From a virus, in IMG/VR virus record IMGVR_UViG_3300000228_000006, positions 1-64,000 of that record: a stretch of DNA of 64,000 bases. The stretch is one strand, 5' to 3'. Below the pieces are notes generated by a model. It was not told where the DNA came from, ran no database searches, and saw only the letters and a list, made by a program, of their open reading frames with translations. The stretch's first letter is position 1. Every line of letters starts with the position of its first letter. Positions 1 through 64,000 of the stretch are shown here, piece by piece. Position numbers and translations under genes: made by a program.

Positions 1-290
1 AGAATGAAATTCAAAGGTTAAGTCAGAATTATAGGATTCAAGGTACTAGTGCAGATATAACTAAAGTGGCAGGTATTAAAATTATGAAGGCCTTAATTGA
101 AAAAGATTTACTGTGGATTGTAAAAATAGTAAATGTAATTCATGATGAATTCATAGTAGAATGTCCAGATGATTTAATAGACATTGTTTCTGACATTGTA
201 ATAACTTCAATGAAAGATGCAGGTAAACTTTTCTGTAAAATTATCCCACTAGATGCCTCATTAGATGTAGGTAAACATTGGATTCATTAA
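1..290 (+). CDS. DNA polymerase family A, C-terminal end (5' truncated by window)
   Basis: Replicative DNA polymerase, of which only the last 95 residues are in the window; the frame is open from base 3 and ends at TAA 288-290. The visible part carries the motif C-like segment VIHDEFIVECP typical of family A polymerases, preceded by TSADITKVAGI, which fits the O-helix/finger end of the palm, and it ends in VGKHWIH. Downstream lie an SF2 helicase, a DnaB-like helicase and a primase, so this is the replication module. An internal ATG at 66 is not the start. PolA rather than PolB is one of the known alternatives in crAss-like phages. The upstream catalytic motifs are outside the window. Confidence 0.85.
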   Translation, partial: NEIQRLSQNYRIQGTSADITKVAGIKIMKALIEKDLLWIVKIVNVIHDEFIVECPDDLIDIVSDIVITSMKDAGKLFCKIIPLDASLDVGKHWIH

Positions 291-307
291 CCTATATATT
301 TTATCTT

Positions 308-343
308 TTTGGCTATAAAATTAAAATATTTTTTGTACCTTTG
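308..343 (+). promoter_or_regulatory. Bacteroidota-type promoter for the SF2 helicase operon
   Basis: A TACCTTTG box at 336-343 matches the Bacteroidota -7 consensus TAnnTTTG. A TTTG at 308-311 could be the -33 element, though the 24-base spacer is longer than the usual 19-21. It lies in the 133-base gap ahead of the gene starting at 424 and implies recognition by the host primary sigma factor. Confidence 0.55.
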
Positions 344-423
344 TAGTATCACAAAGTTACCTAAAAGGCATTTAATTTATAGTTAAAAATTTATTAATAA
401 AAATTATATAATATTAAAAAAAG

Positions 424-1671
424 ATGAGTAGTAGAGATGAAAGACAATTACTAGGAGTTGAAAAATGGATCAAAGCTGGTTGTAGAGCTACTCTTGAGTA
501 TGCAACTGGTACAGGTAAATCTAGGTGTGGAATTTTAGCTATAGAAAGATTCTTTAATAAAAATCCAGATAAACAAGTAGTAATTATAGTACCAACTGAA
601 AATTTAAAAGTTCAGTGGATTAAATTACTTGCTGAATATGGATTAATACTAAATGTAGAAGTAAAAGTTATTAATTCAGCAGTTATGAAACGATTCACAG
701 CTGATTTATTAATAATAGATGAAATACACTCTGTAATCACAGCTACATTTTTTAAATTATTTGAAATGTGTACGCCAACTATGATTTTAGGGTTAACTGC
801 AACATTTGAACGTTTAGATGGCAAACACATTCTTTTAGATAAATTATGTCCAATTTGTGACACAATAACAGTGAAAGAAGCTACAGAAGCTGGTTGGTTA
901 TCTCCTTATAAAGAATATAAAGTAATGATTGATGTAGATTTAACTGAGTATAATATAGTGAATCAGCAATTTATGGAACATTTTTCATTCTTTAATTATG
1001 ACTTTGATTTAGCTATGAAATGTGTAACAAATAATTCAGTTAGAATGCAATATGCAATGTATATTCAGCCAGATCCAAAATTTAGAAAACAAATAATTGA
1101 AGAAACAGCAGCTCATGCTTTTGCTTGGAATAGGGCTTTAAAGGCTCGAAAAGATTTTGTGAAAAATCATCCAAAAAAACTTGAAATAGCAGAATTAATT
1201 CTTGAACATCGAAAAAATTGCAAAGCAATTACCTTTAATTCTACTATTGCACAATGTGAAAAATTTAAAATTGGCAGTATTGTTCATAGTGGTAACACTA
1301 AAAAGAAGAATAGACTAACAATGGAAGAATTTAATGAAGTTAAGACTGGAGTAATCCATTCTAGCAAAAGTTTGACAGAAGGAATTGATATAAAAGGGTT
1401 AAATTTAGCTATAATACTTCATAACACTTCTAGTCCCAGAGAACGTATACAAAAAATTGGACGTGTAATCAGAAAAGAAGAAGGAAAACAAGCAGAAGTT
1501 TTCTCTTTAGTTTTAAAAGCCACCATGGAAGACAATTGGTTTAAAAAATCATCAATTGGATTATCACACATCGAATTAAATGAAAATGAGCTAATTACTA
1601 TTCTTACTGGACAACAGCTTGCTAAATGTGAAATAGTGCAAGAAAAACAACCATTTTTATTTACATTTTAA
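424..1671 (+). CDS. SF2 DNA/RNA helicase (DEAD/DEAH-like)
   Basis: ATP-dependent superfamily 2 helicase of 415 residues, probably acting in phage replication or recombination. Walker A is ATGTGKS at residues 27-33, Walker B is the DEIH box at 99-102, motif III is LTAT, and the second RecA-like domain shows motif V (SLTEGIDI) and motif VI (QKIGRVIR, 343-350), so both lobes are complete. The general layout is that of UvsW/RAD25-like phage helicases. It starts at the first ATG after a promoter, is followed by a small ORF, and heads a run of replication genes. The C-terminus ends in an aromatic FLFTF, similar to two neighbours. An antisense ORF inside it is a shadow. The helicase class is sure; the exact role is not. 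Confidence 0.9.
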   Translation: MSSRDERQLLGVEKWIKAGCRATLEYATGTGKSRCGILAIERFFNKNPDKQVVIIVPTENLKVQWIKLLAEYGLILNVEVKVINSAVMKRFTADLLIIDEIHSVITATFFKLFEMCTPTMILGLTATFERLDGKHILLDKLCPICDTITVKEATEAGWLSPYKEYKVMIDVDLTEYNIVNQQFMEHFSFFNYDFDLAMKCVTNNSVRMQYAMYIQPDPKFRKQIIEETAAHAFAWNRALKARKDFVKNHPKKLEIAELILEHRKNCKAITFNSTIAQCEKFKIGSIVHSGNTKKKNRLTMEEFNEVKTGVIHSSKSLTEGIDIKGLNLAIILHNTSSPRERIQKIGRVIRKEEGKQAEVFSLVLKATMEDNWFKKSSIGLSHIELNENELITILTGQQLAKCEIVQEKQPFLFTF

Positions 1672-1712
1672 TTATGTCTATATTAACTACTGATTGAAAA
1701 TTATATTAAATT

Positions 1713-1922
1713 ATGGAAGACAGTAACAATAGCCTTATAAAGATTATAGAGTATAATTGGAACGATGAAAAAAGAAATTTTGAAGAAACTTTTGAAATAT
1801 CTATTTCACCCCAAGATACGTTAGAAGAATGGATAGATATATGTGAATTAAATAGTAATGTATTTATGTGTGATCATATATTTTATCATTTAATGAAGAT
1901 AAAACACTTATTAAATTACTAA
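1713..1922 (+). CDS. small acidic protein of unknown function
   Basis: A 69-residue acidic protein, not recognised. It has an ATG start with a TAA stop immediately upstream in frame, so the start is fixed. The composition (EDSNNSLIKIIEYNWNDE at the N-terminus) is typical of the small phage proteins scattered through this region. It lies between the SF2 helicase and the 203-residue gene, both on the same strand, so it probably belongs to the same transcript. No motif or membrane segment is visible. Confidence 0.6.
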   Translation: MEDSNNSLIKIIEYNWNDEKRNFEETFEISISPQDTLEEWIDICELNSNVFMCDHIFYHLMKIKHLLNY

Positions 1923-1984
1923 TCACTATAATAGTAATACAACCGTAACAGGTACAAAAATGTGGTTAAGAAAACTTAACCAAT

Positions 1985-2596
1985 TTGAAACAAATTGATT
2001 TTTCGATAGACAGAGAACTTGACTTTATGATTAAATATCAATTATTTCCAGAAGAATTAATGATAATTAAACTAATTTTCTTAGCTCAGGATAATCATCC
2101 AGAATACTTAGGTAAATATTTTAGTCAAATGCCTCTCAAAGGTGCTCCAAGAGATACACTTCTTACCTTACAGGAAAAAGGAATTATTAATAAATCCTAT
2201 AAAGTACCTGAAAAAGGAGCAACATTTAATCCACGTGATGTGGACTTTAATAAGAATTTTTTAAAATCTTATATCCAACATTCCGGAGATATGGGAATGG
2301 AATTATTTATGAATTATCCAAGTTTTGTAAATATAAGCGGTCGTCAATGTTCTTTAAAAAATATTTCTAAATTATTTAATAGTATGGATGATTTTTGCTT
2401 TGCTTATGGTAAAGTAATTAAATTTAACCCAGAAATGCATTTAAAAATTATGCAGTTATTAGAATTTGGAAAAGAAAATAACTTAATCCATTATGGTATA
2501 AGTGAATTTGTTATTTCTTTAAAATGGCTTGAAATTGAAGAACTTCAAAATTCAGGTGGAACATTAAATGGTTACAATAATTCAGAATTACTATAA
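1985..2596 (+). CDS. conserved replication-module protein, function unknown
   Basis: A 203-residue, mainly helical protein with no motif I recognise. The first segments (ELDFMIKYQLFPEELMIIKL, then TLLTLQEKGIINKSY) read like a winged-helix DNA-binding fold, which is inference only. The proposed start is TTG at 1985, because an in-frame TAA lies 18 bases upstream and no ATG is available before 2030; a shorter start at that ATG is possible. The last base of its stop codon is the first base of the DnaB-like helicase start, so the two are translationally coupled. That would fit a helicase loader or accessory factor, but nothing in the sequence proves it. Confidence 0.7.
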   Translation: MKQIDFSIDRELDFMIKYQLFPEELMIIKLIFLAQDNHPEYLGKYFSQMPLKGAPRDTLLTLQEKGIINKSYKVPEKGATFNPRDVDFNKNFLKSYIQHSGDMGMELFMNYPSFVNISGRQCSLKNISKLFNSMDDFCFAYGKVIKFNPEMHLKIMQLLEFGKENNLIHYGISEFVISLKWLEIEELQNSGGTLNGYNNSELL

Positions 2597-3684
2597 TGGG
2601 AGTTTCTAAATTATTAGCAAATGTAAAAAAAGGTAAATTAGGTAAAAATCAAGGCATTAGTACTGGTATTCCTAAACTTGATTCTGTTATATATGGCATT
2701 CAACGTAAGCATCTTTACACAATAGGAGCTGATACGGGTGCTGGTAAAACATCTTTTGCTTTAGATGTATTTCTTTATAATTTAATTAAAAATGCTGGCG
2801 ATAAGCCAATTTCTATATTGTATTATAGTTTTGAAATGGCATCTGACGTATTATACGCTAAATTACTTTCTTTATATATATTTGATACATTTAATGTAGT
2901 ATTGACTTTTGAAGATATTTTATCTTTAACTCAGCCAATTTCTGATGAAAATGAAGCTTATGTCAATCAATCAATAACTTGGTTAAAATCTATAGAATCT
3001 AAAATTAAAATTTATGATAAATCATTAACTCCGGCTGGAATTTATGTGACTTGTAAAGATTGGATGAAACATTTTGGATATTTTGAAGCTATTGATGAAC
3101 ATACCGAAAACTATATTGATCATGTAGAAGATAGATATAAAGTTGTTATTCTTGATCACGTAGGTTTATTATCTGGCCCAGGCTCTAAAAAAGAGAAGAT
3201 TGATGCTGTTGCTGATATGATGATTTATTTTAGAAATAAATGTGATATCACAGGAGTATTTATTCAACAGCTAAATAGAAATGCTAAGGGCATGGACCGT
3301 AAAAATTCAGGCTATGAGCTTGTTCAACTAAATGACTTTAAAGATTCTTCTGGAACAACTGATGCTTCTGAAGTAGTAATAGCTCTATTTTATCCTTATA
3401 GAGAAAAGATTGCTAAATGTGAAGGTTACCCAATACAAAATGTTTTAAAAAAACAATTTAGATTATGTCAAATACTTAAAGGTAGGTGGGGTAATTCAGA
3501 TGTTAATATTGGAGTTACTTTTCATGGAGAGCTGGGCTTATTTAGAGAGTTGCCTAAACCAGAGGAAATTAATGATTACGAACAATATTTAGATTTATAT
3601 TACAAAAAAAATTCAATAGATAATTTAATTACAAATGAAGATATGCAACAAGAAGATGAGATAGTACATCATTTTGTACTTTAA
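2596..3684 (+). CDS. dnaB: DnaB-like replicative helicase
   Basis: RecA-fold replicative helicase domain of 362 residues that would unwind the fork. Walker A is GADTGAGKT (residues 44-52), followed by SFEMASDVLYAKLLS (motif H1a region), Walker B VVILDHVGLLSG, and a FIQQLNR segment like the H3/H4 end of DnaB. It is shorter than bacterial DnaB (about 450 residues) because the N-terminal primase-binding domain is missing, as in many phage DnaB-type helicases. Coupled to the upstream 203-aa gene by a one-base overlap and followed after 19 bases by a P-loop ATPase. The C-terminus HHFVL is hydrophobic. Strong family call. Confidence 0.88.
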   Translation: MGVSKLLANVKKGKLGKNQGISTGIPKLDSVIYGIQRKHLYTIGADTGAGKTSFALDVFLYNLIKNAGDKPISILYYSFEMASDVLYAKLLSLYIFDTFNVVLTFEDILSLTQPISDENEAYVNQSITWLKSIESKIKIYDKSLTPAGIYVTCKDWMKHFGYFEAIDEHTENYIDHVEDRYKVVILDHVGLLSGPGSKKEKIDAVADMMIYFRNKCDITGVFIQQLNRNAKGMDRKNSGYELVQLNDFKDSSGTTDASEVVIALFYPYREKIAKCEGYPIQNVLKKQFRLCQILKGRWGNSDVNIGVTFHGELGLFRELPKPEEINDYEQYLDLYYKKNSIDNLITNEDMQQEDEIVHHFVL

Positions 3685-3703
3685 TTTATAAAATAAAACT
3701 ACA

Positions 3704-4390
3704 GTGGCAGAATTAGGCGCAATAGTTGGTGAATCAGGGTCTGGTAAATCAACAAGTTTAAGAAATTTAGACCCAACAAAAACATTTATTATTAATGTAG
3801 CAAGTAAGCCATTACCAATTCCAGGTTATAAAAAGAGTTATAAACCTTTAGTTCAAATAGATGGTAAATGGTCTGGTAATTTATATAATACATCTAATGT
3901 AGATAAAATTGCTCAAGTATTACAAATAATAGATAAGACTATGCCTCATATTGAGCAAGTTATAATGGATGACAGTCAGTATCTAATGAGCTTTGAAGCT
4001 ATGGAGAGAGCACAAGAAAAGGGATTTGAGAAATTTACTCAAATTGCCCAACATTTCTATTCTGTGTTAAAAAGTGGTATGAATATGAGAGATAATCTTA
4101 AAGTATTTATACTAACTCATTCTGAAAATATTGGTGATCTTATTAATCCTTCTCATAAGATCAAAACAATGGGTAAAATGATCGACAATATGATTACAGT
4201 TGAAGGATTATTCACTTATGTTTTATTTACTATTAAAATAAAAGACGACGATAATAAAATTCAATATAAATTTATGACTCAAACAGATGGCACAACTACT
4301 GCTAAAACTCCTATGGGGTGTTTTTCAGAATTATATATTGATAATGATTTACAAGATGTATTTAATAAAATTGATGAATATAACGCATAA
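3704..4390 (+). CDS. P-loop ATPase (RecA-like, AAA_24/Sak4 type)
   Basis: A 228-residue single-domain ATPase. Walker A is GESGSGKST at residues 9-17, Walker B-like VIMDDSQYLMS follows, and a later VFILTHSE segment resembles sensor 1. The layout resembles the phage AAA_24/Sak4 group, which contains ATP-dependent single-strand annealing proteins; that assignment is tentative. The start is GTG at 3704: there is no ATG upstream in frame and Walker A lies only nine residues in. It overlaps the next gene by one base and sits between the DnaB-like helicase and the SSB candidate, which suits a recombination or replication role. Confidence 0.75.
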   Translation: MAELGAIVGESGSGKSTSLRNLDPTKTFIINVASKPLPIPGYKKSYKPLVQIDGKWSGNLYNTSNVDKIAQVLQIIDKTMPHIEQVIMDDSQYLMSFEAMERAQEKGFEKFTQIAQHFYSVLKSGMNMRDNLKVFILTHSENIGDLINPSHKIKTMGKMIDNMITVEGLFTYVLFTIKIKDDDNKIQYKFMTQTDGTTTAKTPMGCFSELYIDNDLQDVFNKIDEYNA

Positions 4391-4938
4391 TGGTAAAAGT
4401 ACAAGTAACATTTAATTTTGATCCAACAACAGAAACAGTAACAGATGTGTTATGTTCAGTTGGAGAGACTGTTAGTAAAACGGTAACAACAAAAAAAGCT
4501 ACTATTAAAAAAGTAGGCAAAGAGTTAGAGGGGTTAATAATAGTTAGGGAAGAGGGTAAATTAGTACTTTCTCCAGAACTTATCGAATTATTAGAACCTG
4601 TAGAGGATGAAATAAGAGTATCAGTACGATACGAACAAGTAAATTCTGTAATCTCTCCATTCTTTGGAACTGATGCAGCATTTAAAGGTAAAAATGGTAA
4701 TAAAGTTACTAAAGGTGGAACAGTTGCTTATAGAGGAAAAGCTAATGAAGTTTTAGCAGAATTTGGAGAACATTTTACTTTAACAGAGTATAAACCAGGT
4801 ATTTACCAAATGATTGGGGATATAGAATATGTCCCAAAAGATGTTCCAGTTAAAAAAGCAGTTGAAAAAGTTAAAGCTATTGAAGTAGCTGGTAATGAAG
4901 AGACTGTGTTAACAGAGATGACAAATTTTACATTTTAA
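4390..4938 (+). CDS. replication-module protein of unknown function
   Basis: A 182-residue protein, not recognised. The N-terminal half is rich in Val and Thr and looks beta-stranded; the middle contains SPFFGTDAAFKGKNG and a Gly-rich GGTVAYRGK segment; the tail is charged and ends in TNFTF. It overlaps the upstream P-loop ATPase by one base and lies 27 bases ahead of the SSB candidate, so it is most likely part of the DNA-transaction operon. The FTF tail resembles the helicase at 424-1671. Confidence 0.65.
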   Translation: MVKVQVTFNFDPTTETVTDVLCSVGETVSKTVTTKKATIKKVGKELEGLIIVREEGKLVLSPELIELLEPVEDEIRVSVRYEQVNSVISPFFGTDAAFKGKNGNKVTKGGTVAYRGKANEVLAEFGEHFTLTEYKPGIYQMIGDIEYVPKDVPVKKAVEKVKAIEVAGNEETVLTEMTNFTF

Positions 4939-4965
4939 TAAAAAATAAATAAATAAGAATATAAT

Positions 4966-5655
4966 ATGAATTTTAATTTTGATAATACAGCGGGAGCTGC
5001 TCAATCCACAAATCTTCCAATTTTAGACGGTAATAAAATCCATGAAGTAACTTTCAAAGGAATTGAAGAAAGAGACATTCAAGGAGTTAAGGATGCATCT
5101 GCAGTTTATAAAGTTTTAGACATTAAATTTGCAAATGCTAAAGGTTATTATACTGAAACAGTTTGGGAGCCAAAAGCAGCAGATTTTGAACGTCGTAAAG
5201 GTACTAATGCTAAAACTGGAGCAGACACAACCTCTCCATCTAATGTAGAAAATATGATGCTTTTATTTAAACATGTTATTGATGCAGTTAATCCTGAATT
5301 AGGAAAACAAATTGATGCTAAAGAAAAGAAAATTTCTGCACCAGATTGGGTTCAATTACGTAAATTAATGGTAGCTGCTACTGAAAAATTTAATGGAACT
5401 TCCATTAAAATTAAGTTAATTAGAAATAATAAAGGAGAAGCTCGTTTCCCATATTTCTCAATGTTAACTAAAGAAGCTCCATATACAGCTATTGTAGCAG
5501 GAAACTTTATTGGAGAAAGTGTTTACTTTAGTGCTTATGAAAAACAGCAAATTGATAAGGCAGCAGCTGCAACTCCAACAAATGTAGCTACTGTAGTTAA
5601 TTTGGAAACTACTGATTCAAATATGTTAAATACTTCTTTGGACTTTCAGTTGTAA
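4966..5655 (+). CDS. candidate single-stranded DNA-binding protein
   Basis: A 229-residue protein that I assign as the phage SSB. Support is partial: position between recombination/helicase genes and the primase, a beta-rich core (HEVTFKGIEERDIQGV, VYKVLDIKFANAKGYYTETVW) that would suit an OB fold, an Ala/Thr-rich low-complexity linker near residues 195-205, and a tail ending SLDFQL, reminiscent of the acidic-hydrophobic tails SSBs use to recruit partners. The more regular use of CGT and GCT codons suggests good expression. Proteins with this kind of core are annotated as SSB in crAss-like phages as far as I recall. No catalytic motif is present. Confidence 0.6.
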   Translation: MNFNFDNTAGAAQSTNLPILDGNKIHEVTFKGIEERDIQGVKDASAVYKVLDIKFANAKGYYTETVWEPKAADFERRKGTNAKTGADTTSPSNVENMMLLFKHVIDAVNPELGKQIDAKEKKISAPDWVQLRKLMVAATEKFNGTSIKIKLIRNNKGEARFPYFSMLTKEAPYTAIVAGNFIGESVYFSAYEKQQIDKAAAATPTNVATVVNLETTDSNMLNTSLDFQL

Positions 5656-5672
5656 AGTTAAATTTGTGATTA

Positions 5673-6713
5673 ATGTTTAATATACCAAAAAATGAGCAAC
5701 AAATCACAAAAGAACTTTTATTAAAACATAATTCAGAAGAAACTTATATGCAAACTTATCTTGGAATCCCTGTCAAAAAGGGATTGCAAGTAAGTCCATT
5801 AAGAACTGATAAAAAACCAACTGCATCTTTTTTTAGAAATCAAAGTAACGATTTAATATTTCACGATTTTGATGGTTCTTTTTATGGTAATTTTATAAGT
5901 GTTGTAATGCATTTATATAATTGTAGTTATTATATTGCTTTAAAAATTATAGCGAATGATTTTGGCTTAGTAGAATTTAAAGGGTATGAAAAACATGTAA
6001 CAGAAATTAAAGTATCTGATACAGTAATAACAGAAAAACAATCTACCAGTAATATCCAAGTCCAAATTAAAGAATTTTCTTCTAAAGAATTAGAATGGTG
6101 GAATTCATTTGGAATTAGTAAAAAGACTTTAAAAAAATTTCATGTGTTTTCATGTGAAAATTCATTTTTAAATGGATTTTATTATCAATCTTCTTCTCCT
6201 TCTTCTCCCATGTATGGATATTATGGAGGTAAAAAGAATGAAATGGAATTATGGAGACTTTATATGCCTAGTAAAAGGACTTATAGATTTTTAAGTAATT
6301 GGAGTTCTAACTTCTTACAAGGAGCTAAACAATTGCCAGTCAAAGGAGATAATTTAATTATTACTAAATCATTAAAAGATGTAATGGCTCTATATGAATT
6401 AAATATACCAGCTATAGCTCCATGTTCTGAAAATATTATAATATCTCCCTCTCAATTCGATCGGCTACATAAAAAATTTGATAATATCATAATTCTATAT
6501 GACAATGACTTGGCAGGTGTTAGAGGAGCACATAAGTATAAGAAGACATTTTCTGGTATTAAATGTGTATTTTTAAAAAGAAAATATGCAAAAGATATTA
6601 GTGATGTCCACAAAAAGAAAGGATTAAATCATTTTTTAGAGTGTGAAACAGAGCTGAATGAGATTTTTAATAATATAAAATTAACACAAACTAAACACTT
6701 TTACGTGTTTTAA
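5673..6713 (+). CDS. DNA primase with Toprim domain
   Basis: A 346-residue primase that would make RNA primers at the fork. The first 110 residues resemble the zinc-finger/catalytic N-terminal layout of phage primases (SPLRTDKKPTASFF, LIFHDFDGSF, NFISVVMHLYNC), though no CxxC pair is visible. The Toprim core follows: NLIITKSLKDVMALYE, then IIILYDNDLAG with the DxD metal-binding pair. The usual Toprim glutamate (EGxxD) is replaced here by Lys (TKSLKD). The chain ends in HFYVF. Seventeen bases separate it from the SSB candidate. The family is clear; full catalytic competence is less so because of the missing Glu. Confidence 0.82.
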   Translation: MFNIPKNEQQITKELLLKHNSEETYMQTYLGIPVKKGLQVSPLRTDKKPTASFFRNQSNDLIFHDFDGSFYGNFISVVMHLYNCSYYIALKIIANDFGLVEFKGYEKHVTEIKVSDTVITEKQSTSNIQVQIKEFSSKELEWWNSFGISKKTLKKFHVFSCENSFLNGFYYQSSSPSSPMYGYYGGKKNEMELWRLYMPSKRTYRFLSNWSSNFLQGAKQLPVKGDNLIITKSLKDVMALYELNIPAIAPCSENIIISPSQFDRLHKKFDNIIILYDNDLAGVRGAHKYKKTFSGIKCVFLKRKYAKDISDVHKKKGLNHFLECETELNEIFNNIKLTQTKHFYVF

Positions 6714-6724
6714 ATTAAAGAATT

Positions 6725-7258
6725 ATGGTATTTTCGAAAAGAAAAAAGAAAGTAGCTGAACCACAGCTGCCATTTTGAGCAAGTTCTCCAGCACAACTGG
6801 AAAAATATGTACCTCAAAAAACAAATGGTAAAAAGAAAGTTAGGGCTATTAAATCTGAGGTAGATGGTATTAAATTTGATTCACAACTAGAAGTGTATTG
6901 TTATAATGCTTTAAATAATGCAGGATTGCCTTTTGAATATGCACAGAAAACCTTTACAATTGTAGACGGGTTTAAATGCATTGGGGATAGTTATGAAGCT
7001 GATAAGCGTAAAGGGAAGGGTTTATATTTAAAATCTAAATCTTTACAATCAATTAAGTATACGCCAGATTTTATTATTAAAGGGAAATTTAATTATATAA
7101 TAGAAACCAAAGGAATTGCTAATGAAACATTTGGAATGCGATGGAAACTATTTAAAAAATATTTATTTGATAATAATTTGTACTATGATTTATTTGTTCC
7201 ACATAATCATGCACAAATAAATGAATGTATAGAAACTATATTAAAAAAAGAAGCCTAA
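6725..7258 (+). CDS. DUF1064-type PD-(D/E)XK nuclease with one recoded TGA
   Basis: A 177-residue nuclease that needs TGA at 6776-6778 read as Trp (LPF-W-ASSPAQL); in the standard code it would break after 17 residues. The body shows VDGIKFDSQLEVYCYNAL, a long central stretch, YTPDFIIKG and YIIETKG, which is the DxxE ... D-x(n)-ExK pattern of DUF1064/PD-(D/E)XK phage nucleases. The protein probably processes DNA ends or branches. It starts 11 bases after the primase stop and is followed by a strong terminator, closing this operon. It is one of only two early proteins I found with a recoded TGA. Confidence 0.82.
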
Positions 7259-7315
7259 TGAAAAACAATTGTGCAATTCATAAAAGAGGAAAAGAAAATT
7301 TTAATTAAAGAGTGA

Positions 7316-7348
7316 AAAGGATATTACATTTTGTAATATCCTTTTTTA
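7316..7348 (+). terminator. intrinsic terminator
   Basis: A perfect 13-bp stem (7316-7328 with 7332-7344) with a three-base loop, followed by a T run to 7347. It lies after the DUF1064 nuclease and before the 74-residue gene, so it ends the first replication operon. Confidence 0.85.
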
Positions 7349-7355
7349 ATGTAAT

Positions 7356-7580
7356 ATGAAAAAAGGAAAAATATATAAAGAAATAAATAGTACACATAAT
7401 TTAGTTGTAATGTGTATACGCCCTTATGTGGACACTTTTGAAGGTGTTATTATAGGAAGTAAACAACTTGACTTAATTGGTGTTTACTCTTCTTTATTTA
7501 ATGTAAAAAAATTTACAGAGTATATAGGGCCATTTAACATTAATAATGTTTTAATTGACTGTATAACTAATAATAATTAA
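7356..7580 (+). CDS. small protein of unknown function
   Basis: A 74-residue ORF, MKKGKIYKEINSTHNLVV at the start, with alternating hydrophobic segments suggesting a small beta-rich fold. Not recognised. It begins directly after a terminator and is 13 bases ahead of the nucleotidase gene. No promoter box of the TAnnTTTG type is obvious, so expression may depend on terminator read-through. Confidence 0.6.
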   Translation: MKKGKIYKEINSTHNLVVMCIRPYVDTFEGVIIGSKQLDLIGVYSSLFNVKKFTEYIGPFNINNVLIDCITNNN

Positions 7581-7593
7581 TAATAAAAAATTA

Positions 7594-8091
7594 ATGAATA
7601 ACTTACGAATTGGACTAGATATAGATGATGTATTGGCAGGATTTTTTGATACGTATAAAAGAACATTTACAAAGCCAAAAGATATGGAAGATGTAAATAT
7701 TACTAGAAATGTTGATAAATTAAAGAATAATAAACATTTTTGGACTACACTGCCAAAAATAAATAATATTGATTTTGTTCCAGCACTATATTGTACTAAA
7801 CGAGTAAATAAAAAATGTTGGACAAAAGATTGGTTAGCAGCCAATCATTTTCCAGAAAGACCAGTGTACCAAATGTACTTTCAAAGAGGTAATAAAGCTA
7901 CAATGATTAAAGGTAGGGTAGATGTATTTATTGATGATTCTATAAGTAATTTTGTAAAAATGAATGCGAGTGGTGTACCATGTTTATTAATGGATGCTCC
8001 ACACAATCAGGGTTTTGAAACTCCATATCGTATTTATTCACTAACTTTAAAAGAAATTAAAGAAAAATACAATGGATTTAAGCAAATATAA
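7594..8091 (+). CDS. 5'(3')-deoxyribonucleotidase-like HAD phosphatase
   Basis: A 165-residue HAD-superfamily protein of the NT5C/deoxyribonucleotidase type, which dephosphorylates (deoxy)nucleoside monophosphates. Motif I is GLDIDDVLAGF with the nucleophile Asp9 and acid/base Asp11; a TKR segment near residue 70 could be motif II; DVFIDDS (110-116) is motif IV. The length matches the small phage members. It overlaps the following nuclease gene by 20 bases. With the ribonucleotide reductase and dUTPase further on, it is part of nucleotide-pool control. Confidence 0.8.
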   Translation: MNNLRIGLDIDDVLAGFFDTYKRTFTKPKDMEDVNITRNVDKLKNNKHFWTTLPKINNIDFVPALYCTKRVNKKCWTKDWLAANHFPERPVYQMYFQRGNKATMIKGRVDVFIDDSISNFVKMNASGVPCLLMDAPHNQGFETPYRIYSLTLKEIKEKYNGFKQI

Positions 8092-9163
8092 AATACAATT
8101 TTTAATAGAAACTGTAAGAAAAGAAGATATATCTGATGAAGTGTATTTTTCAAGTAAATATTCTACATATTCAAGTAATTCAAAACTTTCATATATAAAT
8201 CCTGCACAAGAGGGTTCTCCAGAGAAATATAAAGCTGGTTTAAAGTCTGGATTTAATAGTTCTTTTGATTTAGGCAGTGCAGTTCATGCATTATTTTTAC
8301 AATCAGAAAATTTTATTTTAAGTAATTATGAAGAAAAACCAACTGCTAAACTTGGAGTATTCATTAATGAAATTTATAAAGCAAGAAAAAAGGAACATAC
8401 TATTAAAGAATCTTTAGAAATCGCTTCTGATAAAGCTGATTATTATAAAGGTAAACTATCTGATAAAATTATTAAAACAGCAATTCAAAAAGGATTACCT
8501 TATTATATTGCCATGATGAATGATTTATATTTAGATGAATTTGGTAGAAATGTTATTGTTTTAAATAAAAAACAATTAGAGGAATGTAAATCTTGTATAA
8601 GTAATTTAAAAAGCAATGATAAAATTTATCAAAACTTATTTATGCAAAATTTTTGGGATACTTGCGTCATAGCCAATGAAGAGGCCTTATTTATTGATGT
8701 ATTAATTACATTGCCAGATAATCAAGAAGTAGTTATACCAATGAAGCTAAAATTAGATAATTATAGAATAGATCCTTCTGAAAAAGTAATTTATTTAAAT
8801 GATTTAAAAACTAGTGGAAAAAATGTTAATTACTTTATGGGAGGCAATATCCCAGTATTCGATGAAAATCAAGAGAAAAGTGGGGAACAGTGGATTGATG
8901 GGAGCTTTCAAAAATATCACTATTATAGACAAATTGCTTTTTATTTAGTGGTATTACAAATTTACTTACAAACTCAAGGATATGTAGGGTATACTTATAA
9001 AGCTAACATGGCTGTAGTACAAACCTTGCCAGAATACAATAGTAAATTATTTGAAGTCCCTGAAAAATATATAAAACTAGGAATGGAAGAATTCAAAGAA
9101 TTGATTTGCAGAGTTGCATTTCATGAGATTAATGGATATGATGTTGAATTTACAAAAGATTAA
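8072..9163 (+). CDS. PD-(D/E)XK nuclease (RecE/Cas4-like layout)
   Basis: A 363-residue nuclease candidate. Conserved elements in order: SSFDLGSAVHALFLQ (the GxxxH helix common to RecB/RecE-family nucleases), KLDNYRIDPSEKVIYLNDLKTSG (D ... DxK core, with Asp replacing the usual Glu), and HYYRQIAFYLVVLQ, the Q-containing helix that closes the active site. This is the layout of exonuclease VIII/Cas4-like phage exonucleases. Probably works in recombination with the P-loop ATPase upstream. It overlaps the nucleotidase gene and is three bases from the next gene. Confidence 0.8.
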   Translation: MDLSKYKIQFLIETVRKEDISDEVYFSSKYSTYSSNSKLSYINPAQEGSPEKYKAGLKSGFNSSFDLGSAVHALFLQSENFILSNYEEKPTAKLGVFINEIYKARKKEHTIKESLEIASDKADYYKGKLSDKIIKTAIQKGLPYYIAMMNDLYLDEFGRNVIVLNKKQLEECKSCISNLKSNDKIYQNLFMQNFWDTCVIANEEALFIDVLITLPDNQEVVIPMKLKLDNYRIDPSEKVIYLNDLKTSGKNVNYFMGGNIPVFDENQEKSGEQWIDGSFQKYHYYRQIAFYLVVLQIYLQTQGYVGYTYKANMAVVQTLPEYNSKLFEVPEKYIKLGMEEFKELICRVAFHEINGYDVEFTKD

Positions 9164-9165
9164 AT

Positions 9166-9543
9166 ATGAACGATTATGTAAAAAAAGCAATTAATGATGC
9201 TGTATATGATGATAAACGTACTTTATATTCATCATTTTTTTCATCTGGAACACAGACATCTGGTAAGATGAATAATAAATTAGAATTAATATCATTAATT
9301 TGCTTAGTCAGCCAAAAAATGTCTATCGATAATAAAACTGTTACTACAAAAGATGTAATAGAAAAAATTGTTGGCCATGTATTAAATTATAATGACTCTT
9401 ACGATCATTACCTAATTGGGTTAAGTATTGTTTGTGATGATATGATGGTTGGAGTTACTGAAATTGATTCATTTGGTTTAAAAACCTCTACGGAGATAAT
9501 AAATAAGATAAAAAATATATTAGCCGAATGGCTTCCATTTTAA
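9166..9543 (+). CDS. protein of unknown function
   Basis: A 125-residue protein, not recognised, with alternating helices: a Ser/Thr-rich N-terminal part (LYSSFFSSGTQTSGKM), a hydrophobic helix ELISLICLVSQKM and an amphipathic C-terminus. It lies between the PD-(D/E)XK nuclease and the AAA+ ATPase with almost no spacing on either side, so it is part of that operon. Confidence 0.65.
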   Translation: MNDYVKKAINDAVYDDKRTLYSSFFSSGTQTSGKMNNKLELISLICLVSQKMSIDNKTVTTKDVIEKIVGHVLNYNDSYDHYLIGLSIVCDDMMVGVTEIDSFGLKTSTEIINKIKNILAEWLPF

Positions 9544-9545
9544 TT

Positions 9546-9932
9546 ATGAATAAAAATATAGTAATAATGAAAGAAGGAGATCTTGATATAAATGAATATA
9601 TGTTACAAGATTTCTATGAAAATGATGAAGAACCTATAATTAGTGAAGACTATAGTAATTGGATTGAAACAAAGGGAAACTATACTCCTGCAATCTCAAT
9701 TACTGTCGTAAAAAAAATGCGAAAAGGTATTTATAAAGTAGGTATTGTAAATGATCAACTTACTTGTTTACCACAAGCTATTTCCTCTGATGGGCTGTGT
9801 CTATTACCAGATTCCACATCTCAATTTATTTTAAATGAAACTGAAAAGTTTTGGGCAAGAGCAGAAGAGTTTAAAAAATATAATATGATTCATAAAAGAG
9901 GAATATTATTAGAGGGAAGTCCGGGGACAGGT
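9546..9932 (+). CDS. Bcs1-like AAA+ ATPase, exon 1
   Basis: First exon of an AAA+ ATPase of about 316 residues. It ends in HKRGILLEGSPGTG, the first six residues of Walker A; reading on without splicing gives two arginines, a leucine and a stop. Joining base 9932 to 11305 restores GSPGTGKS at residues 124-131 in frame. ATG 9546 is chosen because it sits two bases after the previous stop; the ATG at 9528 would overlap that gene but is possible. The N-terminal 115 residues hold an acidic segment and no recognised domain. Function in the phage is unknown; AAA+ proteins of this type remodel protein complexes. Confidence 0.85.
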
Positions 9933-10009
9933 AGACGATTATAAAGTTAAGATTGGATTAATGTTTTAAAAAAGTGCTAAATTATGGTTTTAATATAAAT
10001 ATTTTTTAT

Positions 10010-10017
10010 TATCTTTG
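10010..10017 (+). promoter_or_regulatory. promoter-like box inside the intron
   Basis: TATCTTTG at 10010-10017 matches the TAnnTTTG -7 box and lies 21 bases ahead of the homing endonuclease ATG. No clear TTTG is found at the -33 position (TTTT at 9988). It could give the endonuclease a transcript independent of splicing. Confidence 0.4.
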
Positions 10018-10037
10018 TAGATAATAAAAAATAAAAT

Positions 10038-11108
10038 ATGGAAACATGATTAATAGAAGCAATAAGATTGCATGTAGAAAAGAGAGTATCGGTTAATAAA
10101 ATAACCAAATTAGTTGGTAAAAGTCACACCACAATCACTAAATATTTTAAAATTCATAATATTGAATTTAAAAATAATAATGAAAAAACAAGTGGAGAGT
10201 ATTTAAAAGCTCTGGATTTATATAAAACAGGAGAGTTTAGTGTTACAGAACTATCAAACAAATTTAAAATTGATAGGCACGCTTTATCAAGAAGAATTAA
10301 AGCAATAGGACTGAATGTAGTAAATAAACAAAACCTAATAAGGTTTAATGAAAATATTTTTGATGATATCGATACAGAAGAAAAGGCATATTGACTTGGT
10401 TTTCTATATGCTGATGGCTGTGTTTCCTCAATAAATAATACTATTGAGATATCTTTAAAATATTCTGATTTTAATCATTTATATAAATTTAAAAACTTTT
10501 TAAATTGCACTAATAATATAATAATTGACACTATTAGGTGTAGATTAATGTTTAGTAGTGGTTATTTTAAAAAAAGACTAATCGAGTTAGGATGTACTCC
10601 TAGAAAATCTTTAACTTTAGAATTTCCAACAGAGGGACAAATGCCCGATCATTTAATTATACCTTTTATTAGGGGATATTTTGATGGTGATGGAACATTT
10701 ACTTATTTTAGTAGGAATGGTAAAGGAACAGTGTTTACTCCTAAAATAGGATTTATAGGTACACAAGATTTTTTAAAAGGAGTACAAGATGTACTTTTAA
10801 CTGATGCAAATCTACACCTAGCTAATAAAAATGGGTCTAATAAATGCTTTGAAATTTCTTTTGGCTCTAAAAAATCTACTGAAATTTTAAAAAAGTTATA
10901 TAAAGATGCTAATATTTACCTAGACAGAAAATTTAAACGTTATACAATATTTAAAAATAATAATTTTGCCGTCCAAAGTAGTAATATTTTGGATTATGAG
11001 AAAGCAATATCGGAGGAGACTAAAGAATATTTAATTAAACAATATAAGTTAAATTTCAATGTTAACACCGAGATAAATAATGACAGTAAAAAATCATTAT
11101 CATCGTAA
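10038..11108 (+). CDS. LAGLIDADG homing endonuclease with two recoded TGA codons
   Basis: A 356-residue intron-encoded DNA endonuclease. Reading TGA at 10047 and 10392 as Trp joins three open segments into one protein. Residues 10-100 look like two helix-turn-helix units (SVNKITKLVGKSHTTITKYF and SVTELSNKFKIDRHALSRRI), which would bind the target. The two LAGLIDADG motifs are WLGFLYADG (from Trp119, encoded by TGA) and FIRGYFDGDGTF (210-221), both with the acidic catalytic residue. It would cut intronless alleles of the AAA+ gene at the Walker A site and spread the intron. ATG 10038 is the most upstream start after the promoter-like box. Confidence 0.85.
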
Positions 11109-11304
11109 CGCATAGATACTGAACCTCTTAATTGAGAATACAATGTATCCACGAGTGCTTTCCACCCTACTGTTATTAGAGGGTGAAGATATATGCTAAG
11201 CTATCTGATGATTAAATCAGAATATTTTATCTTGTAATTGGAAGATAAATAAGGAGGAAACTCCTAGAAGTAAAGGATAAAAAACCATTACGATAATAAA
11301 GCTG

Positions 11305-11868
11305 AAAAGCGTTACAATTACATTATTAATCCAAGAACTCATTAAAAAAGACGGATTAATATTTTTAATTAATTCTGCCAGAGATTTTTCATTAATTTAT
11401 GATTTCTATAAGAATACTTTAAGAAAAATTGAGCCAAACAGAAACATTATCACTGTAATAGAGGACATTGATAAACTTATTAATGATAATGTTGAGCCTG
11501 AATTTTTAGATTTTTTAGATGGTAAAATGAGTATTGACCACCATTTGGTGATTGCTACTACTAATGATTCTTCTGACCTTTCAGATGCAATTATTAGGCC
11601 CAGTAGAATGGATATGAGGGTAGTAATTGATTATCCTACAAAAGCATCTCGTATGGAATTCTTTAAGTTTAAAGGAGTAGAAGAGTCTGATTTAGAAATG
11701 TTCGTAACTGCTTCTAAAAAATTCTCAATGTCCCAATTAAAAGAGCTTTTTATAGGAACTTATGTTTTAGGTAATGGATTTGATCAAGTTGTTGAACAAA
11801 TTAAAAATCCATTAGTTAAACAACGATATGATAGTTTTGTACACAATAAAACTATCATTGGATTTTAA
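11305..11868 (+). CDS. Bcs1-like AAA+ ATPase, exon 2
   Basis: Second exon, starting with the Walker A Lys-Ser (KSVTITLLIQ). It holds Walker B TVIEDIDKL, sensor 1 VIATTNDSSDL and the arginine-finger/second region of homology RPSRMDMRVVIDYP, all typical of the Bcs1/AAA group, then a short helical lid ending NKTIIGF. ATG 11527 in this exon is internal and not a start. The complete spliced protein has all AAA+ catalytic elements, so the intron has not disabled the gene. It is followed by a 208-base gap with the promoter of the next gene. Confidence 0.85.
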   Translation, partial: KSVTITLLIQELIKKDGLIFLINSARDFSLIYDFYKNTLRKIEPNRNIITVIEDIDKLINDNVEPEFLDFLDGKMSIDHHLVIATTNDSSDLSDAIIRPSRMDMRVVIDYPTKASRMEFFKFKGVEESDLEMFVTASKKFSMSQLKELFIGTYVLGNGFDQVVEQIKNPLVKQRYDSFVHNKTIIGF

Positions 11869-11938
11869 TTTACTAAAATAATACTTACACTCTATTTTAT
11901 AAAAAAGTTTATTTCCTTTAAAAATAAGTGTTAAAAAA

Positions 11939-11970
11939 TTTGGTAGATTGAAAAAAATGTTGTACCTTTG
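11939..11970 (+). promoter_or_regulatory. strong Bacteroidota-type promoter for the 195-aa protein
   Basis: TTTG at 11939-11942 and TACCTTTG at 11963-11970 with a 20-base spacer is a full match to the Bacteroidota -33/-7 pattern. About 106 bases of leader follow to the ATG at 12077, including a small inverted repeat (TTTTGTATT with AATACAAAA) near 11995-12016. Confidence 0.7.
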
Positions 11971-12076
11971 TATAACAAATGAGATAAAAATGTATTTTGT
12001 ATTTTGATAATACAAAAAATATATAGATAGGAAACTACAAGATAAAAATTTATAAATAAAAAAATGTTAAGGAATT

Positions 12077-12664
12077 ATGAAAACAATTGAAGCACAAGGA
12101 TTTACTAAAGCAGCCGCTTACGAAACAACAGGATTAGATGTAGAATTTGCATTATTGAAAAATGCAACACAAAAATGGAAAAAAGAAGGTTCACCTATGA
12201 GTACCAAAGAACTAAATAAATTCATGACTGAATATATGACTGCTAACAAAGCTGTTGGAGCGTTTATTGTAGTTGATGGATCGTCAAAAGACACTCGTCT
12301 TCGTCCATATTCTGTTATTAATGTAGTAACTGATGGTAAACGTAAATCAAAACGTGTGTATCAAATTAAAGAAGCTACATTTAAAACTAAAATTTCTACA
12401 ATTCTTACAGAAGAAGGAGTAGAAGAAACAATTAAAGTTGTTGATCCAAAATCAGTAGTTTTAGGTGTTGTAGTTGGTCGTGAAGGTAAGAAAAGTGAAG
12501 CTGTTACAGCAGCTAAAAAACTTACAACTGCTAACAAACGTGCATATGGTATTGAAATCGTGGAAGAAATCGTTGAAGGACAAAAATATGCAGCTTTTGT
12601 GGATTACACTCCATCAGAATCAGCTAAATTAGGTAAATTCATCTTTTTCAATAAAGAAGTCTAA
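12077..12664 (+). CDS. conserved phage protein, probably highly expressed; function unknown
   Basis: A 195-residue protein without a motif I can name. It is rich in Lys, Thr and Val, with an N-terminal helical part (SPMSTKELNKFMTEYMTAN) and a beta-rich C-terminal part that includes VVLGVVVGREGKKSE and AFVDYTP. It has its own strong promoter, a long leader and its own terminator, and uses more CGT, GGT and GCA codons than neighbours, which points to high expression. Such a monocistronic arrangement is common for an abundant DNA-binding or host-takeover protein; that is inference only. Confidence 0.7.
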   Translation: MKTIEAQGFTKAAAYETTGLDVEFALLKNATQKWKKEGSPMSTKELNKFMTEYMTANKAVGAFIVVDGSSKDTRLRPYSVINVVTDGKRKSKRVYQIKEATFKTKISTILTEEGVEETIKVVDPKSVVLGVVVGREGKKSEAVTAAKKLTTANKRAYGIEIVEEIVEGQKYAAFVDYTPSESAKLGKFIFFNKEV

Positions 12665-12779
12665 AAATATCAAAATGAGGTTGTTTACTCCTCTTTAAAT
12701 TAAACATCGAAACTCTACTAAATTTGAGTGGTATAATGAACCTAAATCATTCGTCAAATATTGACGTTAATCAAAAATT
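12665..12779 (+). other. non-coding gap with small hairpins
   Basis: The 3' flank of the 195-aa gene before its terminator. Several short inverted repeats occur: ACTC/GAGT near 12712-12730 and CGTCAAATATTGACG near 12753-12767. No ORF or tRNA is apparent; it may be a structured 3' UTR or a small RNA released from the transcript. Confidence 0.4.
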
Positions 12780-12815
12780 AAAGGTCAATAGATTAAATTC
12801 TATTGACCTTTTTTT
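12780..12815 (+). terminator. intrinsic terminator
   Basis: A perfect 13-bp stem (12780-12792 with 12799-12811) with a six-base loop runs into a T tract to about 12815. It ends the monocistronic transcript of the 195-aa protein. Confidence 0.85.
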
Positions 12816-12861
12816 ATTTAAATCCAATAATTAACGGAGTACAATCCATAAACAAAATTGA

Positions 12862-14433
12862 ATGAATAAAGAAAATAATGAAGTAACTGTAGAGGAAGTT
12901 AAAGTAGATTTAGCAAAAGTAGATCAAAGATATATTAAAAGAATTTGTAGTAATAATACTTTAACATTAGAAGATAAATTAAATATATTAGTTGAACATT
13001 TTAATCTAACAAAAGAAGTAGTTACGGAATATGTTGAATCATTAGGGATGATTTTAACTCCTTCTCAATTTTCAGCAGCTAAATTACACACTTTAAAAAA
13101 GAAACAAAGATATATAATTACCAGTGCTCAAACAGCGTCTCCAATTAATGAAGACTTTCTTCATAATATTGAAGTTTATGCTAAACATATTGATGCAGAA
13201 ATTGGTATTATAGCAACAAGATATAGAAATCCTACCTCTATTTGGGCAGAAGAAGGAGATGTCTGGGATGAAAGAACACATAAATACTTAACAGCTAACA
13301 GGCAATTATTACACAATGATTGTTTACTTTTAGCAGATTTAAAAATACAAGCAACTAGCCCTAATCCTACCAATGGTATAGAATTATTTGGAGGACATGC
13401 ATCTGTGATTGTGGGTAGTCCTAGAATTGAAATGCGTAGTGTACCTGTGTTACCAAATCAGAAACAAAAATTCTTACATTCAACAGGGAGTGTAACTATC
13501 CCAAGTTTTACAGACTCAGTTGCTGGTGGAAAACAAGCTGAACATCATGCTTATGGATTTGTAGTAGTTGAAATAGAAAATGATGATGTAGTACATATTA
13601 GAAATGTTTCTGCTGATATATATGGTAATTTTAATGATTTAATATTCAGGGTTGATGAAAAAGGAGTTACAACTGAAACAGTAGAATGTTTAGTTTGGGG
13701 AGATTCTCATTTTGCTCAAAAAGAAGAACGTGTTACTTTAGCATTTAGAAAATTATGTTTAAATTTAGGAATTGAAATGTCTGTATTACATGATATTTGG
13801 GATTCTGAAAGTTTAAATGTACACAATGTTAAGAATGGAGTTGTTCAACATCAATTAATGACTGCTGGTAAAGATGATTTACAAGCTGAGCTTGATCAAA
13901 TGCATGGAGAATTAAAGTGGTTTGAATCACACATGAATGAAACACTGATTATTGCTTCAAATCATGATGATATGTTAGATAGAGCTATGTGGCAAGGTGA
14001 TTGGAGAGATAATTTAAAAAATGCAAAAGTATTTGTTGAAATGTTATCATTAACGTTGTCTGGTAATGCTCCATTAGGAGTAATCCCATACATTATTAAT
14101 AGTACATATGATAATATTAAAGCCTTAGGAGTTAATGATTCATATATCCATCGTGATGTAGAATTAGCTCTTCATGGTCATAAAGGACCTAATGGTTCTA
14201 AAGGAAATATTAATAGCTTTTCTAAATTATCAACTAAAACTATTATAGGACATAGTCATTCCCCACAAATAAGTGGAGGTTGTTATCAAGTTGGTATTTC
14301 TTGTCAAATGCAACATGGCTATAATAAAGGTTTATCAGGTTGGGCATATAATGGAGTTACATTAAATAAACATGGTAAAAGACAATCAATTACTTTAAAT
14401 AAAAATACATTAACTTACACAACACTTTACTAA
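12862..14433 (+). CDS. calcineurin-like metallophosphoesterase
   Basis: A 523-residue protein. The C-terminal half carries metallophosphoesterase motifs in order: GDSH (residues 280-283), NHDD (367-370), LHGHKG (about 430) and GHSH (463-466), which supply the metal-binding Asp, Asn and His residues. The preceding domain (RYIITSAQTASPIN, RYRNPTSIW, FLHSTGSVTIPSFTDSVAGG) is not one I can name. Size and domain order resemble the large phage phosphoesterases of the T5 A1 (DNA transfer) kind; this is from memory and tentative. No TGA codon is used although the protein has several Trp. It is followed after one base by a zinc-motif protein. Confidence 0.75.
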   Translation: MNKENNEVTVEEVKVDLAKVDQRYIKRICSNNTLTLEDKLNILVEHFNLTKEVVTEYVESLGMILTPSQFSAAKLHTLKKKQRYIITSAQTASPINEDFLHNIEVYAKHIDAEIGIIATRYRNPTSIWAEEGDVWDERTHKYLTANRQLLHNDCLLLADLKIQATSPNPTNGIELFGGHASVIVGSPRIEMRSVPVLPNQKQKFLHSTGSVTIPSFTDSVAGGKQAEHHAYGFVVVEIENDDVVHIRNVSADIYGNFNDLIFRVDEKGVTTETVECLVWGDSHFAQKEERVTLAFRKLCLNLGIEMSVLHDIWDSESLNVHNVKNGVVQHQLMTAGKDDLQAELDQMHGELKWFESHMNETLIIASNHDDMLDRAMWQGDWRDNLKNAKVFVEMLSLTLSGNAPLGVIPYIINSTYDNIKALGVNDSYIHRDVELALHGHKGPNGSKGNINSFSKLSTKTIIGHSHSPQISGGCYQVGISCQMQHGYNKGLSGWAYNGVTLNKHGKRQSITLNKNTLTYTTLY

Positions 14434-14434
14434 C

Positions 14435-14803
14435 ATGTACATACGATTAGAAAAACAATATACAATTACTGTTCCCAAAATTAATAATGTCACAATTGAA
14501 TTTGATTTTGAATCATATATTAAAAATAATGGTATTAAAATTAACGATGAAAAAGATTTAAGGAAGGTAATTCAAGACTGGATTAATTATGATTGTAAAG
14601 AATTATATTATAATCAAGACGATTGGGATAATGACTTAATTAATGATGATTATGATGAAACTAATTTAATATTAAATATGGATGCCCTTGTAAAAGAACT
14701 TTTTCATTTAATACCACCAGTTAATAATCCTCTTTGCGGTACTATAACTAAAAATAATAAATATAATTATTGCCCTACTTGTGGGGCTAAGTTAAACTAT
14801 TAA
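14435..14803 (+). CDS. small protein with C-terminal zinc-binding motif
   Basis: A 122-residue protein, very acidic in the middle (runs of Asp and Asn near residues 65-80). The C-terminus has a lone Cys in NPLCG and then YCPTCGAKLNY, the half-finger seen in zinc-ribbon tails. The fold of the N-terminal part is unknown. Immediately downstream of the metallophosphoesterase and followed by small acidic proteins. Confidence 0.65.
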   Translation: MYIRLEKQYTITVPKINNVTIEFDFESYIKNNGIKINDEKDLRKVIQDWINYDCKELYYNQDDWDNDLINDDYDETNLILNMDALVKELFHLIPPVNNPLCGTITKNNKYNYCPTCGAKLNY

Positions 14804-14813
14804 AAAACTATTA

Positions 14814-15083
14814 ATGGAATATACATTTTTTAAAGACACACTTGGCACAATTTGGTATAGAGATTGCTTTCAAGTAGAAGCTGAAACATATGAATTAGCT
14901 TGTGAACAAGTTAAAAAAATATCTCAGAATGATGATATAGATGATATGGATGGTATAGACTTTGAATGGAGTGAGCCACTGTATGAAACTTGGAATGAAA
15001 CCCCTCTCAAAGATAATGATGGATTTAGTACAGTAGAATTTCAAGATGAGGAAGGCAGACTTATATACCGTAATGGAATTTAG
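14814..15083 (+). CDS. small acidic protein of unknown function
   Basis: An 89-residue protein, strongly acidic, with the pattern EYTFFKDTLGTIWYRD at the start and an ELACEQVKKI helix. It is one of two genes here that end in TAG rather than TAA. Not recognised; part of a run of small proteins behind the metallophosphoesterase. Confidence 0.6.
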   Translation: MEYTFFKDTLGTIWYRDCFQVEAETYELACEQVKKISQNDDIDDMDGIDFEWSEPLYETWNETPLKDNDGFSTVEFQDEEGRLIYRNGI

Positions 15084-15143
15084 GGAAGGATTTTTCAATT
15101 ATATGAAATTAAGTAAAAATAAAGTAATACTATTAAAACAACA

Positions 15144-15368
15144 ATGAAAATAATTTTACAATTCGATACTGAAAAAGATGAAGAGGTTAATCTTCATAAA
15201 ATTTATATAAAAGCTGAAGATATGTCTTTAGCTTTATGGGATATTAGACAAATGTTTCGTAATAGGTTAAAATATGGGATTGAAGAAGGATACAGTGAAA
15301 TTGAAAAATTATCTGAAAATTTTTTTGAAATTCTAAATAATTATGATTTAAATACAATAATAGACTAA
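15144..15368 (+). CDS. small protein of unknown function
   Basis: A 74-residue protein with an N-terminal strand (MKIILQFDTEKDEE) and two helices including LALWDIRQMFRNRLKYG. Its stop overlaps the ATG of the next gene by one base (TAATG), so the two are co-translated. Function unknown. Confidence 0.65.
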   Translation: MKIILQFDTEKDEEVNLHKIYIKAEDMSLALWDIRQMFRNRLKYGIEEGYSEIEKLSENFFEILNNYDLNTIID

Positions 15369-16132
15369 TGGCTGATATAACTTTACAAGATTTACTTAAA
15401 GGTAAATCAACACTAATAAAAACAAAGGAATACTTTGAAACAAAAAGATATGTAGAACCGTTTATAGAACGAATGTCTGCTTTTACTAATGATTTTAGAA
15501 TTAGAGTTAAAACCCCAGACCAAATGACTACTAATGCAGGTAGTGTAGCTGATTTAGCATTTAATAGAGTATTAATTGAAGCTGTATTACCAGAAAAACA
15601 TTGTATTGATAATCATGATGAGGTAATTGGATTTTTATATGGAATTGACATTAAAAAGCCAATGGTTAAAATATACCGTTCTTACTTAAATAAGGCTTGT
15701 ACTAATATGTGTGTATTTAATCCAGATTGGATTAATATACAAGAATTAACTCCTGGAGAACCAATTAATTTTAAACCAATACAAAATTTAATGGAGTATA
15801 CAAGTGATTTTGCTATTAAATTAAAAAGTTTAAAAGATACTTATTTAAGTAGAGATATGCAAACTCAGTATCTTGGTGAGTGGGTTGACTATTCATTAAG
15901 AGAACACGAAGATTATGGATACGGCAAAGTTAAAATTGCTGTATCAACCCCAGTTGATGCTTACAAAAAATTATTTGTAGATACTAGTAGTGATTATTAT
16001 ATACCTATGGGTATAGATCCTTCATTATTTGATGTATATAATGCTTTTACACAAGTATTAACAGATGATTCAAAAGATTTGTTAAACAAATTTGAAAAGA
16101 TAATGATTATAAATAAATTATTAAAAATTTAA
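15368..16132 (+). CDS. conserved phage protein of unknown function
   Basis: A 254-residue protein, not recognised. The N-terminal half reads as beta-rich (RIRVKTPDQMTTNAGSVADL, NRVLIEAVLPEKH, EVIGFLYGIDIKKPMVKIYR) and the second half as helical, ending in IMIINKLLKI. The layout recalls phage proteins with a DUF932-like core, but I cannot confirm that. Coupled to the 74-aa gene upstream and one base from the gene downstream. Confidence 0.7.
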   Translation: MADITLQDLLKGKSTLIKTKEYFETKRYVEPFIERMSAFTNDFRIRVKTPDQMTTNAGSVADLAFNRVLIEAVLPEKHCIDNHDEVIGFLYGIDIKKPMVKIYRSYLNKACTNMCVFNPDWINIQELTPGEPINFKPIQNLMEYTSDFAIKLKSLKDTYLSRDMQTQYLGEWVDYSLREHEDYGYGKVKIAVSTPVDAYKKLFVDTSSDYYIPMGIDPSLFDVYNAFTQVLTDDSKDLLNKFEKIMIINKLLKI

Positions 16133-16133
16133 C

Positions 16134-16472
16134 ATGAAAGTAGAAAACGTTAATCCAAAGATATTAACATTATCCGAATATCTAGGATTGGAAGAAAGTG
16201 AAATATTAGATATTAAAGAAGAATCACCTACATATTTTAGTTATGATAGTGAGGATTATTTGATTTTAACAGAGGATGAAGTTAATTGGGAACTTGATAG
16301 TTTAGCCAACAGTGACATTTCTTATTTTCAAGATAGAATTAATAATGAATCTTTTGAATATAGTTATTTTTATAAAGTAAATAAAGAAGCTATAAGAGAC
16401 TCTATTAATTTAAGCTCTATTGGTACTGGAGATTGGGAAGAAGTGGATGAATATTATATTTTTAAAATGTAA
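16134..16472 (+). CDS. small acidic protein of unknown function
   Basis: A 112-residue acidic protein with many Asp, Glu and Ser residues (EYLGLEESEILDIKEESP near the start). No motif. It is packed one base after the previous gene and two bases before the next. Confidence 0.65.
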   Translation: MKVENVNPKILTLSEYLGLEESEILDIKEESPTYFSYDSEDYLILTEDEVNWELDSLANSDISYFQDRINNESFEYSYFYKVNKEAIRDSINLSSIGTGDWEEVDEYYIFKM

Positions 16473-16474
16473 TA

Positions 16475-16798
16475 ATGAAAAAGGAAATTATTGAATTACA
16501 AGAACATGAAATTGCTGCAATTCTGTGTTGGGATTATGTAAAATATAATGATGAATACTATGATGAAGAAGATGAATTAATTAATGGTGTTTGGAATAAT
16601 TTTAAATGGATCACCAATATTTCAAAACCTCTTCCATTAAAAATTGGGCCTCAAGAAATAAACATTATTGTAAAACGACCTTCTGATGGTAGGTTTTTTA
16701 GTGGATTTTATACCTTAGATTGTGGATGTATTAAATTTAACAATTTATTTTTAACTGAGGTATTTCCAGTAGAGAAAACTATAATAAGCTATGAATAA
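16475..16798 (+). CDS. small protein of unknown function
   Basis: A 107-residue protein with an acidic N-terminal third and a more hydrophobic C-terminal part (GRFFSGFYTLDCGCIKF). The DCGC pair could bind a metal but has no partner. It overlaps the next small ORF by eight bases. Confidence 0.65.
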   Translation: MKKEIIELQEHEIAAILCWDYVKYNDEYYDEEDELINGVWNNFKWITNISKPLPLKIGPQEINIIVKRPSDGRFFSGFYTLDCGCIKFNNLFLTEVFPVEKTIISYE

Positions 16799-16967
16799 TT
16801 TAAAAACAGTTATTATTACAGCTGTTTTAACAATGGATGTAGATATACCAGTAGATGCAACATCTTTATATATGGATGCTCTAGAAAGTGAGGCTTGGGA
16901 TGAACTTAATAGGGCTTTAACTCATACTGATTTTGTTGTAGAAGAAGTTGTTATTGAAAATGTGTAA
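16791..16967 (+). CDS. 58-aa protein of unknown function
   Basis: A 58-residue ORF starting at ATG 16791 inside the end of the previous gene and ending at TAA 16965-16967. It has a clean strand-like N-terminus (KTVIITAVLTMDVDIPVD) and an acidic helical end. The N-terminal pattern is loosely like the 79-aa protein at 23186 (V-x-A-x-x-x-x-D-V-x-I-x-x-P), so the two may be distant paralogs. Overlap and frame quality make it likely real. Confidence 0.6.
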   Translation: MNNLKTVIITAVLTMDVDIPVDATSLYMDALESEAWDELNRALTHTDFVVEEVVIENV

Positions 16968-16973
16968 TTTTAA

Positions 16974-17046
16974 TTTTAAGGCATTTTAATTTTTAATAAT
17001 ATAAATTATTAGTTTTATATTATTAGTTAATTAGAATGTCTTAAAA
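16974..17046 (+). repeat. long imperfect inverted repeat in an intergenic gap
   Basis: Bases 16974-17005 are nearly the reverse complement of 17013-17046, leaving a loop of about seven bases. The arms share TTTTAAG, CATT, TAATT and TAATAATATAAA with a few mismatches. It fills almost the whole 110-base gap between the 58-aa and 86-aa genes. There is no T tract of terminator type right after it. It may be a transcript-end or RNA-processing structure. Confidence 0.65.
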
Positions 17047-17077
17047 CTATAGTCAGATGTAAAAATATAATATAAAT

Positions 17078-17338
17078 ATGAAAGAAATAATTAAAAAAAT
17101 AATTGCTGGCGGACAAATATCACAACCAGATATAGTTGAATTTATAACTAAAATAACGGATTTATTTGAAAAGCCTATACGATCCCCACAAGAACTTGAG
17201 GGAATTATACTAATGATACAAATGGGACAATTTGATATAATGTATGCAGTAAAGTTAGCTTGCATAAAATTAGATATACCATTGAGAATATTATATGATA
17301 AAAATGGCATAATTATTAAACAATATATTCAAGAATAA
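17078..17338 (+). CDS. small protein of unknown function
   Basis: An 86-residue, mostly helical, leucine/isoleucine-rich protein (MKEIIKKIIAGGQISQPDIV at the start). No transmembrane stretch long enough to call. Its TAATG junction couples it to the thioredoxin-like candidate downstream. Confidence 0.6.
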   Translation: MKEIIKKIIAGGQISQPDIVEFITKITDLFEKPIRSPQELEGIILMIQMGQFDIMYAVKLACIKLDIPLRILYDKNGIIIKQYIQE

Positions 17339-17631
17339 TGAGAATAATTAAATTAATATATAATAATGAGACAAAAACTGCAATAGACTTAGTAAGTAAT
17401 ATACCTAGAACTATTGTAGAATTGTATAATTATGATAATTATAAAGATAAAAAGAAAGCAATTCCAATAATGACCCGACATGGGGCTAAAAAATTTCCTT
17501 TTATTGTTTTTGAAGATGAAAATCTTGAAGAATACACTGCATATTGGACAGAAAGTAAAAAAGAACTTACTTCAAAATTAATTGATGAGTTATTAAATGT
17601 TGAATTAACTACCAAGTTAATTAAGAATTAA
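17338..17631 (+). CDS. possible thioredoxin/glutaredoxin-fold protein next to RNR
   Basis: A 97-residue protein with an alpha/beta order that suits a glutaredoxin-like fold: strand MRIIKLIYNN, helix, strand, then GAKKFPFIVFEDENLEEYTAYW, where the Pro before a strand could be the cis-Pro of the fold. The CxxC redox pair is absent; the protein has no Cys at all. It lies directly upstream of the ribonucleotide reductase promoter, where phages often carry a reductant. If it is thioredoxin-like it cannot be a classical dithiol reductant. Tentative. Confidence 0.5.
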   Translation: MRIIKLIYNNETKTAIDLVSNIPRTIVELYNYDNYKDKKKAIPIMTRHGAKKFPFIVFEDENLEEYTAYWTESKKELTSKLIDELLNVELTTKLIKN

Positions 17632-17648
17632 ATGATGAATTGAAAGAT

Positions 17649-17679
17649 TTTGGTATGTTAGAATTTTTTTGTATCTTTG
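17649..17679 (+). promoter_or_regulatory. Bacteroidota-type promoter for ribonucleotide reductase
   Basis: TTTG at 17649-17652 and TATCTTTG at 17672-17679 with a 19-base spacer match the Bacteroidota -33/-7 pattern. A leader of about 66 AT-rich bases follows to the ATG at 17746. Confidence 0.7.
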
Positions 17680-17745
17680 TATAAAATATGAAAAATTAAA
17701 ATTTTATATTTTTTACAAAAATACAAAAATTATTAAAAATTAAAA

Positions 17746-20700
17746 ATGAGAGAAAGAAACGATTATTTTAAAAATGATGAACTTGCTAGACAAGTATGGG
17801 AAAGTAAGTATAAATTAGGAAATGAGACTTTATATGGATTCTTTGAACGAATTACATATGAATTTGCTAGATTAGATAACTTTTCATCAGCTGTAAACCT
17901 TGAAGAAAGTAAATTAAACGATTTATCTAGTTATGGTAAAAGTATAATTGGAAGAGACCCTGCAGTTAAATTTAGGCAGTTATTTACCAATTTTAAATAT
18001 ATTATTCCAGGAGGATCAGTACTCGCTGGAGTTGGAAGTGATAAACCTGTAAGTTTATCAAATTGTTTTGTAATTAAAAATGGAGATTCAATATCTGAGA
18101 TATTTGATGCAAGTAAAAATATGGCTCAAATCTATAAACGTAGAGGCGGTTGTATTGAAGAACATACTCCTGTTATTATAAAAAATAAAGGAAATATATC
18201 AATTAAAGATGTTGAAATTGGAGATTATATTTTATCTTTTAATATAGTTACACTAAAAGATGAGTGGAAATTAATTAGGGATAAATATTACACAGAGGTG
18301 AGCTTAGAAGATCAAATAGAATTAAATTATGTAAATGGGGTAAAATTAAAAACTTCTAAAAAACACCCAATACTTACTTTATCTAATACAGGGTATGATT
18401 TTATAAATGAAAAAAGTGGAAAATTATTAAATACTACTAATAAATCCCCAAATTTAAGAGGATTTGAATATGAAAAAGTACACCAGTCTAATAATATTCA
18501 ACTAACTGATGTAGAAATAGATTTTATTACAAATTATAAATATTCTACTTTATTTCCTTCTACTAGTAAAGAATATCAACTATTAAAAACTAGCTCTTAT
18601 GATTTAAATAAAAATAAAACGTGTGGAAAAGAGCACTTATCATTATTAAAAAATCATGGGATTATTACAGAAGAAAAGTATTTTGAAATACTGTCTAGGA
18701 CAAAATTAGTTGAAATTACTGAGGATAATTCTGAAAAATTAAATTATATTGATATATCAGTTGAAGAAAATAATAATTACTACGCTGGAACATTTGGATT
18801 TGTAAATATTCATAATTGTGGAGTTGATCTTGGAGAACTCCGTCCTGCAAGTGCAAATGTTAATAATGCAGCTAAAACAACTGGTGGTGTAGTTCCTTTT
18901 ATGGAGTTATTCTCACAAGTAACTAATACAATTGGACAAAATGGACGTAGAGGTGCATTAATGCTTTCAATTGATATTAATCATCCAGATTCTCCCGATT
19001 TTATTAATAGTAAACAAGATTTATCTAAAATTACAGGTGCTAATATATCTGTAAAATTGAATGATGAATTTATGAACGCTGTTGAAAAAAATGAAGATTA
19101 TTGGTTACAATGGCCTACTAATTATGATATTTCTGGATTTATTAATCAAGAAACTCCTTATAACCAATTGATAAATCATGAAGTTTATAATGAAGATGGA
19201 TCAATAAATTTAGTTTATATTAAAAAAATTAGAGCTAAAGAATTATGGGATTCTGTTATTCAATGTGCTTGGAATACAGCAGAACCAGGGATTTTATTCT
19301 GGGATAATATCTTAGATAATGATCCGGCAAGTGTCTATCCTGAATTTAAAGCAGTATCTACAAATCCTTGTGGTGAAATACCATTATCTCCTTATGATTC
19401 ATGTAGATTAATAGCAAGTAATGTATATAATTTAGTAGAGGATAAATTTAAACCTACAGCCACTATTAATGAAGCATTGGCTTATGAAGTGTTTTATGAA
19501 GCCCAAATTATTGGAGATATTCTAGTTGATTTAGAAGCTGAGTATGTACAAAAAATTATTGATATTACTGATGGAGATGAAAAAGGACTATGGGAAAAAA
19601 TTAAAGAAATTGGTTTAAAAGGTAGACGTACTGGTGTAGGTCTTACTGGGTATGCTGATATGTGTGCTGCATTAGGAAAGAATTATGGAGATGAAAAATT
19701 AACTGATTATATTATGAAGTTAAAAATGAGAGCTGAACTTGATGCAACTATTGACTTAGCTATTATTAATGAACCTTTTCCCTCTTATAATAGAGATTTA
19801 GAGTTTAGTAATTCTCAAGAAACAGATGAAAACTTAATAGTGGGAAAGAATGCTTGGTATAACTTTTTAATTAAAAAATATCCAGAACAATTCCAAAAAA
19901 TGTTACAATATGGGCGTCGTAATGTAAGTTTTTCTACAATTGCTCCGACTGGGACCATAAGTATGCTTGCAGCTACTTCGTCAGGTTGTGAACCAACATT
20001 CTCTTTATATTATAAACGTAGAAAAAAATGTAATCCAGGAGAGAAAGCTGATTTTACCGATCAAAATGGCGTTAATTATACCGAACATAATGTAGTTCAC
20101 GGTAGTTTTAAAAAGTGGTATGAAGAATTAGGTTGGTTACTAATAAATGGAAATGCAGATATTTTAACACTTAGTACTGAGGAACTTGATAAAGCTTTTA
20201 GATTGTCCCCTTGGTTTAATAATATAGCAAATGATATTGAGCCATCTTGCAGAGTTAAAACTCAAGCAATTATGCAACAATATATCACTCATAGTATATC
20301 AAGTACTATAAATTTACCGCCTGATACAACTCAAAAAGTTATTAATTTAATTTATAAAGATGCATGGGAACAAGGACTTAAAGGAGTCACTGTTTATCGT
20401 GATGGTTGTCGTAGTGGTATTTTAGTAAGTCATAAAGAAGAAGAAAAGCCAATTATTACAGAGCGTCCTTTTGAATTAGAATGCAAAGTGGTTCAATTTA
20501 AAAATGAGAAAAAAGATTGGATTGCTTTTGTAGGAATTTTAAATGGAATACCTTATGAAATATTTACAGGTCCAAAAGATTTAGATACTTTTCCAATTCC
20601 ATCTTCTGTAGTTGAAGGTATTATTATTAAAGTTAAAAATGATGATGAGCCCTCAAGGTATGATTTTAGATATGTAGATAGTTATGGTTATACTAACACT

Positions 20701-20997
20701 CTGGGAGGATTATCCCGTATTTTTGATAAAGAGTATTGGAATTATGCTAGATTAATGTCTGCATTATTAAGAGAACAAGTATCTCCAGAAAAAATGATTA
20801 CAATTATCGAAGGATTAAATTTCTCTAATAAAAGTATGACTAATTGGAAAAGTGGCGTAATACGCTCTTTTAAACCATTTGTTCAAGATGGTACTAAATC
20901 GCATGGAGAGAAATGCAGTGAGTGTGGACAAGAAACAATAGTTTATGAAGCAGGTTGTAAAATATGTAAAAATTGCGGAAATAGCCGTTGTAGCTAA
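17746..20997 (+). CDS. nrdJ: class II (B12-dependent) ribonucleotide reductase containing an intein
   Basis: Ribonucleotide reductase of 1083 residues as translated, 861 after removal of a 222-residue intein. It makes deoxyribonucleotides using adenosylcobalamin, so it works without oxygen. Cys107 in LSNCFVI is the first redox Cys; NPCGEIPLSPYDSC holds the thiyl Cys542 and its partner Cys553, eleven residues apart as in NrdJ; APTGTISMLAATSSGCEPTF is the phosphate-binding region. The C-terminus is a CxxC ... CxxC zinc ribbon (CSECG, CKICKNCG), typical of NrdJ. It has its own promoter; the Dda-like helicase follows after two bases. Confidence 0.92.
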   Translation: MRERNDYFKNDELARQVWESKYKLGNETLYGFFERITYEFARLDNFSSAVNLEESKLNDLSSYGKSIIGRDPAVKFRQLFTNFKYIIPGGSVLAGVGSDKPVSLSNCFVIKNGDSISEIFDASKNMAQIYKRRGGCIEEHTPVIIKNKGNISIKDVEIGDYILSFNIVTLKDEWKLIRDKYYTEVSLEDQIELNYVNGVKLKTSKKHPILTLSNTGYDFINEKSGKLLNTTNKSPNLRGFEYEKVHQSNNIQLTDVEIDFITNYKYSTLFPSTSKEYQLLKTSSYDLNKNKTCGKEHLSLLKNHGIITEEKYFEILSRTKLVEITEDNSEKLNYIDISVEENNNYYAGTFGFVNIHNCGVDLGELRPASANVNNAAKTTGGVVPFMELFSQVTNTIGQNGRRGALMLSIDINHPDSPDFINSKQDLSKITGANISVKLNDEFMNAVEKNEDYWLQWPTNYDISGFINQETPYNQLINHEVYNEDGSINLVYIKKIRAKELWDSVIQCAWNTAEPGILFWDNILDNDPASVYPEFKAVSTNPCGEIPLSPYDSCRLIASNVYNLVEDKFKPTATINEALAYEVFYEAQIIGDILVDLEAEYVQKIIDITDGDEKGLWEKIKEIGLKGRRTGVGLTGYADMCAALGKNYGDEKLTDYIMKLKMRAELDATIDLAIINEPFPSYNRDLEFSNSQETDENLIVGKNAWYNFLIKKYPEQFQKMLQYGRRNVSFSTIAPTGTISMLAATSSGCEPTFSLYYKRRKKCNPGEKADFTDQNGVNYTEHNVVHGSFKKWYEELGWLLINGNADILTLSTEELDKAFRLSPWFNNIANDIEPSCRVKTQAIMQQYITHSISSTINLPPDTTQKVINLIYKDAWEQGLKGVTVYRDGCRSGILVSHKEEEKPIITERPFELECKVVQFKNEKKDWIAFVGILNGIPYEIFTGPKDLDTFPIPSSVVEGIIIKVKNDDEPSRYDFRYVDSYGYTNTLGGLSRIFDKEYWNYARLMSALLREQVSPEKMITIIEGLNFSNKSMTNWKSGVIRSFKPFVQDGTKSHGEKCSECGQETIVYEAGCKICKNCGNSRCS
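18151..18816 (+). mobile_element. mini-intein in NrdJ
   Basis: Residues 136-357 interrupt the conserved RNR stretch RRGG / CGVDLGELRP. The insert begins with Cys (CIEEHTPV, block A), has a block B-like KTSKKHPIL, block F-like YIDISVEENNNYYAG, and ends FVNIHN followed by Cys, the His-Asn/Cys+1 junction of block G. All residues needed for self-splicing are present. At 222 residues there is only about 80 residues of linker and no LAGLIDADG or HNH motif, so it is a mini-intein without a homing endonuclease. Confidence 0.92.
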
Positions 20998-20999
20998 AA

Positions 21000-22361
21000 A
21001 TGGGGGAAGTAATAAAATTAGGAATTGAACAGGCGGAAGCTTTAAATTTAATTCTGAAGTTTATAAACTCTAAAAAAATAGCTTTTTCCTTATCTGGTTA
21101 TGCTGGAACAGGAAAAAGCTTTTTAATTAAAGCTTTAATAGATGAATTAGATAAACTTGAAAAAGGTTATACTTTATGTGCTCCAACTCATAAAGCAAAA
21201 ACAGTGCTAGAAAGATTTACAGGCAAAGAAGGTATTACTGTTCATAAATTATTGTCTTTATCTCCAAATATAAATTTAATTGATTTAGATTTTAAAAATT
21301 TACAGTTCTTAACTAAAGTAACTTCAAATTTTTTTCCTTCTGATTCTATCATTATTTGTGATGAATCTTCAATGATTAATGATTTTTTATTTGGATTATT
21401 AATAGATAGGTGTAAATCTACAAATACTAAAATGATTTTTATAGGGGATATAAAACAAATTAAGCCAGTAAACTCTATACAAACATCTAAAGTATTTGAA
21501 ATTGAAGATAACTATTTCTTAACCGAAATATTTCGTCAAAATCATAAAAGTGCTTTAAGTGATATACTCCCAATAAGCAGAGAACAATTTATACCTAAAT
21601 TTGAAACTAATATATGTGAAAAAGGATCTATATATACTTATTCTCAGCCAAGAGATTTTTTTATGAAATCTATTCCTTATTTTCAAAAAGCTATAGAAAA
21701 TTTAGATATTTTAGAAAGTAAGATTTTATCGTATACAAATGATAGAGTAGCTTATTTTAATACTAAAATGGTGGAAGCATTATTTGGGTCAAAAAAAGAA
21801 TATTATAAATTTCAATTTATAACAGGTTATGAAAATTTAGTATTTGATGATTATTCTTTTTGGAACTCTATGGATTATATAATAATGCAAGAGCCAGAAA
21901 ATATTATGATTAATATTCCATATGTAGGATTATATCCAGGATATAAACTAATTTTATGGGATTCATCAAATAAATGTGAACAAACTGTTAATATATTAAG
22001 TCGATATATTACAGACCAAGAAATTAGAAATCTGACTTATACTATAGAAAAGACTAGACTAGAGGCGATTGAGTTAAAACAAAGAAAAAGTAGATTATCT
22101 GGATTAAAATGGAAAGCATACTATAATATAATGAATAGTTTTACAACCCCTATTGATTTATATTTTGATAATAGATTAATAAGAAAGAAATCTTTTGATG
22201 GAGGTTACGCTACAACTATTCATAGAAGTCAGGGGAGTAGTATTAATAATACTTTTATAGATATGAAAAGTATTGATTTTTGCAGAGATGCACAAGAACA
22301 AAGACAATTGCAATATGTGGCTTTGTCTAGAAGTAAAAATAATGTATATATTTTACAATAA
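21000..22361 (+). CDS. SF1B helicase, Dda/RecD2-like
   Basis: A 453-residue superfamily 1 helicase. Walker A is GYAGTGKS (33-40), motif Ia APTHKAK, Walker B IIICDESSM, motif III FIGDIKQIKPV, motif IV IFRQ, motif V YATTIHRSQGSS and motif VI YVALSRSKNNVYI. The size and motif set fit T4 Dda, a helicase acting in replication initiation and recombination. It starts two bases after the reductase stop and is followed by a small ORF after one base, so it is in the nrdJ operon. Confidence 0.9.
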   Translation: MGEVIKLGIEQAEALNLILKFINSKKIAFSLSGYAGTGKSFLIKALIDELDKLEKGYTLCAPTHKAKTVLERFTGKEGITVHKLLSLSPNINLIDLDFKNLQFLTKVTSNFFPSDSIIICDESSMINDFLFGLLIDRCKSTNTKMIFIGDIKQIKPVNSIQTSKVFEIEDNYFLTEIFRQNHKSALSDILPISREQFIPKFETNICEKGSIYTYSQPRDFFMKSIPYFQKAIENLDILESKILSYTNDRVAYFNTKMVEALFGSKKEYYKFQFITGYENLVFDDYSFWNSMDYIIMQEPENIMINIPYVGLYPGYKLILWDSSNKCEQTVNILSRYITDQEIRNLTYTIEKTRLEAIELKQRKSRLSGLKWKAYYNIMNSFTTPIDLYFDNRLIRKKSFDGGYATTIHRSQGSSINNTFIDMKSIDFCRDAQEQRQLQYVALSRSKNNVYILQ

Positions 22362-22362
22362 A

Positions 22363-22599
22363 ATGAAGTATATTAATATAAAAGAAAAAGATATAGCTAA
22401 ATTAAGTACTAGTAGACTTTTAAATATTTACAGAATTAATAGAAAATATTTATTTCAAGTATTAGCCTTTAATGGATTTGATACTTCTAATGGAGGTGCA
22501 AATATTAATTGGTTTGTTGTTAACGATGACTTATGGACTTGTAAAGAATACAATGAAATAAATTTTTTAAATATTATGATAAAAAAAAAGACTAGATAG
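22363..22599 (+). CDS. small protein of unknown function
   Basis: A 78-residue basic protein starting at ATG 22363, the first ATG after the helicase stop. The first part (AKLSTSRLLNIYRINRKYL) is a helix-rich segment; the rest contains NGGANINWFVVNDDLW. It ends with TAG, the second of two TAG stops found here. Function unknown. Confidence 0.6.
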   Translation: MKYINIKEKDIAKLSTSRLLNIYRINRKYLFQVLAFNGFDTSNGGANINWFVVNDDLWTCKEYNEINFLNIMIKKKTR

Positions 22600-22700
22600 T
22601 GAGAATAATTGAAATAATAAATACGAATTTACAAAAGTGCAATACCTTTAGCATGACGTATATTGAAAAAAAAAGAATTAATAAAAAATTAAAAAATTAA
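22599..22700 (+). CDS. possible 33-aa peptide
   Basis: An ORF from GTG 22599 (overlapping the previous TAG stop) to TAA 22698-22700, which itself overlaps the dUTPase ATG by one base. Both overlaps are of the coupled kind used throughout this region. A shorter start at ATG 22653 is possible. The product is Lys/Ile-rich with no motif, so it may be chance. Confidence 0.35.
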   Translation: MRIIEIINTNLQKCNTFSMTYIEKKRINKKLKN

Positions 22701-23182
22701 TGAAAATAAACGTAATAAATAAAGGAAGTAATGAACTTCCAAAGTATGCAAAACAAGGAGATTCAGGAATGGATCTTCACGCTAATTTCTCTAACGGACT
22801 TAATGAAAATTTAATGTGGGGAGCTGCACTTGATACAGATCGCAACACTCTATTAGTCTTTAGTGGTGGTAGAGTATTAATTCCTACAGGATTATACACA
22901 TCATTTCCTCCTGGATATGAAATTCAAGTTAGACCTCGTAGCGGATTAGCATTAAAACAAGGAATAACTGTTTTAAATACCCCTGGCACTGTGGATTCAT
23001 GCTATAGAGGTGAAATTGGAGTTATATTAATGAATTTATCTGATGAGGTATTTGAAATTCAACATGGAGATAAAATTGCACAAGCAGTTCTTACTAAAGT
23101 TTCCTTAATTGAATGGAATGAAGTAGAAGAATTAGATAATTCAGATAGAGGGGAAGGTGGTTTTGGATCAACAAACAAATAA
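22700..23182 (+). CDS. dut: dUTP diphosphatase (dUTPase)
   Basis: A 160-residue trimeric-type dUTPase that hydrolyses dUTP to dUMP and diphosphate, keeping uracil out of DNA and feeding dTMP synthesis. The five motifs are present: GDSGMDLHA, RPRSGLA, GTVDSCYRGEIGV, GDKIAQAV and the C-terminal DRGEGGFGST that closes over the substrate. The only difference from short relatives is a loop of about 20 residues after motif 1. Works with the reductase and the deoxyribonucleotidase. Confidence 0.95.
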   Translation: MKINVINKGSNELPKYAKQGDSGMDLHANFSNGLNENLMWGAALDTDRNTLLVFSGGRVLIPTGLYTSFPPGYEIQVRPRSGLALKQGITVLNTPGTVDSCYRGEIGVILMNLSDEVFEIQHGDKIAQAVLTKVSLIEWNEVEELDNSDRGEGGFGSTNK

Positions 23183-23185
23183 ATT

Positions 23186-23425
23186 ATGTTAAAAAAATTA
23201 ACTTGTGATGTATTAGCTTCCATAGATGTTTATATAGAAATACCTGAACATCTAATAGAAACTTTTGAGAAGTATAATGAATATATCAGTTTAGAGCCAA
23301 AATCTAACCCTGATAAAGATAATTGTGAAGAAATTTATGAATTAATAAATGATAGTATCTATAATAATATGGATGATCTTTTTTGGGAAACAATTGAAAT
23401 TGTAAATGAGGAGGATATAGAATAA
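23186..23425 (+). CDS. small acidic protein of unknown function
   Basis: A 79-residue acidic protein with a strand-like N-terminus (LTCDVLASIDVYIEIPEH) and an acidic helical remainder. The N-terminal pattern resembles the 58-aa protein at 16791. It lies between dUTPase and ligase with two to three bases on each side. Confidence 0.65.
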   Translation: MLKKLTCDVLASIDVYIEIPEHLIETFEKYNEYISLEPKSNPDKDNCEEIYELINDSIYNNMDDLFWETIEIVNEEDIE

Positions 23426-23427
23426 TA

Positions 23428-24591
23428 ATGACAGAAATAATATTAGTAACACGAAACGCAAGAGATAAAGTACAAATTGTAATAACTAGTTTAGAACAAG
23501 ATGGTAATACCTTTTATATAAATAGAACTACTGGACAATATGGTAATAAAATGACCCCACAAGTTAGATTATGTATTGAGAAAGGCAAGGCTAAAAGAAC
23601 TGTATTACAACAAGCTGAGTTAGAATTTAATAGTATAGTTAATAAATACCTTGATAAAGGATATAAAAAACTGGACAGTTTAACTACAAAGAAATTTGAT
23701 GTCATAACATCTATGGAATTAGATGAAGTTGTACCTGTTTTAAAAACAGATAGCAATGGAAATCTTAAGCCTCAATTAGCTAAATCGTCTAATGATTGTA
23801 AAATATCAGTGCTAGAGAAAGAAATGGCGTGTTCAAGAAAACTTGATGGAGTTCGTTGTTTGATGAAGTGGGATAATGAAGATGTAGCTAGTGTATCTCG
23901 TGGAGGTAAAGACTATGATGCTTCAACTACCTTAATTCGAAAGGAATTATTCGATTATTTAAAAAGTAATCAAGATATGATGTTTGATGGAGAAATCTAT
24001 GTTCACGGCAAACATTTACAAGAAATTAGTGGTTTAGCACGATTAAATACTTGGGAAGATAGATGTGATGTTCTTGAATATTGGATTTATGATTTAGCTA
24101 TTCCAGATATGAAATTTAGAGATCGACTTGCTATATTAATGGAGTTGCAAGAGAAATTTAAAGGCAATTTAAAAATTAAAATTATTGACCACGTTTTTAC
24201 TAATAGTTGGATGGAAATTGATAAATTACATAATCAATGGGTTGAAGAGGGATTTGAGGGTTTAGTAGCTAGAAAACCTGATAAAAATTATTCATACGGC
24301 AAACGTAATAGTGATTGGATTAAAGTTAAATTATATCAAGATGAAGAATTTAAAATTATTGATTATAAAGATGGATTACGTCCAGAAGATTTTGCTTTTA
24401 TTCTAGAAACCAAAGAAGGAAAAGTCTTTAGTGCTTGTCCAATTGGGACTAGAGAACAAAAAGCTCAATATATTTTAGATATGGATGATATTATTGATAA
24501 TTATGGTACAGTTAAGTTTTTTGGATATTCTATAGATGGGATACCAATGCAACCCCATTTTAAATCAGTAAGATATAGTGATGATATGTAA
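23428..24591 (+). CDS. ATP-dependent DNA ligase
   Basis: A 387-residue ligase that seals nicks. The nucleotidyltransferase motif I is SRKLDGVR, with the AMP-accepting Lys138; motif III is FDGEIYVHG, motif IV EGFEGLVARK, and motif V SDWIKVKLY. An OB-like C-terminal part follows (EFKIIDYKDGLRPEDFAF). The N-terminal 80 residues (NTFYINRTTGQYGNKMTPQV) resemble a WGR-like domain, seen in some phage and bacterial ligases. It closes the operon and is followed by a terminator. Confidence 0.92.
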   Translation: MTEIILVTRNARDKVQIVITSLEQDGNTFYINRTTGQYGNKMTPQVRLCIEKGKAKRTVLQQAELEFNSIVNKYLDKGYKKLDSLTTKKFDVITSMELDEVVPVLKTDSNGNLKPQLAKSSNDCKISVLEKEMACSRKLDGVRCLMKWDNEDVASVSRGGKDYDASTTLIRKELFDYLKSNQDMMFDGEIYVHGKHLQEISGLARLNTWEDRCDVLEYWIYDLAIPDMKFRDRLAILMELQEKFKGNLKIKIIDHVFTNSWMEIDKLHNQWVEEGFEGLVARKPDKNYSYGKRNSDWIKVKLYQDEEFKIIDYKDGLRPEDFAFILETKEGKVFSACPIGTREQKAQYILDMDDIIDNYGTVKFFGYSIDGIPMQPHFKSVRYSDDM

Positions 24592-24600
24592 CAAACTTAG

Positions 24601-24647
24601 ATAGGGAGAAGGAAGGCTTAATTGCTTTCTTTCTCCCTATTTTTTTT
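24601..24647 (+). terminator. intrinsic terminator
   Basis: A 17-bp stem with two G-U pairs (24601-24617 with 24624-24640), loop TTAATT, and a run of T afterwards. It ends the nrdJ-helicase-dut-ligase operon. Confidence 0.85.
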
Positions 24648-24678
24648 TATTTATAGTTTTTATATAAAAAATTATTTG

Positions 24679-24686
24679 TAATTTTG
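24679..24686 (+). promoter_or_regulatory. promoter -7 box ahead of the endolysin
   Basis: TAATTTTG at 24679-24686 fits TAnnTTTG and lies 26 bases from the lysin ATG. No TTTG is present at the -33 spacing, only TTTT, so the site may be weaker or activated by another factor. Confidence 0.45.
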
Positions 24687-24711
24687 CTGTATTAAAATTA
24701 ACATTCAAAAT

Positions 24712-25572
24712 ATGAAAACAAATAAAGACAATTTAATAGCATTTCATCCATTTACTTCTAATATCAACCAACCTGAAAATATCATTAATTATTTCAATAA
24801 TATACAATCCCAAACAGGATTAAACCTATTAGGAGAACAATCAAATGCTTTTATGGATAAATATTTAAATGTAGAAGCTAAAAAAGAAGATATAACAACT
24901 CCTAAAAAAGATGAAGTAGTAAAAAGTTTAAATGATTGATTGAAAGGAGTTAAAAATAGTATCTCTCTTCCAACTTGAGATACTAAAACATGAAGTCCAA
25001 CTGGTAATGAAGATATAGCAATATCAACAGGAAATGCATTAGTAGATAATGCTCTTAAAGCTAATATTTTGAAAGAGTCTGGAGGAATTTCTCAATCAGA
25101 AGATCTGTATTATAAAAGTGTCAGTAGAATTAGAGAAGTATTTGGAAAAAGGGTCTCTAATTTATCTAATGATATATTAGAGACATTTGTACGTAACCCC
25201 CAAAAATTAGCTAATTTTGTTTATGGTAATCAAACAGTTATTGGTAAAAGCATGGGGAATATTAACCCAGAAGATGGGTATAAATATAGAGGAAGAGGAT
25301 TAATTCAATTAACTGGAAAAAATAATTATAAATTTTACAGTAATAAACTTGGGATTGATTTAGTATCACATCCTGAATTAGCCAATAATGCAGCAGTTGC
25401 TAAAAAAATTGCAGTTGAATTTGTAAAAACAGGATTAAAAAATAAAAAAATACCAGAAACTCAAAAAGAAACAAATAGATTAGTTACTCAAATTATTGGA
25501 GGTAATGGTCTAAACCTTGATAAAGGTTATGGAGCTGAGCTTCTTGCTAAAGTAAATTCATATAATTTTTAA
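24712..25572 (+). CDS. GH19-type endolysin with three recoded TGA codons
   Basis: A 286-residue peptidoglycan hydrolase for lysis. TGA at 24937, 24976 and 24991 are read as Trp (ND-W-LKG, PT-W-DTKT-W-SPTG), joining two ORFs. The catalytic domain covers the last 170 residues: ILKESGGIS with the likely catalytic Glu122, then NPEDGYKYRGRGLIQLTG (core motif 192-202), the signature of GH19 chitinase-like endolysins. The first 110 residues are a low-complexity, Asn/Lys-rich region without a signal peptide, so a holin or another exit route is needed; no holin is evident beside it. It has its own promoter and a bidirectional terminator. Confidence 0.87.
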
Positions 25573-25575
25573 ATT

Positions 25576-25615
25576 AAAAATGCCCAACTCACTTAATTGT
25601 GGGTTGGGCATTTTT
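25576..25615. terminator. bidirectional terminator between converging operons
   Basis: A 17-bp stem with one G-U pair (25576-25592 with 25599-25615), a TTAATT loop, an A run on the left and a T run on the right, so it works on both strands. It separates the plus-strand lysin (stop 25572) from the minus-strand late operon (stop 25617-25619). Confidence 0.88.
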
Positions 25616-25616
25616 T

Positions 25617-28600
25617 TTACTCTTCTTGTCAAAATTCAAAAGCTTTTATATCTCTAGATACCATTTGTTGTATCGTTTTATCTCCTGTAAGTACTCCTTG
25701 AATATCTGAAGCTACTTTTGTACCATAGCTTCAAAAAACAGGTTCTGTTTTTATTGCTCCTAGTGTATTTCTCCACATATTTGTTTCAGATAACACTTTT
25801 TTATTTACGTTCTGTGCAAATAATGCAGCATTACCTGCAATACCTTCTCCTCCAGTTTCTTCTATTGTAGCATCTAAAATAGCTTTAAATATACCAAGAA
25901 TTATCATCATAAATAATGTATCAGCTAATCCAAACATTACTCTTCTATTTCTTTGTTCATCTGCAAAAGCTCCCTTAAAATCTCCCTGTAATAAATCTTG
26001 TGTTGTATGTAACATAGCATAAATTAATCCTTCCTGTGGTTTTCCAGTCCATTCTAATACTGGATCTCCAGTATTATCAGTAGTTTCTTCAAAATCTGTA
26101 ATTCTTTCAGGATCATATTTATCTTCATATAGGGCCTTTCTTCACCACTTAATAGGATTTTTCTGTTCATCAAAAGTGACTTTCTGTTGAAATTTACCTA
26201 TAGGACTTGGGTTTATTTCATTACCTTCTTTATCATGCGTTGGTTTACCAAATCACATCTTCATCTTTCCTGGCCAGAATTGCATAAATTGCATAAAAAT
26301 TACTCCATACCACATTTTTGAAGCTTGTGATGAAGCATCAGTATCATAATATCCATATGACATATCTGACATAGTTTTTATACTTGCTCTTTCATTTTCG
26401 CTATATGCTTTTGATACTAAAGCTGATTCATCCATTTTTATATAAGAAGGATCTACTAAATTTTCTTTATTTAAATCATTTACTAAATTTAAATATAAGT
26501 TTCGTTGTGTATTATATTTTTCATCTCCTTGTTTAGGAATGTAACGTCCTTTAGAATCCTTGTTATTTTCTCTTTCTTTAAAGTAATATTCAAATCTTCT
26601 ATCCTTAGATGGATTATAAATTAATTCTCCTTCTGGCGTCATAGAATGAGCATCATAAGAACCATCATGTATAGAAACTGCTAAAAATATAGCCATACGA
26701 TTATAATAATCTGGAATAGTGTTAAATACATACATATATCTGCCCAATCCCTTCATAATACCCCGCCTATCTGTCTGCATTTTTTTAGCAATAGAATTAA
26801 CGTCCATATTAGCAAACCTATATAAATTATTCATACCTTCTATTAAATTCCATTCAATAGATGTTTTTTTATCTATAGTAACTAATTTTTTATAGGCACT
26901 TAACATATCTTCAGTAGTAAATAAGTCTTTACCAAATATCTGTGTAGCAGCTAATGATATTCCTTTGAGAGTTCCAATAGTTAACTCCTTAGCTAATAAT
27001 GTAGGTCTAAAAGCAAGCATACCAGCTGTAGAAACTTGCTTAGCCGCAGAAGCTACTATCACTAAAGCCTCTGCTTCTGGGTCAATAATTGGGGCATCAA
27101 ATACAGATAATTTTAATTGATTTTCGACATAAGATAATTCTTTAGATATATTAGTATTAGTCTTACCTGCATGTAATTTCATCCACCATATATATGATGT
27201 AATAGCTGGTAATCTAAAATCCATTTGAGTTTTTCTAATTTTATTAAAAGCTACTCTATGTGCAATTGTATCTAAATTAAATTCATAATAACTAACACCA
27301 TTTTTTGAAATCATACTATGTTTAAATGCATCTGTTTGTTTTCCATAAACATCATACATTTCAGTATATCCTAATTGTGATTCTGATGCAATAGTACGTT
27401 CTTCGTCTGATAATTCTCTTGGGTCAAGTATATCTTTAAGTTCATTTATCCTGCCCTTAATTCTGGTTCAAACTTGCCCTAAACCTCCCTCAATTAATCC
27501 TCCATGCCTAGTTAATTCTTCCCTCCTTACTAATGGAATTTTAAAGTACTCTCCTGATGTAATAGCTTTTGCAATTACTGGAATAGACATTAAATCTTCT
27601 AATTTATTAGTACTTAATTGTCCACTCTCAAATTTACTTATAATTTCTGGATTTAAATGTAACATAAACTTTTGAATATGAAATAACATATTTTTTAAAT
27701 AAATTCTTTCACTATCATTTAAATTATTTTTTAAATCTACAATATATGGATTTTTAGTTTTAAATTCTATATTTACTTTACCATTATCTTGTAAAAACAA
27801 GTTAGAATGCTTACTTTGAGACTCCCCAACTCAATTTTGTGCCATATTTGAATAGCCAATTTTTTTATAGTAATCTCTAGTTAAAGATGAAATCTTAGCA
27901 GATTCCTTACACATTAACTCTGCAATTTTTGAGTTGCCTAAAGACATTATTTTATTTATAGTTCTAAGGTCTTTAGATGGTACTCAGTCAGGAGTTACAA
28001 AACTTAATCCTTGAAACAACCCCATTATTTTACGTTCTTCTTTATCAAAGTTAACTTCTCTTCCGCTATAAATAGCTCCCACTAAACTTTTAAAATCAGA
28101 GAAACCCAATCCCATTGTGGACATATTATGAAAATCTCCAACTGGTAAATATCCTAATTTTATGTTAATAGCCATTTGAAGCATTGCAAATAAATATTCT
28201 TCTTTATTAGCAAAGTCTGTTGTTGGAGAAAAAGTTCTATCAGTTAATTCCGGATATCTAGCTATAAACGCTTTTTGTACTAAAACTAAATGTTTATAAT
28301 CTGCACTAGCCCAATCAAAATCTCCTTGTTGTTTAAATAATGACTCTACTTCATTTTTATCAGTTCCAGAATAATTATTTAAAGTAGACCTTAATAAATC
28401 CATTACAACATTATCTACTGATTTAATATCACTAATTTTACTTAATTTATTTTTATGATTCATACTAGCCTTAATCATTCGCTGTTCATATAAATCATAT
28501 GCTTTAAAGTTTAACTCCTTATGATACTTTTTAGTTTCTAAATTAAATGTAATAATTTCCCCCAATTTAAATCCTCCAGAAAGTAATTCACTCTTAAATG

Positions 28601-30245
28601 TATTAAGAAATAGCATACTTTTAATTGTATCTATATTTCCATAACTTAAACCATTTAGTCCAGAGTCTCCATTTAATCTATGGATGGTTATGCTTAATAA
28701 ATTTATAGTGTGAGTTTTACGATTTCTCATAGGAATAATGCCCATTGCCCTAGCTTCTGGAATATCTATTAATTCCCATTCACTATTTAAATAATCTTTT
28801 AATAAATTATTTAAAAATATTTGCTTCTCTTTAATTGGGTATTTTAAAGCTGGATTTGAAGGATCACTAAGAACTGAACCAATAGCCTCACTTACAGTCA
28901 TTACATTTCTATTAACTTGTTTTTTAACATGTTCAACATAAATTTCAACTTTTTTTCTAAATTCCTCCTCTGTATTAGCAGTAAAAGGGCCTTTAGGTAA
29001 CCCATCTATATTATCATAATTATTAAATTTAGTCCATTGCCCATTTGTGTAGGCTTTTGCCATGATAGCCTCAACAGAAGAATCTTCATAATTAGTTTTT
29101 ATTTTATATCCAGGAATTAATTCATTTAAATCTAGTTCTAATTGTTTTTTCCTTTCTTCATTAACTTCAACTTTAATTCTAGTAGGTATTAATCATTCTG
29201 CAACCTGTGTTATAGCCCCATCTTCCCTTAACCCAGATTTAGTTTCCATTTTTCTATTGATTATATCTGTAAAAGTTAAAGAATTTGGGTCACCAAGTCT
29301 ACTAAATTGAATTGGTATAATATTTAATTGCATATTTTTAATATTAATATGCTGTGCTAAAAGCTGCCTATATAAAGCTAACTGCCAATCAACCGTTAAT
29401 AATTTAGCACTATCTCAATTATTATAATTATGTTTAGAAACTTTAATTTCATATACATGTGCATCACCTTTTTCATCAATAGCTACCAAATCAAGTTTAC
29501 CACTAACTTGAGCTATAGAATTTTCATCACTAATAAGGAGTAATTCTGTAATTATTTCATTATTAGGACTTATTCTTCTGCCTATTGTTTCTACTAATTC
29601 AGTAATAGATTTTGTTCATTCTTTTTCGGTAGATTCTCCAAGTATATCTTTATTCTCAGGGTCAATAATAAATTTATCTAATTCTTTTTTAAACTTTGAA
29701 CTAACTCCTTCTTTTAATGATATAGACAATAATTTATGTAAGAATATACCAAATTTCTTAGTTTTTTCTTCTTCTTTTATAATTTCTTCAATTTCGGATA
29801 AATATAAATTAATTACATTATCATTTATATTAGGGTTACCTTCTTGCCTTAAAAACTCCCTAGTTATTTCTAAATCTTTAGATACGAGGACTTTACTAAA
29901 ATCATAACTTGGGGATTGATTTTCAAGAACTCGTTTTTTTACGTAATGGTTTTTTCTATTAATCTCTATATATTGTGGAGTTAACCTATCCCTTTCTAAT
30001 CCTAACTTTACTAAAAAGTCAGTGTTAAGTTTAGACATATATTCTGTTGTAGAAATGACATCATGGCTATTAAGGTATTCATTTGCCTTCTCAGCTTCTT
30101 TCAATAAAATTTGTTTTACACTTGTCTGAATTTCTTCTTTACTGTAAATAGCTGCATTTCTAAGAATTTTTGTTTCCTTATAAAATTTATCAGCTAAGCC
30201 AATTAAATCCAACGGTGCATTATCTAATTCATATGTACATCCCAT
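25617..30245 (-). CDS. 1542-aa late protein with PD-(D/E)XK nuclease and C-terminal membrane-like segment
   Basis: One protein of 1542 residues once about ten TGA codons (for example 29616, 27984, 27468, 26253, 25731) are read as Trp. Residues about 240-300 hold a PD-(D/E)XK nuclease core: GKLDLVAID (Asp252), VYEIKVS (Glu266, Lys268), then WQLALYRQLL, the RecB/Cas4-like Q motif. The rest is helical and not recognised. Near residues 1438-1460 is a hydrophobic stretch LADTLFMMIILGIFKAILDA, long enough for one membrane span. It begins MGCTY, the same five residues as the gene upstream, after a single spacer base. Lying in the RNA polymerase block, it may be injected with the genome; that is inference. 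Confidence 0.82.
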
Positions 30246-30247
30246 TT
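30231..30247. repeat. 17-bp direct repeat at the start of the 1542-aa gene
   Basis: The plus-strand sequence ATATGTACATCCCATTT here is identical to 33598-33614. In both places it covers the start codon and encodes MGCTY on the minus strand. Confidence 0.8.
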
Positions 30248-33200
30248 TAATTACAATTTATTTCTAGTTTATTTTCTAATATTTTCTCTTCAATCCACTT
30301 TCTAAACTCGGCTTCAAACATAGTTACACTGTTATTAAACAAGTTATTACTTTCTTTAAAATCAATTGGAAGTAATGATTCAATGGTAGTGTTTAATATA
30401 TCTACAGGACTCAAGTCTTTAATAGTGTCTATATCAAATTTTAATCCCATATTTTCCATATGATTCATTAATAAATCAAGGAAGTTATTAATATCTCTTG
30501 GAAAATCTTCTACTGAAATCATTGCATTTGCTATATTTGTTACAAATTTTTCTTCAATTTCATCTAATGTATTCACAGTTAAATTCATTTCTTGTTTATA
30601 AGATAATAAAATATCTTCATAAACTTCTCTAGATTCATTTGTTGCATACTTTAAATTAATTAAGAACACATGTAAAAACTCATGTAATACATCAACTTTA
30701 TCAGTATTTTTATTATTTAAATTAATATAGATTTTACCGCCCTCAATTTTAGCATATTCGTTTGGCTTAAAATTACTACCATTTTCATCTATAATAACTT
30801 CCATCTTGTATTTAGCAAAAATATTTTGTAAATGTTCTACAAATTCTTCCATTACTACTTTTCGTGAAGTTGGCTTTTCTTTAAAATTTTCTTTTTTATA
30901 CTCTTTACTAAAAGTGTCAATTTTGCTATTCCCAACAATTCAATAATATTCAAATATTGAATTATCTCCATCATTACTTAATAGTACACTTAAAGGTATA
31001 GTTTTAAACTCTGTTAATAACTCACCATTATAAGAATAAACATTATATTCTAATATAGCATTAGTATCTGATAGATTATTAATTCTATAAATTTTCTCAT
31101 TAACATTTCCATTAAGCCTTAATTTAACATAAGCTCCTTTATTTAAATACTCTAGTTTCTTTTTATAGTCTAGTTTTTTAAATCCATTAACGGTAAATAA
31201 TCCCTTAGTTTGTCTAGGTATAATACCATTTTTATCCTTTGTTACTAATATCCTTTTAATGTCCTTTCCAGTTTTTTCTTTAATTTGTTTTAAAACTAAA
31301 TCAGTTATATTAGTATAATTGCTATATTTTTCAGTAGTACTAAAAATCTTTTCTACTACAATCCCCATATTAGGGATATTGTAATTTAAGACTTGTAAGT
31401 TATTTAACATACCTAATTTCTCATTTGGCAATAAGTATGCAACTTCCACTTTATTACTTACAATTTCTCCTTCAACTGGTTCTGCAAAGAATGATTCTTC
31501 TAATGTCCAATTATTAGTAGTAACTGTATTTAATGCGTAAGGTGATGATATTTTTCTTGTAGTATAAAATTTTAAATCTTCATTATTAAAATCTAAAATA
31601 CTTGTCAATCCTACAATACCTCCAGTAGCTTCTACAACTCTTCCAGAGACCTTATCTATAATTTTATAAACATTATATTTATTACCATTTTTGATAACCG
31701 CATAATCATTATTTTGTAATAAATTTAAATCATCAAAAGATGATAAGTTATTTTCTCTTATACTATTTCCCCCTAATAATTTATTATGTATATTAACGAT
31801 TTCTTCTCCTTCTGTAATATTCATTGTATTTTTATCAATGAACACAGATAATATTCTAGACCTTTTAATGCTTTCAATTTTAAGACCATCTGAATAGTTA
31901 ATTAAGATATAGACGTTATCAATATCACTATCTATAACTTTATTATATACTTTTTTATTTTTATGAGATATTTGAATAATATCTCCTATATTAGCTAATT
32001 TGCCACTACCATTTGAAATATTTTGAAAGTTTTTAAGAGTTGCAACATCTAATGGTTGAAAATCTATATCGTTAATTTTAGAGCTTCTTACTGATGTAAT
32101 AGTGTTAAAATCATAAATTTTATTATGAGTACCATTAAATTTAGTATTTAATATAATAACTCCTGGATAAACTGCTAAGACATAACCATCATATTTTGTA
32201 CCTCTTGATGTAGTGTATTTTATAAAACTACCTCTTTCTATATATCTTTGAACTACCTGTTTAGATAATCCAGCTTCATTACTTACAATATTACCATTAA
32301 TTTTTTCTTCTGAAGTTAAATCTGTTAAATCTGCTTCTACTATATCTTTTGCTTCAAATTTTCTATATTCAACTGATAAATTATCATTTTTAACTTTAAT
32401 TGTATCAAATGCTAATTCAATATTAGATTCTCCATCTAGAGTCCTACCTACTACTTTAATCCCTCCAGCATCAGCTTCTATACTTGTTGGTATAATTCAT
32501 TTGCCTTCTTTATATTTACCTTTTTCTGGCAATTTAATAATATCAACCCCTAATCTAATATTAGAATTTAAAAAATTTAAAGTTTCTAAAATTAGATCTT
32601 GTTTACCAGAAACTTCAAATTTTTCTTTTGGGTTATAATAAAAATTTCTAACTAGTGTATCATTATATACAATATGTTCTTGTACATCTAATAATTGTTT
32701 GGCTTTAAGATTTACAATATTATTTCTATCATATTCGTTAGATAATAATGTTTGCTCTGTAAAAATAGGCACTCCATACTTTTTTGGATCTAATGCTGCA
32801 AATAATTGTTTTGAAATACTTCTAAATTCACTCCCCTGCATTCTTCCAATTCCTTGTATATCTTCAGAACCTGTTCCTACTAAACTAACTAATGTATTTA
32901 ATGTTTTCCTACCTTCTATAGTATTAAATAACTTATACATTTGACCATCTTCAAATGAATCTTTTGTCATTTTTCCTAAAAAGAAATCTTTAACATCCAA
33001 TCCTTCTAAATTTATGGCATTTTTACTTACTCCCTTTAATGTTGTATTATATGCAGTAAGTACAGTGGTTAAATCTTCTAAACGAATGTGCTTTGCAAAT
33101 TTTGATTTAATTGCTACTAAAAATAAAGATAATGGATTATTATTTTGATAAAATCAAAATTCTGGTTTAGGAGTTTTACCTTCTACACCTCTGACAATAA

Positions 33201-33612
33201 TAGTATTATTTTCTTTACTTAAATGATTAATAGCAACTAATGTATTAGTTAATCTCTCTTGTTTTGTATGCATTATATCTAATGCTTTTAAAACATTCAA
33301 AGGAATTATACTATCTATAGCATTATTTTCTAATTCAGCTATTTTAGTATATAATGATTGAATTTCATTTTTAATTGAAGTTTTATTCACTATACCTAAT
33401 ACTCCAATATTCTTAAAATAATCTGGAGTTATTTCTACATTAACTTTATTCAAAATATTGCTTATCTGTTCTGATTTTACAGTATAATCTCGTCCTCATG
33501 CTTTTAAGGCGGTTTCGATTGAAGACATTGAGGCTTTAGATTCATCCTCAATATCGGTGGGGATTTTTAGTTCCCCACCATCTGGTAATTTAATAATATA
33601 TGTACATCCCAT
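30247..33612 (-). CDS. 1121-aa late protein with zincin-like metalloprotease motif
   Basis: One protein of 1121 residues after reading four TGA codons as Trp (30940, 32497, 33154 and one near 33490). Residues 977-981 are HEFLH in the context VDVLHEFLHVFLIN, the HExxH zinc site of zincin metalloproteases; a downstream Glu that would be the third ligand lies within NESREVYEDIL. The large remainder (MGCTYIIKLPDGGELKIP at the N-terminus, then beta-rich repeats) is unrecognised. It sits between the RNA polymerase and the 1542-aa protein. Zincin domains in this block have been reported for crAss-like phages and may process virion proteins; the role here is inferred. Confidence 0.8.
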
Positions 33613-33614
33613 TT
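33598..33614. repeat. 17-bp direct repeat at the start of the 1121-aa gene
   Basis: Second copy of the repeat found at 30231-30247, again covering the ATG and the first five codons. The coding sequences diverge straight after it. Confidence 0.8.
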
Positions 33615-33617
33615 GTT

Positions 33618-36600
33618 TTATTTACATTTTATTGTTATTATTAACGCATTTTCTTTAATATATTTAATAATATTTTGTATATTAAGGTATCGTTGTTTGT
33701 CTACTGATATTGGATCTAAAGTAGTATTTACTACATAGTCTGTATTTATAATCCTTAAAAGCTTTTTAGCTCCTGTTAATGGATCTTTTACATATAATTG
33801 TCCACCTTTATGAAAAGTATAAAATACAATATCATTTTTCATAGCTTGCTCAGCTTGAGTTAGTGTTTTTATCTCTTCTTTTGTCTTAATTGGTTTATTT
33901 AATACTTCTTTATTATCATCTGTATAATCGAATAAATCAATTTCACCAGAGTCTATTTTACTAGAAAAATGTAAATAATTATTACCTACAGTATTTGGCT
34001 CTTTAATATAATCTTCAAAAATTGGTGTCAGTCTTAAATCTCCATATGATTCATTATTTACAACTAAATTATAAACATAAAATAAATCTCGTCAACTCAT
34101 ATCTACTCCCTGAACATTTTGTAATTTTTTCTTATTAAGGTCTAATTCATTAAATTCACTTAATAAATTTTGAAACTTATCTAAATTTACTGGATTATTT
34201 AATTGAGACATACTAAATGCAGAAACAATAGCACTCATTCTTGAGCCATAAGCAGTTCTTAAACTACGAATAGTTAATGATTCCATAAATTTAGGATTAT
34301 AGTCAGCTTTCTTTAAGATTGGAACAATTAACTCTTCCATTATTTTTTTAAAGTTTGCTATTCCGTGATCTGTATCTAAAGTTACTAATAAATTATTATC
34401 TCCTTTTACAGTAATAATCTCAACACTATCCTTACTAATTTTAGAATTAGCATTATATAATACGATTTCTTCTTCTCCTGCTAATTTTAATAATTCTTTC
34501 ACGTCAAAACTAATATTTGAAGGGGATGTTTTATCATTTGAGTCTTTGGATTGTGCTCATTTACCAACTAAAAACTTATCAAAAGCTAGTAAAGCCTTTG
34601 ATAAAGCTATATCATTAATTTTAAGAGGTAATGCCCTATTTCCCATTTGATGTTTTAAATTTTCATTTAAAGTTTGTAACTCATCCGTTTTTTCTCTAGC
34701 TATACTTCTAAGATAATCAAATGCAAAGTTATACTTTTTTGATAACTTATTTAGTATATTATGAGATATTTTTACTCCATCAATCATAGCTTTAAAATGT
34801 GGCACTGATTCAATTACATCAAATACATTAACTGTATCTTTTAACAGGTTATAATAATCTGCAGTAACTTTTCTGTAAGTGTCATTCTCATCCTTAATAT
34901 ATTCCCTAAAATCAAATTGACCTCCTAAAATTTTATATTTTACAGCATTATTTAATACTTCAATAATCTTAGATTCACTAACAGTTTTATTATTTTTTTT
35001 AATCAGTTTTATAAACTTTTTATCTGCTTCAGAGTTATTTCCAAAATCTCTTAAATAGATTAAATCATTTCCAAAAATTGCATGTTCTCTGGCAAACATA
35101 GTTGTTTCTAAATTGGTTAAAAACTTATTTAACTCTTTAATATTTGCAGATGTTTTTTGATTTACTTTTAAAAATCCAGATAACATTCTAAATTCTTGAG
35201 CTCCACTATACATAGATTTAAATGTAGCTAAGTCTGGACTAATACCATTAGCTTTTTCATAAGTTTGTAAAATCGTCGCTACAAACACACTATCATTTCC
35301 GTCAGACTCTAAAAATAAATTAGTTTCTAAACTTTTAGCTATATCTATCGCAACTTTGGAGTTCATAAATTTAGCAATGGTATTTTTATCAATACCAAGA
35401 GATAACATATATAAATGCATTGATGCTAATTCAACAGAGGCATTCAATTTAGCCATAGCTAATTCTTTTGCATTATCAGTTGCAAGTGATGTAAATCCGG
35501 ACATTGCAATAGCAGCTTGACTTTTAAATACATCTAACTTTTGCTCGCCTTTAGATATAAACTGTTCTAATTGAGTTATTTGATGTTTTCTAATTCTTAC
35601 ATCAGATAAAGTTGAAATATTATAACTCGTTTCTTCCATCACAAATTGCTTATTAAACAACTTATAATCATTGTCTACCACAGTATAATCTGGATCACTA
35701 TAATGGTTATTATAATATGAAGTTAATGCAAAATAAACTTTTAGGCCATTAGCTGCAATACCTACATCATCTTTACCAACAGAGGCATCTTTTTGTTGTT
35801 GCATTATGCTTATGTGGTCTAAACTTGATAATAAAAATTGAACTCCACCCTTTGCTTTTAATCCTTCACTTGCTGCATTTTGCCAATCTTCTACCTCTAC
35901 AGGTTCATTTGCAATTAAATAATTACTTGGAGCTGATATAATATTTTTAATTCTACTAATTACTGAATTATTTATTGCACTTTTCTTGTATAAATAATCT
36001 GTTGATAAATTATAATCATTAATTAATTTTATAAAATCTTTTGTAAATTTCGAATATAATGGATTATTTCCTAAATTTATATGTAATGATTGGGATTTAT
36101 TAATTTTTAATAGTATATCTCTTAATTTATTAATAGAATCTACTGAAAAATTTGAGTTAATTGTAAAATAAGGCACTTTTTCTCCTTTCAAATCTTGAAC
36201 TATACTACCTCAAACTTCTTCCATAGAATCTATAGTGTCATTATCTACACTATCAATAAATGCTTCAAATTCATCAGATAAATCTATACTATCAGCTATA
36301 CCAGCTGGAGTATATAAAGCTTTAGGAGTAATAATTTTCTGTCCTCTCGTCTTTCCTTTTGTAATTCTATTATTTGGAAATGGCAATGTTTCTATAGCAT
36401 TAAGTACTTCTTTTGAATTATAATTTAAAGGTGCTCACGAATCATATTGTCCATTTTTATCAAAGCCATATCCCATTATATATGCTTTATCAATATCAAA
36501 GTCAGAACCTTGCAACCAAAGTTGTCATGTTGATACATAAGCATCATTACCAGAAGCACTATTGTTATTATAGCCAACATTTCTCATTTCCATAAAAGAT

Positions 36601-39600
36601 TGCATAGATTGAGCTGGAATACGGGCAGCTACAAATTCATGTGATTTTTCCCAAGAAATTCTTTTATTTAATGCCATTTTATTAATTATATCATCCTTGA
36701 TTTTATTAAAGTCATCATGCAAAGTATCTTGTCTAAAATTAGATAAATCAATAGTAATACCACTAAATTTGGAAAATTCTTTTAATGTTATTTTATGAAT
36801 ACTAGAATCAATTAATCCCCTACCCAATAAATTACCTTCTTTATCAAATCTCTCAACATACTCTTTAAAAACACTATTCATTGTTGGAATAATAGCATCT
36901 ATTTTTCCATTAAATGATTTAATTAGTTGTTTAATCGTATCATTTAATCCTTCTTCTATTATATGATATTCTGTAACTACTTTACTTAAATGTTTAGATG
37001 CAGCTTTTATATATAAGGTTTCTTTCCCACTATCATCAACAATGACTTTAGAATTTTCTGGCAAAATATACATTTTATTACCTAATTCATCTAATCTAAT
37101 CTTTACAGTTTTTAATTCACCATCAATCTCTTCTCTGTCAGTTATAATAGAAACTTTACTATTAGATGAAGGTAAATCCACAACATATTTTACATATATT
37201 TTCGGGTTGTTATCTCCTAATGAAATGATGAAATCAGAATTATCATCAGTTAACTCAAATTGTTTTTGTAATTTATCTACAAAATAATTTGGGTTATTTC
37301 TAATAGTTGTAATTGAATCCATATTGGTTTCAAAATCACTTTTATAAATATTTGGCAGAATTAGTTCTGCTGGTTTAAATTTATAATTAGTTACATTAAT
37401 AGTTCTGCCATTGTATAAATGTTTTGCGTCTTCAAAAATATTCTTTATTAAGGCATCCCCATTAAAATAAGTTTTAAAATCTGTATTTATATCAACAGGT
37501 ATCATTATTAAATGATTATCTAATAGTTGAAGATTTCGTTGAGTTCATGCATTTAATAAATTATCTGCCTTTTTAAAAGCTTTTTGTGCTTCTTCATTTT
37601 TCTTATCTCGTACCTCTTCTATTAATTTCAAAGGAATCTTGTTTGCCTTCATAAAGTTACGTAGTATCAGATAATCACTATCAGTTTTATCGATAGATCC
37701 CTCTTTGAATTTATTTAAAATATATCTCAATCGAATAGAGTCAGTATCAAATATATTTTTAGCTTCATAGATTGATAAATTTGTTTCTTCATCTAATCCT
37801 GTTGTAATTTCAAAAGTAATTTCAGAAGGCTTTAAATCTCTTGGAACAGAGAATGATTTCATAACAGTTTGACCTGCAAACTCTTTTTTAAACTTATAAT
37901 ATTTTTCAATAGTATCAAGAGTATGTGTAGTTTTTAAATCTAATCCATCTACATTTAATACTATATCATAGCTATCACCAGGCTGTATTTCACTGGCATC
38001 TACAGGTTTAGATTGGTAAGTTTTTTCTAAATATTGTTTAATTATCTCTTCATTACTACTATTAGGGTTATACATAATAGTATTTAATTGATAATCTGCA
38101 AAAGCAGCTTTAGCTAAATCTTCTTGTTTAATAATATTTCCATTTGAATCTTCAAACAGTTTTATAATCCCATGAGAGGGGTTTAAGACTGCCCCAATTC
38201 CTCTGTAGTATCTTGTAATAAACTCATCATTCATTCTTGATATTACATCTTTAACAAATGCCTGAAAGAAATTTTGATTACTAAATGGCACTTGTAGATC
38301 TTTTGGCAATGATTCTAATATATTCTTAGCTAAACTAACATTATCTGATTTACTCATTTTATCAATGAATTTTCTAGCCATATAGTTATATAAATCATCA
38401 GTTTTATTCCCTAAATATTTTTTATAAGGAGCAGCAGCTTTTTTAATAGTACTAGCTAAATTTTCATAGACTTCTTGAGCTAAATGAGCAGTATTTCCAT
38501 TTTGAGCTAAAGCTGAGACTACCTGAGTTACTTCTTTAATCTCAGATGCATCTGCTTCATGTCCAGCATCTAGCTGTGGCCCCATATGTCTATTTTCATA
38601 AGTAGTAAACATTAATTTATCTTTAGATTTTCACAAATCATTAGAATTTATATTTGTACCACCTGCTTTAATGGATGACTTATTAGATATGATATGAATC
38701 ATTTGTTCTTTTAAATCATTATTAACAACTATATTAAATAATTCTTCATTAGAACCTTCATTGAATTCCCCATTAACACCCATTGAATATTCTCCACCTA
38801 ATGCTTCCCATACTTCATATAGAGTATTAGCTGGTTTAACAACTTTATTTAATAAGTCATTATTATAAATTATATAAATTTTATTGTCCTTAATAAGATA
38901 AGAAGTAATTTGTTTATTAATACCACTATCCATCACAAATAAATTGTCTGGAGTTAGTGGGGTAGTTTTAAGTCCATCTAAATTAAATGCACTAAACATT
39001 TGGTATTGTTTATTTTTATAGCTAATTTCTGAATGATTAGAGTTTCTAATAATATCATTAGTAACTACAGTTTCTGCATCTTTTTTAACAACACAAGAGT
39101 AATCTGTAATAAAAGTACCAAATTGTTTTTTAGTTCCTTTATAGCTTTTTCCTGGATATGAATTTTCAACTAACTTACTATATACATAATTGATAGTCGA
39201 ACTGCCATCATGTACTTCTTGATTGTTTTTAGTTTGTCCTGCAATATTATACATCTGAGCAGTTAAATCCTCAATTACTGCCAAATTAACATTATTCGGA
39301 GTACCATTTTTTTGATTTCTAGAAGGCAATTCAATTGTTGCAGTAAATATTACATTACGTTTAGCCATACTAGCTAATCTGCCACTCATTTCAATAGCTA
39401 AATCATCAAAATTTATAGAGGGCTTATCTCCTCTATAGTTTAATTTAGCTTTATGTGGATGCATATATTCTCCTTTTGCAGAAATATATAAGTATTCATT
39501 TTTAAATAAATTGCTCATCCACATCCATTTCTTTACTAATGGATTTAAATTTCCAAATTTATCCTGTATTTCTTGTTTTTCTCCTTGTGTATTAGTTAAA

Positions 39601-42392
39601 TTAAGGGTAGAATAGTATTCGTCAAGTTCCTTTGAGTTTAAATTTAATGAAGTTAAATTATTATTAGCATATAAATATTTAGCAATCATACTATCTTCTT
39701 GTAGTTTAATAAAAGTATTAAACTCTTTAGAAGGTTTTGAGCCTTTATATAAATTATAATTATCAACTATTAATTGATTTAATGCCAATCTTTTGTTACC
39801 ATTATCTAAATAAAAACTATAATGTAATTCTTCTGTAAAATTAGCTCCAGCAAAAACAGCCTGTGCTTTTTCTTGTTGAAATAAATTTTTACCATTAACA
39901 CCTACTTCATTTAAATAATTATTTATGAATAATATTTTTTTATTATTATCTTTTAATAAATTAAAGGCTTCTCCTCTTCCATTAGTATTGAATAAGATTT
40001 TATATTGTTTAAATATGTCCTCTAATGTATCTTCATAATAATTACGAGATTGCTCTCTAAATAATTCTATTAAATCTTCATTTGATAAATCTTTTATAAT
40101 CTTACCTTTCCATTCTGTAGAAGTGTTGATAAACTTAGTTAATATTGTAGACTTATCAGAATAATTGCCAATAGTTATAGCAAATGATTTATTTTCATTT
40201 CTTTTATCTTTAGAAAATGATTTAAGAAAATCAAATATAAATGTAGTATTAAAATTTTCAATTACATTAAATTTAGAAGCAGGCTTACTCTCAGTTATTC
40301 CATCACGTACTTCAAGTTTAGTTCCTGTACCTAATATAACAGATTCAGTAGGCAATTTGTCTATATCACTTCCAAAGAAAATTGATCTATGTAATTTATC
40401 TTTGTTCTTATTATAGTTTATATAATGGCTTTGTAATAATGAAGTGTCATTATACATTAAAGTAGCTGTTTTAAAAGTAGGAATTTTATCCCCTTTTAAT
40501 GTATCTACAGTCATAATAGTTTTAGTAATATAATTATCTACAAACTGTTTGATAGCCTCTATTAATAATGGATTACTTAATATTTCCCCTAATGCCTCAC
40601 TTGGTTCTACTGCCGCATCTGGTGTATCTCCACTTAAAATTTCTTCATTTTTTACAATTGCAGGTACAACATCAGTTTTTAATAAGTCAAATAATTTCTC
40701 TAAATCATTTTTTAAACTCTTAAGATTATATTTACCTTTATTTACTCCGCCTGACATATCCATGTTTAGAATAATATCATTAAAAGTTTGAGTATTAATA
40801 TTAAATCTAAATCTTTTATACATAAACTGTTTAAAGTTGTACTTAAATTCTCTTAATTCTCTACTATCTGCTACACTATATGTTCCATCAGGATTTTTTT
40901 CAAGTAACTTAGTATCTAAGTTAATATCTTTAAATAAAGTAGTTAATCCCTTTGATTTATCAAATCAACTATCAGCTTTATTTAAATTATTAGATAGGTT
41001 AGCATATATTCCATTTTGAGTTGCAATAGTACTAGCATTATGCTTATGCATTTCTTGTATTTCGTACTTCCCATTTGTATTATAAATTTGATAACTTGCC
41101 CCAAAAGTATTATTAACAATTTGCCCTAATATAGCTAATACTGAAAAATTTTCACTATTTTTTTCTTTTTCTATTATATTATTATTTTCTATAAAAGATT
41201 GTAAAGAATAAATTAATTCCATTTTAGAAGAAAATATACTATATGGCTTATGGGCTTCTTCTGTAAAATTACTAGCTTTTGCTTCAATAATTTTTGTAAG
41301 ATAATACAATAACATTCTTTTAGGATATTCTTCAAATCTAGTCCATTCACTATCTTGCAGATATGTATTTATATTCTTAGTCTCTAATTCTTTTATTAAT
41401 CCTCCTAAACTATACAAATCCTTCATTTCTAAAAATCCACCTGTAGCTACATTCTTTTTGTTAATTTGAGGAATTGTAGCAACAATAGCCTTTGTTAGTG
41501 AGTCTTCTAGTTTTTCAATTCCTTCAGATTCGTGATCTTCTTTAGATCAGTAAACTTCTTGATTTCCTTTAATATTTAAAGAATATTTAAAACTGTTTGT
41601 AGGAGAGTCATTAAATTTATTAAATACTGAATAGTCAATGTTAAGCACCTTTTTAAAGTACTTATTAATGATATTATCAAAATTTATTAACATAACTGCT
41701 GCATTATAAGCATCAAATTTATTTCTATCATCTACATTTAGAATACTTCCTCTCAAGTTTGGAATTGGCCTTCCATTATAAGATTCTCTTTTTTCATCTG
41801 CTGTAAATAATTGTGATTCTAAAGTACTAATAGCCACTTTAAATGTAGCATATGCATCACTATTAAAAGAGCCGTCACTATTATAAAGTTTTAATTTGTT
41901 GTTGGGCTGATTAACATAATTTAATAATGTTTGAAACAACTCTTCCTTTAAATTCTTTATATTATTATTTAAATCTTCTTTGTTATTAACATAGACTCCT
42001 GTTTTACTGTTACCTATAGCTACAGCTGTCATAACTAACCCTGTTACTTTGGATTTAAAATAGTTTTCTGCTACATTCATAGTGTGAAATAAATCAGTAA
42101 CCTCCGATGAAAGGAAGTTACTGTTTATTGCACTTTTAAAACCAGCAGTTGTTGTGCCTAAATTAGTTAGAAACTTACTAATATTTATTTTATAATAATC
42201 AAAAACATCTATTAAATCTTCTAAGTGGGCTTGATTATTTGTATTTTGAAGATAAGAAAAATAATCTTCTAAAGTAATTTCCATCTTTTCTTCAATAAAT
42301 CTAGATAATTTATCAATATCTTTAATTTGTTGAGCTTTACTATCTATTAAAGATATTACTTTTCTTACATTTATTAATTCACAATTTGCCAT
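33618..42392 (-). CDS. giant single-chain crAss-type DNA-dependent RNA polymerase
   Basis: One protein of 2924 residues after reading nine TGA codons as Trp (34092, 34557, 36210, 36435, 36525, 37545, 38631, 40965, 41547). Residues 1964-1968 are DFDID in LQGSDFDIDKAYIMGY, the metal-binding catalytic motif of the two-barrel RNA polymerase described for phage phi14:2 and crAss-like phages. About 700 residues earlier (from Met1270) lies MGPQLDAGHEADASEI, a conserved crAss polymerase segment in the region of the other barrel. It is some 700 residues longer than the phi14:2 enzyme (about 2180). In that phage the enzyme is packaged and transcribes early genes after injection; the promoters here that look host-like would then serve middle genes. 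Confidence 0.9.
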
Positions 42393-42416
42393 TTTATTTT
42401 CATTATTTATTTATTT

Positions 42417-45400
42417 TTAACATGGGAAAATAGTCTCTAAATCATCATCATATATTGATTTATTCTCATCTCCTGTTAATGTTTGTATTAATACATTCAA
42501 TTTTGCATTTACTGTATCTATTGGTTTTTTAGCTTCTCTAACACTAGATAAATTTAAAGATGTATTAGCTAATGCTTGTACTATCCTGATTTTTATGCCA
42601 TCAACGCTATTTAAATCTATCTCAATATCTTCCTTAGATAAATTTAAAAAGTCTAATGCTATAAGTAATTCATTATATAATTTCTTATTAGTTGTTGAGT
42701 CTTTTAAATTTTCAAAGTAATTTAAAATATTAATTAATTCTTGGTAATCATTTTTATCTAGTCCTTCAAGTCATTTAGTTTGTAGTAGATTAAATGATAA
42801 ATTTGTTGGCTCTTCTGAAGTTATTGCCGTATTCTGTATTTCTTCTTCTACTTGTTCAATATTTGGAACTATTGTTTCTTTCTTAGTTTTTGAATTTACA
42901 GGGGGCTTTTCAGGATTAATTAACTCTTCTTTAAATTTGTTTTCTAAATTAATTATAATTCTTGGTGGTTCTGGAACTGCGTTAATAAAGGTTTTTTTAC
43001 TAATATTTATTCCATCACTGGTTTTTCTTACAGTATTATTATTATCAGTGTAAGATAAAATATTATAATATATTGGCCCTTGATTACCAATAAAAGCCAT
43101 AAGTTTATCTACTGTTTCTTGCATTTCTGCAATAATTGGTTTATATTCCTCCGATGGATTTTTATAGAATCTTAGGTTAAATAAATTTATAAAAGGCATT
43201 GCCCAAGTTCCATTAGTTTTAATTAATGGTAGAACTTTCTTTTTTAATTCTTTTGCATTTAATGTACTATTATCACTATAAGTTTTAGCTATAGTTTCTA
43301 ATGTAGTTTTAAAATTAATAAAAGAACTTCCTACTTTTTTAGTATCTCTACTTGTAAAAATATCTTCAATTAGACCTAAAATAGATGTTGGCAGTTTAAA
43401 GTTTACACTTGATTTATTAAATTCTCCTTTTTCAATATCAAATAATTTATCAAATAGACCTTTATCTTCAATAATTAATTTAGTAAGCCAATCTAATATC
43501 TGAGTTGGACTAGCTAATGCATTAAAGGCTTTTTTATCAAAGGACTTATTACCATCTGCATATATTTCTTTAGCCTCTTGTTTAACCTGTTCAATAGTCC
43601 TACTTTCTACAAACACTGGGATTAATTTAGTTTGTATATCTTTACCAACTCCTCCCTCAAAATCATTTTTATATGACAATTTTATATAGGGTTTTCCTGC
43701 ATATTTTTCATATAACTTCTTAATTTGTTCATCAGTTCTTGGTGTTCCATAATTAAATGAATTTATTAAAGATTTAAATGCCGCATAATTAGGTTCAGAT
43801 GGATAAAAGAATATAGTTGGTGTACCGCCCTCTGATTTAACTAACGTTCCTGGGAATGTATTAGTTATTTCAGTTAAGTATGTTTTACTATTAATATTTT
43901 TACCATTACTATCTTTGAATTTAACAAGTCTAGTATTAGTAATAAGTTTAACATCAGTAAAAGTCAGTGGTTTACCTATTTCTACTATATGTACATCAGC
44001 ATTTGTTTTAAAATATTTAGTTAGCTCTTTAATTTTGTCTGTATATGCTTCTCCTGTTTTTTCACCAAATTCAAAATTATCATTGCCGTTTTTAGAAATA
44101 TTAGCTAAAGTTAAGTAATGACTCTTACCATCATAGGTTATTTTTAATGATAGATTGATAAAAGGATCTGCATTTGTTAAAGTTTGCCCTATATTAAATC
44201 CAAATTTATCTCCTGGCTTATTAAATTCTTTATCATACATTGAAGCTGTTAATACATAGTCAACTTCTACTTCTCTAGACTTAATATTATCAATCCCTAA
44301 AGCTCGTTTAATAAATTCTTTATTATTTGCATCATTAAAAAGTGCTGTTTTATGGCTTTTTATGTTATTAAAAATTGCTAATGTTTTTAAATCACTTCAA
44401 GTTTTAAATAACTCTTCTGCATCTTCGCCCTTAATTCTAGTGTCTACACCATTTAATACTTTAAAATTTAAGTCAGTATTTGTTTTTGATCCTCCAAACT
44501 CAATAAAATCTACTTTATTTGTATCCACATTTCTTCTTACAACAGCATTTCAATTATTATAAAAGCTATGAAACATTATATCAAAATTATCTTCTATAAT
44601 AGTTTGCTTAGAGCCATCTGCATTTGTTTTTGTTGATGTAGGTTGTTTAAATTCATCCCCATTAATATCATCATTTCCATTTAATTCATTATTAGTTATG
44701 ATGAAATCTGTGTTATAATCTACCTTCTCACTTGTTATCGAGCCTTCTGTTGTATTTTCTTCATCAAGGTTAGTAATTGTATTAGAAAAAGTAAACCCCT
44801 TTGACATAGCCTTAAAATCATTATCAAGGAGTTCTTTAATAGTTTTAATTCTAGTATCTTTATTCTTGTTAATAACCTCTTCTGTTAATGGTTCACGTAT
44901 TTCAGTAAAATTATCTGATACATTTTCAATTTTTAATGACTTAGTAAAATTTAAACCAGAATCTACAATAATAGTACCATTTTTTGCTCTAGATATATAA
45001 GTATAAAATTCTTTTAATTTATGATTTGTTTTTTCAGATTTAATTAATGATGTATCAAATATAAAGTAGTCTGATTCATTACCTTGAATATTATTTAAAT
45101 TAAATATTTTCAGATTTGGATTTTCTAGGTTAATTCCAGCAGCTATTAAAGATTGTTTATAATCCTCAGATAAACCATTGTAGTCATCACTAGACTCTGT
45201 TAATATACCTACTTTTAAACCATTATCTAAATTTATTTTCATTACTTTTAATAAGTCTTGATTTAAATCAGGTACAATTATATCTCCATTTAAAACCCCA
45301 TTTTTAGTGTCTAAAAAGGAATGTAAAGTTGGTTTAATATTATCTAAAGTTAATAGTACATTCGATTCAGTATTATCAAAGTCTTCTGTATAAAATTTAG

Positions 45401-48400
45401 AAATAGTACTAATTAATCCAATCATGGAATCATTGTTATCTCTTTTTTGATTATTAGCAGAACGAACTGTAATATTTAGAGTTGGAGTAAATATTCCATT
45501 TGCTCTATTTGCATTATATTCTATAAAGCCATTAACATCAACTTTTTTACCAATTTGATTAGTATCTCCTGCTGTATGAATTTTCATAAAGCTACCCTTT
45601 TCTTTAGTAAGTCGTGATATTTCATTTAAGATAACTAACTCAACTGCAGAAAAGTGTGTTGTTTCATCTATTAATAGTAAATTAGGTAAATTTTCTAAAG
45701 AAACTTTATTTAATTCCTCAAAAATAAATGGCATACCATTATCAGATTCTTTTAATTTAACTGCTGGTAAGTTTTCATAATCAGTTCCTTGTTCTATATA
45801 CTTATTATTAGTATTAGTTAAAGATGCTTCTTCTTCTTTAATAGTTTCCATTAAAGCCCCTATACCTAATTTTTCATATAAAAGTTTTTTACTAAAGTTT
45901 TCAGTATTTAGTGTGGAAGTGTTAATTCCTTCTAAAACATCTGTCATTAATTTAGAACCCTGATCTTTATGAGGGCCAGCAAATCAAATGCTTAAATTTG
46001 GATTATCTGGCAATAATGCTTTTACAAGCATTTTAAATACAACAGTTGTTTTACCTGTACCACCACCTCCTAAAATAAATGTTATTAAATCTGTTTTTAA
46101 TAATTCCGTTTTAGTATTTTCATCCATATTCTCAGTTATCATCTGAAATAATTCTGGACTTACTGTAGAAGCCATCATTACTTTAGCTGCTAACTCTTGA
46201 GTATAAAATGGTGCTTTATTAAAGGCTATATCTTCTAATATATTTAAATCTTTAATAAAATGATCTCTAGAATTTATAGAAAAAATAGTTGCTAAATAAA
46301 TAGCTCTTTCATAATCAGTAATATCCTCAGATTTAAAATCTTTATTTATCACAGATTTATTATCAGTTATATTTAAAAATTCAAGTATTACCTTAAAAGC
46401 CTCTGCTTTATTGTCTTTATTTGCTTCATAAATTAATGTTTCAATTTTCATTAATTTTTTCTCATTAGAATCTTTTGAATTTAAAATTTCAGTTAAATCC
46501 GGTATAACAGGGTTACCTTTATACATAGGATTTTGCTTTATTAAACTCTTAATAGTCTCTAAATTGGTTTTAGTCATAATTTCTCTTACTGCTTCTTGTT
46601 CATTGAACATTTTAGAAGAATTACTTTTAGATATATTTAAAATAAATTCTAATTTATTAATGTATCTATCTAAGTCTTTATTCATTAAAGTGGCAGTATC
46701 TGAACTAATAGTTTTTAAACTTATAGTATCAGAGGTAATCTTATTTCTTTTAACAAAATTTTGTCTTGAAGCAATGAATCCAATAGGGTCTCCATAACTT
46801 AATTCAGTCGTACTCATAGAATTAACTACTGATTTTAACAATTTTAAAGTATTAATAGCTTGTTGTAAATCTCTATTTTTAATTCCTTCTGCTAAATAAT
46901 TTGATATAGACGAAGATGAAATTAAAGACTGTTCTTCTTGTTTTAATAATTGTAAAATAGTTGATGTTCTACTTTTTGAATTATCCTCTAAAGATAATTG
47001 AAATTCTTCTAAAAAATTGTATAATTCATTTTCAACTAAATCTAGCCCTTTAGCTTGTAATTCATATAATTTATTTAATTGTTTTAAATCACGTATAGAA
47101 TTTTTGTTATCTACTAAGTTTTTTATGGCTTTTTCTAATTGTTTATTAGTATCTTCATCTCCTAATAACTTGGTAAATTCTATAGGTAAGTTTAATTTTT
47201 CAATTGTTTCTTTTCTATAGTCTGTTCCAATAACATAAGTAATTTCATCCTCATTTTCTTCAGAAATTGCTGCTTGTTCTTTAAGAATTTGTTCAAATAA
47301 ATCTTTATCATCTTCTTCATAGTAAACATCTCCATTTTTTAAAGTTATTTTATTTATTTTATTTGTGTACTGATTTAATTGATTAGCTATTTTATCTGCA
47401 TTATTTAAAATAGATAACATATCTAATGGATTTGTAATGGTGAAATTTTTCAAATAAACATTATTTAATTCTAATAATCTATTATCCACCATTTTTTTAG
47501 CTTCCTTAAACATTTCCATGTCTGCTTTTCCAGGTTTACTTAAAGTATCTAAAAGTAATTCTAAAGCTATATTATTTATTTTTAAGAAATCTGGCTTATT
47601 TTTTGCAATAGCTGCATTTTTTTCTACTATTCAAACTTTATTTTTATAATCTAAGTATTCTCTATATTGAGAATAAATTGAATTTTCTGAATTGTAATTT
47701 TTATAAGTATTTAATTTAGATTGTATATCTTCTAAAAATACATCAAGGTTAGGAGTATCAGAATTTAAAATATCATTTCATTCATTACTTATTAAACTAT
47801 TTATTTCTTCTGTATTTCTTATACTTTCTAATTTAAATTCATCTGTTTTAGCCCTTGAATTCAAATCAGTTAATTCTTGTATTAAGGGTTTTAATAATTC
47901 TTGAATTTGAGCTGAAAGGCCTATTCCTGACTTATCTAAAAGTTTAGTAACATCAGTTTCTCCATTAATTATTTGGTCTAATAAATCATTGCTTAAGGTT
48001 GGGTTAGCTTTTTTAAAATTATCTAATAATCTATTACGTTTTTCAATTAAATAATTTTCAGCTATTTCATTTAAATCATAAAATTCTCCTGTAAACGGAT
48101 TATCAAAATAATTATTTAACTCATCTTGTTCAGAATTTAATTCCTTTGGAAGTTTACTTTCTAATAGTTGTTCAAACTTAAAGTTAATAGCTTTAATGTT
48201 ACTTAAATTAGATATATCACCTAATCCAAAAGTAATTTTAGATTTTTCTAAATTATCAATCTCTTCTTGTATTTCTGGAGTTATTTCTTCAGATTGAAGT
48301 AATTGAGTTATTTTTAAATTTACATTATTATTAAAAGCATTTACGCTATCATTAAAATGTTCTGCAAATTTTTCACCAGAAAAACTAGTTGGAGGTAATC

Positions 48401-51400
48401 CTTTACTTAAACTATCAATAATATAAGCAACTTTGCTTATCTTTTTTACTTCTCCTTCATCCTCAATTTCAATTTCTTCTTCTAATTGACTTTTACTCAA
48501 TGGCTTAAATTCTCCATCAATATAATTGCCAACTAAACCATTATTTATGAAATTAGAAGCTACGTCAGTTCTATATACATCTCAAGGTGCAAATTGTTTT
48601 TTAGTATACCCTTTTAGTTCATTACTAATTTGAATGTAACTTTCTATAGCTCTTGCTTTTTCCTCTTCTGTTCCTGCAGTATTAAAGATTTCTATTGTTC
48701 TTTTTAAATCTAAAGTTTTTTTATGAATCTCTTTTCTAACTGCATCATATCCAGTTTCCACTCATTTTGCAATTGCTGGATTAGTATTTTTCTCTAACTC
48801 TAAATAAGCCTTATATTTAGTTTCTAAATCAAATTTTATATCAGCATTATCTAAGTAACCTTGAAATTCTTTATTTATTCGCTCTTTACTTAATCCTAGC
48901 CCAGTTTCTGGCAGTTTATAATAATCAATATTGTATTTTGTTTTAGTGTATGTATTTTTATCGAGTGTTAATCAATCTTGGCTTAGTTGTTTTGATAAGT
49001 AAAAGGTAGCTTGTCCAAAATAATGTTCGGCATTTTTACCTTCTAATATATCATTTTTCTTTTGAATATATATTTTACGTTCATCCTCTAATAAAGTAAT
49101 AGTAGCTTTATTATTAACTTTAGCTTCTTCTGTTGTAGTTAAACTTTGTATTTTAGTAGTTAAATCTACTATCCTATCCAAACTTCTTGTATAATCTTCT
49201 AATATTAAACCTTCAATACCAACTGCATTATCTCCTTTCGCTTTTTCTAGTTCATTAATAACAATATGATCTAATAAAGCCTTTTTAACAATTTCTTCAT
49301 TAGTATGAGCTAACCCTTGAGAATTCATAATACCATCTATGGAATTAATCATCCCAATAGCTGTATCAGCAATAACATCTGCTTGAGATTTACCTTGCTC
49401 TGCTGCTACTGGATTTCCATCAACATCTACTGGAGATATATAAGAATTACCCAAACGTTTTCTTTGTCTATTAATTTCATTAATTGCTAAGTCTTTTTGA
49501 CCATTCCCAATTAATTGATATATTGATTGTTTTACTTCCTGAGGTATTTTTCCAGTTAATCTTGGCTCAATAACTGTTGAGTTAAATTCAAACATTGGAC
49601 CGCCAATCATACCGCCAACTAAATTAGCTACATAATTTTCTAGCCCAGATTTTGAGAATATAACATCTGTACCTCCAAAACTTCCCTGCTTTTCAGTAAA
49701 TCCTAAATAAGACATTGTATCTATTACGCCTTTAGTAGCATCCTGTACTAATTGCTCACTTACTTCTTCTACTCCTTCCACAACTGAATGTTTCCAAAGA
49801 TTTTCCCCCAAAACAGAAGGAGACATAAATGTATCCTCAATTGTATTTTTAAAATTTTTAAATATTCCTGCTAATTTAACCTTACCTTCAACCTTATTTG
49901 ATTCTGCAAATGCACTTTTAATAGGTTCAAAGTACCCTGAAATACTTTTTTTCATTAGGGCTTTATTAGTCTCAATAGAATATCCAGTTGATTTATCTAA
50001 AAATCAATCTCCCATCCTATTATTCATCATAACCCCATATTGACCAGCAGCTACTGCTAATGTAGCAAATCCAGCTGTACGTTTATCATAGCCTCCTTCA
50101 ATAGCTGCTCCATAGGTATCAGCAGATGTAGTTAATGCCATATACCCTAAATTTAAAGCTTTTGACATAGCAGACTGTTTTTTAAGAAATTCAGCCATTT
50201 CTGGTATTTTAGACATAGCTGATTGTTTTAACATCCCTATATCTTTCATATCTATCTTTCCACTAATAACTCCTTGTAATAATTCATTATCAATTCCTTT
50301 AGCAATCTTCTCTCCTTCGTCAGATAATTTTAAAGCTGAATTATTAGTAAATACTTTAGCTAAACTAGCTGCAGCTCTTTGTTCGTATATTTGAGAGAAT
50401 ACACTTGTAACCATTTGGCCCATTTGTTCATAATTAAACATTGAGCCCTGAGCCTCATCTGAAAAAGACTGTGCTTTAAATTTAGTCATGTAACCCTCTG
50501 CTGCAGTTGCAGCGTCAGTTAATCCGCTTTTATTTTCTCCTAGTAATAACCCTTCAAATGATTTATAAAATGTTGGTAAAACTGATGATAATCCAATAGC
50601 AGCACTTACTCTCCCATAATGAATATTAAATCCTGGTATTAAATATGGAGCTATTTGTGCAGCTAATTTAAATGTTGTTCCACTTATAGATTTCTCTCTA
50701 CTATCAGAATCCATAAAATCAAGCTTATTAAATATACTGCCATCAGTAGTTAATACATCTGTTGGGTTTAATACTTGTTTTCCATAAACTTCTCTATCTC
50801 CAAGTGTTTCCATAAAGAGATTACCACTTGCATCAGCTTTTCAATCCCCCTTTTTATGTTTAACTTGTACTCCATATTCTGGATCTAGATGTACTCCTTC
50901 TTCATCCCATTGTGCATAAACTAAAGTTTCCCCAAAAAAATTATTTAATAATCCCCTATCATTAGCAGAGTCTTTACTCCATTCTCCTGTTTTAGTATCA
51001 AATATTTTTCCAGATTGTGCTATTTCTCTTAAAGATAGTGGATTTGCATCAATACTTCCTACTCCTGTCCAACCTTTTAATGATTTAAATGGATCTATAT
51101 CTTGACTATATTCTACATCTACTTTATAAGTTTTTGCAAATTTTGGACGTGTAATATCAAAAGGACTATACTCAATAGTATCTAACCCTTTTAAATATTC
51201 TTCATTAGTGATTTCTGCATATTTAGTTGAGGCTACTGCATAAGCATCGTTAAATGCTAAATCATCAAACTTGCCATTTTCATCTTTAAACTTTTCTTGT
51301 ATAAAAGTAGATTGTTTATATTTATCTTTACTAAATAATGAAGTATTATTTCCATTTATATTTGAGCTAAGTAGGTCATATGAACTTGCAGTAGGGTTAT

Positions 51401-51443
51401 CCAATACTGCCACCATCATATCATTTGCTTTAGTTATTTCCAT
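42417..51443 (-). CDS. 3008-aa giant late protein with embedded SF1 helicase
   Basis: A single reading frame of 3008 residues after reading eleven TGA codons as Trp (among them 42771, 44550, 45984, 47778, 48972, 50004, 50841). Residues about 1780-2170 form an SF1 helicase: Walker A GGGGTGKTT (1792-1800), Walker B LLLIDETTHFS (Asp1926-Glu1927), motif III AGDTNQIGK, motif V NIQGNESDYFIFD and motif VI FYTYISRAKNG (from 2146). The N-terminal 700 residues contain Ala/Gly-rich and mildly hydrophobic stretches (AGFATLAVAAGQYGVMM); the middle is coiled-coil-like, Glu/Lys/Leu-rich. It starts two bases after the 625-aa gene and ends 25 bases before the polymerase gene, so it is probably a virion cargo protein. 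Confidence 0.85.
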
Positions 51444-51444
51444 A

Positions 51445-53322
51445 TTATTCTATTAATTTTTTTGCATTTGCACTTACTGGTTTATTTCCAGTCATATTTG
51501 GGTCTTCTTGTAAATTTCTTTGAATGTCTGCAATACCTGCAGCTGGCCCATATAAATGTGAGTTAATTGCAGCTATTTGTGCTGAAGCATCTGGTCTATA
51601 TGCTATATATGTCATTCCAGCTAGTGGTCTTTCTAATGATAAAGTTCCTTTTGGAATTACTTTTTTAATAATTGGTTTAGCTGTAGTTCCTGAAGTAAAT
51701 GTCCAGGCTTGTTCCATTAAATTTGTAGCTATATCTGCATTATCTCCAATTAATCTAACTAAATTTTTATTATCTGCAAATTCTGTAGCTGAGTTAGTTA
51801 ATGTAGGAATTGCTAAAAATGGTTTAACATATTTATTATCTCTAATAACTTTAGTAATTTTACCATCTTTGCCAGGGATAGCATCTATATAAATATTAAA
51901 ACCAGCGTCATGGAATCTTTTTTCTGCTACTTTAATGGACTCTTTATCTTTATTTGCTTCATAAACTGCCATTAAATCCTTAAATTCTTGCATACTTTCA
52001 AAATCAGGTAAACCTCCATCTTTAACTGGTAAAAGTACCTGTGCTACATCCTGTCCATTGTAGACTAAATTTTGTAATTGAATTGGATTAATTTTTATAT
52101 CCCCTAAATAGGCTTTATTAATATCTAATAAAATACCCAAACCACCTTGAGTTAAAGCATTAGCCACTGTAGAAACTCCAATTTGTTCATTATTTTTTAA
52201 ATTTAGCAATGGCCCAATAGACGAAGCATGAATTGACATTTTTGTTCCTTTATTATTATTAATGTCATAGTTATTGCCAGTTATGTTTAATTTACCTGAA
52301 TGGAATAATTCTGTAGGGGATAAAGCTATATTTTTAACTGCCTCTCCATTTTTTCCAGTTCTATTTCCATCAGTATCTTTAACTTCTGAAATACTTACAT
52401 CTGATTCTGGAGCATAACTTGCAGTTAATAATTCTTTAATAATGGTTTTTGAATCTTCTTTGCCTTCCATTATTGTTATGAGTTCTAATTTTCTTTGGGC
52501 AGACTCTCCTAATGTAGACCATATATAATTTAATGCAGTAGTTAAGTCTTTTTGTTTACTGCTAGATGTAATTTTATAAGAGCCATCAGCAGTTATACTA
52601 GATAATGCATCTAATTCTTTTTGAGTTGGCTTTCTACTTCCTGTAATTTTAGCTATTTCACTTGACATGTCCTTAGTTGCATAAAAATCTGTACTATCAG
52701 ATGCTAACTTAACCATTGATACAATAGATTGCACATGGTCACTAATTTTATTCATGCCAATAGAAGTGTTAGCTACTTCAAAAACTCCATTCTGTCCTGT
52801 TAATTGTGCTTCAAAATTCCTAGCATTTAAAAGTTCAGATACAGTTAATAATTTAACCTTACCTTTATTTTCTTTATAAGTATTTAAACTAATAGCTTGT
52901 ATTTGCCCATCTCCTCTACGAGTGTAAACCTCATTATTAGTACCAATTGCAGTTTCTCCATATCCACCTGTTTTTTCTGAAGTTGCAACAGCAGAATCCC
53001 AAGCTTTCTTATTTTCCATTAATTGATTTACTTTAGCAATTTGTTGTAAATAATTAATCATTGGCTTAGCCCCAAATGTATTTGAAGCTCCAAAATAATC
53101 TTGTTGTAATGTAGTCATTTTAGTAGCAAAATCATTTACGTCATTTACTAATCCAGCTCCCATTAATTTTTCATAAATTTTATCATTCATAACACCCTCT
53201 TCACCAGATTTCTCTGATGAAGATGCTTGTGTTGATGTTGATGTTGATTGTTGTGGTGCTGGATTAATATAAGGAGTAAAAGTTATTCCTCCACCTCCTG
53301 CCAATTTTAATGTATATTTCAT
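51445..53322 (-). CDS. 625-aa late virion protein candidate
   Basis: A 625-residue protein in one standard-code ORF: unusually for this module it contains no TGA; all its Trp codons are TGG. It begins MKYTLKLAGGGGITFTPY, followed by a Ser/Thr/Gln-rich stretch (residues 25-40), then a helical and mixed body without recognised motifs. The Gly-Gly-rich N-terminus resembles other late proteins here. Three bases separate it from the upstream 1565-aa gene and one from the 3008-aa gene. Position suggests a structural or cargo protein. Confidence 0.75.
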   Translation of the reverse strand: MKYTLKLAGGGGITFTPYINPAPQQSTSTSTQASSSEKSGEEGVMNDKIYEKLMGAGLVNDVNDFATKMTTLQQDYFGASNTFGAKPMINYLQQIAKVNQLMENKKAWDSAVATSEKTGGYGETAIGTNNEVYTRRGDGQIQAISLNTYKENKGKVKLLTVSELLNARNFEAQLTGQNGVFEVANTSIGMNKISDHVQSIVSMVKLASDSTDFYATKDMSSEIAKITGSRKPTQKELDALSSITADGSYKITSSSKQKDLTTALNYIWSTLGESAQRKLELITIMEGKEDSKTIIKELLTASYAPESDVSISEVKDTDGNRTGKNGEAVKNIALSPTELFHSGKLNITGNNYDINNNKGTKMSIHASSIGPLLNLKNNEQIGVSTVANALTQGGLGILLDINKAYLGDIKINPIQLQNLVYNGQDVAQVLLPVKDGGLPDFESMQEFKDLMAVYEANKDKESIKVAEKRFHDAGFNIYIDAIPGKDGKITKVIRDNKYVKPFLAIPTLTNSATEFADNKNLVRLIGDNADIATNLMEQAWTFTSGTTAKPIIKKVIPKGTLSLERPLAGMTYIAYRPDASAQIAAINSHLYGPAAGIADIQRNLQEDPNMTGNKPVSANAKKLIE

Positions 53323-53325
53323 ATT

Positions 53326-56300
53326 TTATTTAAATACTTTTATTAAAGAATCTTGCATTAATTTATGATTAGCTAAGATCGTTTTATATAATAATCTTAC
53401 TTCTTCAATACTTTTTTTATTTTCATTTTTAATATTCTCAATATCTATCTTATCTTGTTTAGATAAACTGCCTCCTTTTTTGTTATAAGTTGGTTGATTA
53501 TACATTAACTTCATTTTTACAATATTAAGTCTATCAGTTCAATCTTCTATACTTTTAGTATAGGCTGTTCTAGCATTTGTCAAATCGAGGTATCTTTGAG
53601 ATTGATTTCAAGGTTTCATTGTATTACTGCCTTGTACTTTTAAAGCCTCTGCATTATAGTCAGTTTCAGCTTTTGCAAATGCAGCATCATCATACAGTTT
53701 AGATTTATCTCTTAATGCTTTATATTCATCCCCAGTTTGCATTGCAATTAACTCAGAATAATCTTTTTCACGTTTTCTATTTGTAAGATTTTTTAAATAT
53801 GATAATCCAAGATCATTTTTAATTTGGTATCTTTGAGCTATCCTATTAGCTTCAATTAAATTAGCTTTATTTGCTCCTTCTTTAATAGATGCATTATTCC
53901 AATCAGCAATTGCAGTATTTCCAACAAGTGTTTTATAATCAGCATTAGCTTGTGCTTGAATACCTTTATTATATAATTCAGTTCCTCTCTCTCTATAACC
54001 TGCTGCAGCTTCTTCTCCTTTAGTAAACATTTGTAACTTTGCAGCCATTTGTTTATTTCCGTCAGAATAGGCATTTCCTGTGCTATTGCCAACTGTATTA
54101 GCCTCTGTTTTTACATTTTGAGCCATTCTATCATAAGGATTATACATAATAATCCTTTGATTAGGTTGCATAGTTTTAGTTGCTACATTAGTTACTGCTT
54201 GAATTTGTTTAGCAGCACTTTGATCAACAGCGTCTAATCCTTTTAAAGCTAAAGTAGTGTTAACTATATCTGTAGGGTCTATTTTAATTTTACCTCAATT
54301 TATAGGCTTAGATTCAGCTTTATATGCAGTTCCTGTTTTATCATTTACAATAATAGGAGTTTCTACTATTGGTTTTTCAGAAATAACAGCAGGAGTAGGA
54401 GTTGGTGCTTGTTCCGTTTTTACAGGTAAAGTTGCTTGGTATTTTTTCATTACAAAATTTTGTATTGGGCCAAAATAATTATCTGTAACAAGCCTGGTGA
54501 ATTTATTATAATCTTCTGGAGTTAATCGAACCGAGCTTTTAGTAGCAGTAATGTGCTTATTTAAGTCTGGCAAATACTCTAAAAATTGTTGTTGAGAAAT
54601 ATTATGTCTAAAAGTGTCCCACTCTGGTGTCTTTTGAAATTCGGTAGGTTTTCCATAAGGAATGTAATGCTTTAAATTCTTTGGAATTTTTGCATAATCC
54701 ACTAAAACTTCATTTCTAACAATTCCAGGATCAGCTGGGATTTGATGTTTTACAATTCCACCTTGTTGTCTTTTCAAAATTCTTTGTACCTCAGCTCTAT
54801 ATTGATTAAATTTTTCTTGTGTTTTAGCATAGGACTTTTGAGTTGATTCATTGTCTTTTGTTTTAAGCTTTATTTTAAGTTTATTAACTTTTGCACCTAA
54901 ATCCCTATTTTTAACTTTATTGTTCATTTTTTCCTGCAAAGCTTTAATTTCTTTCATTTTTGCAGCACGTTTTGCAACTTCTTCTGGGCTTCTAGTTACT
55001 TTTGGAATAGTTCCTTGATAATCATTAAGGTATTTTTTAGCTAATTCATAATCTCTAGTATCAATAGATCTATCACCATTTGGAGTTACTTTTGGGCCTT
55101 TACCTAAAATACGTAAATCACCTTTAACTTCATGAATAGCACTAACATTAGATAATTTTAAATCTTTTAAAGTTTTCATTTCAGCCTCTGTAATCTTACC
55201 CTCAGCTTTTAATGTAGCTATTAATTCATCTTTCAATTTATTATCAATCTCCTCATTTTTAAGAGCAATTTTTTCTTTATTTTGAAATGGAAGTTTATCT
55301 TTATTTAATCCTAATACTTTACTATCTTTTGGCCTTTCAATTGTTTTATCAACTGAAAATTCTTTATCACCTAATTTAAAAGTAGTTTCACCTTTAGTTT
55401 TAGTTCCAACAGTTGTTTGTCTTTTGATTGCTCTTATACCTTCAAAATCTTTATACCAAGTTTTACCAATACTACCTGCAATAGCCATAGCTTTAAAATC
55501 TTCTGGTCTAGTATATTCTATACCATCATTAGATATAGTTGAAACCACTCCTGGAGCAGCCATTAGTCCTGGAGTCATTCCAGCAATTCTTGCACTATTT
55601 CTTACAAATTTATTTTTTGTTAATTTAGTCAATAATTCTGATGAATTTGGTATACTTTTCCAAACAGCTTGTGTAGCAGCTCCTAAAGTAGTACTGCCAA
55701 GTAATGGAATTGAAGCATTTTGCACAACTTCTAAAGCCTCCATACCTTCCTTAATAACTTTATCAGCTAACACTTTTTTAGAAGCATCTAATTTAACTAC
55801 TTTTTTAAGTAATTCTTGCGTAGTTTTAGTGCCATGTATTTTATTTAAAGTTGCTATTTCTTGTAATGCAGTTTTTTCAGAGGAAGTTAACACTTTACCA
55901 AGCTTTTCAGATTTTGTTATTACTTTTGCAATATCAAACCCCTTGTCAACTGTTTTACCTAATTTAAGTAAAGTTTTAACTCCACCTAAACCAATTAGTG
56001 ATAATCCAATAAACCCGAAATTTAGTATATGTGTCCCTAAATCATCTACTTTACCATCTAATAAATCTTTAGTTAAATCTGCGCCTGTTGTTACAGTTGC
56101 TCCAATTGCACCAGCTACTGGAATAAATGAAGCCACTGTTCCCGCGGTTGACAATACATCTAACCCATTCTCTCTCCAATCTTGCCCCTTCCATGTACCT
56201 GTTATATCTTTTGCTCCTCTTGTTGTTTTTTCTGTTTTTTCTGTTGAGGCAGTTGTAGAGTTTAATTTATCTTGGTAGGCTTTAAAATCAATACCTTTTT

Positions 56301-58023
56301 GAGCTTTAATAATTCCTCCAACTTTATGTTTCATTATACTAGTTCCTCCTAAATGCTTATTATATGTATCCAAGGCTGCCATAATTCTTTTCTTTAACTT
56401 TTCATCATTTTTTACAACTGGGTCCTTACCTAAACTTCATTTTAAGGCTATTGCTTTGTCTGTTAAATGACTGCCAGTTTCTCCTTCTCCTTGATTTTCT
56501 AAGTTAGCTTTTTCAATAGCATTTAAGTCATCTGTATAATCATATACTTCTCCTGTTGTTTCCGCTTTTGGAATTTTATCAAACGCTACATCATAGTTTA
56601 TTGCCATATTAATTTCACTGCCATACCCTTTTAATGTAAATTCTTGGCCATTAACTGAATATTTTCCATTTACTGGACTTACATCAAATGTTTTTCCACC
56701 ATAAGTAACTTTTAATTGCTTAGAATAACTCCTTCTGCCTAAAATGTCTGTGTTGTACTTACCATCTTTATCATCTGACCACCCCACAACTTTATACCCT
56801 TGTGGTAAATCAGTTAAAATTTCTCTACCTACATTACCTCAAGTCTTTTCAGGATTTTCAGCTAATAATGCTTTATATTGATCAGATGTATTATTTTTTG
56901 TATAAATAAAGCCGTGATTAGGATCATTATACCAAGCTGTCCCATATTTAGGATCAAATTGATTTGATACATTAATACCTTGAAAATCATTCCCATTTTC
57001 ATCAATTACTCTACGTTTACCTGAAGTAGTATGAATTAATACTTTAGCTCCTTTATTACGAATTAAAGTATTAATATCTTCATTTTGAAATTTATAATTT
57101 GGATTATATTCATACCCAGCCTTAGCTAATTCTTGTGCTTTTTCTGGTGAAGTTATCTGTGTTAATCCAGTATATGCATTATTAAGTTTTATAGTTAAAT
57201 CTTCTGCTTTTTTAGTGTCTGCTTCTAATTTTAATTGTTCTGTAGTTTTAAGAAAATTTTCAGTACTAATCCCTAATTTATCAAAAATTCCTTGATAATC
57301 TGCTAATTTTGTAGCTCCAGTCGATGCTTTAGTATTGAAATCATTCAAAGATTGCACTGCTAAATTATATTCTTTTTCATCATATTTATCAACTCCTTTA
57401 TTAGCTTTATTAGTTTCATAATTAGTTTTATATGTTGTAAGTAAATTTTTTAAGTTATTTACATAGAATATATTTTTTTCTTCTTCTGTCATTCTATTAA
57501 TAGCTTCACTTGTAACTTTTACATCATTATTATATTGTGAAGTAAGAAAATCAGTGTATTTTGGCATAACTCTTTCATAGCCAGCAGGTGTAGTAGTTGG
57601 TGTAGTAGTTGGTGCAGTAGATATAATACCCCTTAAATCAGCCATTGCAGATGATAATCCCCTATCTTGTCTCTCTGCTTTATTCTGTTCTTTAGTTCCA
57701 AATAAACTACCATGTGTATATCCTTGTAATCCAAGGAATCCTTTATCTAAAGATACTCCTTGATGTCCGCTTCAATCTTGCGATTTTAAATTTTCTGGTA
57801 ATGCAGCCACATTAACAGTATATGTTCTATCTGGATTAAATTTAACAGCTTCCTCAAAATTTGGTAAATCTAATAAACTCTCGACTTGTTTATATTGATC
57901 ATGGGATTTACGTTGGTCTTTTGAAGATAGTGTGTAAAATTTATCTCATAATTGTTTTTTTAATTCAGTTTTATCAGGAGTTGGGGTTGTACCTCCTTGT
58001 TGTAATTTTTTTATTTGAGACAT
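53326..58023 (-). CDS. 1565-aa giant late protein with hydrophobic segments
   Basis: One protein of 1565 residues joined through about seven TGA-Trp codons (53608, 54295, 56437, 56839, 57946 and others). The N-terminus is MSQIKKLQQGGTTPTPDK. Around residues 625-690 are two hydrophobic stretches (FIPVAGAIGATVTTGA and ILNFGFIGLSLIGLGG) that could cross a membrane. Two inner Gly-Gly/Lys/Gln motifs (KVGGIIKAQKG, KRQQGGIVKHQ) recall those at the ends of other late proteins. No enzyme motif. It is probably an ejected cargo protein that helps DNA pass the envelope, by analogy with podovirus ejection proteins. Long antisense ORFs within it are shadows. Confidence 0.78.
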
Positions 58024-58054
58024 GTTATTATATTATATATTATAATGTAAACTC

Positions 58055-58186
58055 TTATATTTGTTTTAAAAATTCTCCACATATACTTTTAACTATAGCT
58101 TTAGACAGATTTAAATAATCAGGTGTCATTCTTTTAAATAATTTTTCTTTTGAATTTGTTATTTTGTATATTAGGTTATTATCCAT
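58055..58186 (-). CDS. possible 43-aa protein
   Basis: An ORF from ATG 58186 to TAA 58055, between the hairpin at 58200 and the 1565-aa gene. The product (MDNNLIYKITNSKEKLFKRM at the start) has no motif and could be a short regulatory peptide or chance. It is the only candidate gene in this 219-base gap. Confidence 0.4.
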   Translation of the reverse strand: MDNNLIYKITNSKEKLFKRMTPDYLNLSKAIVKSICGEFLKQI

Positions 58187-58199
58187 ACTATAAATACAA

Positions 58200-58234
58200 T
58201 TAAAGGAGGATTAAGTTTACCTATCCTCCTTTAA
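58200..58234 (-). terminator. inverted repeat, possible terminator or processing site
   Basis: A perfect 12-bp stem (58200-58211 with 58223-58234) with an 11-base loop, just after the 91-aa gene on the minus strand. Only a short T stretch follows on that strand, so termination may be partial and the structure may instead set RNA processing between the small late genes and the 1565-aa gene. Confidence 0.55.
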
Positions 58235-58242
58235 TAATTTAG

Positions 58243-58518
58243 TTATTTTCTTCCTATCAAGATTAATCCTTTTCCTCCCATTTTACCACCACGTTTGTAT
58301 ACTGGAGGTCCTTGTGGTTGTACTGCTCCTACTTGTTGCGCTGCTCCTTCAAGCATTTGCATAATCATTTGTGCTAACATTGCAGCTCCTTCTGGACCTA
58401 CTTGTTGAATAATCTGTTGTGCCATTTGTGCAATTTGTTCTTCTGCACCACCACCTTGAGGCTGTCCTTGCTCTACTTGACCACCCTCTTGAAACTTTTT
58501 AATAAAATTTACTGTCAT
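58243..58518 (-). CDS. 91-aa Gln/Gly-rich late protein
   Basis: A 91-residue low-complexity protein: N-terminus TVNFIKKFQEGGQVEQGQ, then a Gln/Ala/Met helix (AAMLAQMIMQMLEGAAQQVG) and a basic end (YKRGGKMGGKGLILIGRK). The KKFQEGG start matches KKLQQGG of the 1565-aa protein. The helix may be amphipathic and membrane-active, which makes a small virion component or a lysis helper possible; neither is proven. Confidence 0.65.
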   Translation of the reverse strand: MTVNFIKKFQEGGQVEQGQPQGGGAEEQIAQMAQQIIQQVGPEGAAMLAQMIMQMLEGAAQQVGAVQPQGPPVYKRGGKMGGKGLILIGRK

Positions 58519-58575
58519 TTTTTGTTTTTGTTTAATTAATTAATATATGTATGTCCTCATATGCATTTAATCATC

Positions 58576-59151
58576 TTATTTCTTAGTTACGTATTCTGGG
58601 TCATTACTTTCTTGAGTGTCAAGAAATTTAAAAACTCTTTTACCTAAATTTATATAATCATTATCTTTATCTGTAGCAGCTGCTTTTTTAGCAAACTTAA
58701 TTAGTGTTTTTGAATTTGGTCTTGAGAATATTCTTTCACCACCTTCTAATTCCATTTGTGTTCCACCATCACTACCTAATATCTTCATTTTATTCTTAAC
58801 TGTATGATTAGTTGAGAATTCTAATTCATCCCCTGGCTTAATCCCAGAGGGTGTATTAACTTCTAAAACAAATGCAACATCAGTTTCTGTAATTGGTGTT
58901 TCATCTTGTGGAATTCCTTGCTTAACCGATATAACCTCCATTTCTTCATTTATAAAAATGATGTCTAATGGTATTAAAGTACCCTTCATTCAAAATGAGC
59001 TTTCAGATTGTATTTCATTATAAATAAATAACATTCCTCCATCATCTTTAAGTGATTCAACATTCATCAATCCATTTTCATGTTCTGTGTCTGTTTCTGC
59101 AACTTTAACTTTATATTCTTTATCAGCAATCTTTATATTTAGTTCTTTCAT
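58576..59151 (-). CDS. DUF192-domain late protein
   Basis: A 191-residue protein with one TGA-Trp (FWMKG, near 58990). Residues 20-115 match DUF192: ENGLMNVESLKDDGGMLFIY, then SSFWMKGTLIPLDIIFINEE and VLEVNTPSGIKPGDELEF. The Trp encoded by TGA is the conserved Trp of the FWMKNT core. DUF192 proteins in bacteria and archaea are small envelope or secreted proteins of unknown role. The last 65 residues (MELEGGERIFSRPNSKTLIK, LGKRVFKFLD) look like the end of the 412-aa protein. Start chosen at ATG 59151, which fully contains the domain. Confidence 0.8.
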
Positions 59152-59166
59152 TCTTATTATTTTATA

Positions 59167-59174
59167 CAAAGATA
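59167..59174 (-). promoter_or_regulatory. possible late promoter box
   Basis: CAAAGATA on the plus strand is TATCTTTG on the minus strand, a match to TAnnTTTG, 16 bases ahead of the DUF192 ATG in a 97-base AT-rich gap. No TTTG at the -33 spacing is seen, so it may be chance or may use another factor. Confidence 0.35.
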
Positions 59175-59248
59175 ATAAAATTATTTTAATTAATAACTAT
59201 AAAAAATTAAAAAATTAAAATAACTTTATTATGATGAGTTTAAATGAG

Positions 59249-59806
59249 TTAGTTTACAAATTGTTTTAGTATATCTGTGATATCGTAATTTATAGAATCC
59301 CCTCGTTGTTTTTTAGTTAAAAAGGAAGATTTATTATTCTCATTTAACAATGGATTTTTAACACTGTTTAAATCATTGTAAGATCCAACTTTTCTAGGAG
59401 TTTCTAGCTTATTTACTAATGAATAAAATGCTGTAGTACTGTCATTATTATTTCTCATTAACTCATTATCAAAATCAGTTTTATGAATATCTATAAATTG
59501 CTTTGCTGGCACAGTTTGAGTACCTAATCTTTGAGTTGAGTACTTAATTAAATGCTTTGGCAAAGAAGTTGTAGATTCTTGTATTTTACGAATACTGTTA
59601 TGTATTTCCCCAACTTTACTATCAAATGCTAAATTAACAAAAGAGTCTTTGGTTATAGGATTTAGTTTAGTAATCTTATTAAATAAGACATCGTTAGATA
59701 CAATAGCATTAACTGCGTTCTTATACTCTGGAGTATATTGGCCTTTATTCAATCCTCAGAAATCTGTAGAAGCCCCCGTTTGGGCTTTTAAAATATATTT
59801 TTCCAT
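59249..59806 (-). CDS. 185-aa late protein of unknown function
   Basis: A 185-residue protein starting at ATG 59806 (MEKYILKAQTGASTDFWGLN); the Trp in DFWGL is TGA. A shorter start would leave out the conserved-looking first 19 residues. It is helical and polar, with no motif. The start lies only three bases after the stop of the 412-aa gene and the KAQTG segment recalls the KAQKG motif of the 1565-aa protein, so a structural role is likely. Confidence 0.7.
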
Positions 59807-59809
59807 AAT

Positions 59810-61048
59810 TTATATTGTTTGAATTAGTCCTGTATTATCAATTGTGTTTTCTAAAATTTCAAACACTAAAAGTTTACCTGCTTCTAATGCAGCTGTGTTA
59901 TCTCCCTCTTTATACCTTTGATTTAAAGCCTCTAATTCTTTACTAACTTCTAAATGGAAAGTAATCTCATTTCTTTCAATTTCAGCATGTTGTTCAATTT
60001 TACCTCCCTCTTCAACTGTAATTACAGGAATTCCTGTTGTAGTAATATCCTCAACTCCTTCAATATTATGTTTATGAGCATGTAAAGCACCTTCTGGTAT
60101 CAAATTAAATTGACCACCACTAGCAAATAACGTTACATCATCACTAATAGTTTCTCCAGTATTTTCATCTAGAAGTATGAGGTTTTTGATGTGGTTAGCT
60201 TTAGCTTTAATATTCTTAAGTTGAAGTTTAGTACCTTTTTTAGCTAATAAACCCTTAGTTGGATCAAATCCTCCTAATTTATTTATATTAGAAATACTTT
60301 TTTGCTGTGCTAAATCTAAAGCTCCCATTTTTAACTGATCTTGTTGTTTACTAACTGCCTTAGCTAACCCTGCTTGCTGTATTACATTATTTTTAGCTGC
60401 TGCAAAATCCTTCATCTTCTTACTATCAGTTCAGCCAAAGGCCTTGCCCATGACAGCATCACTTCCAGTTACTCCTCCATAACCACTTCCAATACCATCT
60501 AAATTAACTTGTCGTGTAGTTCCAGCTTTTTTACTCAATGCTCCTCCAACAATATTATTTACAGCTCCAAATGTTTCTAATGCTATTTGTATACCTTGAC
60601 CTCAAGGCCCAAAATTACCTGCAATACTGCCTAAAGCAGAAGCTGCATTACTAGCAGTTGAGTCAGCAACAGTACCTCCTGAAGAAGATATAGCAGATTG
60701 AATTCCTTGAGATATTGCTGGAGAAAGAGCTGCAGCTATGTTTAAACCATTTGGTGCTTTAGCATCCGGATTTTCTGTTTTTGTAGCAGTTCCAGTAGCA
60801 TCTGTCCCTTTCTTTCCTTTAGTATAGTTCTTAGAATTACTTCCTAATAAAGAGTAATCAAATTTTATGGACTTGTAATCAAATCCCTGTGAATTATTCC
60901 CAAATCCCTGTGAATTGTAATCAAATCCCTGTGAATTATTCCCAAATCCCTGTGAATTGTAATCAAGCTTCTGTGGATTGTAATCAAATCCTTGTGTATA
61001 TGGAACAAGTTCTGTTTTTCTTGTTAATTCATTAAATTTTCATGGCAT
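59810..61048 (-). CDS. 412-aa late structural protein with heptapeptide repeats
   Basis: A 412-residue protein with three TGA-Trp codons (codon 3, GPWGQG and FGWTDS). Residues about 17-63 are six to seven copies of a seven-residue unit of the type GFDYNSQ or GFGNNSQ. An Ala/Gly/Ser-rich, mildly hydrophobic middle follows (LNIAAALSPAISQGIQSAIS and AGNFGPWGQGIQIALETFGA). The C-terminal 110 residues (FNLIPEGALHAHKHNIEGV, VEEGGKIEQHAEIERNEITF, AALEAGKLLVFEILEN) look like a domain shared with the DUF192 protein. Similar proteins lie beside the tail genes of crAss-like phages. Likely virion or ejection component. Confidence 0.75.
60881..61003 (-). repeat. 21-bp tandem repeats coding for heptapeptides
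   Basis: Units start at 60881, 60902, 60923, 60944, 60965 and 60986. The first four alternate between two 21-bp versions, giving a 42-bp repeat present twice; the last two are diverged. All are in frame in the 412-aa gene. Confidence 0.9.
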
Positions 61049-61086
61049 AATTGTGAAAAGATTTTAATTTTTTATATTTCATGTTT

Positions 61087-64000
61087 TTAACTATAACTAA
61101 TAGTAAATGTTGTTTTAATTCCTTGCACTATTGCAAGGTCTGTTCCAGAGTATTTAACTCTTACTTTAATGTATTTATCTCTAATTCTTGCCTCTTTTCC
61201 AGTAGTGAAACTTAAGATTCCATTACTTAAATAAGCATACTTAAAGTTAATAGGCTTAATTTCAATATCTCAAGAATCTTCTAAATACTGCATATTACCT
61301 CTCATTCTACCATATTTTTTCAAATCATTTCCAATTTGTTGAGTATGTACTTTATCTTCACTTAAAAGATTATCTGTTATAAGTTTAGTGTTTGCTGTAT
61401 TCCATTCATAATTATTTTTTCCTATTACATTCAAATCAGCAGGGCTTATATACCGCTCTCTTGGTAAGTATGGTAACTTTGGTATTTTATAAGAATCACT
61501 TACATTAAATAATTTTGGAAAATCTGAATAAGTACTCTTTAAATAGGCATATGTATTAGCTAAAACTGTTGTATATCCAGTGTCAATACTATTAAATGTA
61601 TCATCCTTATGCTTATCACTAATTCAAACTATAATATCTTTATAATTAAATCAATCATAGCCTTCCCCAACTACTTCAAATTCAAATGAATTAGGTGCAG
61701 CTTTATTAGATATTAATTTAAGATTGTTATAAATTTTTTGAACTGCTGGATTTTCAGCTACAACAAATTCAAATTCAAATGGGTGTAAATCACCATATCA
61801 ATTTGTTGGAAGAATCTTTCCTTGATTTGAATATATACCAGATTGACCATGTTTTCATATTTTATTCCCAATTTTTTTATTAAAACTAAAAAATACATTG
61901 TTTATATTAGCAGAATAACTTGGTAGCCAAGAATAAAGTGTAATAAACTTTTTAAGGTTTTCATTATAACATAAATTCCATTCTTTATCCCCATTATAAA
62001 ATGTAAACATAATATCTCCTTTAGAGGCATTATAATGTGTTTTTACATTTCTAGTACCAATTATTGGTAATTTATCTGATTCTTTTAAATCTATATTTTC
62101 ATTTAAAAATCTTTGTACTTTTAAGTCAGATATAGTAACTAATGTTTGACCATCAGACATTCATATTTTTTTAGCTACAGTATCTACTCCGTATATACCA
62201 GTTTTAGTCTTAATAACTGATTCTTGTCAAGTACTCCCATATAAATCAGAAATTACCTTAGGATTTTCTGGGAGAACATTACTAGTATTAATATATATAC
62301 TGCCACCAGCACCTTCTCCTGCTATCGCTCTCTCATTAACTGGAATTAATAAACAACCATGTTCCATTGTGACGAAAAGATTGCCATATCATTCTTTCAT
62401 GTCTACAATTGCTCCATATGTTTTTGTATAATCTCTATAATGTCCTGCATTAAATACCCTATATCCATTTTTAAATGCATCTGTGGGTGCTAAATCTGAA
62501 TATAATATTCTATTGCCAAAGTAATTTTTAATAAATGGAATGTCTGGAGTAATAAAATTAGAACGTTTAGATAAAGTTACATTAGCTGCACCATTAATTA
62601 TATTGGAATCTGGCAGTTTTAAATCATCTGACATTTTATTACCATATGGATAAAACTCTCTTTTATGTCCATGTATAGCTTCTTCTGTAGGATCAGAACT
62701 ACCTAGATCTCTCATAGCTATATTAATACTAGACATAACTTTAAATGTAACTCAATGTCCTAATGGAACAGCATTTACATCAGCTCTATTAATTTTATCA
62801 CATCCTCTAACTGTATATGTTGTTGAGCCAAAAATATTCCCCAAACCTGTTCCAGCAGTATCATATCCAGCATCAGATGGCTCTATTATTTCATCAGTGC
62901 CATTTTTTTGTTTATATGTGATTAATTGTCTATTATTTCCTGGTGCATCAGAATAGACTGCATAATTATTTTTCCATGTGTTTCGGTCAATTATTTTTGT
63001 ATTTGTTGGTAAATCAGGATCAATAAAATTTCTATTCATTCTATGAGTAAAATTATTAATATAACAATCTCCTCTGTATGCAGTTACTATATTATCTATA
63101 GCAAGAATAGAATTAAAAGACATTCTATCAGTAATTGCCATGTAAGGCTCTGATGAATTCATCCTAATATCAAACATATTAGTACTATATATATCTGTTA
63201 TATCAAAATCTTCTCCTCTTACATTAAATACAGTATTGAATGGCAATTCTACATTTAATCCTACATATGTGCCAAACTCTCCTCTTACTTGATACACGCT
63301 ATTTTTTAAAACAGGGTGCATCCCTGATGCAACAGCATAATTTCATGGTGTTTTAACATTTACAGTCTCCCAAGCTTGTTCTGCATTTCCAGCCTTAGCT
63401 GAAAAATAATCACTTCCATTAGTAGTTAATGTTAAACCATCATTTACAAGAGTTAATAATGATTCTATTATTTCATTATTATTTAATGTTGAATATCTAT
63501 CTATAATATAATGATCTGAGTTTTCTATCTTTTTAAATCCACTATTACTAACAGGCTGTTCAAATGCTTTAGTTAATTTATATTTAGTAGAGGTAAATAA
63601 TTGATTAAATAATGAAGTTCTTAATGACGCTTCCGGAATTATACTTGCTTTATTTTCCAAGTTTTCTAAATCATGTCCTTCTAATATCTTTGTTGTTTTC
63701 TTTAAATACCTACTGTCATCTAAAAAGTGTTGTGATACTCCTTTATCATAAGCTTTGATTATAGGTATATTACCATAATCATTTTTTGTTTTAGCAATAC
63801 TTATACCTTGTGCATATATTGTTGGTATGCGTTCTTGTCGTACAATAAAAAACCCTTTTGTATATTTCTTTAATTCGGTTAATGTAGAGTCATCTTGGAT
63901 TTTAAATTTTATGCCTAATGGCTTCACACCATTATTAAAAATCACCTGACGTTTGTTTATTTTAATTACTCCTAGTGCATTTTCAAATGAATTAACTCCA
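61087..64000 (-). CDS. large crAss-type tail structural protein (5' end outside window)
   Basis: The visible part is about 970 residues, open to base 64000 and so truncated at its N-terminus; ten TGA-Trp codons are included (63343, 62752, 62389, 62161, 61855 and others). Sequence blocks such as YRVFNAGHYRDYTKTYG, MEHGCLLIPVNERA, GIYGVDTVAKKIWMSDG and NVKTHYNASKGDIMFTFYNG resemble a beta-propeller-like region of the largest crAss structural protein, possibly the tail muzzle; this rests on memory of the family and is not certain. The gene ends 38 bases ahead of the 412-aa gene. The apparent GTG start at 63945 is internal because the frame stays open beyond it. Confidence 0.75.

Follow-up and report, generated by a model that had tools for sequence, protein, structure and literature searches.

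Gene layout and TGA content of the record

The window analysed here consists of the first 64,000 bases of the 75,878-bp IMG/VR record IMGVR_UViG_3300000228_000006. Contig L007 overlaps the right end of the record (99.98% identity over 4,337 bp) and extends it by 9.7 kb. The gene for the major capsid protein (MCP), located beyond the window at 74308-75645, matched the crAss capsid profile PF23898 (E = 3e-14, 52.7 bits, cut-off 27), indicating that the phage is crAss-like; the crAss ring/tail profile PF25702 gave a match under its cut-off (E = 1.3e-5, 25.4 bits against 27). The terminase gene TerL is absent from the record; in a relative, G001, its product gave matches to terminases annotated as crAss. 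Identity to the nearest deposited phage genomes is at best 46% for MCP and 45% for TerL of G001. No match was found in PHROGs for the late proteins of 1542, 1121 and 1565 residues, and the last of these, used as a single query, returned no relatives, although orthologues are present in the genomes that we fetched.

Replication genes occupy the + strand to 24.6 kb and are followed by the lysin gene, while virion and giant genes occupy the minus strand; we refer to the two sets as early and late, classes assigned by gene content and strand. The early block encodes helicases, a primase, a DnaB-like helicase, an AAA ATPase, the large subunit of RNR, a Dda-like helicase and a DNA ligase. Coding density is 0.96 with genetic code 4 and 0.84 with code 11. 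The features of the window, with in-frame TGA and TGG codons, are as follows.

66-24591, + strand, early/replication block; 3 TGA, 81 TGG
6776-6778, + strand, in-frame TGA at codon 18 of the Holliday-junction-resolvase/DUF1064 gene (6725-7258)
10038-11108, + strand, LAGLIDADG endonuclease; TGA at codons 4 (10047) and 119 (10392)
24599-24642, + strand, strong intrinsic terminator closing the early operon, before the lysin; 19-pair stem and T-run
24712-25572, + strand, endolysin (phrog_181 / GH19-like); 3 TGA (24937, 24976, 24991), 0 TGG
25576-25615, + strand, second strong terminator, lying where lysin and late block converge
25617-30245, minus strand, late gene, 1542 aa; 10 TGA, 12 TGG
30247-33612, minus strand, late gene, 1121 aa; 4 TGA, 2 TGG
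33618-42392, minus strand, late giant gene, 2924 aa; 9 TGA, 8 TGG
42417-51443, minus strand, late giant gene, 3008 aa; 11 TGA, 6 TGG
51445-53322, minus strand, late gene, 625 aa; 0 TGA, 3 TGG (orthologues 4 and 1 to 5 and 2)
53326-58023, minus strand, late gene, 1565 aa; 7 TGA, 8 TGG
58243-61048, minus strand, four small late genes; 5 TGA, 0 TGG combined
61087-64000, continuing to 65226 in the record, minus strand, late virion structural gene, 1379 aa; 10 TGA, 6 TGG

We counted Trp codons with checked gene models (33 early genes on the + strand, the lysin and 11 late genes on the minus strand of the window). The counts of TGA and TGG were 3 and 81 in early genes, 3 and 0 in the lysin, and 56 and 45 in late genes. 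A hand count in an earlier, sequence-only reading of this DNA had given the same 56, 3 and 3 TGA codons, with correct coordinates, and the contrast that it drew between early and late genes stands (Fisher p = 1.1e-15; none of 20,000 permutations of gene labels reached the observed difference). Over the full 75,878 bp, late genes have 70 TGA and 64 TGG. TGA is carried by 2 of the 29 early genes that have a Trp codon and by 13 of 14 such late genes outside the capsid block.

Two of the three early TGA codons lie, as had also been noticed, in the mobile endonuclease, which occupies an intron-like insertion splitting the AAA ATPase gene within its P-loop; codon 119 corresponds to the Trp of the LAGLIDADG-type motif AYWLGFLYADG. 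The third, codon 18 of the resolvase gene, may precede the actual start codon. Two further apparent cases, in genes 5664-6713 (codon 2) and 23383-24591 (codons 5 and 9), were dropped as products of over-long TTG starts.

Base composition does not account for the contrast. The A-ending share of the other purine-ending synonymous codons is equal in the two blocks (0.878 early, 0.871 late), so that neither composition nor mutation bias can be its cause, and GC skew relative to the coding strand is also similar. From the A-ending share the neutral expectation for TGA among Trp codons is roughly 0.87. The TGA share, computed gene by gene as TGA/(TGA+TGG), proved far from similar in the two classes, at 0.036 in early and 0.55 in late genes. 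Since the late share is below the expectation and the early share far below it, the pattern is better described as early exclusion than as late enrichment. The late block is, in addition, uneven: MCP and its neighbours (69752-75645, just past the window) have 2 TGA and 14 TGG, against 68 and 50 in the remaining late genes (p = 9e-4). The signal is thus avoidance of TGA in early and capsid genes, not its accumulation in late genes, and of the enrichment originally proposed for the late genes what holds is their excess over early ones.

Meanings of TGA and the suppressor tRNA in related genomes

For protein comparison we used eight non-redundant genomes, this phage and seven fetched relatives. 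These relatives are not close, with amino-acid identities averaging about 50% (70% for one of them), and their gene models are mechanical. The homologous residue was Trp opposite 50% of late-gene TGA codons and opposite 61% of TGG codons, and a Trp reading of TGA in late genes is supported. In conserved Trp columns across the eight genomes, early genes had 1 TGA to 251 TGG, and late genes 187 to 141. The strand asymmetry in TGA was repeated in nine fetched relatives.

These columns bear on the idea that the contrast stems from mutational or strand bias, or from recent acquisition of the early genes from standard-code sources. Such an origin would suit the placement of early and late genes on opposite strands. 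Bias is, however, contradicted by the alike A-ending shares and coding-strand GC skews of the two blocks, and recent acquisition by the early core genes themselves, which occur throughout the clade at identities as low as about 40% and have TGG in 251 of the 252 conserved Trp positions. We regard this explanation as practically negligible.

In early genes of the relatives, TGA keeps its standard meaning. When their frames were extended with code 4, the last 10 codons contained 52 TGA and 47 TGG, versus 112 and 852 in the body of the genes (p = 4e-20); the difference persisted in genes with orthologues (22 and 29 versus 43 and 543, p = 8e-11). The terminal TGA codons of early genes often lay past the end of the orthologue, while those of late genes mostly aligned with Trp. 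The simplest reading of the early ones is that translation ends at them as usual and that the in-frame TAA beyond is there by chance; with TGA a real stop there, both readings coexist within one genome. In the window phage none of 28 early genes ends on TGA. We also considered selected back-up stops after early TGA codons, and rejected them: the next in-frame stop follows at a median of 6 codons after TGA and 7 after TAA or TAG (p = 0.49).

In three relatives with large assemblies (G001, G003 and G005; 172-213 kb), a tRNA gene with anticodon TCA lies on the late strand, while the 20-odd ordinary tRNAs of these genomes are found on the early strand. Scanning TerL loci recovered tRNA(TCA) from 11 belonging to the TGA-recoding clade (a number that includes near-identical contigs and overlaps with G001 and G003), and it is likewise placed in G005; in each it lies upstream of TerL, on the strand that encodes TerL. 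All of these tRNAs have G73. G73 is the discriminator base of tRNA-Trp. Genes between the tRNA and TerL have 47 TGA and 137 TGG, and those from TerL onwards 203 and 105 (p = 3e-18). No tRNA was found in the 75,878-bp record or in the 9.7-kb extension by L007; both end before the syntenic site, so that this absence says little. A tRNA-Trp(TCA), charged with Trp, would be expected in the missing part of the genome; TerL-side and helicase-side scans for that part returned short or non-joining contigs only.

As to the origin of the suppressor, derivation from the phage's own tRNA-Trp(CCA) is not favoured, because most of the TCA tRNAs are closest to the tRNA(CTA) of a sister clade (0.70-0.82 identity to the closest such tRNA, a signal too weak to prove descent). 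Searches of seven phage genomes for release factor or TrpRS families gave no match. A concentration-driven switch features in the theta-ribozyme paper (PMC10879173); beside the suppressor tRNA, no theta ribozyme or other Rfam element was found at the gathering threshold.

A host that itself reads TGA as Trp would make any switch unnecessary, and the lack of a tRNA in this record would agree with such a host. The relatives, however, have their own tRNA(TCA) and use TGA as a working stop in early genes, and a recoded host leaves the early avoidance without a cause. We consider this highly improbable.

Recoded stops gene by gene in two sister clades

The loci of the sister clade have open frames only when TAG is read as Gln, and there a tRNA(CTA) gene occupies the equivalent stretch, upstream of a matching series of genes from the exonuclease to TerL. 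In one TAG-recoding genome (G012), early orthologues contain 1 TAG versus 171 CAA/CAG codons, and late orthologues 484 versus 337. Early genes of this clade show a terminal TAG trend of the same kind as that of TGA, but weaker (p = 0.001). Per-gene shares of the recoded stop agree between the clades (rho 0.84 over 40 gene families), also within late families alone (n = 20, rho 0.79, p = 3e-5). Since the two clades share neither the recoded codon nor its amino acid, each has built up its sites independently.

Recoded-stop shares range from 0.6 to 1.0 in tail and giant genes. MCP has shares of 0.07 (TGA) and 0.12 (TAG), from 3 TGA and 42 TGG in seven genomes and, in the TAG clade, 2 TAG and 15 Gln codons. 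The 277-aa gene at 69752-70585 has 0 (TGA) and 0.11 (TAG), and the late-strand exonuclease 0 in both. MCP is late by any account and avoids recoded stops, so that timing alone is insufficient; the result suggests that the recoded codon is also avoided where a gene's output is very high, and it speaks against a plain rule, or timer, that holds back all virion proteins.

Expression level might then be the only factor, slow or leaky decoding of TGA causing its avoidance in highly expressed genes irrespective of time. The capsid block, TGA-poor though late, and the low shares of MCP, the 277-aa gene and the exonuclease in both clades are what this would predict. Yet nearly all conserved early genes are at zero, large ones (RNR, helicase, ligase) as well as small, and there is no reason why all early genes should out-produce tail proteins. 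Real TGA stops in early genes of the relatives, moreover, need a state in which TGA terminates. Expression level as the sole cause is therefore improbable in our view.

A broader generalization is that each gene has its own fixed and graded permission for a recoded stop, whichever stop that is. Nearly all early genes, MCP, the gene neighbouring MCP and the late-strand exonuclease would be exempt in both clades; the decoder would have a single syntenic place upstream of TerL, taken by a tRNA for TGA in one clade and by a tRNA for TAG in the other, and early genes would keep the standard code, with TGA a true stop. Our judgement of this generalization as a whole is evenly divided.

A proposed switch of TGA during infection, and the question of a timer

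The lysin, on the early strand, has the late signature (3 TGA, 0 TGG), as the sequence-only reading had pointed out. The record has three strong terminators on the + strand, and one of them, the hairpin at 24599-24642, stands between the ligase and lysin genes. A counterpart precedes the gene at the lysin position in G001, G002, G003 and G005 (five genomes with this one). With the lysin insulated from the early operon by this terminator, its late signature has a simple explanation. The lysin of G002 is related to this one at the N-terminus, differs in its catalytic domain and likewise has 3 TGA and 0 TGG; that of G007 is on the late strand (2 and 0). The gene at the lysin position is a different one in G005 (tape-measure or peptidase-like; 2 and 0), and in G001 the gene there has 0 TGA and 1 TGG. 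All of these lysin counts are small.

We propose that the phage infects a bacterial host with the standard code and switches the meaning of TGA in the course of infection; the TGA stops in early genes of the relatives support such a host indirectly. RF2 is the release factor that acts at TGA. Initially, the host release factor would terminate at TGA, and genes needed early must then lack the codon. A phage suppressor tRNA-Trp(TCA), seen in relatives and presumed here, would be encoded near the 5′ end of the late strand, upstream of the terminase. As the tRNA builds up in competition with RF2, TGA would come to be read as Trp, leaving late genes free to drift between TGG and TGA. The contrast would then reflect mainly purifying selection against TGA in genes expressed before the switch, together with avoidance in MCP, the protein needed in the largest amount, and tolerance elsewhere. 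The lysin, a separate transcription unit behind a terminator on the early strand, would follow the late regime. A switch of this kind, with exclusion of TGA from early genes, is in our assessment the probable explanation and the best one for these data.

Borges and colleagues are said to have proposed in 2022 that recoding regulates lytic genes, and the sequence-only reading likewise took the recoded codons as delaying lysis and virion protein synthesis. Such an adaptive timer shares its decoding mechanism with the switch proposed here and adds selection for TGA in the lysin and virion genes, which would block premature lysis or assembly until the suppressor builds up. The shared part of that reading is borne out by TGA as Trp in late genes, the late-strand tRNA(TCA) and early TGA stops of relatives, and the lysin signature. 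Selection for delay could further explain why lysins of this phage and of G002 both have 3 TGA and 0 TGG despite their different catalytic domains, with 2 and 0 in the late-strand lysin of G007, and why the gene-specific pattern recurs in the TAG clade; it would also be in line with Peters et al. (2022, PMC9523058), who found none of the recoded peptides in the fraction where early proteins were expected. The delay function itself fares less well. The late class is below the A3-based expectation of about 0.87 (0.55 here), the lysin counts are tiny, and MCP, the obvious target for delay, avoids recoded stops in both clades. As MCP does so and late TGA does not exceed expectation, tolerance once the suppressor is present explains the data without a timer, and we hold an adaptive timer to be possible but rather unlikely.

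The core phenomenon, a standard code in early genes and recoding in late ones, is already published (Yutin et al. 2021, PMC7886860; Peters et al. 2022). The accessible sections of Yutin et al. describe recoding of TGA to Trp or of TAG to Gln in Zeta, Beta and Delta crAss-like phages, with switches between TAG, TGA and the standard code over short distances, large genomes and many introns. The present lineage, known from IMG/VR contigs, differs from those groups, with MCP identity at best 46% to the nearest deposited phage genomes; gene-by-gene agreement between TGA and TAG, the exemption of MCP and an early TGA stop, all found in this lineage, do not appear in those sections. In the code-15 crAss-like phages of Peters et al., as here, late structural genes have a recoded stop and the early region has the standard code; there, recoded peptides were detected in structural proteins and TAG is read as Gln, whereas the present recoding is of TGA to Trp, as read from the genes. 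Phage Lera (PMC12386605) resembles this lineage in reading TGA as Trp, in its tRNA-SUP-TCA, in recoded structural and lysin genes and in about 25 other tRNAs; in contrast to the TGA-free helicases of the early block here, however, its TerL, its RNA polymerase and a helicase are recoded.

What this lineage apparently adds is the agreement between genes of the TGA and TAG clades, the exemption of MCP, a true TGA stop in early genes and a conserved terminator before the lysin position. It permits tests of why phages recode stops, because two sister clades with different codons and the same set of genes allow gene-specific selection to be separated from codon-specific accidents. With both meanings of TGA in the genomes of the clade, neither code 4 nor code 11 is correct genome-wide, which matters for gene calling.

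Insertion in the AAA ATPase gene

The AAA ATPase gene of the window consists of two exon-like parts flanking an insertion:
9528-9941, first part of the AAA ATPase gene
9941-11305, insertion with a LAGLIDADG endonuclease gene, interrupting the AAA ATPase gene within the Walker A motif
11305-11865, second part of the AAA ATPase gene

In the TGA-recoding relatives G001 and G002, in contrast, the gene is uninterrupted. The insertion is probably a mobile intron, because in its 3' portion (11046-11300) it shares 72% identity with a segment of an insertion from the terminase (TerL) region of another contig, L120. A search of the insertion against Rfam gave no match at the gathering threshold.

Interrupted late genes and an endonuclease beside the capsid gene

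Insertions break up the TerL genes of three contigs (L120, 7694-10439; L150, 10001-13003; L121, 10001-12746). In two TAG-recoding relatives, the coding sequence of the major capsid protein (MCP) appears to lie in several pieces, as though split by introns (G011, 53401-57344; G013, 153606-160192).

Between MCP and the next late gene of the phage's own record, we noted a NUMOD/homing endonuclease gene (record 73015-74112; L003:9516-10613). This gene has 0 TGA and 4 TGG codons, and thus differs in TGA use from the early LAGLIDADG endonuclease gene, which has two in-frame TGA codons.

Early-strand and RNA genes in relatives

G005, a TGA-recoding crAss-like relative with a large tRNA array, carries small plus-strand (early-strand) genes inside its late region (198645-206900), in which TGA is present and TGG almost absent; one is similar to a DnaD-like helicase loader. 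G005 also has a predicted tmRNA gene (L061:8160-8566), with the tag peptide GNKTISFARTAFMAAA, and two matches to the RAGATH-1 hammerhead ribozyme over the gathering score (L059:17201-17278 and 19692-19760), both near the early/late strand boundary.

TGA-recoding G003 encodes, besides tRNA(TCA), a tRNA with the anticodon CTA (24197-24271) within an early-strand tRNA array. Phage Lera is likewise reported to have the two suppressors, CTA and TCA (PMC12386605).

Follow-up and report, generated by a model that had tools for sequence, protein, structure and literature searches.

Read with translation table 4, the minus strand of the window (the whole 64,000-nucleotide stretch of DNA analyzed here) holds a single open reading frame for a 3008-residue protein that carries an intact SF1B helicase and lies directly before a virion-type RNA polymerase. 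Our explanation, to which we assign a probability of roughly 45%, is that this protein would be packaged as the first link of a cysteine-joined chain of cargo proteins, and that its SF1B translocase would help the RNA polymerase.

A single frame of 3008 codons

The gene and its best conserved region are located as follows.

42417..51443, minus strand: 3008-aa late cargo-type protein read with code 4, the first link in the cargo block of the RNA polymerase
49524..51443, minus strand: residues 1-640, best conserved region, with long helices and a Gly-rich segment (EGxEE...GGxxGG)

When TGA is translated as Trp, minus-strand positions 51443-42417 form one frame that opens with ATG, closes with TAA and reads through 11 TGA codons. 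An earlier sequence-only reading had described this continuous 9-kb frame, giving no strand, and had expected standard-code gene models to break it into at least seven pieces. Both descriptions hold: under the standard code the same stretch yields seven ORFs at least 80 aa long, and standard gene calling conceals the protein. The probability of encountering neither TAA nor TAG over 3008 codons of the same base composition is ~1e-103, and the other two minus-strand frames contain 307 and 354 code-4 stops. A first guess, TAG=Q on the plus strand, was ruled out by its many stops.

Judged by sequence comparison, relatives that use the standard code provide stronger support for a single protein than this chance estimate. 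The relative L002 (MT835470) encodes a 2967-aa version in a single unbroken ORF (BLASTP E 1e-82), the version in L011 is 2720 aa long and also unbroken, and further relatives read TAG=Q. At the TGA positions, the standard-code rows have mostly aromatic or hydrophobic residues, and of the 45 most frequent residues tabulated there, 6 are Trp, compared to a background of 0.8%. The sequence-only reading had held that separate shorter proteins would speak against it; the standard-code relatives encode one protein, while in the sub-clade of L005 and L014 the giant gene is naturally split just before its helicase half. An assembly error in L005 was ruled out as the source of this split, as L014, from another sample, has the identical one. 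Altogether, a single giant late protein is the supported product of the 3008-residue ORF.

The helicase domain and its fold

The domain and its motifs, all on the minus strand, are:

44844..46376, minus strand: SF1B helicase/translocase domain, residues ~1690-2200
46044..46070, minus strand: motif I (Walker A), GGGGTGKTT, residues 1792-1800
45663..45674, minus strand: motif II (Walker B), LIDE, residues 1924-1927, with D1926 and E1927 invariant
45555..45569, minus strand: motif III, GDTNQ, residues 1959-1963
45462..45464, minus strand: motif IV arginine R1994, invariant
45069..45086, minus strand: motif V, QGNESD, residues 2120-2125
44982..44999, minus strand: motif VI, YISRAK, residues 2149-2154, with R2152 invariant

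The SF1 motifs I, II, III, IV-Arg, V and VI occur in the right order, together with the catalytic Lys, Asp-Glu, Gln, Arg and Arg. Five of them had been listed earlier and were found at the same positions; R1994 is additional. Across 10 homologues, with identities down to 19% and three genetic codes, residues G1792, G1797, K1798, D1926, E1927, G1959, D1960, Q1963 and R1994 are invariant, and so are Q2120, G2121, E2123 and R2152; the helicase function is therefore under selection.

The fold is consistent with these motifs. A profile search matched Upf1 at 2e-12 across both RecA halves, and the domain's AF2 model (pLDDT 78, pTM 0.81) had Foldseek matches at a probability of 1.00 that were all SF1B-type: RecD, nsp13, Dda, RecD2 and Upf1 (E 3e-9 and up). 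Profile, model and structural matches agree on two RecA-like domains in SF1 topology. The comparison to RecD2, Dda and UvrD proposed in the sequence-only reading matched the RecD/Dda/RecD2 side, and neither a broken fold nor missing catalytic residues, the outcomes that would have counted against a helicase, appeared in the AF2 model, the Foldseek matches or the 10-homologue alignment. According to the model, the domain belongs to the SF1B subgroup, where the leading PDB folds are of the RecD, Dda, Pif1 and Upf1 type, and not of the UvrD/PcrA/Rep type. By its motifs and modeled fold, residues ~1690-2200 are an intact SF1B helicase with predicted activity.

RecD, RecD2, Dda, Pif1, nsp13 and Upf1 share the two RecA-like halves and all catalytic motifs. 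Solved SF1B structures have ~9-15% identity to the domain, which here is embedded in a 3008-aa virion-type protein. The best structural match is the RecD-like protein A0A8S5RTY8 [Siphoviridae sp. gcode 4] (TMq 0.71, about 20% identity), and the helicase A0A8S5TKT5 [Podoviridae sp. ctz6O13] (TMq 0.65, about 20% identity) is among the best; both are apparently homologues already deposited, known by database names only.

Outside the helicase, single-sequence queries with the 3008-aa protein matched nothing in PHROGs or PDB, and the predicted fold of residues 1-640 (pLDDT 70) had no PDB match below E 0.28. Viral-contig relatives were not found by single-protein patterns and needed alignment queries. 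The SF1 domain is the only part of the protein that Pfam recognizes.

Comparison to polyvalent proteins

The sequence-only reading knew of no described function for a helicase in this position. We found no published description of the helicase-in-cargo arrangement, but the automatic names 'RecD-like protein' and 'Helicase' are already attached to the apparent homologues in deposited metagenomic phage genomes, and virion-delivered giant helicase-bearing proteins, such as the polyvalent proteins and DarB, are an already described theme (PMC5512222). Polyvalent proteins, P1 DarB and the N4 virion RNA polymerase likewise include giant, late proteins with nucleic-acid enzymes that are delivered together with DNA (PMC5512222). 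They do not form a tandem chain; DarB is an SF2 helicase-methylase, unlike the SF1 domain here, and the N4 RNA polymerase is a single-subunit, T7-like enzyme.

These similarities raise an alternative function, in which the protein, like P1 DarB, is a polyvalent-type cargo enzyme that gives the incoming genome early protection from nucleases, restriction or recombination of the host. Polyvalent proteins are multidomain products of late genes that the virion delivers, and DarB has an antirestriction function (PMC5512222); the cargo block's last link also contains a PD-(D/E)XK nuclease. The late location and the giant protein with a nucleic-acid enzyme agree with the description of polyvalent proteins (Iyer 2017). 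However, Pfam recognizes SF1 only and none of the several effector domains of that description (MPTase, ART, MTase-SF2, ParB, PBECR, LPD); a methyltransferase, an ART, a metallopeptidase and other conflict domains were looked for in the 3008-aa protein and not found, and the helicase is SF1 rather than SF2. We consider this protective function unlikely, at about one chance in five.

Gene neighborhood and phage group

The surrounding genes are:

33618..42392, minus strand: virion-type RNA polymerase, 2924 aa, with GSDFDIDKAY (DFDID at residues 1964-1968) and Cys 4 and 2923
30247..33612, minus strand: third link, 1121 aa, with terminal Cys 3 and 1120
25617..30245, minus strand: last link, 1542 aa, with a PD-(D/E)XK nuclease domain (Pfam 1.9e-8), Cys 3 and no C-terminal Cys
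51445..53322, minus strand: 625-aa Cys-free protein in the cargo-2 (crAss001 gp46) position
53326..58023, minus strand: 1565-aa Cys-free protein in the cargo-1 (crAss001 gp45) position
61087..63945, minus strand: Crassvirus muzzle protein (Pfam crAss_MUZ 1e-22), running past the window to about 65226
21000..22361, plus strand: stand-alone early SF1 helicase (Pif1/Dda-like), 453 aa, outside the cargo (AAA_30 4e-21, PIF1 6e-10)

The polymerase gene, with its DxDxD motif, begins 24 bp downstream of the 3008-aa gene, as the sequence-only reading had placed it. Between two cargo-type genes and this polymerase, the 3008-aa gene occupies the position of crAss001 gp47, and the late-gene order of muzzle, C1, C2, giant and RNA polymerase is the same as in crAss001 and in phi14:2, whose gp076-gp082 carry annotation from virion MS/MS. 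The cargo-1-position protein weakly matches crAss001 gp45; for the cargo-2-position protein, homology to gp46 was not detected. In crAss001, gp45, 46, 47, 49 and 50 were detected in virions by mass spectrometry (PMC10172136).

Zeta-group phages have 145-192 kb genomes, and their sister lineages use TAG, TGA or the standard code (PMC7886860). The record containing the window is a 75.9-kb fragment, and its relatives' contigs are 166-180 kb long with three codes among them. By its muzzle, gene order and DxDxD polymerase, and by the contig sizes and codes of its relatives, the phage is a gut crAss-like phage of the Zeta-group type.

The RNA-polymerase-associated cargo proteins crAss001 gp47, phi14:2 gp078 and p-crAssphage gp45 share the position of the 3008-aa protein (after C1 and C2, before the RNA polymerase), its size class and its nearly Cys-free composition with a C-terminal Cys. 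Unlike it, they have no SF1 domain; p-crAssphage gp45 is annotated as a fusion with a zincin protease instead. An hhalign comparison to gp47 was weak (E 3.5e-4, score 42, probability 37%), with ~80 colinear residues within residues 1-640; the reversed control scored 22 and 59 of 60 column shuffles scored 24 or less, with one short outlier at 137.

Cysteines at the junctions of the cargo block

The sole cysteine of the 3008-aa protein is also its final residue.

42420..42422, minus strand: C3008

Across 23 crAss-like genomes, all 49 junctions between consecutive cargo-block proteins follow a two-sided rule: the protein upstream carries a near-C-terminal Cys among its last 9 residues, and the one downstream a near-N-terminal Cys among its first 7. 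At the outer ends, Cys occurs in 0/18 chain starts and 1/18 chain ends. Control proteins of 300 aa or more have a C-end Cys in 18/175 cases and an N-end Cys in 4/175, and the Cys content is 0.17% in linked cargo proteins versus 0.96% in controls. Where the giant is cut before its helicase, in L005 and L014, Cys appears on both sides of the new junction, and an extra break in the L010 polymerase likewise has a Cys pair. These facing cysteines suggest that the cargo is linked head to tail, perhaps by disulfides, and that the giant enzymes of such phages may enter the cell as a single chain whose links are reversible. Disulfides occur in crAss001 virions (PMC10172136). A search of the literature, of which the phi14:2 polymerase paper was not part, returned nothing relevant on crAss cargo joined through cysteines or disulfides.

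Alternatively, the terminal Cys could be packaging or retention tags on each cargo protein, or mark non-covalent contacts, with no covalent chain. Their position is tag-like, the nearly Cys-free remainder is expected for any protein that crosses an oxidizing periplasm unfolded, and disulfides may form slowly in the anaerobic gut. Tags leave unexplained why the outer ends are Cys-free while inner junctions are two-sided, and why a Cys pair is gained at new breaks. We regard tags as improbable, though the least so of the alternatives considered here. The two-sided rule leads to a concrete hypothesis that can be checked in cultured crAss001 or phi14:2 virions.

In an Epsilon phage, where one more link was expected from the rule, the next large gene region contains an ORF that begins with MTSTC. 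This ORF is followed by a frame break and then a 1897-aa frame, which is suggestive and lies outside the 49-junction count.

A proposed packaged chain with a leading translocase

By analogy to its family, the 3008-aa late protein would be carried in the capsid of a Zeta-type crAss-like phage, where it forms the first link of the RNA polymerase cargo. By the same analogy it would enter the cell with its N-terminus leading and mostly unfolded, and the RNA polymerase and two further proteins would come behind it. We infer that the terminal cysteines would connect each link to the next in head-to-tail fashion, beginning with C3008 and RNA polymerase C4, most simply by disulfides that the host cytoplasm would reduce, releasing the links. 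The chain's combined length here is 3008+2924+1121+1542 = 8595 residues, and partial unfolding has been proposed for cargo passage (PMC10172136). This arrangement bears on how a megadalton load of folded enzyme passes a channel less than 50 angstroms wide, and in what order. Inside the cell, the 3008-aa protein would refold and its SF1B domain would work on the incoming genome as a single-strand DNA translocase that is driven by ATP and moves 5'-3', its favored task being to supply a single-stranded or cleared template to the virion RNA polymerase. In N4, the virion RNA polymerase shows no activity on native DNA, its preferred template being single-stranded DNA (PMC4496689). Counting against this explanation, most crAss-like groups tested are without this helicase, and it is consequently not generally needed for polymerase function. 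The genome's early helicases could also open the template later.

The sequence-only reading had suggested that the helicase might pull DNA into the cell or open promoters for the polymerase, and both tasks stay putative. Two other functions for the translocase have been weighed. As an ejection motor, a first-delivered helicase, possibly held at the envelope by its N-terminal region, would reel phage DNA into the cell using ATP. Polymerases actively internalize DNA in other phages, and a review on N4 cites unpublished work on such internalization; the protein's place as first link and its helical, Gly-rich N-terminal region also fit a motor. However, SF1B enzymes move on single strands while the incoming genome is duplex, the N-terminal membrane hold is only putative and other crAss-like phages eject without a helicase domain, which makes a motor slightly less probable than early genome protection. 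Least probable of all is a packaged second replication helicase that processes phage DNA before early expression to start replication or recombination: its RecD/Dda-like fold would suit this task, but genes for early SF1, DnaB and SF2 helicases are already present in the genome.

The proposed chain may be extended to all Crassvirales, whose polymerase cargo would then be one disulfide-joined covalent string that passes N-first through the tail and is separated into links by cytoplasmic reduction; in Zeta, the leading link would carry an SF1B motor, with the incoming genome as its substrate. We hold this broader version tentatively, and a little less firmly than the explanation for the present phage.

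A second helicase in crAss-like cargo

A helicase confined to Zeta was considered and this scope was narrowed, as Suoliviridae cr118_1 has its own RecD-like fusion. Its gp14 (4946 aa, named exonuclease V) has a RecD-like SF1 (AAA_30 1.7e-25) within a first-link polymerase cargo protein and, like the 3008-aa protein, a near-C-terminal Cys; unlike in the 3008-aa protein, the helicase follows a polymerase motif in the same chain. Because this SF1 differs and the Zeta helicase profile does not find it, separate recruitment to the same cargo is suggested. Some of the most abundant gut viruses can thus equip their RNA polymerase cargo with a DNA motor of its own, apparently recruited more than once.

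The giant gene encodes one protein

The 3008-residue product is read from a single frame when TGA is translated as tryptophan:

51443-42417, minus strand: giant protein gene, 3008 codons from ATG to TAA, TGA = Trp

This frame contains 11 TGA and 6 TGG codons, and a TAA- and TAG-free frame of 3008 codons has a probability of about 1e-103 from the base composition here; the other two minus-strand frames hold 307 and 354 code-4 stops. Under the standard code, seven ORFs of at least 80 aa are left, in agreement with the sequence-only reading, which had described a frame continuous over 9 kb that the standard code breaks into at least seven pieces. Internal TGA codons are absent from all 11 early plus-strand genes checked and occur in all but one of the eight late genes examined, a split that fits the published recoding of late genes in crAss-like phages (PMC7886860). 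A scan of window positions 1-64,000, within a record that is itself incomplete, found no tRNA gene, TGA suppressor tRNAs included. Independent proof of one protein comes from MT835470 (L002), a distant relative using the standard code, where an uninterrupted 2967-aa ORF occupies the same place among similar neighbours (BLASTP E = 1e-82 to the window protein). It is practically certain that the window gene makes a single protein.

Further relatives, found via an alignment-based search of viral contigs, read TGA as sense (L006, L008, L043, L044, L046), read TAG as sense (L009, L010, L013, L014, L045) or use the standard code (L011, L012). With genomes of 166-180 kb and three codes among them, these relatives are consistent with the Zeta group (PMC7886860). 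In two phages, each from a different sample, the gene is cut in two just before its helicase half, with cysteines at both new ends:

L005 15202-24473: split giant gene, 1540 + 1555 aa
L014 5196-14446: split giant gene, 1538 + 1549 aa

Separate shorter proteins, named beforehand as evidence against a giant helicase protein, are thus found in this sub-clade, while the window gene itself remains one protein.

The giant protein probably belongs to the RNA polymerase cargo block

In transcription order, the giant gene of this 75.9-kb virus fragment lies downstream of a gene for a crassvirus muzzle protein (Pfam 1e-22) and of two genes whose products are 1565 and 625 aa long. The next protein downstream, 2924 aa long, carries the RNA polymerase motif GSDFDIDKAY, which bears out the proposed position directly upstream of the polymerase; after it come proteins of 1121 aa and 1542 aa, the latter with a PD-(D/E)XK nuclease domain. 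crAss001 gp44 to gp50 have the same gene order; gp45, gp46, gp47, gp49 and gp50 were detected in virions by mass spectrometry (PMC10172136), and the annotation of phi14:2 gp076-gp082 is based on virion proteomics. The window protein is likely to be virion cargo.

A helicase ORF disrupted by TGA is noted in a paper on the Zeta phage Lera (PMC12386605) and is possibly, though not certainly, the counterpart of the giant's gene. The domain in the giant is not the only helicase of the window, which also encodes a DnaB helicase, an SF2 helicase and a separate early SF1 enzyme:

21000-22361: stand-alone early Pif1/Dda-like SF1 helicase, near ribonucleotide reductase, dUTPase and ligase genes

An SF1B helicase domain

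Across residues 1750-2160 of ten homologues (19-38% identity to the window protein), the SF1 catalytic set is invariant: G1792, G1795, G1797 and K1798 (motif I), D1926 and E1927 (II), G1959, D1960 and Q1963 (III), R1994 (IV), Q2120, G2121 and E2123 (V) and R2152 (VI). An eight-member profile matched both RecA halves of Upf1 in a PDB set (E = 2e-12), and RecD as well; Pfam AAA_30 was matched by all eight members at E <= 0.1 and UvrD_C_2 by four. The AlphaFold2 model (pLDDT 78, pTM 0.81) has RecD, coronavirus nsp13, Dda, Upf1 and RecD2 as its top PDB folds (probability 1.00, E from 3e-9), with TM-scores of about 0.3-0.43, modest values that a pair of domains with inserts would be expected to give. 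Profile matches and predicted fold together support SF1B, an assignment that can hardly be doubted on these grounds, and the complete mid-protein SF1 helicase first read from motifs alone stands. The direction of movement would follow from the subgroup. The closest viral folds are two deposited proteins, automatically named 'RecD-like protein [gcode 4]' and 'Helicase'; consequently, apparent homologues are already present in sequence databases.

With the Zeta helicase profile, the domain was detected in all Zeta-type records. The profile gave no convincing match in crAss001, phi14:2, cr111, cr128 or the epsilon phage crAssE-Sib, nor in the first-link and RNA polymerase proteins of p-crAssphage, crAss002, cr55, cr127 and ProJPt-Bp1. 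A second SF1 domain lies behind the polymerase motif of a Suoliviridae protein (AAA_30, 1.7e-25):

L053 16381-31221: cr118_1 gp14, 4946 aa, named exonuclease V, first-link cargo protein with a RecD-like SF1 at its C-terminal end

The Zeta profile does not recognize this domain. We read the fusion as a separate recruitment; deep common descent with the Zeta helicase is possible.

Cysteines face each other at cargo junctions

The window protein has a single cysteine, its last residue; at the early-gene rate of 1.3%, the probability of at most one in 3008 residues is 2e-16. The following proteins begin MANC, MGC and MGC, KCK ends the polymerase, NCN ends the 1121-aa protein, and a C-terminal cysteine is missing from the last protein. 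We tabulated 18 genomes (10 Zeta, two Steigviridae, two Intestiviridae, two Suoliviridae, one Crevaviridae, one epsilon), and at 43/43 junctions a cysteine lies in the last nine residues upstream and in the first seven downstream. Chain starts have an N-terminal cysteine in 0/18 genomes and chain ends a C-terminal one once (epsilon), the last-link C-ends of L005 and L009/L027 lying off the fetched stretch. Control proteins of at least 300 aa from these genomes have C-end cysteines in 18/175 and N-end cysteines in 4/175 cases, and cysteine content is 0.17% in cargo-block proteins versus 0.96% in controls. Four later-fetched loci add five conforming junctions and cr118_1 one, totalling 49/49 in 23 genomes, counts that are non-independent through phylogeny.

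Window 25617-51443; L002, L004-L006, L008-L010, L012-L015, L023-L034, L036-L038, L043-L046, L053 (related and comparison genomes): facing terminal cysteines at every junction

Phylogeny weakens the raw counts, but extra breaks in the giant (L005/L014) and in the polymerase (L010) each carry a new cysteine pair and are informative. In unannotated genomes, each frame was assumed to start at its first Met, which could make a difference in a few cases. The start annotated for crAss002_33 (L024 7243-7339) appears to lie 32 codons too far upstream; starting in frame at MSC instead obeys the rule. We regard the rule as a real feature with high confidence.

In crAssE-Sib (L039 9086-15488), an ORF starting MTSTC ends at a frame break, and the 1897-aa frame that follows encodes a large structural protein. 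The break may be due to an intron, a frameshift or an error in the sequence; the region is possibly the third link of the epsilon chain.

Possible roles of the linkage and the helicase

Terminal cysteines could be a tag on each protein, which fits less well than head-to-tail linkage, since they occur at facing ends, not at outer ends, and are nearly absent elsewhere. crAss001 has disulfide bonds between proteins of its virion (PMC10172136). From these sequence patterns, we tentatively suggest that the cargo links are joined covalently head to tail; the string would leave N-terminus first, as proposed for gp45 (PMC10172136), and cytoplasmic reduction would release the linked proteins.

What the helicase does is less certain. 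Our preferred role, at a probability of roughly 0.4, is to give the virion RNA polymerase access to its template: the N4 enzyme shows no activity on native DNA and has a preference for single strands (PMC4496689), and this cargo contains a second SF1 fusion. That most crAss-like groups manage without a helicase counts against template access; the main competing roles are to drive ejection as a motor or to protect the incoming DNA.

Polymerase interruptions and mobile-type ORFs

At the following loci, the polymerase ORF is broken at or close to the conserved ...WLQGSD|FDIDKAY site:

L002 31957-33018
L027 8121-11075
L030 7981-9189
L028
L044 19215

Breaks at the DxDxD site (L002, L027, L030) carry no cysteine pair, and some of the interruptions contain a small endonuclease-like ORF. 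They are probably self-splicing introns placed at the catalytic motif, a possible explanation for the Zeta polymerase genes published as 'disrupted'. A LAGLIDADG-type endonuclease gene lies in the window's early region (10038-11108), and a GIY-YIG-like ORF adjoins the capsid gene in another locus (L003 13015-14112).
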